From a virus, in IMG/VR virus record IMGVR_UViG_3300027881_000038, positions 1-38,519 of that record: 38,519 bases of DNA; one strand, given 5' to 3'. Below the pieces are notes generated by a model. It was not told the DNA's origin. It saw nothing but the letters and a program-made list of their open reading frames with translations, and ran no database searches. How positions within the stretch are numbered: the stretch's first letter is position 1; each line of letters begins with the position of its first letter. This document shows, piece after piece, positions 1 to 38,519 of the stretch. The translations under genes and the position numbers were made by a program.

Positions 1-453
1 ATCACGGCGGATGCTTGGATCTATTATCCTACCCTCACAATGAAGTACATCGAGCAGGGCACCGCTCCTGCTGCTCCTAACTGGGGTGTTCCGGCCACAG
101 GCGATCTCGTTTATGCAGATTCGAGTGTCTACGATGCCACAGGTTCTTGGATGACGATCATCGATGTCACTGACATGGGTGGTCACGATGCCGGAATGCT
201 TTACCACCTTTACAACGATGACGGCGGGAGTTCGTCGGCGCAGGGATGGTATTTCCGGGTTACGGTTGACGGTGGCACTCCCATTGAGGGGTACACTATC
301 ATTCTATCTAATCAGGTTGCAATCGGTGCGCTGTCCGTGGTGCAGTTCCTCACCCCGGTGTTCTTTACGTCTTCGCTGAAGGTCGAAATTGGTAACTACA
401 CGGTAGGAGTCAAATACTACAGGTACGCCTACCAAATGATGGATTACACCTAA
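1..453 (+). CDS. Putative virion/fibre-associated protein, 5' end outside window
   Basis: The frame is open from base 1 to the TAA at 451-453 (at least 150 residues). An ATG at 40 has no Shine-Dalgarno in front of it and the codons before it read as normal protein, so the true start probably lies upstream of the window. The protein is rich in Gly, Thr, Val and Tyr with alternating hydrophobic residues, as expected of a beta-structured virion protein; no catalytic motif is seen. The next gene starts on the last base of its stop codon, so the two are probably translationally coupled. A fibre or appendage role is inferred from composition and from the neighbouring beta-sandwich gene at 941. No family was recognised. 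Confidence 0.65.
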   Translation: MTADAWIYYPTLTMKYIEQGTAPAAPNWGVPATGDLVYADSSVYDATGSWMTIIDVTDMGGHDAGMLYHLYNDDGGSSSAQGWYFRVTVDGGTPIEGYTIILSNQVAIGALSVVQFLTPVFFTSSLKVEIGNYTVGVKYYRYAYQMMDYT

Positions 454-941
454 TGGCAACTCTAAATTATGGCCTCTGGTATGATCAGTTGATGCTCATC
501 CCTAAATTTGCGGCGACTGGTAAGAAACTCCGCACTACGCAAGTGGAGAAGTTGTATGGGGCAGCCTACTATCTCCCCATCAACAGTGTTTGGGGGGTGC
601 TCCCTAATACCAACAGGTTTTGGAATATTGGTCCTGGTTTGGTAGCGATAATGGGAATAGATCCGGCCTCTTCAACGAGCGAAACCTATGGTCTTGGTCT
701 TGAGGTAGACGGGAAGGTTGTCCACAGTGCTTCATCTATGAACGCGAATAGCGATAACTATCTCATTGGTAACCCTTGGCTCGAACATCATGCGGGGACG
801 GGTTCGGGTTCAACTGGTCAGCCCGGAGTGACCTGTATCGCCTTCAAGCGGGGGTTCCGTGTGTTTGGTTACCAGACCGGAGCGAGTACACTCAACCGGA
901 TGTCGATGGTCTATCAGACCTGGGATTTGGTGGGCATCTAA
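453..941 (+). CDS. Hypothetical virion protein, 162 aa
   Basis: The ATG at 453 overlaps the preceding stop codon by one base (TAATG), a coupling arrangement, and there is no strong Shine-Dalgarno of its own. The protein has no signal peptide or membrane span. It is rich in aromatic residues, Gly, Ser and Asn, and has a Gly/Ser/Thr loop near residues 112-121. This composition resembles tail-fibre or receptor-binding accessory proteins, but no named family was recognised. Its stop again overlaps the next ATG at 941, so 1-1684 behaves as one translational unit. The appendage role is inference. Confidence 0.7.
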   Translation: MATLNYGLWYDQLMLIPKFAATGKKLRTTQVEKLYGAAYYLPINSVWGVLPNTNRFWNIGPGLVAIMGIDPASSTSETYGLGLEVDGKVVHSASSMNANSDNYLIGNPWLEHHAGTGSGSTGQPGVTCIAFKRGFRVFGYQTGASTLNRMSMVYQTWDLVGI

Positions 942-1684
942 TGGCTTCCCCAGTTCTTGAAAGCGTTGGTGCGGGCGCGGCTGAGTACAATGGTAGCACT
1001 CCTCTGCCCGTGCCTTACCCCTCTGGTATCGCTGAAAATGATTATTTGGTGATGGGTATCTGGTTGCGGAACTATATCGCTGTGACCACTCCTGCAAATT
1101 GGGAATTGATAACGTACATGACCACTTCGAATATCCGGTTTTCTCTTTTCGGGGGCTATGCCGCAGGTACGGAAACAGGAAATTTGGATGTGGCTTACAC
1201 GTCAGCCTGTGCTCCAATTATTGGAGCCATGGCTCGTTTCTCCGGTGTGCATTTGACCAGACCATACGAGTCACTGGCAGAAGTCTCTATGACTAATACC
1301 ACAACCATGACTATCGCTTCTGTTGCAGCCTATTGGCATGAGCGGTTGTTTGTTGCTTGGCTCTTTTCGAATAGTGCTATTACGCTAAATGACAATGGGA
1401 CGTACTACGGGGAAGATATTGACTTCAACTACAACGGCAGCCAAGATGGTTCTCTGGGGATGTACACTTACACGAAGGCTACCGAAGGAGCCGTTTCTGA
1501 CGCGGTCACCATGAGTGCTACTGCTTTCCGGGGTACTGCTGCAATTGCCCTTCGCCCTCTAGCTGCCCCGGCTCCGAACAAGCTTACAATTGGTGGTGTG
1601 GATATCACTACGATAAAAGATCACGTAGGCGTCGATCCGTCGAGAATCGCAAAGGTCGGGGGTTCCGATGGAATCCCTGATTGA
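941..1684 (+). CDS. Beta-sandwich tail/fibre-like protein, 247 aa
   Basis: The reading frame is open back to 776, but the start at 941 overlaps the upstream TAA exactly like the previous junction, so it is preferred. Residues 10-195 follow a pattern common in phage and bacterial surface beta-sandwich domains: a Gly/Pro-rich lead, a strand ending in ENDYLVMGIWLRN, a TTPANWELI segment matching the usual 'tpsGW.ll' block, a run near FGGYAAGTETGN, and a 'ARFSGVHLTRPYE' block matching the usual 'aysGvd...P'. The last 30 residues form a short polar tail. The domain family is recalled from its pattern, not from a search. A fibre or head-appendage role is inferred. The stop codon overlaps the -35 element of the next promoter. 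Confidence 0.65.
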   Translation: MASPVLESVGAGAAEYNGSTPLPVPYPSGIAENDYLVMGIWLRNYIAVTTPANWELITYMTTSNIRFSLFGGYAAGTETGNLDVAYTSACAPIIGAMARFSGVHLTRPYESLAEVSMTNTTTMTIASVAAYWHERLFVAWLFSNSAITLNDNGTYYGEDIDFNYNGSQDGSLGMYTYTKATEGAVSDAVTMSATAFRGTAAIALRPLAAPAPNKLTIGGVDITTIKDHVGVDPSRIAKVGGSDGIPD

Positions 1685-1709
1685 CAATTGAAATACCATC
1701 GGGTATACT
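1681..1709 (+). promoter_or_regulatory. Sigma-70-type promoter
   Basis: TTGACA at 1681-1686, a 17-base spacer, then TATACT at 1704-1709: a perfect -35 and a five-of-six -10. The expected start of transcription, near 1715-1716, falls on the first bases of the AAGGAGG Shine-Dalgarno (1715-1721) for the gene at 1728, so the leader would be very short. Confidence 0.7.
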
Positions 1710-1727
1710 AATCCAAGGAGGAAAGCA

Positions 1728-2129
1728 ATGTCCAAAAATAAAATCCGTAAGCCCAAAGACAAGACGCCAGAGGCCCCGGCTGGGCCGACCTTAGAGTTGG
1801 ATCCCACCAGTCTCGTCAAGGAGTGGCGCGGGCTAAACGGCCAGATAGCCCTGTTCGCCCAGCAAATCCAGCAGCATCAGGAAACCCAGAAGAAGTCCGC
1901 TGAGGCTATTCAGAAGATCGAGAAAACAGGACTTCAACTTGTGGGTCAGATCCAGACGATCACCAAGATTCTCAACGGTATGGGCATTGATCCTAAGGCT
2001 TTTGACCTCGACGAAGAGGAAATTTCGGATGAAAATCCGCCCTCTGAACCCCCTGAGACGGCTGAAGTTGTTGATATCAAAGGGGATGCCCCCGAAAAAC
2101 CTCTCCGAAGCCGTTTTCACAAGTCTTAG
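1728..2129 (+). CDS. Coiled-coil hypothetical protein, 133 aa
   Basis: The start has a consensus AAGGAGG six bases upstream. The N-terminus (residues 1-25) is Lys/Pro-rich and disordered. Residues 30-85 are Gln/Lys/Glu-rich with heptad-like hydrophobic spacing and probably form a coiled coil. Residues 90-120 are strongly acidic and Pro-rich. There is no membrane segment. It is the first gene after the sigma-70-like promoter and precedes three paralogous genes that may share its transcript. No family is recognised; a small structural or scaffolding accessory role would fit the coiled coil but is speculative. Confidence 0.7.
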   Translation: MSKNKIRKPKDKTPEAPAGPTLELDPTSLVKEWRGLNGQIALFAQQIQQHQETQKKSAEAIQKIEKTGLQLVGQIQTITKILNGMGIDPKAFDLDEEEISDENPPSEPPETAEVVDIKGDAPEKPLRSRFHKS

Positions 2130-2141
2130 AGCCTCTCCGTC

Positions 2142-2147
2142 TTTATT
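2142..2147 (+). promoter_or_regulatory. TTTATT motif copy 1 (candidate late promoter element)
   Basis: CTTTATT in the 73-base gap before the gene at 2203. It is one of seven intergenic copies of this hexamer; see the finding on the motif. No -35 element is visible upstream. Confidence 0.35.
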
Positions 2148-2202
2148 GGGTGTAAGAAGTTCTGGCTAACTTGCCACTCAATTAGGACTTTGGAGGTAAG
2201 AG

Positions 2203-2655
2203 ATGGGAACGTTTGATTATACGTACGAGGAACGGCAACGAGATACCAACTCGGAGTTGTATGTCCCGTTCTATATCGAATCCCCCGTAGAGGATCTAGA
2301 AGTCACGATTTCGGCTGAGGCGGCTAACGTCATCACCGTAACGTGTCAACTCGTGGATCCGGGTGGAGACGAGATCTTGGAGCGGATGGCTGTCCGGATG
2401 CTCTATTTCGATTCAGCAGACTACGATGCCCTAGGTTCGGCTATCGATGTGGTTATCGCATGGACCGATGGGATGGAAGTCGAGGTCAACAACACGGGTA
2501 CAGACATTGACTGTTTGACTGACGACGATGGTTTGCTCGTGATGACATTCACCAACGCAGCCGATGCCGACATTGAAACGTGGCTCGGATTCATTCTACC
2601 AAATGGTAAGTTCGTCGAAGGCGGGCACATGGCGTTCGTAGACGACACCCCATAA
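2203..2655 (+). CDS. Tandem paralogue A, putative virion decoration protein, 150 aa
   Basis: The start follows a TGGAGG Shine-Dalgarno. The protein is acidic with three recognisable parts shared by the next two genes: an N-terminal tag FDYTYEER (residues 4-11), a central strand-rich part with ITVTCQLVDPGGDE, and a C-terminal LGFILPNGKFVEGG. About half its residues match the gene at 2666. The central and C-terminal pattern (a 'VTVQL.D..G' strand, then 'tddnGlLvmt', then 'l.lpnGk...gg') resembles small Ig-like virion proteins found in phage head and tail gene clusters. A surface-decoration or fibre role is inferred from this and from the absence of any enzymatic motif. Confidence 0.7.
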   Translation: MGTFDYTYEERQRDTNSELYVPFYIESPVEDLEVTISAEAANVITVTCQLVDPGGDEILERMAVRMLYFDSADYDALGSAIDVVIAWTDGMEVEVNNTGTDIDCLTDDDGLLVMTFTNAADADIETWLGFILPNGKFVEGGHMAFVDDTP

Positions 2656-2665
2656 GGAGTAGATG

Positions 2666-3112
2666 ATGTCTGAATTTGACTACACCGCAGAGGAACGGGA
2701 ACGTAACACCGTTGCTGAGTTGTATGTTCCGTTCTACATCGAGAACCCGGTAGAGGATCTTGAAGTAACTATCGGTGACGAGACCGGCGAGGTCATCACC
2801 GTGACGTGTCAAGTTGTTGATCCGGGTGGAGATGAGATCGAAGCACGGCAACTGGTTCGTATGGTGTTATTTACCGATGATGACTACGACACTCTTGACG
2901 TATTGATGACCGACATCGCTATCGCAGCGACGACTGGTCTTGAAATTGAGGTCAACGAGCCGGGAATAGATATCGATTATTTGACTGATGAGAACGGCAC
3001 CCTTGTGCTCACTCTCACCGACAGTGGTGGTGGTTCCCAGACAGGCGCTCTCGGCTTTGTCCTCCCCAACGGCAAGTTCGTTGAGGGTGGAACCATCCTA
3101 TTTGCAGCATAA
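2666..3112 (+). CDS. Tandem paralogue B, putative virion decoration protein, 148 aa
   Basis: Two ATGs lie side by side at 2663 and 2666. The second is chosen because AAGGAG at 2654-2659 then has a six-base spacing and the product begins MSEFDYT, like its paralogues. The protein aligns along its whole length with the gene at 2203, including FDYTAEER, YVPFYIENPVEDLEVTI, ITVTCQVVDPGGDEI and LGFVLPNGKFVEGG. The similarity is also obvious in the DNA, which points to tandem duplication. A structural role on the virion surface is inferred as for its neighbour. The Ala/Gly/Ser-rich stretch around residues 125-135 replaces the corresponding loop in paralogue A. Confidence 0.7.
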   Translation: MSEFDYTAEERERNTVAELYVPFYIENPVEDLEVTIGDETGEVITVTCQVVDPGGDEIEARQLVRMVLFTDDDYDTLDVLMTDIAIAATTGLEIEVNEPGIDIDYLTDENGTLVLTLTDSGGGSQTGALGFVLPNGKFVEGGTILFAA

Positions 3113-3123
3113 GGAGTTGAAAA

Positions 3124-3771
3124 ATGTCTGAGATGGATTATACCTATGAAGAACGGCAAAATCGTGATGGTAACCTTTACGATACGCCGATCAATGAATC
3201 GGTGGCTGCGGAGGTCGTGACGGAGCTTACGTCTGACGCTGACTACCTAGAAGCCCTTTCCGACAAGTTCTCCGGTGATGCGGAGTATCTTGCTGGCGTT
3301 GTGGCGGCTCTGACCGCAGACGCGCCCTACCTCGCAGCCATTGGTGCTGCGCTGGCCGTGGACGCCGTTTTCCTTGCGGGGGTTTCTGGTGAGTTGGACC
3401 ACTCGGTTCCCCTTGATACCGCCAGCTTCACGCAGGACTCTGAGGGTGACGCGGGTGCCGACAAGATCACTGTCACCATCCAACTAGAGGACGCTGATGC
3501 CGGGGACTGGGCACAGCGCACCATGCTCTCTATATGGGCGTGCAGTGATGCGGACTGTTTCACTCCCGCTGCGGTTGACTCTATCGCAGCAGGGACCAAC
3601 GGTGGTCTCCTAGAGGAACTCACCGCTGCTACGTCGTACACAGCCGTAACCGACGAGACTGGTCTTCTCGATGTTGTTGTCGAGAAAACTGGTGGCGTGG
3701 CCACTATCTACCTCGGCGTGATGCTTCCGAACGGCAAGTACGTTCCGAGTGGCGCAGTCACCTTCGCGTAA
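3124..3771 (+). CDS. Tandem paralogue C with 14-residue repeats, 215 aa
   Basis: The start follows AAGGAG. It keeps the family N-terminal tag (MDYTYEER, residues 4-11) and C-terminal block (LGVMLPNGKYVPSG). Between them it carries an Ala/Asp-rich insertion: residues 37-91 hold four tandem copies of a 14-residue unit of the form xDAxYLAxVxAALT. After the repeats comes the beta-rich domain (ITVTIQLEDADAGDWAQR onward) typical of Ig-like phage virion proteins. Two Cys at about residues 139 and 144 could form a local disulphide or be incidental. It is the last gene before a strong terminator. The repeat is predicted helical and could set the distance between the tag and the beta domain; that function is a guess. 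Confidence 0.7.
   Translation: MSEMDYTYEERQNRDGNLYDTPINESVAAEVVTELTSDADYLEALSDKFSGDAEYLAGVVAALTADAPYLAAIGAALAVDAVFLAGVSGELDHSVPLDTASFTQDSEGDAGADKITVTIQLEDADAGDWAQRTMLSIWACSDADCFTPAAVDSIAAGTNGGLLEELTAATSYTAVTDETGLLDVVVEKTGGVATIYLGVMLPNGKYVPSGAVTFA
3232..3396 (+). repeat. Four tandem 14-codon repeats inside paralogue C
   Basis: The units begin SDADYLEAL, GDAEYLAGV, ADAPYLAAI and VDAVFLAGV; each is 13 residues plus one linker residue (S, T, A). Repetition is clear in protein and only partial in DNA, so the array is not a recent slippage product. Confidence 0.75.
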
Positions 3772-3794
3772 ACGAGGTGAAAATAGAGCGATTT

Positions 3795-3823
3795 ACGGGA
3801 CGCCTTGTGCGTCCCGTTCTTTA
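3795..3823 (+). terminator. Rho-independent terminator
   Basis: A perfect 9-bp stem (ACGGGACGC at 3795-3803 with GCGTCCCGT at 3809-3817), a 5-base loop and a following TCTTTATT tract. It ends the transcript of the three paralogues, 24 bases after the last stop codon. Confidence 0.85.
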
Positions 3824-3825
3824 TT
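3820..3825 (+). promoter_or_regulatory. TTTATT motif copy 2
   Basis: CTTTATT directly after the terminator stem and upstream of the cupin gene. This copy is ambiguous, because the same T-rich bases serve the terminator. Confidence 0.3.
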
Positions 3826-3870
3826 CAGAGGGGGAGGGTACGTTCAGTGCCAAATGGTGGGAGTGAGAAT

Positions 3871-4257
3871 ATGCTTAGTGCAAATATGGTTCGTCTTGGG
3901 GCATTAGAGGCGAAATTCGAAGCCGATCCTTTTAGTGATTTGCCGATGACCAAGTGGGAGGTTAATGGCGGTATCGTTCGAGCGTGGACACTTTTAGCTC
4001 GAAGGGGTATCGTTACTGTTGTCAAATCCTTCGGTCCTAAAGGGTGTGTTTTTCCTAAACACTCTCACACTGAGGTGGAAATTTTGGTACTGTATGAGGG
4101 CAAAGCCCGGTACACCGATTCTTCTCCCCTAGAAATGATTATGGAGCCGGGGGACGCTGTTCGAATTGCCCCAGGAACCTCTCATGAGTTCGTAACGTTA
4201 GAGGACACGTGGGTGATTGGCATCACTGTTCCGGACTCGGAGGCTTTTGCTAAATGA
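3871..4257 (+). CDS. Single-domain cupin protein, 128 aa
   Basis: This is a small beta-barrel metal-binding cupin. Cupin motif 1 is complete at residues 58-77, with the pattern G-x5-H-x-H-x3-E-x6-G and ligands His64, His66 and Glu70. Motif 2 at 94-105 (GDAVRIAPGTSH) supplies His105. All four usual metal ligands are therefore present. The ATG at 3871 has GGGAG seven bases upstream. A GTG at 3847 with GGGGGAGGG in front is an alternative adding eight residues, and the TTG at 3805 lies inside the terminator and is rejected. The next gene overlaps its stop by four bases (ATGA). Small cupins bind sugars, amino acids or other small molecules or are metal enzymes; the substrate cannot be read from the sequence. 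It is unusual within a phage structural region. Confidence 0.75.
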   Translation: MLSANMVRLGALEAKFEADPFSDLPMTKWEVNGGIVRAWTLLARRGIVTVVKSFGPKGCVFPKHSHTEVEILVLYEGKARYTDSSPLEMIMEPGDAVRIAPGTSHEFVTLEDTWVIGITVPDSEAFAK

Positions 4258-4586
4258 GCAATGGTGCATTCGAAGATGGCTTCACCGCCCCGACAGCGAG
4301 CGGTGAAGACTGGAAAGAATACCGGCGTCTCATCCTGTCTGAACTCACACGACTTGGTCATGACCACGAGATCCAAAACGCTAAGTACGAGGTTCAACTA
4401 GCCGCCCTCAGGGACATGTTCACCGACAAGTTCGACAAGATGACCGCGCAGGTTTCTGACCTAAAGTCCGACATGCGGGCTAATGAGCGAGAACGTAAAG
4501 TTCTTGCCAGCATGTTCGGGTTCTTAGGAGGCTTTGTGCCCGCCGTTCTCATTTTGGTCTACTTCCTGATGAATCGATCCGGTTGA
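4254..4586 (+). CDS. C-terminally anchored coiled-coil membrane protein, 110 aa
   Basis: The gene overlaps the cupin by ATGA, so it is translationally coupled. Residues 17-82 are charged and helical with heptad spacing, and residues 86-106 form one hydrophobic membrane span ending just before a short NRSG tail. This architecture (soluble coiled coil plus C-terminal anchor) resembles XhlA-type holin-associated proteins, but that family assignment is only by shape. No endolysin is visible in the window to support a lysis cassette. The protein most likely sits in the host inner membrane with its coiled coil in the cytoplasm. Confidence 0.7.
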   Translation: MSNGAFEDGFTAPTASGEDWKEYRRLILSELTRLGHDHEIQNAKYEVQLAALRDMFTDKFDKMTAQVSDLKSDMRANERERKVLASMFGFLGGFVPAVLILVYFLMNRSG

Positions 4587-4846
4587 TGAACCTCCTCAAA
4601 GACCTCAAGAAGAAGGGGATCAAGGGCATGTTCCTGAAGATCCCCACCCGTAAAACTCCCCGTCAGATCGACCACCAAATCCGGCGCGAATTCGACCGGG
4701 GGAGATCTATCCGGGTTCTTAGGCGGATACAACTATTTTTGGATGGGCTGGAGGCCCACCCAGAAGAGGTTGATAAGACCACACTTTCCGTGCTTTCTGC
4801 TGAAGTAAATGGTCTAATTACGCACCTATCTTCCTATAAAAAGTAG
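4586..4846 (+). CDS. Small basic hypothetical protein, 86 aa
   Basis: The ATG at 4586 overlaps the upstream TGA (TGATG); a TTG one codon earlier is less likely. The N-terminal half is very Lys/Arg-rich (LLKDLKKKGIKG, then RREFDRGRSIRVLRR) and the C-terminal half is helical and neutral. There is no membrane span or metal motif. It is the third member of a coupled cupin, membrane protein and basic protein set that ends just before the next promoter. No family was recognised; nucleic-acid or membrane-surface binding would suit the charge but is not shown. Confidence 0.65.
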   Translation: MNLLKDLKKKGIKGMFLKIPTRKTPRQIDHQIRREFDRGRSIRVLRRIQLFLDGLEAHPEEVDKTTLSVLSAEVNGLITHLSSYKK

Positions 4847-4848
4847 TG

Positions 4849-4878
4849 TTGACAACAGTTGTATGCCCCTGTTACACT
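4849..4878 (+). promoter_or_regulatory. Sigma-70-type promoter with overlapping inverted repeat
   Basis: TTGACA at 4849-4854 and TACACT at 4873-4878 (18-base spacer; TTACAC with a 17-base spacer is the alternative reading). The palindrome ACAACAGTTGT (4852-4862) overlaps the -35 element and could be an operator. It starts three bases after a stop codon and drives the gene at 4897. Confidence 0.6.
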
Positions 4879-4896
4879 CGTAGCAGAGGTGAGGGC

Positions 4897-5676
4897 ATGG
4901 CGTCGTCAGGTTGGTTTGCATCGTTAGGGTACTGGAAGCAAGAAGAGGCGTATGCCGCTTTCGACTTGTATCGTGATAACCCCAACAGTGAAGCTATTTA
5001 CCTGGACGCAGTTGAGAAAGCCATCCCCCTCATCCGAGTCGTGTACTCCACTCAAAAATTCAAGGTCACCTATGACGGAGATGAAGACGATTTCATAGCT
5101 CACGCGGCATACACGATCACAAAAGCTATCCCAAAAATGATCGAAAAACCTAAAGAAAAACTCGATAATGACAAGAAGTACATGAGGTATCTTTTCACTT
5201 GTGTTATCAACGCTTTTTATCGAGAGTACGATGTTCTTCATGGCAAGCAGAACAAGCTCATGAGGAAGATCGATGAGACCAGTCCTTCTGAAACCACCGC
5301 TAGCTCCTCCAACAACATTATGGCCCTCGAAGCAGGACTCACGCTGAAGCGGATCCCGCCCGTACTCGTAGGGATAGCCATGGAGAGCGTGCGGTTCGAG
5401 GGAACCTCTCGGAAGATTTGTCAGTACATTTTGAATCAACGCGTCAACGGGCGCGAGGTGGCGAAATCGGTCCTACAACTTATGGGTTGTAAGGACCGCA
5501 ATTTTTTTATGCACTATTGTGACTCGGTCTTGCTTCGTTCGTTTCTCACCCTGAGGTCTAAGAAGTCTCTTCTGGAAGACCTCAGGTTCGAGGGGCTTAG
5601 TTCTCTGGATGAAACTGAGGAAATTTTTGACCTCGGGATGTTTTTGGAAACGGAAGAGGAAGCATGGGCTGAGTAG
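4897..5676 (+). CDS. Putative sigma-factor-like transcription protein, 259 aa
   Basis: The frame is open back to 4846, but that start would lie in the promoter; the ATG at 4897 has a GAGGTGAGGG Shine-Dalgarno region. Residues 32-112 (an EAIYLDAVEKAIPLI helix, then FKVTYDGDEDDFIAHAAYTITKAI, then KKYMRYLFTCVINAFYRE) are arranged like sigma-70 region 2 of small phage late sigma factors such as T4 gp55, where a helix with 'yi.qacfNAF.r' contacts the -10 element. The C-terminal part (about 160-225) contains a helical segment that could be a region-4-like or HTH unit. The tail is acidic. The match is weak and by eye, so other DNA-binding roles are possible. If correct, this gene, made from a host-type promoter, would direct transcription of the structural genes. 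Confidence 0.45.
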   Translation: MASSGWFASLGYWKQEEAYAAFDLYRDNPNSEAIYLDAVEKAIPLIRVVYSTQKFKVTYDGDEDDFIAHAAYTITKAIPKMIEKPKEKLDNDKKYMRYLFTCVINAFYREYDVLHGKQNKLMRKIDETSPSETTASSSNNIMALEAGLTLKRIPPVLVGIAMESVRFEGTSRKICQYILNQRVNGREVAKSVLQLMGCKDRNFFMHYCDSVLLRSFLTLRSKKSLLEDLRFEGLSSLDETEEIFDLGMFLETEEEAWAE

Positions 5677-5744
5677 AAAGGATGTAAGCGCCCTGAGTGC
5701 GGACTTTGCTAGCCCGCGCACCTACATATTTTTTCTGGCATGGG

Positions 5745-5759
5745 CCGATTTTTAATCGG
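5745..5759 (+). other. Small hairpin in 119-base leader
   Basis: CCGATT pairs with AATCGG around a three-T loop. There is no T-tract after it, so it does not look like a terminator. It lies in the gap 5677-5795 upstream of the gene at 5796 and may affect its leader. Nothing else was recognised in this gap. Confidence 0.35.
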
Positions 5760-5795
5760 GCAACACTATTTCAGGTAGTTGGGAGCCAGCTAGCA

Positions 5796-6095
5796 ATGTT
5801 TTTACCCGTTTGGGGCGCTTCTTTTATGGCTGAAGCGGATCTCTTATCACCGATTTTCCTAGAGCTAATCACGAAGGCCGAGAAAATCCCCACCATAACC
5901 CCGAAGGTCGTAGAGGAGTTCTGTGCCCTGATCGGGGGAGATACCGACTTCACTCCGGAACTTGTGAACATCATCGGACCAGCCACGTTTTTGTATCTGG
6001 TCCAATTCTTTGGTGGGCAGAAGTTTACAATCCCAGAAATCGATGATATACTCGAACGCGTGAAATTTGCGAGGTCACAAGATGCGGAACTCTGA
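5796..6095 (+). CDS. Small protein with Mor-like dimerisation motif, 99 aa
   Basis: Two starts are possible: ATG 5796 with GGGAG ten bases upstream, and ATG 5826 (89 residues, beginning MAEADLLS) with only a weak GGGG. The C-terminal third reads PELVNIIGPATFLYLVQFFG followed by GQKFTIPEIDD. This is the pattern of the dimerisation part of Mor/C transcription activators of phage Mu (a helix 'lielfGG', then a strand ending in IP). In Mor a helix-turn-helix follows; here the protein ends about 24 residues later, so that part is missing. The family call is from pattern memory. The 14-base overlap with the next gene suggests coupling. A dimeric adaptor role is possible but unproven. Confidence 0.5.
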   Translation: MFLPVWGASFMAEADLLSPIFLELITKAEKIPTITPKVVEEFCALIGGDTDFTPELVNIIGPATFLYLVQFFGGQKFTIPEIDDILERVKFARSQDAEL

Positions 6096-6633
6096 GGATC
6101 CTTCTGCCATTGTTGAAAACATGGCAGGCCAACTACTTGCCGCTGTGTCCAGTGGAGACGCGGTAGACCCTGAGCTTATCGACTATGCCGAACAAGTTAT
6201 TCAGGCGCATCAGGTGTATGTACAACTACTCTACGTTGGAATGGTTGTAGAGCAAATCACCAAGCTGACGATGTACTTTGCGGCACAGGACGACCTTGTG
6301 GAAGACCTGGACCTTGAGGCGATATTGGAGGGTACTCCTGCGGAGAAGATCCGTGCGGTCAGTGCTTTGAACCAAGCGATCAAGACCAAGGTCGAAATCA
6401 TCGGCAGCATGATGGCCTCCAAGGAAGCCATTGGTATGCTGACCGCTAGTTTGAAGGATACGTTCGGAGAGGGCGAAGTTCTCCTCAAGGAGGGTGGAGC
6501 CGACAATAACTTCATGGAGGCGCTCAAGGCTCTGGATCCCGAGCAGCGACAGCGCGTGCTGGGTACGGCAGTCAGCCAGTTGCGTAAGACCATGATCAAT
6601 GATGTAATGGGAGATGTTGATGCCGATGACTGA
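6082..6633 (+). CDS. All-helical acidic protein, 183 aa
   Basis: The ATG at 6082 has GAGG seven bases upstream and is preferred to a TTG at 6067. The protein is predicted almost entirely helical: residues 35-75 (ELIDYAEQVIQAHQVYVQ...) and 90-130 have amphipathic spacing, and there are no Cys or metal sites. The C-terminus is DDVDADD-like and acidic. The gene lies four genes before the large terminase with overlapping neighbours on both sides. Size, helix content and location are compatible with a small terminase subunit, but there is no recognisable DNA-binding HTH, so that is only a candidate role. No family was recognised. Confidence 0.65.
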   Translation: MRNSEDPSAIVENMAGQLLAAVSSGDAVDPELIDYAEQVIQAHQVYVQLLYVGMVVEQITKLTMYFAAQDDLVEDLDLEAILEGTPAEKIRAVSALNQAIKTKVEIIGSMMASKEAIGMLTASLKDTFGEGEVLLKEGGADNNFMEALKALDPEQRQRVLGTAVSQLRKTMINDVMGDVDADD

Positions 6634-6979
6634 CGACGAGAAGATCGAGCGGAAAGCCAATCGTTTGCGGAAGGTAGGGCTGGACGGAACACGCCACACC
6701 ATCAACAAGAACCGAAAATACGGAGACGCGGTACGTAAGACGGTGGATATCCTCTACGCGTTGTACCCTGAGGGCATTCGTCCTGACCAGTATTCGGATC
6801 TTTTGTTGTTGGTCCGAGTCCAAGATAAGATGGTCCGGATCGCTTCCTATACCCCAGAGCGGCGTGAGAAGGACGATGAGAGTCCTTGGGCTGATGTGCG
6901 TGGGTACGGGATCCTTGGAGAAGAGAAGGATATGGACCCGTTTGAAGACGGCATCACAGAAGAGGAGGCGTTCCTATGA
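6620..6979 (+). CDS. DUF6378/DUF1599-like protein, 119 aa
   Basis: Three in-frame ATGs (6614, 6620, 6626) compete; 6620 has TGGGAG at the best spacing (6 bases). Residues 28-104 follow the pattern of the phage DUF6378/DUF1599 group: INKNRKYGD (29-36), a long helix, then IRPDQYSDLLLLVRVQDKMV (53-72) matching the usual 'lvkl.DKl.Ri', and ESPWADVRGYGILG (87-100) matching 'DswiDlaGYa.l'. These small helical proteins are linked in the literature to nucleotide-modification contexts and are fold-related to MazG-type pyrophosphatases, but the activity is not established. The invariant-looking YGD, DK and D-x2-GY residues are present. It overlaps the next gene by ATGA. Confidence 0.6.
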   Translation: MPMTDDEKIERKANRLRKVGLDGTRHTINKNRKYGDAVRKTVDILYALYPEGIRPDQYSDLLLLVRVQDKMVRIASYTPERREKDDESPWADVRGYGILGEEKDMDPFEDGITEEEAFL

Positions 6980-7275
6980 ACACCTTTCAGATTGTTCTTG
7001 TGAGTGTGTCTGCGTCGGTGTTGATAACAGTCATCATCGGGGTGTTCGCTATGCGGTCTATGACCGGCATCTTCAATCAGAAATACACCGATGTCACCGA
7101 GCGTTACATGGAGCTTCTGCGGATCGTCTTGCTGATCAAGAAGACCATGATGGAGGCTCTCATCCGTGATACGTCGTTGTTTGACAATCTTTTAGAGGAC
7201 TGGACGGATGAGATGCCCGCCGTGGTCCCCGACGAAGGAGAGCCTGATGAGCCTGAGCAAACAGATTCGGAATGA
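6976..7275 (+). CDS. Small one-span membrane protein, 99 aa
   Basis: The gene is coupled to the preceding one by an ATGA overlap and has GAGGAGG in front. Residues 5-25 (IVLVSVSASVLITVIIGVFA) form a single N-terminal hydrophobic helix. Residues 35-70 are a charged helix, and residues 75-99 form a very acidic, Pro/Glu/Asp-rich tail. There is no signal-peptidase site, so it is probably a bitopic inner-membrane protein with the tail in the cytoplasm. Holin, antiholin or superinfection-exclusion roles are common for such phage proteins but nothing here decides among them. Confidence 0.65.
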   Translation: MNTFQIVLVSVSASVLITVIIGVFAMRSMTGIFNQKYTDVTERYMELLRIVLLIKKTMMEALIRDTSLFDNLLEDWTDEMPAVVPDEGEPDEPEQTDSE

Positions 7276-7882
7276 CTTGATGGAGATGGTCGTTGAAGTG
7301 GCCGGAGTCTACAACGATCTCATCCCCGGCCTCACCACAGAAGAAGAGTTGGAGCCAGTTATTGAGGCTGTTGAGCGGGCTGTGAATATTACTGTGGAGA
7401 AACTCATAAACCATATCGCGTTGATGGAAGTTCCTGTCCCACCAGAAGTTAAACCCAAACCGCCCGTGAGCAGGCTTCTACCGCAGCCTGAGCCGACCCC
7501 AGAGCCTACTCCGGCCCCGGTTGCCCAGACGCTTCCAGCACCCCCTCTGACGCTCCCTAACGAGGCGCAGCAGAGCCTCTCGGAGGTCGCAGGTTTGGGC
7601 GATGATATGGCTGTGGGCGACGGAGACCATCACCTAGGGATGACCTTGGAGCAGGAGCGGCGTATCCAAGAGGGGAAACCCGCGAACCCGGCAAGACCGC
7701 ATGTTGTAATCGATCATACGGGGAGCAAAGAGTATCCAACAGAGAAGCACTTCAGAGAAGCAGGGGCTGTGCCCCCCGTAGCTGTCCCGCGTACAGTGGT
7801 GGCTGCGCCACCCTCTGCTGCGCCCCGAGCCGCCGTGAACCCCGATTTAGAGGAGGCTGTCGATGATAACCCAAAAGTCTGA
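7247..7882 (+). CDS. Helical protein with long Pro-rich linker, 211 aa
   Basis: The frame opens at 7208, but ATG 7247 (MSLSKQIRND) has AAGGAG six bases upstream. Residues 1-62 are helical (NDLMEMVVEVAGVYNDLI, then EEELEPVIEAVERAVNIT). Residues 63-112 are a Pro/Glu/Thr/Ala linker with repeats such as PEPTPEPTPAP. The remainder is polar with a short HHLGMTLEQERRI segment and another Ala/Pro-rich stretch near the end. The start overlaps the previous gene by 29 bases and the end overlaps the next by 20. The layout suggests a two-part adaptor joined by a flexible tether; the partner is unknown. Confidence 0.65.
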   Translation: MSLSKQIRNDLMEMVVEVAGVYNDLIPGLTTEEELEPVIEAVERAVNITVEKLINHIALMEVPVPPEVKPKPPVSRLLPQPEPTPEPTPAPVAQTLPAPPLTLPNEAQQSLSEVAGLGDDMAVGDGDHHLGMTLEQERRIQEGKPANPARPHVVIDHTGSKEYPTEKHFREAGAVPPVAVPRTVVAAPPSAAPRAAVNPDLEEAVDDNPKV

Positions 7883-8237
7883 CGCCCGACTCGAACGAGG
7901 ATACTTGGTCCGTGTTAAGGTCACTCTGGTTACTGGGAAAGAGATACATGGGGTAGACGCTTTCCGAGCACAGACGCCAGATGAGGCATGTAACTATGCT
8001 TTCAACCTTTTTAGGACTAGGATCCAAGACGGTGGGGCGATAATTTACGGCGATATGTTCTTCGCTGGGGATACCATTGCGAGTTACCGACCTGAAACTC
8101 TGTGTTCAATTGATTTATCAGATGAGACCAATGCTAAATGGGTGCGCTCAATGGAGATCTTCGAAGAATATTTGGCTCGCGAGGAGCAGCTACAGCAGTT
8201 AGTATTGGACCGCAAAGATGGCGAAGAAGGACACTGA
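7863..8237 (+). CDS. Hypothetical protein preceding terminase, 124 aa
   Basis: A strong AGAGGAGG precedes the ATG. The first 65 residues (GYLVRVKVTLVTGKEIHGVDAF, then TPDEACNYAFNLF) look like a small alpha/beta domain with two strands and a helix. The last 30 residues are a charged helix (SMEIFEEYLAREEQLQQLVLD). No catalytic motif is visible. It overlaps the terminase gene by 20 bases, which implies tightly linked synthesis. A terminase accessory or small-subunit role is possible by position only. Confidence 0.65.
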   Translation: MITQKSDARLERGYLVRVKVTLVTGKEIHGVDAFRAQTPDEACNYAFNLFRTRIQDGGAIIYGDMFFAGDTIASYRPETLCSIDLSDETNAKWVRSMEIFEEYLAREEQLQQLVLDRKDGEEGH

Positions 8238-10299
8238 TCTATCCCGGCTTTTACCTGATCTTGATGTGAGAAATCTGAACGCTGAGGACGAGGGACTCGT
8301 CGATAAGCTTCTGGTCTATCTCCAAGAGACAGGAAACACGGGACTTCTGGATGATGTGTTTTACATGGACTACGACACGAAGCCGGTCCCTCCGGCTGAG
8401 TTTCTGTCCTCTCCTTACTACATGGGTCCGTTCACCAAGTCTTTGTACCCGCGTTGGCGCGAAGAGCTAGAGTTCGTTCTCGACCCAGTGAACGAGATCA
8501 ACGAGTGGATTCTTTATGGGTCCATTGGTACCGGCAAGACTTCTGCCGCATGTGTGGCCCAGCTTTACAAGCTGTACTGGCTGACGTGTATGAAATCCCC
8601 GCAGCGAATCTTTGGGCTAGCCGAGCACTTTCCGGTGTATTTTGCGTTCTTCTCCGTTACCAAGCAGAAGGCCGATGACGCGATCAACGGCAAGTTCCAG
8701 GGGATGATGAATATGTCTCCCTATTTTCGTGAGAGTCTCCCGAAGAACCCCCGTAAGGTGTTCCTCCAGGGTGCGGCTAACGTGTTTGGAGCGGGGTACC
8801 GTGAGCACCCCAAGAAGGATGACCTTTTCGAGCTTGTCCTGCCCCACAACCTGCACATGCTGTTCGGTTCTCAAACTCAGCACGCCCTTTCACTTGACGT
8901 GTTCTCGGCTACCCTGGACGAGATGAACTTTCGTTCGAAGAAGTCTATCAAAGAGGCAGAGGATGAGAATAGCGCCCAGGCTTTGTACCACCAAGTGCGT
9001 ACACGTATTGAATCTCGTTTCAAGAACGCGGGGTATAACCCCGGTCTGGTCATCAACATCTCCTCTGCCCGGTCATCGGATTCCTTTGTTGAGCAACGGA
9101 TCCAAGAGGTGCGGAACAGGGGTACCGAGAATGTTCACGTTTCTGACTTTGCGCTGTGGGATGTGAAGCCGGGACGGTACGGTACTGAGGAAGATCGTTT
9201 CCGCGTGTTCGTGGGGTCGGGGTTCCGGTCTTCACGGATCCTTGACAAGGGTGAAGTTGTTGGAGATATGAAGGATGGCGAGCAGGTTATCCGGGTACCG
9301 AATACTTTCCGTGATTCTTTCGAGACACGGTTGGATGCGTCGATCCGAGATCTCGCTGGTGTTCCCACGGCTGCGATCAACAAGTTGTTCAAGAAGCGTG
9401 AGGTCATCTTGGCGGCGCATGGGAAGTATAAGAACCCTCTTAGCCCCGAGACCCTCTACATCGGGTTGAGCAATGGGCTGGAGATCCCTGACTTCTTTGA
9501 TATCGATATGGTTAGCCGCTACGACAATATTCAACGGCACCTGAACCACTTCCCCATCTCGGGCCGGTTCCTCCATGTTGACCTCGCGAAGAACGGTGAC
9601 TGTGCGGGGATAACTTCTCTCGCCATCCCGTACTACTACGAGAAACACACCGAGAATTTTGACCACATAGGAGACCGGATCACACTCAAGTTGCCCTTCG
9701 TTATGGTGGACTTCTTCACGCAAATCAAGGCTCCTAAGAACGATGAAATTGCCTTCGAAAAGATCAAACAGTTCATTGTGTGGCTTCGGGATAACTGTGG
9801 ATACCCCATCGTTCGGGTGTCCTATGACTCCTGGCAGTCGATCCACTCCCTCCAGCTTTTGAAGGAGAACGGTTTCGAGACCGAGACTATCTCGGTGGAT
9901 AAGACCGACGAGCCGTATATGGAGTTGATGAACTCCTACGTCCAGAACCGGATCATGGCTCCTCCTTACAGTATTGTGGAAGAGGAATTGCGGAACCTAG
10001 AGCACGACATCACCGCAGCTAGGGGTGCGGTAGATCACCCTGTGAACTACTCAAAGGACGTTGCTGATTCATTAGCTGGGGCCTATGCGAATGCGCTAAC
10101 CTGGATACACAAGAATGGTTTCGCATCTATCGGGGCCTATTTGATCCAAGAGGCTGTGCTCCCCACGATCTTCAAGAAGACCCCCGCAGAACTCAAGGCG
10201 GCAAGGGAATCTAAGGAGATGGGGTACAAAGAGCCGGTGTTCACAGAAGTCGGTTATGACGGAAAATTCTATGGAACTTCCCCGCTTGCTAACAGATAG
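8218..10299 (+). CDS. Terminase large subunit, 693 aa
   Basis: This is the ATP-driven DNA-packaging motor and headful nuclease. The ATPase domain (about 1-300) has a Walker A motif GSIGTGKT at residues 101-108 and a Walker B with the catalytic acid, TLDEMNF (Asp234-Glu235). The nuclease domain (about 440-650) has the RNase H-like acidic triad: Asp455 in FLHVDLAKNGD, Asp537 in VRVSYDSW, and Asp614/Asp617 in KDVADSLAGA. The length is somewhat above T4 gp17 (610) and close to many jumbo or large myophage terminases. No intein or frameshift is seen. The gene is coupled to the small gene upstream and followed by a 46-base gap carrying a TTTATT motif. Confidence 0.95.
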   Translation: MAKKDTDLSRLLPDLDVRNLNAEDEGLVDKLLVYLQETGNTGLLDDVFYMDYDTKPVPPAEFLSSPYYMGPFTKSLYPRWREELEFVLDPVNEINEWILYGSIGTGKTSAACVAQLYKLYWLTCMKSPQRIFGLAEHFPVYFAFFSVTKQKADDAINGKFQGMMNMSPYFRESLPKNPRKVFLQGAANVFGAGYREHPKKDDLFELVLPHNLHMLFGSQTQHALSLDVFSATLDEMNFRSKKSIKEAEDENSAQALYHQVRTRIESRFKNAGYNPGLVINISSARSSDSFVEQRIQEVRNRGTENVHVSDFALWDVKPGRYGTEEDRFRVFVGSGFRSSRILDKGEVVGDMKDGEQVIRVPNTFRDSFETRLDASIRDLAGVPTAAINKLFKKREVILAAHGKYKNPLSPETLYIGLSNGLEIPDFFDIDMVSRYDNIQRHLNHFPISGRFLHVDLAKNGDCAGITSLAIPYYYEKHTENFDHIGDRITLKLPFVMVDFFTQIKAPKNDEIAFEKIKQFIVWLRDNCGYPIVRVSYDSWQSIHSLQLLKENGFETETISVDKTDEPYMELMNSYVQNRIMAPPYSIVEEELRNLEHDITAARGAVDHPVNYSKDVADSLAGAYANALTWIHKNGFASIGAYLIQEAVLPTIFKKTPAELKAARESKEMGYKEPVFTEVGYDGKFYGTSPLANR

Positions 10300-10311
10300 T
10301 GGGAAAGTTGC

Positions 10312-10317
10312 TTTATT
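10312..10317 (+). promoter_or_regulatory. TTTATT motif copy 3
   Basis: CTTTATT in the 46-base gap between terminase and the gene at 10346. There is no terminator hairpin nearby, so this copy is not explained by a T-tract. Confidence 0.4.
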
Positions 10318-10345
10318 AAATTGACTCGAAGACGGAGGTCTGATT

Positions 10346-10702
10346 ATGAGTTCTTATCGCGATAAAGTAGATGAGCACATTGATGAGGTGCTTGCAGAGG
10401 GTACGCTACCACTGGGTTCTGACATCCTAGAGATCGAAGTACCCAACCCGAAGCCTGGGCCACAGGCGAGCGGGGATGAGGGTGGACCGAAGAGTTCGAA
10501 GTCTCCGGTGTTCCCTTGGTCGGGTAAGCTTTCGCCCCCAGATTTTGGGAGTGCTAGCAAGGGTAAGAAATTCCCGTGCCCGCCCTTCAGCAACCAGAAT
10601 CGGCAGATCCCACCGGCCAAATTCGGTGGTGCCAGTAAGCTGAAAGAGGATGCTGTTGCTGCGGTTTTGGCTGATCTCGAAGCGTATGCAGGCGACGAAT
10701 AG
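10346..10702 (+). CDS. Disordered hypothetical protein with repeated PPxFGxASK motif, 118 aa
   Basis: The start follows CGGAGG. Residues 1-30 form an acidic helix (YRDKVDEHIDEVLAEG). Residues 32-95 are Pro/Gly/Ser/Lys-rich and contain two copies of a linear motif, SPPDFGSASKGKK and IPPAKFGGASKLKE. The last 20 residues are an acidic helix (DAVAAVLADLEAYAGDE). The motif repeat inside a disordered stretch suggests binding to a repeated partner such as a virion or packaging component. No family was recognised. The next gene begins 12 bases downstream, with its Shine-Dalgarno directly after this stop codon. Confidence 0.65.
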   Translation: MSSYRDKVDEHIDEVLAEGTLPLGSDILEIEVPNPKPGPQASGDEGGPKSSKSPVFPWSGKLSPPDFGSASKGKKFPCPPFSNQNRQIPPAKFGGASKLKEDAVAAVLADLEAYAGDE

Positions 10703-10713
10703 AGAGGTTGCCA

Positions 10714-11808
10714 GTGGCAACCCTCAAGGGACGCGCACAGCACCAACTGTATGCTGTCAAAAAGAGAGTTAGGATTCCGCCGCTAAGCATCGGGGACGCC
10801 ACTGCCGTGGCTTTTACCGTGCTGCGTGCTTCTCCCGGTGCTCTTCTGAAGGCGGCTTATGCCTCGAAGGGCGTTTCTGGAACTCCAACGGAGTCTGAGA
10901 AACGTGTCTTCGGCCATATTATCCAGTCGGTAGTTGATCACCGCAAGGGGAGCATTTATGCTGCCTTTGTTACGGCTGTGGATATCAAAGAGGTTTTCCA
11001 CCCGGATCAGTATGCCACTTCGCTGCGTCGGTTGGGCATCATGGACGACATCGAGTCGCAGATGAAGGCCAACGGGTTCGCTACCGCAGCCCTGGTTGGT
11101 GCCAAGGCCCCTTTCTTTTGGGCGGATTACACGTCAAAAGAGATCTCCAACGTCCGCAAGGAAGTTACAACAGTTGTACAGCGCGTGGTCTCTAGGTTCA
11201 CTGAGGACATCACCCCCGAGGATATCAACGCTCTTATCGAAACTCAACTCAACGAGTTCGATTTCGAGACGATGGCTCCTCGGCAGATTATGTTCCATGG
11301 TGCGGCCAATCTGGACCTCGGTCCTGGCAAGCAGAGCATCTTCCTGAACCTGTACCGTAAGCTGGCCCAGGTGTCCAAGGACATCAAACTGGACGCTAGC
11401 AGTAGCCTGGAAGGAACCTTTGAGTCTTTCCACCAGCATCTGTTGATAGACACAGCCGCCCTTCAGCGTGTGCTCCCGAAAGCCAAGTTTGGTGGGAAGG
11501 CTATCTCAGCCATGCAGGTGCAGAAGCTCTTTCGTGATTCGAATTTGATACGAAAGTTGAAGCTGGCATTCAACCACGCGTACGACAAATCAAAACACAG
11601 TGTGAATGTGGACAGGTTGTACCGGGGAATGCGTCAGTACAAGGTGAGTGCAGAGATCGAGCGAGCCGCTAAGATGCGGTTGCATAAAAACTTGTCTCGG
11701 AACGCTGTTTCGGGTATAATGAGCGGAGTGGTCGGGTTGTTCTTTGCTTACGCAGGAGACAATCGAGGCCAAGCAATCCCGTTCGTAAAAGCGATGTCAA
11801 AGGGGTAA
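10714..11808 (+). CDS. Hypothetical virion-cluster protein, 364 aa
   Basis: A GTG start at 10714 is chosen because AGAGAGG (10701-10707) gives a six-base spacing; the TTG at 10708 has none. The protein is basic and mostly helical. Segments VRKEVTTVVQRVVSRFTED and DINALIETQLNEFDF form amphipathic helices in the middle, and residues 330-348 (NAVSGIMSGVVGLFFAYAG) are hydrophobic and could insert in a membrane or pack in a virion core. An LYRGM sequence near residue 300 recalls ADP-ribosyltransferases, but the other motifs are absent. It lies between terminase and portal, where phages often place minor head or packaging proteins. Function unknown. Confidence 0.7.
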   Translation: MATLKGRAQHQLYAVKKRVRIPPLSIGDATAVAFTVLRASPGALLKAAYASKGVSGTPTESEKRVFGHIIQSVVDHRKGSIYAAFVTAVDIKEVFHPDQYATSLRRLGIMDDIESQMKANGFATAALVGAKAPFFWADYTSKEISNVRKEVTTVVQRVVSRFTEDITPEDINALIETQLNEFDFETMAPRQIMFHGAANLDLGPGKQSIFLNLYRKLAQVSKDIKLDASSSLEGTFESFHQHLLIDTAALQRVLPKAKFGGKAISAMQVQKLFRDSNLIRKLKLAFNHAYDKSKHSVNVDRLYRGMRQYKVSAEIERAAKMRLHKNLSRNAVSGIMSGVVGLFFAYAGDNRGQAIPFVKAMSKG

Positions 11809-11811
11809 TCC

Positions 11812-13587
11812 ATGGGTGTGTTGCGTGATGGCTTTATGCGTCTTACGGGGTTGGATAAGACCCTGCGACAGGAAATTGCCAAGAGGGTTACCGTTGGTGG
11901 CGTGCAAGGTCAATTCGCAGGTGGCGATGACATCGTAGGCGAGCTTGCCACAATTGAAGAGGCCCTCAGTCAGTTCAACATGATCACTCGTATGCACCGG
12001 GAGCGCAAGATGCGCTATCGGGACTACGAAGCTATGGATAACTACGGCGATATCTCAGTGGCTCTCGATATCTACGGAGAAGAGGCCACGCAGACAGACA
12101 TCGTCAAGGACACCAGCCTCTGGGCTACGGGTGATCCTGAGATCGTCAAACTCCTTGAAAAGTTCTTTGAGAAGCAACGTATCCGTACCATGATGACTGG
12201 GTTCGCCCGGAACATCGCCAAGTACGGAGACATGTTCCTGCTCGTGGACTACGACTTCGAGGGCATTCGTCGTATCCTGTACATCCCACCGGAGTACATC
12301 CACCGTATCGGCCCAAGTGTTGATATGGTCAAGCATTACAAGCTGGAACACCAGATCGCCAAGATCTCTCCTCGTAAGGATGCGATCCTGCTGCCGTGGG
12401 AGTGCGTACACTTCCGGCTGTTGGCCTTTGGGTTCTCTACGATGTACGGTCGTGCGATGATCGAGCCGTCTCGTAAGCGATGGCTCCACCTGAAACTCCT
12501 TGAAGATGCCGTTGCTATCTACCGTCTTAACCGTGCGGTCGAACGCTTGATCTTCTACATCGATGTGGGGTCTGCGTCACCGCAGGAATCACTCCGTATC
12601 GTCAACCAGTACAAGAGACGCTTTGGCAATAAGCGTTCTTACATCGATCCGAGCAGTGGAACCTTCGAGCAGCAGTACGATCCGCACAACATGCTGGAGA
12701 GTTACTACTGGCCGGTCAATAGCGGTACCGAGCGTTCGCGTATCGACAAGCTCCCGCCACCGCCCGATCAGGGTCAGCTTCAGGATCTCGAACACTTCAA
12801 CGAGAAGCTGTATGTTTCTCTTGGAATCCCACGAGATTTCTTGACGGGAGAGGTTTCAGGGGCGTGGAACAGCCGCGAGGCCCTGGCCCTACAAGACGTG
12901 AGGTTCTCACGTAAGCTCCACAAGCTCCAGGTGTCCCTCCTAGAGGGGCTGGAGCAGTTGTGCCGCTTCCACCTTGCAGTCGTCCTAGGGGACGCTGATA
13001 GGGCTGCTAAGGCCAATTTCAAACTACATCTGGCTGACATCTCGAAGATCGCTCGCCAGCAGTACGATCAAGTCATGATCAACCGTGCCCAGCTTCTGAC
13101 CATGTTGAACGATCTGGGTGTGGCAATGAACTTCAACCGCGATGCGTGGTTGACATGGGTGTTGGAGAACTATTTCCCCGACATTCCGAAGGAAATGATC
13201 GAGAAGTTCCTGATCCCTGACAAGGCTTTGTCTATGGCGAGCCAGGATCTTCAGAACTTCCAGACCCCCGAGCCTGCTCCTCCGGCGCAAGCGGCTGCGA
13301 AGCCCAAGGCGTCAGCTAAGCCGAAGAGCAGTAGCGCGAAGAAGAAGCAAAACGAGTCGTTCCGCAAGTTCGTTCTTAACGATCTGCTAAGTAGGGATCT
13401 CACCGAGAAAGTTGACCGTAACGTCGTGGTCAATCTGATCGAGGGGATCGATGTTCTCATGGGTAGTGACTCTCCGTCTTTGAGTGTCGCCTTGCAGGAT
13501 CATCCACCTATTCCGAAGCAGCACCTCAATGCTCTAGTGGAAAAGCATAGCCGCAAGCAAACGCAAACGCTAACGGAGCAAAGCTAA
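11812..13587 (+). CDS. Portal protein, T4 gp20-like, 591 aa
   Basis: This is the dodecameric ring at the head vertex through which DNA enters and leaves. The N-terminal block (RERKMRYRDYEAMDNYGDIS then VALDIYGEEATQTD, residues 61-94) is typical of T4-type portals. The clip/stem region contains EHFNEKLYVSLGIPRDFLTG (about 327-346), equivalent to the 'kLy.aLnVP.srl' signature, followed by SREALALQDVRFSRKL. After about residue 480 there is an Ala/Pro/Lys linker (484-518) and a separate C-terminal piece of about 70 residues (FRKFVLNDLLSRDLTEKVD...), longer than in T4 gp20. The start has AAGGGG upstream. It follows the 364-residue gene by three bases. Confidence 0.9.
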   Translation: MGVLRDGFMRLTGLDKTLRQEIAKRVTVGGVQGQFAGGDDIVGELATIEEALSQFNMITRMHRERKMRYRDYEAMDNYGDISVALDIYGEEATQTDIVKDTSLWATGDPEIVKLLEKFFEKQRIRTMMTGFARNIAKYGDMFLLVDYDFEGIRRILYIPPEYIHRIGPSVDMVKHYKLEHQIAKISPRKDAILLPWECVHFRLLAFGFSTMYGRAMIEPSRKRWLHLKLLEDAVAIYRLNRAVERLIFYIDVGSASPQESLRIVNQYKRRFGNKRSYIDPSSGTFEQQYDPHNMLESYYWPVNSGTERSRIDKLPPPPDQGQLQDLEHFNEKLYVSLGIPRDFLTGEVSGAWNSREALALQDVRFSRKLHKLQVSLLEGLEQLCRFHLAVVLGDADRAAKANFKLHLADISKIARQQYDQVMINRAQLLTMLNDLGVAMNFNRDAWLTWVLENYFPDIPKEMIEKFLIPDKALSMASQDLQNFQTPEPAPPAQAAAKPKASAKPKSSSAKKKQNESFRKFVLNDLLSRDLTEKVDRNVVVNLIEGIDVLMGSDSPSLSVALQDHPPIPKQHLNALVEKHSRKQTQTLTEQS

Positions 13588-13599
13588 TGGAGGCTAATA

Positions 13600-13959
13600 G
13601 TGTCGGTTACGTTGAATCGGATAGTCAATAGAATCAGAAGTGACATCGACGAAATTCCGGAGATACCGCAGCTAACACAGCAGCAATTAGCGTACCTGTT
13701 GAAGCAGGTATTCTTTCAAATCGGTGATGCGTTGTCCTCTGGGGAAGATGTGTACCTGGAGGGCTTTGGGCGTTTTCATCCGGACATCAAACCGCCCCGG
13801 AAGATCAAATCAGGTATCACTTCTAAAGTACACACGACTGGCTACAAGATTTATGTGAAGTTCACGCCGTTCAAACAACTGAACATCCAGGTGTCGAGTT
13901 TCTTGGCAAGTCTCGGCTTCACGGAAGATGATCTGCCAGAGAACCTAAGAGGAGAATGA
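13600..13959 (+). CDS. HU/IHF-family DNA-bending protein, 119 aa
   Basis: A GTG start with GGAGG six bases upstream. The family hallmarks are present: a helical N-terminal dimerisation part (LTQQQLAYLLKQVFFQIGDA, residues 25-44), GEDVYLEGFGRF (48-59) matching the universal GFGxF turn, a basic arm start (PPRKIKSG, 65-72), and VKFTPFKQLN (86-95) matching the 'fkpgk.lk' end. The beta arm is shorter than in bacterial HU and about 24 extra residues follow. Such proteins bend or condense DNA as dimers. Placement directly after the portal suggests that it acts on DNA being packaged or is itself packaged; this is inference. Confidence 0.8.
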   Translation: MSVTLNRIVNRIRSDIDEIPEIPQLTQQQLAYLLKQVFFQIGDALSSGEDVYLEGFGRFHPDIKPPRKIKSGITSKVHTTGYKIYVKFTPFKQLNIQVSSFLASLGFTEDDLPENLRGE

Positions 13960-13960
13960 C

Positions 13961-14182
13961 ATGGCTTTGCCGCATGAAAAAGAAGATAACACGGACTCGT
14001 CTGAATTCGAGACCATGGAAAAAGAAATGAACAAGCACTTTGCTAAGACCCATCCTCATTACGATGAGCCGGATTGGTACGGCAATCCTGAGCAAACCCC
14101 CAATATTCCTGCCCATAGAATGCCGAACCCAGAATTAGAGGCTCCAGATGACGCAGAAGACGCTGAAGGAACTGCTGACTGA
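13961..14182 (+). CDS. Small acidic hypothetical protein, 73 aa
   Basis: AGAGGAG precedes the ATG, one base after the HU-like gene's stop. The product is highly acidic and hydrophilic with His/Pro-rich stretches (HFAKTHPHYDEPDWYGNPEQ) and is probably disordered. No family is recognised. Its last 35 bases overlap the start of the next gene, which supports it as a real, coupled member of the head operon rather than a chance frame. An acidic partner for nearby basic proteins is conceivable but not shown. Confidence 0.6.
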   Translation: MALPHEKEDNTDSSEFETMEKEMNKHFAKTHPHYDEPDWYGNPEQTPNIPAHRMPNPELEAPDDAEDAEGTAD

Positions 14183-15011
14183 AGCCAAGAATATTGGCGG
14201 TCACGCCGCGACGAAAACACCTTGGAAGCACCATGGACCCATCCGGTCCATCGCTGCCATATTCAGTCGCGGTCGGCATCAAGCTCTACAAGATGCTGGT
14301 CAGCGTATGACCTATGCCCAGTTTGCCCGCCTGGAAGCGGGCTTCCGCCGGGAAATAACCAAGCTATTCGCTGGGATATCCTCGAATCAGCCCGCAACCA
14401 ACCGCAAAATGAAAAAGATGTTCCGCTCCTATTACACGGAAGCGTTTAGGTTGGGTCTGACTGCGGCCAAAGGAGGGGGACGCGTTTCCCAGTTGTCCAT
14501 GGAGGACAAGCGGTGGATGGAGACCTTCCTACGTAAGGAGTTTGATTACTGGAAGAAGTTCATGGAGGACGCTCGGAGTTCTACGACAACAAAACGTGTC
14601 TACCCCCCACAAGAGATGAAGAACGGGAAGCTCGTGCAACCGGATCCGATAGATGTGCCTGGGACTCCAGATGGGAAGAAGCTGAACTTTGAACGCCGGA
14701 TGGAGATGTACGTTCAAGCGTTCAAGTCGATGTACAACAGTGCTCGGATCATTTCCTCGCCACCCATGACGATCTATTACTGGGAGACGACTCCAGCAGA
14801 GCACTGCGTACATTGTCTCTATTTGGCATCTAAGAGTCCTTTCGTCAAGGAGAATTTGCCCTCCATCCCTGCGGCTGGAGATACCAAATGTCGTAGTAAC
14901 TGTCACTGTCATTTGAGGATGAAGCAGGTGTCGATGACTGAGTATCTACGAATCAAACAGACGGCTCCAACCCGTGAGGAGTTGCTCCGAGGGTTGCGTG
15001 CCTTGAAATGA
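14148..15011 (+). CDS. Minor head protein, Mu gpF/SPP1 gp7-like, 287 aa
   Basis: The start is inside the preceding gene, with GAGG upstream. The N-terminal two-thirds is helical and basic. The C-terminal part carries the signature of Mu F-type head morphogenesis proteins: ETTPAEHCVHCLYLASKSPF with a Cys-x2-Cys pair (220, 223), then a loop and DTKCRSNCHCHLRM with Cys248, Cys252 and Cys254, matching the usual 'D..C..C..l.G.......P..H..CRC.l'. These proteins sit near the portal inside the head in a few copies and are needed for packaging or ejection. The position three genes after the portal agrees. The extra Cys (252) is a small departure. Confidence 0.6.
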   Translation: MTQKTLKELLTEAKNIGGHAATKTPWKHHGPIRSIAAIFSRGRHQALQDAGQRMTYAQFARLEAGFRREITKLFAGISSNQPATNRKMKKMFRSYYTEAFRLGLTAAKGGGRVSQLSMEDKRWMETFLRKEFDYWKKFMEDARSSTTTKRVYPPQEMKNGKLVQPDPIDVPGTPDGKKLNFERRMEMYVQAFKSMYNSARIISSPPMTIYYWETTPAEHCVHCLYLASKSPFVKENLPSIPAAGDTKCRSNCHCHLRMKQVSMTEYLRIKQTAPTREELLRGLRALK

Positions 15012-15048
15012 TAACCCGTGGTATTCATTATAGGATAGGGGCGTACAA

Positions 15049-15501
15049 ATGTCGCTAAAACAAGACCTAGATTTCTTCATCGAAGAGTGCCTGACCCACG
15101 GCTTAGAAGCTGATGCTATTGGGTATATGCTTCTGTGTGAAGACGTTACGTTGCAGGAGTACGGTGGCACCTTGCTAGAAGCCGTGAAGAGAACTGTGAT
15201 CAGACGGGCTGGTCACACTTTTCTTGTGCGGAAGCGTGGAAGACCTAATCCCCTTCGATCTATCAAGGCGAAGCAGGCGGCTCGTAAGGGAGCCTCTAAG
15301 CGTCGGTTGGCACAACGGAATCCCTCTACCAAACGTAAGCGAGCACAGGCTCGGGCTATGCGTCCGGGTGGTACTCGTCGGCGCAAGTTGACGGTTCGTA
15401 GACACGGCCCGCCTCGTGTGAAACGCGCTAAACGCCCTACATTCAAACGACCGAAGGTCCGTAAGTTTGGCGTGAAACGCCCCTCGTATAGAAGGCGGTA
15501 A
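15049..15501 (+). CDS. Arg/Lys-rich protamine-like protein, 150 aa
   Basis: The ATG is preceded by AGGATAGGGG. Residues 1-50 form a neutral helical domain (LKQDLDFFIEECLTHGLEADAI...). Residues 52-150 are extraordinarily basic: 42 of 99 are Arg or Lys, with Pro, Ala and Gly filling most of the rest and repeated KRP or KxP steps (AKRPTFKRPKV, VKRPSYRRR). This is the composition of histone-H1 or protamine tails. The protein almost certainly binds nucleic acid or another polyanion. It lies in the head operon, so a packaged DNA-condensing role is the leading inference. The codon use looks like that of its neighbours. No family was recognised. Confidence 0.7.
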   Translation: MSLKQDLDFFIEECLTHGLEADAIGYMLLCEDVTLQEYGGTLLEAVKRTVIRRAGHTFLVRKRGRPNPLRSIKAKQAARKGASKRRLAQRNPSTKRKRAQARAMRPGGTRRRKLTVRRHGPPRVKRAKRPTFKRPKVRKFGVKRPSYRRR

Positions 15502-15504
15502 CTA

Positions 15505-18500
15505 ATGGCTGTAGCAGGACTTGGCCCAGGCGACATGTTGCGCATGACATGGCCGTCTTTCGACACGCTCGATATTGACACCGAGATGGCTTCCAGTGAG
15601 AGGCATAATGAGGTCACGGCGTTAATGCGTGCTGCCCTTCTCGCTCGTACAGACGGTAACTTCATCCCACAGGTTTTGCTCCATGGTATCCCAAGCGGTA
15701 ACACCGATGACACTATTGGGCTAAGGATCGCTAGGCCAAAATCTTCTCAAGAATTTCAGGTGGATATCGCTCGGGTTACTGGGGAGGGTTCGCTACCTCA
15801 GAGCTATCGTGCCTACCTGATTACTCCTTCTCCTGAGTTCTTTGAGAAGCTTTCTGTGGAAGCGTATCGTTTGGTACAGGACCAAAATATTTCTGTTGAG
15901 AAGCGGAACCGTGACATCAAGCGTTTTGCTAAGCAGGAGATGGACAGGTATATCCTGGGTGTGACTGAGTACAGAGCGGCTTCTGTCCCAAGCGCAACCA
16001 GCCACACGTTATTCAGAGTGACGCTGAACAGCGCCACGCCTGCGCACTGGGGTGGGTTGTCGGCACGGGGGAAGAACACTCTCCAGCCCGCAGATAAGAA
16101 GGCTCTTACCCACGAGATCAGCAGCACTAACCGCGAGGTGGATGTTCGTTCGGCTTTCACGCAGTGGTACTATATCAACGCGTGGGAGTTCTTTAAGCAG
16201 TTCACGACTTCTCGCAATGTGGTTGCGGGTCCATGGTCGGTTATTCATAGGGCGCTTAACGCACCGGATGTGCGCACGCACTTCGACAAAGCGCAGGGCA
16301 AGGACATCGCGAAGCCACCGGAAGTCCCCGGTGAGATCAGGCACTCTGCTCCGTCTGATTCCTCTACATTCGTTCCTCCGCACGGTGTGAATCTGAGCAA
16401 AGTCATCCCGTCGATCAGAGCGTCCGGGGGTAGGGCTAACGACATTGTCACCGCCAATGATGAGGATCGACGTTGGCAACGGGCAGATGGCAGTTACACA
16501 CGGCCCAATCCTATCCCCGATCAGCGCCTCCACATGATGATCCCAGCCGACAAGGTCGCTCCGCTTCTCCGGACAGGGGACTATGATGTGACTTTCGGTA
16601 TCGTTTATGACCACCCTCTCATCTTTGGGAAGGGGCGATATGGCGACAGAACCGGGGTGGATGCGAGCAAGGATCAACTATGGTGGTACACCAACCGCAA
16701 CCAGTTCATCTCCTCGGCTTATCAATACGCTCGGTTGACCGGAGACCATCCGCACTTGGTGTATCGGATTATTCGTAGATCTGGTCCCAAATCTGGTGAG
16801 TATATCGGTCGGAACCTGTTCAACAAAGAACGCAACCCCGGTACTGTTGAGCTTGATGCTGAGATCAGCAAGCTCCTTTCTTCGTTCAAGAACGCGGTGC
16901 GGTCAGGTATCCAACGGTACCCGGCCTTGATGAAGCAGCGTCTCGGTTTGAACAGAGCCGATTTGATCATCCCGCACGACACGAATGAGCACGATGTACC
17001 TAAGGGTCTGACCCCCAAAGCGTGGGTGGCATACCTGCGTTGGCTCCGTCAGAAGGTTCGCACCCAGTTGGGGTTGAACCTCGAAGCCTCCATCCCGGTG
17101 GAGTGGGTGGATATCGCGACGGGTAAACGGAAGAAGCTCGGGTATTCTAGACACACCATCGCTCGGGATGTAGCCCTCAAGCGCACTGTAAAATTCAGCG
17201 GTGAAAAAGATGAAAAAGGGAAGCCACTGGAGCCGTGGGGGATTTACTTGGTACAGTATATCCTGGGTCATAAGGCAGACTCCTCTCTTGCAGGTCAAGC
17301 GTTCATGGTCCCGATCAACGTTGTCCGTACTACCAAAGAGGATCTGGAGCCTCGCCGCAGTTTGAGAAGCGTGAAGGAATCTGATCTTCGTCGGATCCTC
17401 CAGCAGTATTTTGGCAACCTGCACTTTGGAAAGACCGCAGAGCGGTGGAAGTTCATTCGTGCTCATCCGAACTTGCCTTTCCCGTTTGCTAGAATGGTGC
17501 GCCCGATCACAGTTGTAGACCAGCAGGCGCTAGACAAGATCAACCGGAAGATCCACAATCCGAATATCCGTCGTACGGTACAGGGCTATGTCATTGATGG
17601 TATTGAGTTTGATGCTTACGTCATGCTTACGTCCATGCCGCCGTCTGTTGCTCAGGAACACTTTGGGCTGATCCACAAGGAAGCCCGCGCTCGTCAGATC
17701 ATTACGAACCCGGATATGGTGTACAGACTTCGTCGTACGACCAGAGGAAAGCGTGTTAATGTCCGTGAATTCGGGCTGGTGAACCGTCGTACCAAACTGG
17801 AGACTTTTGTCAACAAGGAAACTGGGCAGGAGAGTAATCCCTATTCAAGACACGAGCTTCAAGGCATCGACCAGACCGCCGTGCTCGGCAAGAAGTACAC
17901 CGACCTTCCTCCGGGTTACTACATGAGTGAGATCGGCAAGCAGTGGGCACCGCAGATCAACCACGTCATGGATGAGGTAGGTCGTTCAGTGAGCCGTACG
18001 GTTGTCGCCTATGCGCTGACGAACGACCCGGAGCAGAAAAAGGCGTTATACGCACAGTACGCAAAGGAAGCGTATAACCAGTATCCGGAGGTCAAGAATT
18101 ACGTCAAGCAATATCTCCAGGCGCTTGTTCGGGTGTCCAGAAAGTATGACCCCCGAGATGAGAACATCATGGACAATATCGCTACGTACATCCGGTACGT
18201 CAAGCGAGAGGTCAGCCCCACAACCGGCGCTTACTACAAGGTTCCTGCGCTGATCCAGGGCATCGGTCTGACTGAATACCACGCTCCGTTTAGTTCGGTG
18301 CGAGGTTTCACCCAGATGATGAAGGTAAAGGCCCCGTCTGAAGACGTAGCCAAGTTGTTGATTTTGTATAGACTTATGCGTCGTTCCCACAAGAACAAAA
18401 CTGTGGGTAAAATCATGACCATGACCAAGTTCAACAGCACCAAGAAGTTGTTTCCCGATATCAACGCTAGAATCCTGGCTCAGTGGGCTAAGACGGGTTT

Positions 18501-18636
18501 TATCGTTATTCCTGAACGTGGGGGTCGCACACGATTCTTGCGTCCTGCGTCGAAGATGCACGCCAAAGACATGCGTGTCCAGCGGGCCGCTGAGTGGGGA
18601 GACCACCGTTTCGCACGGATGTTGCGGACAGACTAA
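15505..18636 (+). CDS. Very large hypothetical protein, 1043 aa
   Basis: The gene follows the protamine-like gene by three bases, with AAGGCGG in front. It is the longest gene in the window. The product is basic with mixed alpha/beta character and many aromatic residues. No Walker, nuclease, protease or glycosidase motif was seen, nor a membrane span or coiled coil. The first 200 residues contain regular hydrophobic blocks (IGLRIARP, FQVDIARVTGEG). The region 640-800 is rich in Val, Ile and Arg, and the C-terminus ends in a strongly basic tail (RFLRPASKMHAKDMRVQRAAE). The next gene starts on its stop codon. Size, charge and position suggest an internal virion protein, perhaps ejected with DNA; this is inference only. 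Confidence 0.75.
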   Translation: MAVAGLGPGDMLRMTWPSFDTLDIDTEMASSERHNEVTALMRAALLARTDGNFIPQVLLHGIPSGNTDDTIGLRIARPKSSQEFQVDIARVTGEGSLPQSYRAYLITPSPEFFEKLSVEAYRLVQDQNISVEKRNRDIKRFAKQEMDRYILGVTEYRAASVPSATSHTLFRVTLNSATPAHWGGLSARGKNTLQPADKKALTHEISSTNREVDVRSAFTQWYYINAWEFFKQFTTSRNVVAGPWSVIHRALNAPDVRTHFDKAQGKDIAKPPEVPGEIRHSAPSDSSTFVPPHGVNLSKVIPSIRASGGRANDIVTANDEDRRWQRADGSYTRPNPIPDQRLHMMIPADKVAPLLRTGDYDVTFGIVYDHPLIFGKGRYGDRTGVDASKDQLWWYTNRNQFISSAYQYARLTGDHPHLVYRIIRRSGPKSGEYIGRNLFNKERNPGTVELDAEISKLLSSFKNAVRSGIQRYPALMKQRLGLNRADLIIPHDTNEHDVPKGLTPKAWVAYLRWLRQKVRTQLGLNLEASIPVEWVDIATGKRKKLGYSRHTIARDVALKRTVKFSGEKDEKGKPLEPWGIYLVQYILGHKADSSLAGQAFMVPINVVRTTKEDLEPRRSLRSVKESDLRRILQQYFGNLHFGKTAERWKFIRAHPNLPFPFARMVRPITVVDQQALDKINRKIHNPNIRRTVQGYVIDGIEFDAYVMLTSMPPSVAQEHFGLIHKEARARQIITNPDMVYRLRRTTRGKRVNVREFGLVNRRTKLETFVNKETGQESNPYSRHELQGIDQTAVLGKKYTDLPPGYYMSEIGKQWAPQINHVMDEVGRSVSRTVVAYALTNDPEQKKALYAQYAKEAYNQYPEVKNYVKQYLQALVRVSRKYDPRDENIMDNIATYIRYVKREVSPTTGAYYKVPALIQGIGLTEYHAPFSSVRGFTQMMKVKAPSEDVAKLLILYRLMRRSHKNKTVGKIMTMTKFNSTKKLFPDINARILAQWAKTGFIVIPERGGRTRFLRPASKMHAKDMRVQRAAEWGDHRFARMLRTD

Positions 18637-19685
18637 TGAGTGGTCTGGTTCTTGAGCGTCACGTCTTCTACGTAGAGGCGGAAAAATATCAGGGGAACCC
18701 TATGCGTCCTGCGTCTGAAAGACAAGAACAGACGCACCTGTGGGTGAAAACGGCTCGGTTGCCTGTAACGCCGGGACACCCTTCGGTTTACTACATGTCT
18801 CCCGGCCAGCTTGCAGGGGAACCCAGCCGAGGTGGGGTTGACACAGCGCGGATGTTCCACCTTGAGAACATTCGTCAAATGCGTGCCTTTCTCTTGGGGG
18901 AACGTGAGGCTCATAACAAAGTTATCGTGGCGAAGATAACCAATCCTGAGCAAGAGATTTTGACGCGAGAGCAGATGGGGGCGCTATTTCTCAGAGCGCG
19001 GACGAGCAAGTTCAAACGCACACACCGCCCGCACTTGCCACCACCGCGTAGAGATGAGGCGTGGTTCATATTTGATCCTTCTCGAACAGGACACCAGATC
19101 CCCAGCCGGGATACGTGGTTGCGGGATGCCAAGTCGATGTTCAACCGATTCGGTCTGGAAGTTGTCCGGGGCATGGCGGAAGGAACAAAAAATCGTCGAA
19201 AAGTGTTCACGGAGGGAGCAGTTATTGTAATTGGCGCTGCGTATCGGCTGGTCTATTATGGGGGCACCAAGGCCCCACCACCGGATGTGGTGTACGACAA
19301 TCAGGTTGAAAGGCGGGTAAACAAGTTCCTTTCAACAACTTCTCGGTTCCGACACGGGTTAGAGGGAGAAGAAGAGTGGTACGCAATGGGTAAGTCCAAG
19401 GTACCTGTCCGCAGCAAGCGGAGATCATCAACAGTTACGTGGAAACATGGGCGGGGTATGGTACCCGTCTCAGATACAGAAGACAGGGGAGTACGCCCTC
19501 TTCTTGTGGTCCGAGCCAGAACTAGCTCCGAAGCTAAGGAGCGGGCTGCTACGAAAATTCGCCAGATCGGACTGAAAGACCGACATAAGGGTGCTGTCCT
19601 GTACAGTAAGTGGCTAGATACTGGGAAACTCATGCTACCTCGTCGCGCCGTTGCGATGATGTTGCGAGCAAAGAAAGCCCGGTAA
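18636..19685 (+). CDS. Basic hypothetical protein, 349 aa
   Basis: The frame extends back to 18594, but ATG 18636 overlaps the previous stop in the TAATG manner used throughout this phage. The protein is rich in Arg and Lys, with clusters RARTSKFKRTHRPHLPPPRR around 128-147 and a hydrophobic strand-helix GAVIVIGAAYRLVYY near 205. A STTSRF sequence near 240 superficially recalls ADP-ribosyltransferases, but the Arg and Glu-x-Glu partners are not placed correctly. The gene ends the 14148-19685 run without a terminator; a 74-base gap follows. No family was recognised; co-occurrence with the 1043-residue protein suggests a shared virion role. Confidence 0.7.
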   Translation: MSGLVLERHVFYVEAEKYQGNPMRPASERQEQTHLWVKTARLPVTPGHPSVYYMSPGQLAGEPSRGGVDTARMFHLENIRQMRAFLLGEREAHNKVIVAKITNPEQEILTREQMGALFLRARTSKFKRTHRPHLPPPRRDEAWFIFDPSRTGHQIPSRDTWLRDAKSMFNRFGLEVVRGMAEGTKNRRKVFTEGAVIVIGAAYRLVYYGGTKAPPPDVVYDNQVERRVNKFLSTTSRFRHGLEGEEEWYAMGKSKVPVRSKRRSSTVTWKHGRGMVPVSDTEDRGVRPLLVVRARTSSEAKERAATKIRQIGLKDRHKGAVLYSKWLDTGKLMLPRRAVAMMLRAKKAR

Positions 19686-19718
19686 CTTCGTTCTATCAAA
19701 AAGTTTGGTGCGACTGGG

Positions 19719-19724
19719 TTTATT
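19719..19724 (+). promoter_or_regulatory. TTTATT motif copy 4
   Basis: GTTTATT in the 74-base gap before the gene at 19760, inside the 17-base loop of a weak 6-bp inverted repeat (TGCGAC at 19709-19714 with GTCGCA at 19732-19737). No sigma-70-like pair was found here. Confidence 0.4.
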
Positions 19725-19759
19725 AGATGTGGTCGCATGAATTCTATAGGAGGACTACT

Positions 19760-20128
19760 ATGAATCGTCCAATCGACACTCTCTACTATCAGTGGGTAAC
19801 TGAAGATGAACAAAAAGCTATTCCAACTCTTTTCACCGAGATCAGCGAGATGGAAGATGGTGAAAAAGTCAACGATCTGTTGAACACTTACGGTTCGCTT
19901 GTCGCCCACCTCATTGAGGCGGAAGTTGCTCACCGAGCAATCATCGACGGCGCAGTTGAGCGCGTGGCTTCGGATCCCGAACTTCAGGAGATGGAACAGG
20001 AAAAAATCGCGGAAGCGATCTCAATGCTTGAGGATGTAAAAGAAGTCGCTCAGGTGGCTGAAGAAACTCGCAATGCTCTCGATCTGTTCCACACAAGTCT
20101 CGTGAAGACCCTAACTTCGGGAGAGTAA
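19760..20128 (+). CDS. Acidic helical hypothetical protein, 122 aa
   Basis: ATG 19760 follows TAGGAGG and is chosen over an upstream in-frame ATG at 19727 that lacks a binding site. The protein is acidic and predicted all-helical, with long runs of Glu-, Ala- and Val-rich sequence (EVAHRAIIDGAVERVASDPE, then EDVKEVAQVAEETRNALD) compatible with a coiled coil. No Cys, metal or membrane motif is present. It is the first gene after a gap carrying a TTTATT motif and may head a transcript covering the next several genes. Function unknown. Confidence 0.7.
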   Translation: MNRPIDTLYYQWVTEDEQKAIPTLFTEISEMEDGEKVNDLLNTYGSLVAHLIEAEVAHRAIIDGAVERVASDPELQEMEQEKIAEAISMLEDVKEVAQVAEETRNALDLFHTSLVKTLTSGE

Positions 20129-20129
20129 A

Positions 20130-20609
20130 ATGGAAAACGATAAGGTTCTTACCAGATCCAGTCAGATTACTTCCGAGGACGCTGTGGCGCGTGCGGTGGA
20201 TTTTCTGCTGCACTCCGGCATGGAGCCTCGGAGAGACACAAAAGCTAAGGGGTGGAATAGACTCCACTACAACGAGGGGAGCGAAAGCATGACCATGTGG
20301 TATGAAGAAATCAAAGAGATCGACAAACTCATCTCTGAGAACGTTGAGGTGAATCCAACCATTAACCTGCCGACTGGCTCTTTGGTCGAGAAGATCGAAG
20401 CAGCGGCAGAGAAGTTGAGCACTTGGTACGCGGCACCCGTGCCGGTGTACCACAAGCGCCTTCTTCACATTCGCTTTGACGAGCTTGCGGAACTCGCAGG
20501 TGATCTCCGTAGCGGTAAAATCAACGCTGCCGAAGCTCAGGGTCGCTACAACGATGTGATGGCCGATGTTGCGGAGATCGTGGACTTCTCCAAGTTCATG
20601 GGGGACTAA
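20130..20609 (+). CDS. Helical hypothetical protein, 159 aa
   Basis: The gene begins one base after the preceding stop, with GGGAGAG in front. The protein is helical with a mild acidic bias. The N-terminal 45 residues (SQITSEDAVARAVDFLLHSG...) could form a small helical domain; residues 85-150 contain amphipathic helices (VEKIEAAAEKLSTWYAA, then FDELAELAGDLRSGKINAAE). There is no recognised family and no membrane segment. Together with the genes on either side it forms a set of three small closely spaced genes before the next large basic protein. Confidence 0.65.
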   Translation: MENDKVLTRSSQITSEDAVARAVDFLLHSGMEPRRDTKAKGWNRLHYNEGSESMTMWYEEIKEIDKLISENVEVNPTINLPTGSLVEKIEAAAEKLSTWYAAPVPVYHKRLLHIRFDELAELAGDLRSGKINAAEAQGRYNDVMADVAEIVDFSKFMGD

Positions 20610-20612
20610 TCT

Positions 20613-20981
20613 ATGCCGACCCTAGCATTCGAGGGGTCGGTCTTTCTCTCTACAGAAGTTGGTCGTAGAGAATTAGTAACGATTGCCCCATCGTACACAG
20701 TCGATGTGTTGGTGAACCGTGCCCAGTCATCCATCTTGGACGGCGAGCAGCATGAGATCAACTTCACTGACATCCCTGGTAACAAGGTGACTAACCTGTT
20801 GCTATCGGTGTCTTCTGGTGCAGTTGACGTTGTGATCACGGATGATGCCTCCGATACGGTGTCGTTTTCCGTGACCCCCTCCGGCATGATTATCTTGATG
20901 AACACGCTGGTTACTGGTCTCACCATCACAGCCACGGCGGATTCTGTGTACGATATGATTGCCGGAGCAGCTAATGCCTAA
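20613..20981 (+). CDS. Beta-rich hypothetical virion protein, 122 aa
   Basis: GGGGGA precedes the ATG. The sequence alternates hydrophobic and polar residues (VTNLLLSVSSGAVDVVITDD, TVSFSVTPSGMIILMN), giving a beta-sandwich-like profile, and is rich in Val, Thr, Ser and Asp with no Cys. Small proteins of this profile often decorate heads or cap tails, so a virion role is plausible. The last eight bases overlap the next gene. No specific family was recognised. Confidence 0.65.
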   Translation: MPTLAFEGSVFLSTEVGRRELVTIAPSYTVDVLVNRAQSSILDGEQHEINFTDIPGNKVTNLLLSVSSGAVDVVITDDASDTVSFSVTPSGMIILMNTLVTGLTITATADSVYDMIAGAANA

Positions 20982-23109
20982 GATCAAGGGTTCCCGCTTC
21001 GAGAGAAAACTGCCGGTGCTTGGAGCATTTTACGGTGACGAGGGAGGTCCGTCCGGTGCGGCGGGTACACCGGGCACCGCGTCTACGGATGCGTACAAAG
21101 ACTGTCCGTTCCTCGACCCAGGTTCCAAAGAGTTCTGTACTCTGGACAAGAACCTGTGCCCCTTCGTGGGGTTCAACTACCGTAAATGCAAGAAGTACAT
21201 CAACAACTTGTCAGCCGGAAGGCTGTTCTCCCCACAGGCGGCAGAGACCGCACATAGAAACCGGCCACCCCGTTTAGAGGCGCTTTTCGAAGCGGCTAAA
21301 AAAGGGGGGTCCGGAAACCCTGACAGCGACTTCAACAAGCTCACCCAGGATGAGAAGTTGGGTGTCACGGCTGGGGCGCAAGTAGGGGATCAAGAGTACG
21401 GTAAGGGCGAGCAGTCGGCTCGTAAAAGCGATATCGAGGATCTGGCCAAACAGATTCTAGACTCTGGTGGGTTTAGAGTACTCAGTGATTCTACACCTAC
21501 AAGCCTGAAATCCGACCTCAAAAAAATTCAAGACGCTCGGGCTACGGCTGTCGCGTACGCGAATAAGTACCTGGATGCTGAGGCCGGTCCTGCGGTCAAA
21601 GAGATCTACGACATCATCCACTCGGAGTACAGTAGCCGGTGGAACCTGAAGAACATCACGGATCCAATCACCCGGAAAGAACGCGAGACTCAGCACACGG
21701 ATGCTGAGTTCGAGAACATCTTCCACAGAGAGACCGAGGGCGGGGAGGTTCTCCCCGCTGCGGATAGTAACGAAGAGCCTACGGTTAGTCCGGTTGAGAA
21801 GCCAGATGCGAAGCCCAAGGGTAACGTGGGGGGCAAGAAGCGGGTCAAGGCAACAGTTCGTGTCAAGGGTCACCCTTCTGAGAGTAAAATCTTTGACTCA
21901 GAGGCTAAGGCTCGTGCGTGGGCCAAGAAGCGGAAGGCTGAGCTTCTGAAGAAGAAGACCCGTAAAGGGCCTGCGTCACCCATAGGAGCGCACGTACGTG
22001 CTTCTGTAGGTAAGGGTGCTCCTGCTGCTGCTTCAACGCCTACAACCCACGCTGAGATCGAGAAGAAGATCTCTAGGCCACGTCACAAGAGTGGTCAGGC
22101 GCAGTCTACCAGTAGCGCGATGCGTGGTCCGCAGTTTGCAGCGTGGTTAAAAACTCAACAGGCTACTCATAGTCGTGAAGTGCTGGCATCCGCGTTTGGG
22201 GCGGGTGACGCAGATAAGGTCTCGGGCAATATTGCGTTGTTGACTCAAAAAGCGAACACCTTAGACGACGAGAACGCGGTTTATGAGATTTCAAAGATGC
22301 GGAGATGGTTTGAGAAGAAACTTAATGATTTTGAGGGAATTGAACGCCAGAAGTTGATCTTTGATCGTGAGTTTACTACTAATCTTGCCAAGGCACGAGC
22401 AATAGACCCCGATATCGAGAAGAAGCTCAAGCCGTGGCGAGATGATCCGAAAAAGCTCGGGAAGATGGCCAAGTTTATGAACAAGGCTGTCCGGAATAGT
22501 TATGAGCTAGAGTTCAAGACACAAAAGTTTGGTAACACTTCAATCACCCAACTGATTCGTAAGGTTTCGATCCCCGAGATCACGAAGGCAGATTTGGATG
22601 TCATCCGAGCTAACGAGCAGATGGGGCTAGCCGCGATTCATCGTCAGCACTTGTATGGACGTAAGTACGGTAAATTCAACACGATGGCGTTGGCTGCGCG
22701 GGATGTGTTATTGCCCATCGTTCTGTGGCAGATTGGTGCGGCGGATATGATTCCCCATATCAAAAAGATGATGCCTTCGCAGATGTTGGATGCGGCATAC
22801 TTTGCTTTCATCGAACCGCCAATTCCAAAGGCGGGACGTGCGTACTCGTCGTCAGCACCACAGCTTGCTCGGACTCACCGCACAGAGATCAGCCGTAAAA
22901 TGTTCTCGGGCCGTCAAAAGAAATTGATGAAAGGTTTCGAGAAGGACCAGATCATGCCGCCAGATCGTGCTATCATGCACACACAGTGGGGTCCGACCAC
23001 GAAACAGCCGTGGGGTAAGACCCGGAAGCAAGAGCTTCTGAAGCGGCACCAGCAGATGATGCGAGCACCTTCGGGTGACAGTTGGCGGAAAGGGTTCTTG
23101 CGGAGGTAA
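20974..23109 (+). CDS. Large basic protein with N-terminal Cys cluster, 711 aa
   Basis: ATG 20974 has GGAG about seven bases upstream and overlaps the previous gene; a TTG at 20959 is less likely. Residues 24-38 are Gly/Ala/Thr-rich. A four-Cys cluster follows (Cys44, 55, 62, 72; spacing x10, x6, x9), which could hold a metal. The region 280-390 is Lys/Pro/Ala-rich and disordered (EKPDAKPKGNVGGKKRVKA..., AKKRKAELLKKKTRKG). The remainder is helical and basic, with a hydrophobic stretch LAARDVLLPIVLWQIGAADM near 585. The C-terminus is Arg/Lys-rich. It is probably another internal virion protein of the block 14148-25773; no enzyme motif was found. Confidence 0.7.
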   Translation: MPKIKGSRFERKLPVLGAFYGDEGGPSGAAGTPGTASTDAYKDCPFLDPGSKEFCTLDKNLCPFVGFNYRKCKKYINNLSAGRLFSPQAAETAHRNRPPRLEALFEAAKKGGSGNPDSDFNKLTQDEKLGVTAGAQVGDQEYGKGEQSARKSDIEDLAKQILDSGGFRVLSDSTPTSLKSDLKKIQDARATAVAYANKYLDAEAGPAVKEIYDIIHSEYSSRWNLKNITDPITRKERETQHTDAEFENIFHRETEGGEVLPAADSNEEPTVSPVEKPDAKPKGNVGGKKRVKATVRVKGHPSESKIFDSEAKARAWAKKRKAELLKKKTRKGPASPIGAHVRASVGKGAPAAASTPTTHAEIEKKISRPRHKSGQAQSTSSAMRGPQFAAWLKTQQATHSREVLASAFGAGDADKVSGNIALLTQKANTLDDENAVYEISKMRRWFEKKLNDFEGIERQKLIFDREFTTNLAKARAIDPDIEKKLKPWRDDPKKLGKMAKFMNKAVRNSYELEFKTQKFGNTSITQLIRKVSIPEITKADLDVIRANEQMGLAAIHRQHLYGRKYGKFNTMALAARDVLLPIVLWQIGAADMIPHIKKMMPSQMLDAAYFAFIEPPIPKAGRAYSSSAPQLARTHRTEISRKMFSGRQKKLMKGFEKDQIMPPDRAIMHTQWGPTTKQPWGKTRKQELLKRHQQMMRAPSGDSWRKGFLRR

Positions 23110-23111
23110 TA

Positions 23112-24617
23112 ATGGCGCGTAGTCAGCTACGAAAAGTTGCCCCTAAACACATGTCTGCCGGTGGTGGGCGTGCTGTTGTATTTGATGGTGGGCAGCACAT
23201 GGAGCTTCACGGCTACTGGATCCCTGAGAATAGGGATCTGACGATAGATGTGCCGATTTTTCAGCACGCGTACTATCCGAAGATCTCTGACACAGATTTG
23301 GATGTGAAGCAGAATATCGCGTACCGGATGGTCACCGTGCCGTCCCTGAGTAAGCTGCGTGCCAGTGGTATCAAGGTGGATAGGGCCATGTTCGTGGCCG
23401 AAGTGGTCGTTCATCCCCGGTACATCAAGCACCGCAATTATTTCCGCTCCGATTTTCCAGCCTCGGTGAAAACTGCCGTGGTTCGGGATAACATGACCTT
23501 CGTGTTCGGAGCCAATGACATGCCCTCTGCTCGCTTCAAGCGGAAGGACGTGCTGCGCTTTTGGCGTCAGTCGTTCTCTCCCCTGTTGATGAAGGGCAGA
23601 CAGTACACGTCGGGTCGTATGTCGATGTTTTTTGCTGCACCGACCGCAGCCACAGCCGATCTGAAGAAATCGTTGAACCTGGAATCGGATAAGACGCGGG
23701 ATAACCTCAAAGAGTGGCATCCGTCGCTCCATCAGACACGCCACCCCCGAAAGCGTGGGCCAAAGCAGAAGTTCACTGTGGCGCAGAAGAGGATTGCCAA
23801 GGAGATCGTGAAGGAGACTTCCGACCGTATGGCCGATCAACTTCTCCCTGTGATGAGAAGTAAGCTCGACTGGGAGCCGGGGTCAACCCAGGCCAAGGAA
23901 CTTGAGAGCCTGCTCACAGCCCCCGCGACAAGTCGTTCTCTGTTGAAGGCCACTGCCGGTAAGAAGAACCGGGTGTACGCTATCAAGCGGTGGGTGAGCA
24001 CGTGGCTGAAGCCTCGTTTGAAGGAGATCGCTGCGGAAGAGGGCGAACAGGTGTTCCGTTCAGTGACCCGTTTTATTATCTGGGTGATTATCACCGCAAT
24101 TCTTAGAGAGATTCTAGGTGACATACAGGCCAGCAAGATCGGCCAAAGGTTCCAGGGCATTCAGGGTCTTCAGTACACACCAGATAAATTTGCTACGCAG
24201 CAACGAATTGGGGCTGGGACACTGTCTTTCAACTTCAAGGGAGATGCGAAAGCACAGAGCGAGCAACTAGAGCACGTGCGTGCGATGGTGCTACACACCA
24301 TTGCAGAGGCCCTCCAAATTTATGGTACGTTGAATGTGGCACAGGCCCATGTGTTCGATATAGATTTTGACCCGAATCGTGGGCAGGGCCAGAAGATCAA
24401 GATCACGTTTGACACCAAGGCGTTCGAAACGCACAAGACGAAGTTGGGCCGGATGCGGGATATGGACCCTGAGTTCATTACACAACTTCTCCCAGATTTC
24501 AATCAACGAGTTAATTATCAGTATGAACAAGATCTTCGACAGGGGCGCGGTGCTGCTAACTATGGAACAGGAAGTGCGGAAACTAGCGCCGAAGATTTCC
24601 TCCGAGAGTTGTTGTAG
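23112..24617 (+). CDS. Basic hypothetical protein with hydrophobic helix, 501 aa
   Basis: GGAGG at 23102-23106 gives a five-base spacing to ATG 23112, two bases after the previous stop; an in-frame ATG at 23082 lies inside the previous gene and is rejected. Residues 1-190 have mixed alpha/beta content, residues 200-300 are strongly basic (QTRHPRKRGPKQKF), and residues 320-334 (FIIWVIITAILREIL) are a short hydrophobic helix that may insert in a membrane. The C-terminus is Gly/Ser-rich and acidic. No catalytic motif was recognised. A part in the injected or inner-head protein set is inferred from location and charge. Confidence 0.7.
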   Translation: MARSQLRKVAPKHMSAGGGRAVVFDGGQHMELHGYWIPENRDLTIDVPIFQHAYYPKISDTDLDVKQNIAYRMVTVPSLSKLRASGIKVDRAMFVAEVVVHPRYIKHRNYFRSDFPASVKTAVVRDNMTFVFGANDMPSARFKRKDVLRFWRQSFSPLLMKGRQYTSGRMSMFFAAPTAATADLKKSLNLESDKTRDNLKEWHPSLHQTRHPRKRGPKQKFTVAQKRIAKEIVKETSDRMADQLLPVMRSKLDWEPGSTQAKELESLLTAPATSRSLLKATAGKKNRVYAIKRWVSTWLKPRLKEIAAEEGEQVFRSVTRFIIWVIITAILREILGDIQASKIGQRFQGIQGLQYTPDKFATQQRIGAGTLSFNFKGDAKAQSEQLEHVRAMVLHTIAEALQIYGTLNVAQAHVFDIDFDPNRGQGQKIKITFDTKAFETHKTKLGRMRDMDPEFITQLLPDFNQRVNYQYEQDLRQGRGAANYGTGSAETSAEDFLRELL

Positions 24618-24622
24618 GATTT

Positions 24623-25378
24623 ATGCTTCTTGAGCAAGAGCAAGCCATTGAGCTAGTGGAGAGAGGAGTCTTGCTCCTCTCTGATACGTTAGTACACCGA
24701 CTGGATGTCGAAGAGGATGTCGCTCTGGACATCGTACGGGGTCTTCCTGGCCTCGTAGACCGAATCCAAGACGGAGACACGGCTGCTTTGCTGAAAGAGG
24801 CTGCGTACAGGGCACGGCACCCTAAGCGGGTAGTGATGTCTGGGCCTGACCCAGATGAGTTGTACCCCGAGCACAAGAACTACATGCCGCAGGCGACCAC
24901 CAAGACTTCTTACAACGAGCGTATGGCTCAGGCGATGACTCCGTACGTTAAGGCGATTGCTACGAAGATCGCTAGCGACCGAGGGATCCAGGCTCCCAAC
25001 ACCCACACTATCGAGGCGGTGTTGAAGAAGACAGACTGGGCACGCGCCGCTTACGATGCGAAAACCGTGTCCCCACGCAATCCTTCCAAGGTTCGCAACT
25101 TCGTTAGAAAGTACTTTTTCAGACCTTTAGACGCCATCTCAAAGCATGGCGTTTCTATGAGCGCGATTCTAGTGTCAACGCTAACCCTCAAGTTGGTCTT
25201 TGCTTTGTTCAAACAGTACGCGACGTTGGACAAGATGGTCGCTGCTGCGGGTGGGAAGTCCACCTTGGTCGGCAGAGTAGGCTCCTATTCTAGGGGCAGA
25301 CAGACACGCCAACAACGTAAAGCCTGGAAACGTGCTGGGTATAGACGTATACCAGCCGGAATGAAACAGGTTTACTAA
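24623..25378 (+). CDS. Basic hypothetical protein, 251 aa
   Basis: A short AGGA lies upstream of the ATG. Residues 1-60 are acidic and helical (LLEQEQAIELVERGVLLLSD...), residues 65-170 are basic, and residues 177-196 (VSMSAILVSTLTLKLVFALF) form a hydrophobic helix. The last 35 residues are very Arg/Lys-rich (YSRGRQTRQQRKAWKRAGYR). The layout, with a hydrophobic helix near a basic tail, recalls the two neighbours upstream. The stop codon overlaps the next start by one base (TAATG). Family unknown. Confidence 0.7.
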   Translation: MLLEQEQAIELVERGVLLLSDTLVHRLDVEEDVALDIVRGLPGLVDRIQDGDTAALLKEAAYRARHPKRVVMSGPDPDELYPEHKNYMPQATTKTSYNERMAQAMTPYVKAIATKIASDRGIQAPNTHTIEAVLKKTDWARAAYDAKTVSPRNPSKVRNFVRKYFFRPLDAISKHGVSMSAILVSTLTLKLVFALFKQYATLDKMVAAAGGKSTLVGRVGSYSRGRQTRQQRKAWKRAGYRRIPAGMKQVY

Positions 25379-25773
25379 TGGGTGTCAAGCGCCAATGGAA
25401 GGTCATGAAGCTGCGGAGTCTCTCTATCAACGAGGATATCCGTAAGCAGTTGATCCACGACATCATTAGCCGGAAGAACCCGACTATTTCTTTGTACGCA
25501 TGGAACGTTCGAGATGACATAGCGGAAGAGGCGTTTTTTGCCCAACGGGATGCTCTTCGTGATTGGTATTTGAAGAACCGAAAGTGGGAATCTGAGACCG
25601 AGTCCACAGGAGTTTTGGTTCACCACTGGAAGGTGGATGCAAATCAGTTGCTAAAGCATGTATCTTCGGGTCGGGTGCGCAATGCACCCTTAGCTGAGAA
25701 CGCGGATGTGGACGTTGCTGTCATCCCCTCCTCGCTACAGTTGGACATGCAACGAACCCTGCAAAAGCAGTAG
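25378..25773 (+). CDS. Hypothetical protein, 131 aa
   Basis: Coupled to the preceding gene by TAATG. The N-terminal 80 residues are basic and helical with several Trp (residues 7, 42, 63 and about 70), and the C-terminal part is more neutral (ENADVDVAVIPSSLQLDMQ). No motif or membrane span. It ends the long run of basic proteins; an 87-base gap follows that contains only a TCTATT variant of the intergenic hexamer and the next Shine-Dalgarno. Function unknown. Confidence 0.65.
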   Translation: MGVKRQWKVMKLRSLSINEDIRKQLIHDIISRKNPTISLYAWNVRDDIAEEAFFAQRDALRDWYLKNRKWESETESTGVLVHHWKVDANQLLKHVSSGRVRNAPLAENADVDVAVIPSSLQLDMQRTLQKQ

Positions 25774-25860
25774 TAAGTACACCCTTTTCACACCTAAAAT
25801 CCTCTATTGATTGGATTGGGAACTGGTGGCTTGTACACCGAACTAACATGGAGGTAACAT

Positions 25861-26133
25861 ATGACCTATCCGAACATGGATCTGCAAAGCCTACCGTCTA
25901 GCATTGAGCTACGCGTAGGTACAGATCAGGGCGAACGTGCGCTTCAGCTTGCGTACTACCAAGTTTGGGCCGGGATCCAGGCGCTCAATTATATTGACGA
26001 CATTGGTCTCCGTCCCGAACAGGTAATCAACGCTGGCGACGAGTCTGCGTTCGACACTGCTCTGGACGCCTTGCTGGTCGATCTAGTCGCATCGATGGTT
26101 CACTTCGATGAGATCTGGGCGATGGTCCCGTAA
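25861..26133 (+). CDS. Small acidic hypothetical protein, 90 aa
   Basis: ATGGAGGTAACAT precedes the ATG, giving a strong GGAGG. The product is acidic and helical (GERALQLAYYQVWAGIQALNYI, then FDTALDALLVDLVASMVHFDE). No family is recognised. It is one of two small genes immediately before the prohead protease. In T4 that place (between portal and protease) is held by the small core proteins gp67 and gp68, but no sequence similarity to them was seen. Confidence 0.65.
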   Translation: MTYPNMDLQSLPSSIELRVGTDQGERALQLAYYQVWAGIQALNYIDDIGLRPEQVINAGDESAFDTALDALLVDLVASMVHFDEIWAMVP

Positions 26134-26138
26134 GCTAG

Positions 26139-26504
26139 ATGCAACCCCGGCGTCTGATTGATCCGGAAATTCATCTTGGGAAGTCTATTAGTAGGCTCCA
26201 CTTAGAGATGGAAAACTCCACTCTTCCAGACTCCAGCACAGAGTTGCATATCGCGCATCACCCGCATGGTGATCTAACAGAAGCCGCTCAATACTACAAT
26301 ATCTACGAGCACCCCAGAGAGGAACAACTCCGGTTGGCTCGTGAGGCTCTCAAAATCGATGAAGAGGACTGGGCCATCGTAGAACACATGCTTGGATCGT
26401 TCAAGTGGGTCTCCTACCATCACCCGGCTCCTGGTCATCGCTCCGAAATACGCGTAGACATCGCCGCTATAAAGGCTGGCGAGTGGACAACGACCTACTT
26501 TTAG
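26139..26504 (+). CDS. Small hypothetical protein before prohead protease, 121 aa
   Basis: The ATG lies five bases after the previous stop and lacks a clear Shine-Dalgarno, so it probably depends on re-initiation. The protein is rich in His, Glu and Leu, with a helix EEQLRLAREALKIDEEDWAIV (about 67-87) and a SYHHPAPGHRSEIRVDI segment. The His content might bind metal but no fixed spacing is visible. No family recognised. The protease gene starts ten bases downstream. Confidence 0.6.
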   Translation: MQPRRLIDPEIHLGKSISRLHLEMENSTLPDSSTELHIAHHPHGDLTEAAQYYNIYEHPREEQLRLAREALKIDEEDWAIVEHMLGSFKWVSYHHPAPGHRSEIRVDIAAIKAGEWTTTYF

Positions 26505-26514
26505 GAGATCACTG

Positions 26515-28056
26515 ATGAACGAGATAGTAGACGTGATGCCGTTCCAGTATCAGATCGTAGAATCTGAGAGTGGACGTTTTCGTGTCGAAGGGATCTTCCA
26601 ACGGTCAGATGTCGAGAACGCTAACAAGCGTGTGTACCCGCGTGGTATCTGGGAGAAAGAACTGAAAGAGAAACGGGTAATCGAATCTCTTGATAACCGA
26701 GCGATGTTTGGTGAACTAGACCATCCTTCTGATGGTAAGACATCGCTCAAGCGTGCTTCTCACATCATCACCAACCTCGAACTCGGGGAAGACGGTGTGG
26801 TAACGGGAGGCGCAGAAGTTTTGGGCACTCCGAACGGCAAGATTTTGAGAACTCTCTTTGAATCTGGTGTTCAGGTTGGAATCAGTTCCCGTGGTTCAGG
26901 GAGTGTGCAAAACGGTCGCGTACAGGAGGACTTCAAACTTGGAACATTCGATTTTGTAGCACGTCCTTCAACCCCAGGTGCGACCCCCCGGCATAAGTCG
27001 GGGGCTTCCGAAGGCACCCGTACTCGCACAGAGGACACAGAAGGAAAAGACGTTCTGGTTACGGCAGTGGGTGACGAGGTAGACGATGCTCTCCTCAACC
27101 AACTGTACAAAGAACTGGGCGACTTGGACCTCAGCCTCACCGAAAGTGCTGATGCCGAGGACTTTAACGAGGTAGCCGAGAGAGTTATCTCTCTACACAA
27201 CGCAGTATGCGAAGCGGAATCTTTCCCTGCGGACTTCGTTGACGAGGCACACGAAGAAGTTCTGAACCTTAGTGGGGTACTGGCAGCAATGGCCCTTGAG
27301 AACCCACAACACGAAGCAGTTCTCGCAGAATTGCAAACGAAAGTTAATGACAGCCGGTCTGCTCTTATTGAGCAAGACCCTAACAAAAACTCTAAGGAGG
27401 AAACCATGGACGAGAAGCTTCAATTTATCCTAGACCGTATCCAAGAAGCCAATGCTCGCGCAGAGGCCGACACTGATGATACGGAACTGAGTGAAGCTGA
27501 GGCCCTCTATCAGGAACTCGATGAGCTTTCTGACGAGGATCTTGTTGATGTTGCTCTTGAGGTTGGCGCTCTGGACCCAGACGACCTTGAGGTTGAAGAG
27601 GGTGAGGACGATGATGAAATCGACGCAGATGACATCGACGTTCAAGCTCTTTACGACTTTGCGGTCGATACGGAGAACGAGTTGGTCGAAGCTCAAGGCA
27701 TCATCGAACAGCTAGTTCAGCATGTCGAGGAATCTGGGGACTACGAAGACGTAGTGCTCAAGTACGAGACTTCGCTGGGCATCATTCAGGAAACCGCCCT
27801 GCATTATCAACTTCTGCAAGAAGCCGTTGGTGGCGAAGAGAAGGCTACTGAGCTTGTCGAAGCTCACATCCAAAAGCTCGAAGCTGCTGAGGCTAACGAC
27901 GAAGAGGAAGCCGGTAATGTGAACGAGGACATCGACAACGACGACGCAGAAGTCATCGAGAAGATTCTCGAAGACGACAGTGTCGAAAACGACCGAGTTG
28001 GCGCGAGCGTTGCTCTCTTTGAGAGTGCCAAAAGCCGCTTCGGTGCGCTCAACTAA
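26515..28056 (+). CDS. Prohead protease (T4 gp21-like) fused to scaffold, 513 aa
   Basis: The protease digests the internal scaffold and trims capsid proteins during head maturation. The first 160 residues match the T4 gp21-type serine protease: AMFGELDHPSDG with catalytic His70, VGISSRGSGS with the nucleophile Ser124 or Ser125, and FDFVARPSTPGA (about 145-156), the usual block after the active site. Residues 160-297 are a charged linker. Residues 298-513 are very acidic, helical and Glu/Asp-rich, as in core/scaffold proteins. An in-frame ATG at 27406 has its own perfect AAGGAGG, so scaffold is probably also made alone. AGGAGA precedes the start at 26515. The major capsid gene follows 25 bases later. 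Confidence 0.85.
   Translation: MNEIVDVMPFQYQIVESESGRFRVEGIFQRSDVENANKRVYPRGIWEKELKEKRVIESLDNRAMFGELDHPSDGKTSLKRASHIITNLELGEDGVVTGGAEVLGTPNGKILRTLFESGVQVGISSRGSGSVQNGRVQEDFKLGTFDFVARPSTPGATPRHKSGASEGTRTRTEDTEGKDVLVTAVGDEVDDALLNQLYKELGDLDLSLTESADAEDFNEVAERVISLHNAVCEAESFPADFVDEAHEEVLNLSGVLAAMALENPQHEAVLAELQTKVNDSRSALIEQDPNKNSKEETMDEKLQFILDRIQEANARAEADTDDTELSEAEALYQELDELSDEDLVDVALEVGALDPDDLEVEEGEDDDEIDADDIDVQALYDFAVDTENELVEAQGIIEQLVQHVEESGDYEDVVLKYETSLGIIQETALHYQLLQEAVGGEEKATELVEAHIQKLEAAEANDEEEAGNVNEDIDNDDAEVIEKILEDDSVENDRVGASVALFESAKSRFGALN
27394..27400 (+). promoter_or_regulatory. Internal Shine-Dalgarno for scaffold
   Basis: A consensus AAGGAGG lies inside the protease-scaffold frame, five bases before the in-frame ATG at 27406. 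Encoded residues at this point are SKEET, so the site is paid for in coding sequence. Confidence 0.75.
27406..28056 (+). CDS. Scaffold protein from internal in-frame start, 216 aa
   Basis: The ATG at 27406 is exactly 297 codons into the protease gene and in the same frame. The predicted product begins MDEKLQFILDRIQEA and is highly acidic, with long helices (EAEALYQELDELSDEDLVDV, then a run near 60-80 dominated by Asp and Glu). It should form the inner core on which the capsid protein assembles and then be degraded by the N-terminal protease of the full-length form. Nested protease/scaffold genes of this type are known from lambda C/Nu3; here the protease is of the T4 gp21 type. The nested product is inferred from the ribosome-binding site and has not been observed. 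Confidence 0.7.
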   Translation: MDEKLQFILDRIQEANARAEADTDDTELSEAEALYQELDELSDEDLVDVALEVGALDPDDLEVEEGEDDDEIDADDIDVQALYDFAVDTENELVEAQGIIEQLVQHVEESGDYEDVVLKYETSLGIIQETALHYQLLQEAVGGEEKATELVEAHIQKLEAAEANDEEEAGNVNEDIDNDDAEVIEKILEDDSVENDRVGASVALFESAKSRFGALN

Positions 28057-28081
28057 GTAAATCTTATAAGGAGGATCTACT

Positions 28082-29497
28082 ATGGAAACCCGAGAACTTA
28101 ACGCGCTAGGAGAGCTTGGTAAGTCTCTAGCTGAGAGTAAGTGGCGTCGGTTGGTTGAGACCATCGATGATCAACATGCTCGCGAGCTAACTGCCGTTCT
28201 TCTGGAGAACGAAGCGCGATTCATTGATACCCTGGAAGAGGATGTTCGGATTCAGAGCATCGGTTCTTTCGAGAAGTTCGTCTTCCCGATTGTCCGTGCC
28301 GTCTTCCCGAACCTTATCGCCAAGGATATCGTGAGCGTGCAGCCGATGACTGGTCCGACCTCATTGGTATTCTATCTTGACGCAGTGTATGGAACCACAA
28401 AGGGTTCCGTCACCGCTGGCGACACGATGTTCAGTGCCCGTAAGGGTCACCTTGCGGACGATCAGTACTCGTCAGAAGCAATCGATGCGGAAACCATCGA
28501 TACCGCGACTGACGGTCAGACGGACTTCTCTGGTGCGAACGCGCCTACGGCGCTCTCGTTCGCTCCGATTCGTCCTGGTACTCTCGCGCTGACCATGACC
28601 GCGAAAGACGACAGCAGCACCATGACCCTTGGCGACAATGGTATTGGTGGTCTGATCTCACGTACCTCAGGTGTCACCCTGACATCCGGTACGATCAACT
28701 ACACCACAGGTGCCATCTCGTTCGTTCTGAACGCGACTCCTGGCTCCGCTGGTGTGTTGGTTAGCACCGCCATCGTTGCTGCGTACTTCTACAACTCTGA
28801 GGGACACGACGGTGTGCCCATTGTTGACATCAACCTGTCCAGTGTGCCGGTTCGTGCGATTCCGCACAAATTGCGTGCTCGCTGGTCAGTCGAAGCGGCC
28901 ACAAACCTCAAGGCGATCCACGGTATGGACGCTGAGAGTGAACTGGTTGCGCTTCTTTCGGAGAAGATTCGCTGGGACATCGACCGTCGAATCATCACCG
29001 ACATCCAGACCATCGCTTCGGCTGGTTCCGTAACCTGGAACAAGCCCGCACCGGCTGCGGTTAGCTACAACGATCACAAGCAGACCTTCATCGATGCTTT
29101 GATCGAAGCCAGCAACCTCATCTTCCGTGCGACTCGTCGCGGTACTGGTAACTTCGTGGTCTGTGGAACCAACGTGTCGAACGTTGTGGAGTCGCTCTAT
29201 GGCTTCCGTCCGCAGGCAGTTGCCGGTAACGGCGTTGTCTTTGTTGGAACCTTGCAGGGTCGCTGGTCGATCTACAAGGATCCGTACATGGACGCCGATA
29301 CTTTCATCGTCGGTTGGAAGGGTAGCAGCTTCCTTGAGGCCGGATACGTGTTCGCGCCTTACGTTCCGCTGTACACCACTCCGACGTACGTCCTTGACGA
29401 CATGCTGAACCGCAAGGGGATGATGTCTCAATACGGCGTGAAGGCGATCAACGGTGACTTCTACGCAACAGGTAGTGTGACCTACGTAACCAGCTAA
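28082..29497 (+). CDS. Major capsid protein, T4 gp23-like, 471 aa
   Basis: AAGGAGG precedes the ATG. The N-terminal 60 residues are helical and acidic (a delta/core-binding region likely removed by the protease; several (I/L)-x-E sites such as LLE at 40-42 are candidates). The shell domain starts with FEKFVFPIVRAVFPNLIAKD and IVSVQPMTGPTSLVFYLD (about 64-100), the hallmark of gp23-type capsids. Residues 164-238 form a beta-rich insertion that resembles one in the sheath protein. The C-terminal half includes GMDAESELVALLSEKIRWDIDR and ends VKAINGDFYATGSVTYVTS. No vertex-protein paralogue (T4 gp24) was seen nearby. A terminator follows. Confidence 0.92.
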   Translation: METRELNALGELGKSLAESKWRRLVETIDDQHARELTAVLLENEARFIDTLEEDVRIQSIGSFEKFVFPIVRAVFPNLIAKDIVSVQPMTGPTSLVFYLDAVYGTTKGSVTAGDTMFSARKGHLADDQYSSEAIDAETIDTATDGQTDFSGANAPTALSFAPIRPGTLALTMTAKDDSSTMTLGDNGIGGLISRTSGVTLTSGTINYTTGAISFVLNATPGSAGVLVSTAIVAAYFYNSEGHDGVPIVDINLSSVPVRAIPHKLRARWSVEAATNLKAIHGMDAESELVALLSEKIRWDIDRRIITDIQTIASAGSVTWNKPAPAAVSYNDHKQTFIDALIEASNLIFRATRRGTGNFVVCGTNVSNVVESLYGFRPQAVAGNGVVFVGTLQGRWSIYKDPYMDADTFIVGWKGSSFLEAGYVFAPYVPLYTTPTYVLDDMLNRKGMMSQYGVKAINGDFYATGSVTYVTS

Positions 29498-29524
29498 GGC
29501 TGATGCGTAAGTCTCAGTTTGGCA

Positions 29525-29562
29525 GCCCCCTACGAGCTTTTCGTGGGGGGCTTGTCTTTATT
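29525..29562 (+). terminator. Rho-independent terminator after capsid gene
   Basis: An 11-bp stem (GCCCCCTACGA at 29525-29535 with TCGTGGGGGGC at 29541-29551, one G-T pair), a 5-base loop, then a T-rich tail. It would cap the abundant capsid transcript. Confidence 0.9.
29557..29562 (+). promoter_or_regulatory. TTTATT motif copy 5
   Basis: CTTTATT at the end of the capsid terminator tail, 20 bases before the gene at 29583. As with copy 2, terminator and motif overlap. Confidence 0.3.
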
Positions 29563-29582
29563 TACATGAATGGAGAAATACA

Positions 29583-30482
29583 ATGAGACCCAAATATGTC
29601 TACTTCGGAAAGAATCCTACTAACGTGTGCTTCAATGGCGTGTCCCTTCCGGTGTATCCGGGGGACGTGCTCAAGTGTCATCCTGATTTCATCTTCTCAC
29701 AGATCCCCGAGAAGCAGTACAAAGAGGTTGCTCCGGGGAGTCCAGCCGACAAGCGTCCGATCAAGCACGATCTTGGACGCCAGCCGTTCTTTATCAAACG
29801 GGATCCGATGGGTGGTCTGCCTATCCGTACCAACCCGGATGACGGGCCGCATTTGGCAGATCCTAAGCGACCGAAAGCGGTTTCTCCTGCCCTCATAGAC
29901 GAAATAGAGGTGGAGAATCCTTACGAGATGCCCGATGGTGCCGAAGTAAACGAGGCTCTTGGGGGAGAGGCTGACGCAGAGGCAGAAGAGGTCGTCCAGA
30001 CCCCAGCCGGTATTCCGCCGAGTGAGTCGCTCGAAGAAGATCCGCAGGTGTCGATAAGTACTGTTCCTGAGTTGCCTTCTGCTCCTGGGGCACCCGAGGA
30101 TCCTCTCGTGGTTGGCCGGGACCACTATATGAAGGGACCGGATTTTGATCTCGGTGACGAGGACGAAGACTGCCCCGACTGTGGCGGCAAAATGCCCGAG
30201 GGTGCTGAAGAGTGCCCGGACTGCTCAGTAGACGAAGAGGAGGAAGTCGATGAAGAGGTTTCTGACGATGGCCCTGTAGTCCCTCCGAAGGTGACCACAT
30301 GGGGTCGCACGGAGTTACGTACTAAGACTCGTGATGACATCTTCGATGTCACCCAGGTTATCAAGAGTGAGGGCTGCCCACTGCAACCCGAGATGCTTGA
30401 TACCTTCAACGAATTCGGTGGTGAGAGCACTCGTGGTGTTATGTTCCAGACCATCTGGGAGTACCTCGGATTCAATAGCTAA
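29583..30482 (+). CDS. Acidic protein with a zinc-ribbon insertion, 299 aa
   Basis: GGAG precedes the ATG. Residues 1-95 form a basic-to-neutral beta-like domain (KYVYFGKNPTNVCFNGVSLP...). Residues 100-195 are acidic and Pro-rich. A tight Cys-x2-Cys...Cys-x2-Cys element follows (Cys197, 200, 211, 214; CPDCGGKMPEGAEECPDC), a classical small zinc ribbon, then a run of Glu/Asp. Residues 240-299 form another ordered part with TRDDIFDVTQVIKSEGCPL and a terminal FQTIWEYLGFNS. The position between capsid and neck genes suggests a head-completion or capsid-associated role. No family recognised for the whole protein. Confidence 0.7.
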   Translation: MRPKYVYFGKNPTNVCFNGVSLPVYPGDVLKCHPDFIFSQIPEKQYKEVAPGSPADKRPIKHDLGRQPFFIKRDPMGGLPIRTNPDDGPHLADPKRPKAVSPALIDEIEVENPYEMPDGAEVNEALGGEADAEAEEVVQTPAGIPPSESLEEDPQVSISTVPELPSAPGAPEDPLVVGRDHYMKGPDFDLGDEDEDCPDCGGKMPEGAEECPDCSVDEEEEVDEEVSDDGPVVPPKVTTWGRTELRTKTRDDIFDVTQVIKSEGCPLQPEMLDTFNEFGGESTRGVMFQTIWEYLGFNS

Positions 30483-30495
30483 ATAGGAGTGTGGC

Positions 30496-31218
30496 ATGGT
30501 AGCCCCTAGCAGTTTTACAGAACCCTTCATCTTGGACTGGGTGCTTAGAAAATTGGGTGACCCTACGGTAAACGTAGAGTTAGACGAGACCCAAATTGAA
30601 GACGCCATCCATGACGTTCTTGAGTTGTATCAGATGTACAAACCTAAAGAGGAGTACATATCGGCGTCGTACGCGAAGGGCTACCATCTCATCACTGGGC
30701 CGGATGACAACATCGGTGTGTTGGACGTGGAATTTGTAAGGGCTGACTATCAGTCCTACGAAAACGTCGAGGGCGCTCTGTTGTATGACCCATTTTACTT
30801 CCTTTCAGCCGGTGGTATCTCCGGTATCGATGTTCAAACCTACGATCTAGTGCGCCATTGGATTGAGATTATCAGTAGGGAATTTGGATCCGAAGAGGGC
30901 TATGTCCTTTTGGATGACGGCACACTTCTCCTCCAGGTTCCAGGCGACTTCCGGGTGTCTATCAAGTGGTCTATGCCGTTGGAGGGTTTGTCTGAAGTCA
31001 GCCGTCCGTACCAACAGTTGTTCATGAATCTCACGTTGGCTAAGTGCCGACAAGTGCTCGGTGCTATCCGGGCGAAGTTCCAACAAGGAGTTCCCGGTGC
31101 GGGAACCATGATCTCTTTGGACGGCGATTATCTGCGTACCAAGGGTGAGACTGACGAAGAGAAATACATGGATGAACTTCGCAGACTCAGCCCGCACTTC
31201 TTGCCATCTCTGGGGTAA
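30496..31218 (+). CDS. Neck protein, T4 gp13-like, 240 aa
   Basis: TAGGAG precedes the ATG. The N-terminal block FILDWVLRKLGDPTVNVELD followed by ETQIEDAIHDVLELYQMY (residues 11-48) matches the T4 gp13 family pattern ('ilrrLGaP.inVEl...Qi.dci..AlelY.eyh'). The rest is mixed alpha/beta with VQTYDLVRHWIEIISREFG and a C-terminal helix. Gp13 joins the filled head at the neck and helps the tail attach. The location directly after the capsid block and before other connector genes fits. The call is by pattern, with no search done. Confidence 0.6.
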   Translation: MVAPSSFTEPFILDWVLRKLGDPTVNVELDETQIEDAIHDVLELYQMYKPKEEYISASYAKGYHLITGPDDNIGVLDVEFVRADYQSYENVEGALLYDPFYFLSAGGISGIDVQTYDLVRHWIEIISREFGSEEGYVLLDDGTLLLQVPGDFRVSIKWSMPLEGLSEVSRPYQQLFMNLTLAKCRQVLGAIRAKFQQGVPGAGTMISLDGDYLRTKGETDEEKYMDELRRLSPHFLPSLG

Positions 31219-31221
31219 CAG

Positions 31222-31728
31222 ATGCCACTATTTGATCATGCAAAAGATCGCAGGCTACTCGAAAGCATCAACAAAGAGATGTACGAGTTGTACATGCACA
31301 AGATCAAGGTTTTCAAGCTCATCTCCCGTACAGAGACGTGGAATGACATCTACCACGAGGATATCAACATGGATATCGCGGCAGATGCCACGTACGAGGT
31401 GGCTGGGCACGCGGATGTGAGTGACAACGGACTGGCAAACCTCTACAAGCAGGGCCAGCAGTTGGATCGTTCGCTGTTCATGTACATGAGCCGCAAGGGG
31501 TTAGAGGATGTCTTGACCCTTGCAGGGTTGGACAAGTATCGGGATGTTCCCACAGATGGGGATGTCATCATCCTTCAGAACCTCTATTGGGAGGTCATGA
31601 CCGCAGACCCAGAGGGCTACCACATGAACTTCCGCGATTATCCGTTCGACTTTCAGTTTGCGATAGTGCCGTGGGTTCGTACTGGTGTGCCGAAGGACGA
31701 CGAGAACGAACCGTTGTCGAGATACTAA
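31222..31728 (+). CDS. Putative neck protein (possibly T4 gp14-like), 168 aa
   Basis: A GGGGTAA site precedes the ATG three bases after the previous stop. The central part contains FMYMSRKGLEDVLTLAGLDK (about 86-105) and a C-terminal PTDGDVIILQNLYWEVMTAD (about 113-132), recalling the 'rP.eGDliy.pl...lFei..ve' block of gp14-type neck proteins. It is shorter than T4 gp14 (256), so the match is tentative. The neighbouring gp13-like gene and following tail-completion genes support a connector role. The next gene starts on its stop codon. Confidence 0.45.
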   Translation: MPLFDHAKDRRLLESINKEMYELYMHKIKVFKLISRTETWNDIYHEDINMDIAADATYEVAGHADVSDNGLANLYKQGQQLDRSLFMYMSRKGLEDVLTLAGLDKYRDVPTDGDVIILQNLYWEVMTADPEGYHMNFRDYPFDFQFAIVPWVRTGVPKDDENEPLSRY

Positions 31729-32285
31729 TGGCGAGGGGCATTCCGCTTACGACCAAGGTCCGTGAGGCGATCAAGGGCTGGCTGAAGAAGCTCCGGATCA
31801 CTCGACGCACTGAGTCTACGCCCGATATGTCTGCGAACCCCAAGCTATTCCTCAACAAGGGGATTATGGGGATCGAGGGCCTCGGGGAGGAGATGGCAAA
31901 GGAATTCGCGGATGACTTGCGGGCTATCTTGGCCCGCCAGTTGATTTCTTGGAGGCCGTTAAGCCCCAAGTACCGTCTGTACAAGAGCAGAATGGGTCTG
32001 GACCCACGTATCCTCATTGCTACGGGGCGATACGTACAGTCGATCCAGGCTCTCCAGCAGCCGGATGGTTCGTGGGTGGTAGGGGTTCCAGATGAACCGT
32101 TACGACCGGGCAGTAAATACACGCTGAAGGATCTAGCACGGTGGCTGGAGTACGGTACGATGCACATGCCACCCCGTCCACATTGGCGTCCTGCCCGAGA
32201 AATATGGCGTACAAAGATTTATCGTATGAAGAAGAGATTGCAATTTGATATTGCAATGGAACTCAAAAAGAGTGGGTGGGTCTAA
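31728..32285 (+). CDS. HK97 gp10-like tail-completion/connector protein, 185 aa
   Basis: The frame opens earlier (31587), but ATG 31728 overlaps the upstream TAA, the pattern used here. The N-terminus is basic (TTKVREAIKGWLKKLRITRR). The C-terminal region has EYGTMHMPPRPHWRPA (residues 141-156), the well-known 'vEfGT..mparPfl.pA' signature of HK97 gp10-type proteins that bridge head and tail, preceded by a helix and the usual 'TGrl..Si' segment (ATGRYVQSIQAL, 98-109). The location among neck genes fits. It is coupled to the next gene by TAATG. Confidence 0.6.
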   Translation: MARGIPLTTKVREAIKGWLKKLRITRRTESTPDMSANPKLFLNKGIMGIEGLGEEMAKEFADDLRAILARQLISWRPLSPKYRLYKSRMGLDPRILIATGRYVQSIQALQQPDGSWVVGVPDEPLRPGSKYTLKDLARWLEYGTMHMPPRPHWRPAREIWRTKIYRMKKRLQFDIAMELKKSGWV

Positions 32286-33121
32286 TGGCTGACCAGTACC
32301 GGGCAGACGATTTTGAAAGTCAGAAAGAGCTTGGCTCGTATGAACGGATAGAAAACTACGATGTTATCTACCGCCACGACCATGCTGTGTTGAACGCATT
32401 CAAATTCTATGTCCCGTTCAAGAGCAAGACCACCGGCCAAATCTATGACGACATGGTCCCCATGGTCATGGCTACCCCGCGTAGAGAGTATTCAGAACGT
32501 GACCTCAACAACATGGATGATGAGAAGTACACGGCAATGGCGTGGGAAGGGGACTTTCCTCCCACCCAGCACGAGCGGTTGCTCTTCCCGTCTGTAGCGG
32601 TTACCCGGCTGGATATCTCTTTCGACCCAGGCAGGTTCACGGTGGTACCGTGGCGACAGCTTCTCTATTCGAACGATCTGAACTTGATCTTGAAGTCGCA
32701 GTTTCCGCTGCCTTACACCTTTTCGTATCAGTTCGACTTTTGGACCCTGTTCCAGGCCGAGTTGAATATGTTCATGGAACAGTGGGCACGGAAGTTCCCC
32801 CGCCCGACGTGGTGGGTGGACGTGCAGTTCCCACCTCCGTGGGGTGAGCAGACGGTACACACCCAGAATAGCGGGGTGTTTTCAAACACTTCGGTCTTCG
32901 AGACGGGTGAAGAACAGCGTGCTTTGAGAGGTGTGGGGACGATCAATGTACATGGTTGGATCCCGCTGCCTTCTGAATGGGTACGCACGATCCAGAAGAT
33001 TACCCTGTCTATCATCGAGGATAGCTCTCAAGAGATCCTCGAAACCTATGAAACTGAGCTTGCTGATAAGCAGTTGTTCTGGGACACCGGGGACAAAGAA
33101 CAGGTGCTAGAATGGTTGTAG
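32285..33121 (+). CDS. Tail terminator/sheath stabiliser, T4 gp15-like, 278 aa
   Basis: The start overlaps the previous stop (TAATG); an in-frame ATG nine bases earlier lies inside the previous gene. The pattern resembles T4 gp15: an N-terminal strand region with VPMVMATPRREYSERD, then FPLPYTFSYQFDFWTLFQAE (about 140-159) and LNMFMEQWARKFPRP, equivalent to the 'p.p..m.yel.i.t.y.ddm.qi.eqilp.F.p' block, and LRGVGTINVHGWIPLPSEWV near 217-236 equivalent to the C-terminal 'l.ft.eVnGwmy.p'. Gp15 caps the assembled tail and binds the neck. Gene order (neck, gp10-like, this, sheath) agrees. Confidence 0.55.
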   Translation: MADQYRADDFESQKELGSYERIENYDVIYRHDHAVLNAFKFYVPFKSKTTGQIYDDMVPMVMATPRREYSERDLNNMDDEKYTAMAWEGDFPPTQHERLLFPSVAVTRLDISFDPGRFTVVPWRQLLYSNDLNLILKSQFPLPYTFSYQFDFWTLFQAELNMFMEQWARKFPRPTWWVDVQFPPPWGEQTVHTQNSGVFSNTSVFETGEEQRALRGVGTINVHGWIPLPSEWVRTIQKITLSIIEDSSQEILETYETELADKQLFWDTGDKEQVLEWL

Positions 33122-33417
33122 AATACGACGATCCGCTAGAACGCCTTCATAGAGCGAACCGTGCCCGGATTTTGAAGGGCGCTAAAGAGGGTAAGTACTG
33201 GCTGCTAAGGAGTGAAAGCATGGACGAAGGTGTTAGAGACGAGTTGATCCGCAAGATTATCGAAACCACAACTACCGGGGCCATCGGTGGCCGGTCGATG
33301 CCACTAGGTGTTTCTCCTAATGACCCGGCTGGTTACCCAGGCAGAAATCGTTTTCGAGATGCCCAAGCGCGAAAAAACAAGAAATGGTTTACGTCTCTGA
33401 AGAGTAGAGTGGGCTAA
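33112..33417 (+). CDS. Small basic hypothetical protein, 101 aa
   Basis: The ATG lies ten bases inside the end of the previous gene with only a weak GGTG upstream; coupling is probable. The product is basic, with YDDPLERLHRANRARILKGA at the start, a helix VRDELIRKIIETTTTGAIG, and a Gly/Pro/Arg-rich C-terminal half. No known domain. It sits between the tail-terminator-like gene and the sheath operon; the intergenic gap after it holds a TTTATT motif. Confidence 0.6.
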   Translation: MVVEYDDPLERLHRANRARILKGAKEGKYWLLRSESMDEGVRDELIRKIIETTTTGAIGGRSMPLGVSPNDPAGYPGRNRFRDAQARKNKKWFTSLKSRVG

Positions 33418-33421
33418 GGTA

Positions 33422-33427
33422 TTTATT
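33422..33427 (+). promoter_or_regulatory. TTTATT motif copy 6
   Basis: ATTTATT in the 32-base gap before the gene at 33450, which leads into the sheath gene. There is no terminator hairpin here. Confidence 0.4.
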
Positions 33428-33449
33428 GTACGACTAATTGGAGGACGGA

Positions 33450-33806
33450 ATGGCACGATACCTCATAATCGGAAAATCGCCCCACATAGAGCACATCTTT
33501 CTAGTGGAAGATGGGCACTTTGTTGAGAAGCGCATTTCGCGTGGGCAGAAAATTGAAATCGACGAGAGTCAAATGAACTTCCACTTACGCAGACGTGCTG
33601 CGAAGAAGGTGATCAAGATCATCGAGTTGGAACCTGAAGCTCCGAAGGCCGAGCCGGAAGAGATCAAGTCCAGTATCGTTCTTGATGAGCCAGCAATCGA
33701 GCAGACGCCCGCCGTGAAGATCGTCGAAATAGATGAAGAGGCTCCTAAGCCTGCAAAGAAGAAGCCGAAACGACGGGCTAAAAAGCCCGAAACGACTAAA
33801 GAATAA
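33450..33806 (+). CDS. Charged hypothetical protein preceding sheath, 118 aa
   Basis: GGAGG gives a five-base spacing to ATG 33450 (MARYLIIGKS); a TTG at 33438 overlaps the Shine-Dalgarno and is rejected. Residues 1-58 form a small beta-type domain (YLIIGKSPHIEHIFLVEDGH...). Residues 58-95 are Glu/Pro/Ile-rich, and the C-terminus is Lys/Arg-rich (KPAKKKPKRRAKKPE), so the protein has an acidic middle and a basic end. No family recognised. It is the gene immediately upstream of the sheath, with a 21-base gap carrying TTTAGGAGG. Confidence 0.65.
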   Translation: MARYLIIGKSPHIEHIFLVEDGHFVEKRISRGQKIEIDESQMNFHLRRRAAKKVIKIIELEPEAPKAEPEEIKSSIVLDEPAIEQTPAVKIVEIDEEAPKPAKKKPKRRAKKPETTKE

Positions 33807-33827
33807 GAACTTTTTAGGAGGTAAGAT

Positions 33828-35660
33828 ATGTCCGTTTATGTTTCTCCAGGTGTTTACACTCGGGAAATCGACCTTTCGCTCTATGTACCTGCCCTATCAA
33901 CCACTATCGTGGGTATGGTCGGTGTCACTACGAAGGGACCGACCGAGACAAGAACCTACATCACCAACCAGCAACAGTTCGTCGATACTTTCGGTGAGCC
34001 TGACAGCACTGTGGGATATGAGTCCTACGCTGCATTGCAGTACCTGCGCCGGGGCCGTCAGCTTTGGTTCGTCCGCGTCGTTGGTGACACTGCGGTGAAG
34101 TCTTCGTATGTTGTCGGCTACCCCACGGCAGTATCGGCTGAAGCAGGAGACCCAACTCCAGCAGTTGATGGTCTTGAGTTCAACTTTACTCTGGCCGCTC
34201 TTGATGAACTCGGAGACAGTGGTATTGCTCCTGGTTCGGTTGTGGTTACAGCAACCAATACTGGCGATGTGGTGGAAACTTTCACTGACAACGAGGCTGG
34301 TGTTCTAGTTGGTGATATCGACTCCTTCGGGACGATCAACTACGTAACCGGCGTTATCGTCATCAACTTCGGTACCCTGACCATCAAAGACGCTACTGCT
34401 TTTGCCATCGATTACGAGTACATGACAGATGCCTTCGAGATCGAAGCATTGTCTGAGGGTGAGTGGGGTAACAACATTTCGTTCGTTATTTCGGACGGGA
34501 CCGTTGCTACTACTTTCCAACTGGATGTGTACTACAACGGTGTTCGGGTTGAGCGGTACAACAACTGTGACCTTTCCGACACTGCGGGGAACACCCAGTT
34601 TATCGAGACCAAGGTCAACGACAACTCGGACTTCATCGCTGTAGACCTTGATGCCGCACTTGCTGGTGGCTCAGTCCTAGAGCCGTATCAGTTCACTATC
34701 CCGGTCAGCTTGGCTGGTGGTGACACTGATGCTGGTACTGTGGACGCAGCAACCATCGTGGGCTTGGCGTGGGACGCTGGATTGGCACAGTCAACTGGTC
34801 TCCAGCTATTCGCATCACCGGCTGCGGTGGATGTGAACCTAATCGCCGCACCGGGTTGGTCTGACGCAGCCGTTGTTCAAGGGTTGATCCTGATTGCAGA
34901 GACCCGTGCGGACTGCTTGGCGCTCATTGATCCGCCAACCGATCTGACACCGGCAGAGGTTGTTGACTGGCACAATGGTGCTGGCACCTACGCTGGTGAC
35001 CATGCTGCCTTCAACAGCAGCTATGCGGCACTGTACTACCCGTGGGTCAAGATCTACGATGTGTACAACGCTGCGTACATCTATTCGCCACCGTCTGGGC
35101 ACGCTCTGGCTGTCTACGCGTACACCGACAACACAACCGAAAGCTGGTTCGCACCTGCGGGTATGAACCGGGGCCGTGTGATTTCGGGTATCGACGTGGC
35201 CTACGGTCCTACTCCGGGTGAGATGGATCTTCTGTACGGAGACGGCAATGCGGTGAACCCGATTGCCCGCTTCGATCCGGATGGTCTGGTGGTCTGGGGT
35301 CAACGTACCCTGCAACGTGCGCCGACCGCGCTTGACCGCGTGAACGTTCGCCGCTTGCTCTTGTATCTCCGTAAGGTGATCTCGACTGCGGTCAACTATC
35401 TCGTGTTCGAGCCGAACGACGAGAAGACTTGGCGGCTGTTTGGCCACCTTGTGATTCCGTTCCTCAACGACGTGACACAGCGTCGTGGTCTGTACGACTT
35501 CCGCTTCCAGTGTGACGAAACTACGAACACACCAGCGGTGATTGACCGGAACGAAATGCACGCACGCATCTTCTTGAAGCCAGTGAAGGCTGCTGAGTTC
35601 ATCCAGGTGGACTTGGTGATCACTGCCACGGGTGCGAACTTCGACGAAATCCTGTACTAG
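33828..35660 (+). CDS. Tail sheath protein, 610 aa
   Basis: This is the contractile tail sheath subunit. The start has TTAGGAGG in front. The N-terminus MSVYVSPGVYTREIDLS and the following SLYVPALSTTIVGMVGVTTK match the universal sheath start. NQQQFVDTFGEP and the GYESYAALQYLRRGRQLWFV block (63-82) are also typical. Residues 134-198 are a beta-rich insertion like one in the capsid protein. The C-terminal sheath domain is clear: PNPIARFDPDGLVVWGQRTL-like text, NVRRLLLYLRKVISTAVNYL, and RFQCDETTNTPAVIDRNEM before the final FIQVDLVITATGANFDEILY. The length is close to T4 gp18 (659). The usual tube gene is not next: a basic 420-residue gene intervenes. Confidence 0.95.
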   Translation: MSVYVSPGVYTREIDLSLYVPALSTTIVGMVGVTTKGPTETRTYITNQQQFVDTFGEPDSTVGYESYAALQYLRRGRQLWFVRVVGDTAVKSSYVVGYPTAVSAEAGDPTPAVDGLEFNFTLAALDELGDSGIAPGSVVVTATNTGDVVETFTDNEAGVLVGDIDSFGTINYVTGVIVINFGTLTIKDATAFAIDYEYMTDAFEIEALSEGEWGNNISFVISDGTVATTFQLDVYYNGVRVERYNNCDLSDTAGNTQFIETKVNDNSDFIAVDLDAALAGGSVLEPYQFTIPVSLAGGDTDAGTVDAATIVGLAWDAGLAQSTGLQLFASPAAVDVNLIAAPGWSDAAVVQGLILIAETRADCLALIDPPTDLTPAEVVDWHNGAGTYAGDHAAFNSSYAALYYPWVKIYDVYNAAYIYSPPSGHALAVYAYTDNTTESWFAPAGMNRGRVISGIDVAYGPTPGEMDLLYGDGNAVNPIARFDPDGLVVWGQRTLQRAPTALDRVNVRRLLLYLRKVISTAVNYLVFEPNDEKTWRLFGHLVIPFLNDVTQRRGLYDFRFQCDETTNTPAVIDRNEMHARIFLKPVKAAEFIQVDLVITATGANFDEILY

Positions 35661-35668
35661 AGTGAACG

Positions 35669-36931
35669 ATGAGTGATCGTACTCTCCACGAGGTGGGTAT
35701 CGGACGCATTATTGCGGCGGGAACCCAGATCAAGTCTGTCGGTAGAACTATCGGCAGACATGTGAAGGATACTCCCAAGGATCTCAAGACTGCGCTTCGT
35801 GCCCACCGTGTTCTTTCTCGCAAACAGCGGGCGACAGACCTCGTGCGTTTGGCGCAGAATTTTTCTCACGCCAACCAAGCAGCGAGTGTCCCAAAGCTTC
35901 CCATTCAGTACAAGGGTGGCGCAACGAGAGTTGCGTCATCTGCGCGTCGGGCCGTTCAGACGCGGGCGGCTACTGGAGCGAGATTAGGCACGGCACGGAA
36001 TCAAGCAGTCGGTAGACTGGCTGGTCGTGCTGCTGTCGCTGTGGCGGGAGTTACCGCTGTGGCCGGAGGACGTTGGGCGTATAATCGGTTAAAACAGCGT
36101 ATGAGTAAGAAACCGCGCTTTAGTAGTGTAGATGTCCATCCCCGGCACCAGTTCGCTGCTGTCCGTGGGGAACGATATAACAGACCAGTCTATTACGACC
36201 CGGATGAAGTTGGGGCTGGTCCCCCACGGGTGTATGAGGGAGATTTTGAAATGACTAGAGAAGAATTGATCGAGATGAGTACGGCGGCTCTGGCCAAACG
36301 GACCAAGAGTTACGGTGACAGGTATGTCGCAGGGAGCGTGAAGGCTGGTAAGGCTATTGCCCGAGCACCCGGACGTGCTGGTAAAGCTGTGGCCAAGCGG
36401 TCTATAAGCAACATGCGTAAATCCTTCGGGAAATATGAGAAAGGCCGTGTTGCCCGGAGAAAAGGACGCATCTCTGATTTCAACGCAGCAGAGCGTGCGG
36501 CTCAGCGGTCTCCGAAGTACCGCAAGATGTACAACAAGCAGTTGAAAAAATCTGCTGGCGCAGACCGCAAAGCCGACACGGTTATCGGTGGTGTTGCTGG
36601 TGGTATCGCTGGTGGACCAGTTGGCGCAGCCGCTGGAGCAACCGCGATGAACCTCGCTTCTCGGATCCCGGCGCACAGCAAAAGCATTCAGGGCCAAGTG
36701 CATCACATCCAAGGTGTGCATAAGGTCCGAAAGGCCATCGCGAAGAAGAAGAAGCAGGATGTCCGTTTCGGTAGGGTCTCTAGTTTCCGCAAGGAGTCAT
36801 CCGCGAAGTACGAAAAGGGCCGGAAGAAGAACCCGGTCCGCAAAGCCTATCGTAAATTGGCCGCGAAAGTAGCCACAGAAGACCGTCAAGAGATCATCTC
36901 TCGGGTGATGACCGTTCTTTTTGAAGAGTAA
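35669..36931 (+). CDS. Basic Gly-zipper protein between sheath and tube, 420 aa
   Basis: The ATG follows the sheath stop by eight bases with only a weak GAGTG. The protein is Lys/Arg/Ala/Gly-rich throughout. Two Gly/Ala-rich hydrophobic stretches look like membrane-inserting or zipper helices: GRLAGRAAVAVAGVTAVAGG (115-134) and VIGGVAGGIAGGPVGAAAGA (305-324). The short motif KYEKGR occurs twice (255-260 and 380-385) in basic surroundings. A central acidic patch (177-207) separates two basic halves. No tape-measure-like coiled coil or enzyme motif. Sheath and tube are normally neighbours, so this gene is an insertion into a conserved pair. It could be a virion protein that contacts membrane and DNA on ejection (speculative). 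Confidence 0.7.
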   Translation: MSDRTLHEVGIGRIIAAGTQIKSVGRTIGRHVKDTPKDLKTALRAHRVLSRKQRATDLVRLAQNFSHANQAASVPKLPIQYKGGATRVASSARRAVQTRAATGARLGTARNQAVGRLAGRAAVAVAGVTAVAGGRWAYNRLKQRMSKKPRFSSVDVHPRHQFAAVRGERYNRPVYYDPDEVGAGPPRVYEGDFEMTREELIEMSTAALAKRTKSYGDRYVAGSVKAGKAIARAPGRAGKAVAKRSISNMRKSFGKYEKGRVARRKGRISDFNAAERAAQRSPKYRKMYNKQLKKSAGADRKADTVIGGVAGGIAGGPVGAAAGATAMNLASRIPAHSKSIQGQVHHIQGVHKVRKAIAKKKKQDVRFGRVSSFRKESSAKYEKGRKKNPVRKAYRKLAAKVATEDRQEIISRVMTVLFEE

Positions 36932-36944
36932 GCGAACTGATAGC

Positions 36945-36950
36945 TTTATT
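36945..36950 (+). promoter_or_regulatory. TTTATT motif copy 7
   Basis: CTTTATT in the 47-base gap before the tube gene, 28 bases ahead of its ATG. No terminator hairpin and no -35-like hexamer at the right distance. Confidence 0.4.
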
Positions 36951-36978
36951 CTAAGGACAGTGTTAGGAGGATTTTAAC

Positions 36979-37518
36979 ATGCCGCTATGGGAACCTATTG
37001 GATCTGATCTCCTGGGCGCGAAGCACATCGCGAATCCAGGTGGGGGCTTTGAGCCACAGCGTGGGCACAACTTTGAACTTCTCATTACGGTTCCTGGCGG
37101 TGACGCCGAGATCCTTCTGAAGTCTGTAGAAACCTCGCTTGGCATCAGCCATAACAGCGAGCCGCTCGCCTTGCCCTACATGAACGAAACAGTCTACATC
37201 GCAGGCCGTCCGATGTATGCGCCTGGAGCCGTGGTCTACAGAGACATGGTCAACATGGGCGTCTACGGGATGATCGAGAATTGGTACAACCGTGTGTACA
37301 ACCCGATCACTTCGGAAATCGGTTACGCTGTGGACTACAAGAGCATGGCGACCCTGCTCATGACCGACGTAAAGGGTGTGATTCAACGTACATGGGATAT
37401 GATCGGTATCTGGCCGCAGGACATCAGCCAGGAGCCGCCGTCCTACATGAACAGCGATATCATGCGTCTTAACGTGACCTTCCAGTACGACAAAGCGATT
37501 CCGAACTTCGCGTTCTAA
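36979..37518 (+). CDS. Tail tube protein, T4 gp19-like, 179 aa
   Basis: TTAGGAGG precedes the ATG. The protein has the length and pattern of gp19-type tubes: an FELLITVPGGDAEILLKSVE strand pair near residues 31-50, then NETVYIAGRPMYAPGAVVYR (68-87) and ENWYNRVYNPITSEIGYAV (99-117), and the C-terminal DIMRLNVTFQYDKAIPNFAF. These subunits stack as hexameric rings inside the sheath and form the channel for DNA. It is the last gene before a strong terminator, consistent with a heavily expressed single gene. No frameshift or truncation. Confidence 0.9.
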   Translation: MPLWEPIGSDLLGAKHIANPGGGFEPQRGHNFELLITVPGGDAEILLKSVETSLGISHNSEPLALPYMNETVYIAGRPMYAPGAVVYRDMVNMGVYGMIENWYNRVYNPITSEIGYAVDYKSMATLLMTDVKGVIQRTWDMIGIWPQDISQEPPSYMNSDIMRLNVTFQYDKAIPNFAF

Positions 37519-37565
37519 ACGTTTTAGACTAAGAACCTTGCGCTACATGCGCCATAAGAATTTTC

Positions 37566-37606
37566 AGCCTGCCTTACGCCCGATATGTGAGGCAGGCTAT
37601 ATTTTT
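37566..37606 (+). terminator. Rho-independent terminator after tube gene
   Basis: A 9-bp perfect stem (AGCCTGCCT at 37566-37574 with AGGCAGGCT at 37590-37598), extendable by three more pairs, followed by TATATTTTT. A small GCGC inverted repeat also lies just upstream (about 37541-37553). The rest of the gap 37519-37635 shows nothing else beyond the next Shine-Dalgarno. Confidence 0.88.
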
Positions 37607-37635
37607 AGCCAATGGCCCAACTCAATGGAGGAAAA

Positions 37636-38519
37636 ATGAGCGAATTTGATTTCTTGGAGCCAATACCGAAGACTGTGATGACAGTCGAACTACCCTCGCG
37701 TGGCGTGCCTTACCCTGATGCAAGCCCGCAGAAGGCAGGGAAACTCACTATCAGCCCCATGACAATGCTCGAAGAGAACATGGTTCTGAACCAGAACAAC
37801 ACGAAGAAGCAGGGTGATGTGATTGACAAGGTGATCTCCCGCTGTTTGCAGGAGCGCATCGACCTCAATACGCTCTTAGGAGCGGATAAGTTCTTTCTCT
37901 TTATGATGCTGCGAGCCATCACGTATGGCCCGGAGTACACGTTCAACTGGACGTGTCCTGCTCCGGTGGGGCGCGAGGTGTGCAACACCAAGAACACCCG
38001 GACGGTACTAATCCCTGATGACTTCATGGTGAAGAAGCTGGCCGATGAGGACACGGAACCCTTCAAGGTGACGCTCCCCAACTGTCAGAAAGAGATTGCC
38101 TTCAGGTTGCTTCGAGGTTTTGACGAGCCGGAAATCGAGAAGCACGAGGAAGAGATCAAAGACATGCAGAAGCAGGGGATCATAGTTCCTGACACTACCC
38201 CCGCTTACCGGCTGGCTCGTCACGTTGTGGCGGTGGACGGCAAGGACGTACAGGACGCGCCAATCGATATGCTCGTGAAGTTCATTGCTTCCTTGGACGC
38301 CAAGGACGGCCAGGAACTTCGCACGAAGATTAACTATTTCACGCCGGGGATCGAGACAGGCGTAACACTGGTTTGCTCAGAGTGTGGTACCAGACACGAT
38401 TGGGTTTTGCCGATCACGGCAGACTTTTTTCGTTCAGGCACAACGGAAGAGAGAGAACCAGTGGGCAATGAAGTTCGACCTGATGTACTACCTGGGGTTG
38501 GGGTACAGCGAGGTGATGC
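37636..38519 (+). CDS. Baseplate/tail assembly protein, T4 gp26-like, 3' end outside window
   Basis: ATGGAGGAAAA precedes the start. At least 264 residues look genuine. The family pattern is present: VELPSRGVPYPD (18-29), a LTISPMTMLEENMVLNQ segment (37-53), the DVIDKVISRC helix, LLGADKFFLFMMLRAITYGP (80-99), and Cys pairs that may bind zinc (Cys107/116 and Cys247/250 in VCSECGTRHDW). T4 gp26 helps build the baseplate hub. The frame stays open to the last base, but after ADFF (262-265) the translation loses protein character, while the +1 frame gains it; see the finding. So the true C-terminus is uncertain. Confidence 0.7.
   Translation, partial: MSEFDFLEPIPKTVMTVELPSRGVPYPDASPQKAGKLTISPMTMLEENMVLNQNNTKKQGDVIDKVISRCLQERIDLNTLLGADKFFLFMMLRAITYGPEYTFNWTCPAPVGREVCNTKNTRTVLIPDDFMVKKLADEDTEPFKVTLPNCQKEIAFRLLRGFDEPEIEKHEEEIKDMQKQGIIVPDTTPAYRLARHVVAVDGKDVQDAPIDMLVKFIASLDAKDGQELRTKINYFTPGIETGVTLVCSECGTRHDWVLPITADFFRSGTTEEREPVGNEVRPDVLPGVGVQRGD
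38435..38519 (+). CDS. Overlapping downstream tail-assembly frame, partial
   Basis: In the +1 frame relative to the gp26-like gene the bases from about 38435 read QAQRKRENQWAMKFDLMYYL followed by GLGYSEVM and run off the window. This looks like real coding sequence: amphipathic, with the 'Wa.kfdlmyylg.sy.evm' character of small proteins that follow gp26-type genes. The frame is closed by a TAA at 38363. Available starts are a GTG at 38384 and an ATG at 38468, neither with a good Shine-Dalgarno, so access by +1 frameshift near TTTTTTCG (38425-38432) is an option. Start and full length cannot be fixed here. Confidence 0.5.

Follow-up and report, generated by a model that had tools for sequence, protein, structure and literature searches.

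A TTTATT-centered element upstream of virion genes is a probable late promoter in an uncultured clade of large tailed phages

Across a clade of uncultured large tailed phages, GCTTTATT with a G five bases farther on adjoins virion genes on their upstream side, and we consider it very likely that the underlying element, KKC-TTTATT-N4-G, serves as a late promoter of virion and packaging genes, -10-like and without a −35, which would be used by the host RNA polymerase together with a phage specificity factor. What we infer from sequence alone is that the element starts transcription, where it does so, that it acts late, and that a phage factor is involved; together these would amount to a probable late-transcription code for a clade with contigs of up to 177 kb, and the element permits late operons to be mapped throughout it.

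TTTATT is concentrated in sense orientation in intergenic gaps

The window, by which we mean the whole stretch of DNA analyzed, is the 38.5-kb IMG/VR record IMGVR_UViG_3300027881_000038. All of its called genes lie on the + strand, as do its promoter-like elements listed below and the terminator stems at 3795..3817 and 29524..29552, and the gene content corresponds to the packaging and virion set of a contractile-tailed phage, with genes for the terminase (at 8218), portal (11812), prohead protease (26515), major capsid (28082), sheath (33828), tail tube (36979), and a T4-type baseplate protein (37636). Of the named phages, Listeria LIS04 and Bacillus SP-15 come closest in capsid and sheath, with 36 to 41% identity. 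Genes were predicted with a purpose-written dynamic-programming caller based on codon usage and Shine-Dalgarno sequences, and start codons are therefore computed; a gap is an intergenic stretch of at least 15 nt, of which the window has 16, totaling 1,029 nt.

The sequence-only reading that singled out TTTATT had listed seven + strand gap copies, at 2142, 3820, 10312, 19719, 29557, 33422, and 36945, all of which are correctly placed, with CTTTATT in five of the seven, as it had said. It had also put them 20 to 60 bases before a start codon, in line with the 26 to 61 nt that separate them from the called starts, and had reported a single coding copy at 24071; there is indeed just one on this strand, located at 24072. 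The only − strand copy (1737-1742) lies within the gene starting at 1728. The total of nine copies is ordinary for the window (10.5 expected), and it is their placement that is unusual. The 16 gaps hold seven sense and no antisense copies, bearing out the view that this concentration is far from random: dinucleotide-shuffled gaps contain 0.75 on average and 5 at most, none of 5,000 shuffles reaches 7, and any hexamer at all does so in 1 of 1,000. Coding sequence is only mildly depleted (1 copy versus 4.4 ± 2.0 under synonymous-codon shuffling), which leaves the gap pattern unexplained. The coding copy (24072..24077, within gene 23112-24617) spells Phe-Ile codons and is not conserved among orthologues of that gene, and we rejected it as an internal promoter; it stands outside the promoter system.

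A count of coding versus intergenic copies, which had been proposed as a check, was run on the window and 13 related contigs of 14 to 177 kb, and the enrichment held. In 395 codirectional gaps (37 kb), TTTATT ranks first among all hexamers, with 100 copies observed against 18.6 expected under a second-order Markov model built from the gaps themselves, or 7.0 at the coding-sequence rate, and only 3 in antisense. The longer word GCTTTATT occurs 34 times in the clade's gaps (0.9 expected), never in antisense. The same ranking also brings up TTGACA, the sigma70 −35 hexamer, and AGGAGG, the ribosome-binding site, indicating that the method detects functional signals. Applied as a positive control to the late region of T4, it puts TATAAATA first among 8-mers, with sites 22 to 36 nt from starts and one at 81; no TATAAATA-like word is among the top-ranked words of the T4 early/middle region. 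A literature search found no phage late-promoter paper with CTTTATT or TTTATT, and a search of Rfam gave no match.

The element extends beyond the hexamer and is conserved site by site

Alignment of leaders on the hexamer reveals a longer element, [G/T][G/T]C-TTTATT-N4-G, also readable downstream as N3-T-G, with C at −1 in 62% and G at +10 in 67% of cases. In orthologous leaders, mean pairwise identity is 0.54 to 0.74 at positions −3 to −1 and 0.78 and 0.67 at +10 and +11, compared with about 0.35 in the flanks; the hexamer columns are fixed by construction, as the alignments are anchored on TTTATT. No conservation peak appears between −25 and −4, in agreement with the earlier claim that no −35 hexamer accompanies the element.

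Distances to the start codon are likewise constrained. The median is 35 nt, and none of 96 sites lies closer than 19 nt, where random placement would put 21 sites on average; 68 of the 96 fall between 19 and 45 nt, against a mean of 38 and a maximum of 55 when sites are placed at random within these gaps. Such a minimum is what one would expect if transcription began about 11 bases into the element and a ribosome-binding site came next. We also considered TTTATT as a −35 element and rejected this, since a −10, a start, and a Shine-Dalgarno sequence would not fit into the mere 19 to 28 nt that separate many sites from the start codon.

A position weight matrix (PWM) trained on 80 sites from relatives, with the window left out, gives its eight highest scores in the window to the seven gap sites and the coding copy at 24072. 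The best score belongs to GTC-TTTATT-GGGTGT (2139..2153), upstream of gene 2203. The site with the fewest orthologous gaps, both of which carry TTTATT, is TTC-TTTATT (3817..3831), directly past a terminator stem and upstream of gene 3847 (or ATG 3871). TGC-TTTATT-AAATTG (10309..10323) follows the terminase and precedes gene 10346, with TTTATT in 6/6 orthologous gaps, and GGG-TTTATT-AGATGT (19716..19730) precedes gene 19760 (7/7). Upstream of gene 29583 is GTC-TTTATT-TACATG (29554..29568; 9/10), in the tail of the terminator behind the major capsid gene. The last two are GTA-TTTATT-GTACGA (33419..33433; 11/11), before gene 33450, just ahead of the sheath gene, and AGC-TTTATT-CTAAGG (36942..36956; 10/10), before the tail-tube gene 36979. 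Overall, TTTATT is kept in 51 of 52 orthologous gaps of the seven sites, while the DNA around them has diverged until its identity is nearly random; relatives are nonindependent samples, and the count is 46 of 47 without G006, which nearly duplicates part of G007. By comparison, orthologues of the remaining window gaps carry TTTATT in 3 of 62 cases. Two sites are probably weaker variants: TTCATT at 15024..15029, before gene 15049 (PWM score, 7.9), is retained in 6/6 orthologous gaps, mostly with a downstream TG, and TCTATT-GAT-TG at 25803..25808, before gene 25861 (PWM score, 9.3), has [C/T]TTATT-N3-TG or ATAATT-N3-TG in its orthologues.

The element is absent from replication blocks

The larger relatives, G004 (176.5 kb), G007 (168.3 kb), and G002 (139.5 kb), allow a comparison of genome regions; G007, whose sheath gene is split over both contig ends, is probably a complete, permuted genome. 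With block boundaries drawn from gene content, following an initial binned view, TTTATT-bearing gaps number 0 of 68 in replication blocks versus 22 of 51 in virion blocks (Fisher P = 3e-10) and 23 of 87 in the remaining regions. Some of these copies lie in an accessory/tRNA block that need not be late, which speaks against the late-promoter reading. Certain leaders that lack TTTATT keep sigma70 promoter motifs or variants of the core instead. In the window, host sigma70-type promoters are TTGACA-N17-TATACT at 1681..1709, which the three orthologous gaps listed retain, and TTGACA-N18-TACACT at 4849..4878, whose TTGACA is kept in 4 of 6 orthologous gaps (G004, G009, G001, and G002). In contigs whose sheath protein is about 41 to 44% identical (L026, L027, and L031), TTTATT is gone from the gaps.

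Other features of these genomes were recorded along the way. A second leader word, ATAAGA[A/C]C or GATAAGANC, lies about 10 to 20 nt upstream of the Shine-Dalgarno sequence of the sheath gene (33807-33827 and orthologous gaps) and of others, and ATAAGA occurs 45 times in gaps against 10.6 expected. A 119-nt gap before gene 5796 (5677-5795; 140 to 154 nt in relatives) is kept wherever the gene is present and has no recognized promoter motif or Rfam match. At 37519-37635, before the T4-baseplate-like gene, a terminator stem CAGCCTGCC...GGCAGGCTG followed by TATTTTT is strongly conserved and present in most relatives. G004 carries a phage array of 27 tRNA genes and a tmRNA gene with the tag DEFEQLPLAA (L043:13018-19130 and L044:272-1468).

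A candidate mechanism and the search for the reading factor

KKC-TTTATT-N4-G would occupy the −10 position of late transcription units, with no −35, and RNA polymerase would initiate some 5 to 7 bases past TTTATT, yielding short leaders of roughly 10 to 30 nt that bear the ribosome-binding site. Ordinary TTGACA/TATAAT promoters would serve early and middle genes, and the host enzyme would ignore the TTTATT sites until a phage-made sigma-like protein or cofactor redirects it. Unlike host sigma70 promoters, the element lacks a −35 and has a T as the second base of the −10; with T in place of the A(−11) that sigma70/sigmaA requires, a phage specificity factor is to be expected.

We detected no gp55, gp45, or sigma-factor homologue in the relatives, with searches too insensitive to prove absence. 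For gp55, phrog_234, phrog_12791, and phmmer were all negative, as was a profile comparison whose control (gp55 versus the LIS04 sigmas) also failed. The gp45 sliding clamp (phrog_223) was not found in 10 records, some of them possibly incomplete, though G007 looks complete. The LIS04 sigmas as phmmer queries had no match in the relatives, Sigma70_r4 gave sub-cutoff matches only, and in family scans of 125 G007 proteins no sigma family was among the 25 top families listed per scan. RNA_pol PF00940 went undetected, and its control likewise gave no match. These negatives are weak evidence of absence, because the gp55 profile control failed, the PF00940 control was silent, and the G007 scans listed no more than 25 families each. 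One of the sub-cutoff Sigma70_r4 matches is a conserved 303-amino-acid helix-turn-helix protein downstream of SbcCD-like genes in G007 (L053:429-1337), a possible regulator with a closer resemblance to small terminases. For two conserved proteins of unknown function beside the SbcCD-like genes, AlphaFold gave models of unusable quality (pLDDT, 63 and 50). It is tempting to speculate that the reader is unrelated to, or unrecognizably diverged from, the sigma-70 family and T4 gp55 and works without a T4-type clamp; we regard this as doubtful, but if true, it would be a new kind of late-transcription switch.

Alternative explanations

Two alternatives would make the element something other than a promoter. 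TTTATT could mainly be the U-tract of intrinsic terminators, with its orientation and gap placement following from that. The sites at 3820 and 29557 do share their gaps with a hairpin and T-run (stems at 3795..3817 and, after the capsid gene, 29524..29552, each with a tail continuing into the element), and in the three large relatives such a structure is present in 21 of the 45 gaps that carry the motif. However, more than half of these gaps lack such a stem, none of the 14 terminator-bearing gaps of replication blocks has TTTATT, the tail of the strong, conserved terminator ahead of 37636 reads TATTTTT, and the conserved upstream C and G(+10) reach beyond any T-run, so that we consider this explanation largely refuted and exceedingly improbable. 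The two sites had been called weaker evidence for their T-tracts; the doubt is lifted for 29557, because TTTATT persists past diverged stems there and is missing from replication-block terminators, while 3820 has its two orthologous gaps to go by. The element might instead act in RNA after transcription, either enhancing ribosome/S1 binding or offering an A/U-rich site for RNase E-type processing: it is A/U-rich, RNase E favors A/U-rich single strands, and it lies upstream of Shine-Dalgarno sequences. Yet it keeps a fixed spacing to the downstream G but not to the start codon, it is missing from replication blocks, it often sits directly behind terminators, where the upstream transcript has ended, and the known T4 late promoter has the same spacing, all of which makes such a role very improbable.

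Two others would keep the promoter and change its reader. An alternative host sigma factor could recognize it, phage factor not involved, which would agree with the negative searches for a phage sigma. Against this, the element is conserved across contigs of 44 to 56% G+C, a span that speaks against reliance on the minor sigma of a single host; it has no −35, which most bacterial alternative sigmas use; and it is unseen in the gaps of the relatives with about 41 to 44% sheath identity, so we judge this improbable. That an unrecognized phage RNA polymerase, single-subunit or phiKZ-type, reads the promoter rather than a redirected host enzyme is to us quite improbable: many of the large virion proteins match no family, but PF00940 was not found, for what that search is worth given its silent control, and single-subunit polymerases use longer promoters of about 17 to 23 bp. 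We thus favor a redirected host polymerase at a phage late promoter, and the promoter proposal of the sequence-only reading is supported in that the element is gap-confined, strand-specific, located outside replication blocks, conserved site by site, independent of terminators, and spaced like a promoter.

Comparison with known late promoters

T4 late promoters lack a −35 and consist of TATAAATA (PMC2988020). Those promoters, served by gp55, gp33, and gp45, share with the present element a single AT-rich −10-like block, a location before virion genes, and an equal distance to the start codon; they differ in consensus (TATAAATA versus KKC-TTTATT-N4-G), no gp55 or gp45 homologue was detected in the clade, and G007 encodes a family A DNA polymerase. 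Hence, the label "T4-type" given in the sequence-only reading holds in the sense of "works like T4," being −35-less and before virion genes, and fails as to consensus, with neither of the late factors searched for, gp55 and gp45, detected in the relatives. Even within the T4 relatives, the coactivator gp33 is a short protein with little conservation (PMC2988020). The late promoters of phiEco32 are also −35-less, with tAATGTAtA (PMC8948821); they too have a single element, read in that phage by its own sigma, gp36, with a start 6 to 8 bp downstream, but the sequence is unrelated, and our searches covered this sigma by Sigma70_r4 and the general scans alone.

Capsid and sheath place LIS04 and SP-15 (Thornevirus) nearest among named phages, and LIS04 carries two sigma-70-family genes. 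Its enriched signal is different, however: LIS04 (L091-L094) has about two dozen copies of a promoter-like two-part signal, GCTCTATT-N9-11-ACGTYTATA, for which one of the two phage sigma factors is a plausible reader, and CTTTATT is not enriched there. A motif common to the clade and LIS04/SP-15 was therefore rejected, as the LIS04 GCTCTATT belongs to the two-part promoter.

The capsid lineage of the Herelleviridae is unrelated to that of this clade, and phage sigmas known from that family were not found in the clade searches. The kayvirus and P100-like promoters of that family nevertheless resemble the element as −35-less, extended −10 promoters, with a G-rich kayvirus start about 6 bp past the box. 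Kayvirus late promoters have TGTTATATTA (PMC7698491), and the Listeria phage CKA15 has a −35-less late promoter, TGCTATATTA (PMC12282133), which over the aligned stretch is one base apart from the clade's GCTTTATTA. The latter deviates from the TGYTATATTA box of the Herelleviridae in having T, not A, at −10 position 2. As the clade shows neither the T4 nor the Herelleviridae consensus and our searches detected the factors of neither, we do not claim membership in any of the T4, phiEco32, and kayvirus/CKA15 families. The element nonetheless isolates a testable question, namely, which protein recognizes KKC-TTTATT-N4-G when no known late factor is found, and it adds to the −35-less late promoters a further consensus, which a single base separates from the one in a Listeria phage and which is relevant to the way in which the −10 specificity of phage sigma factors shifts.
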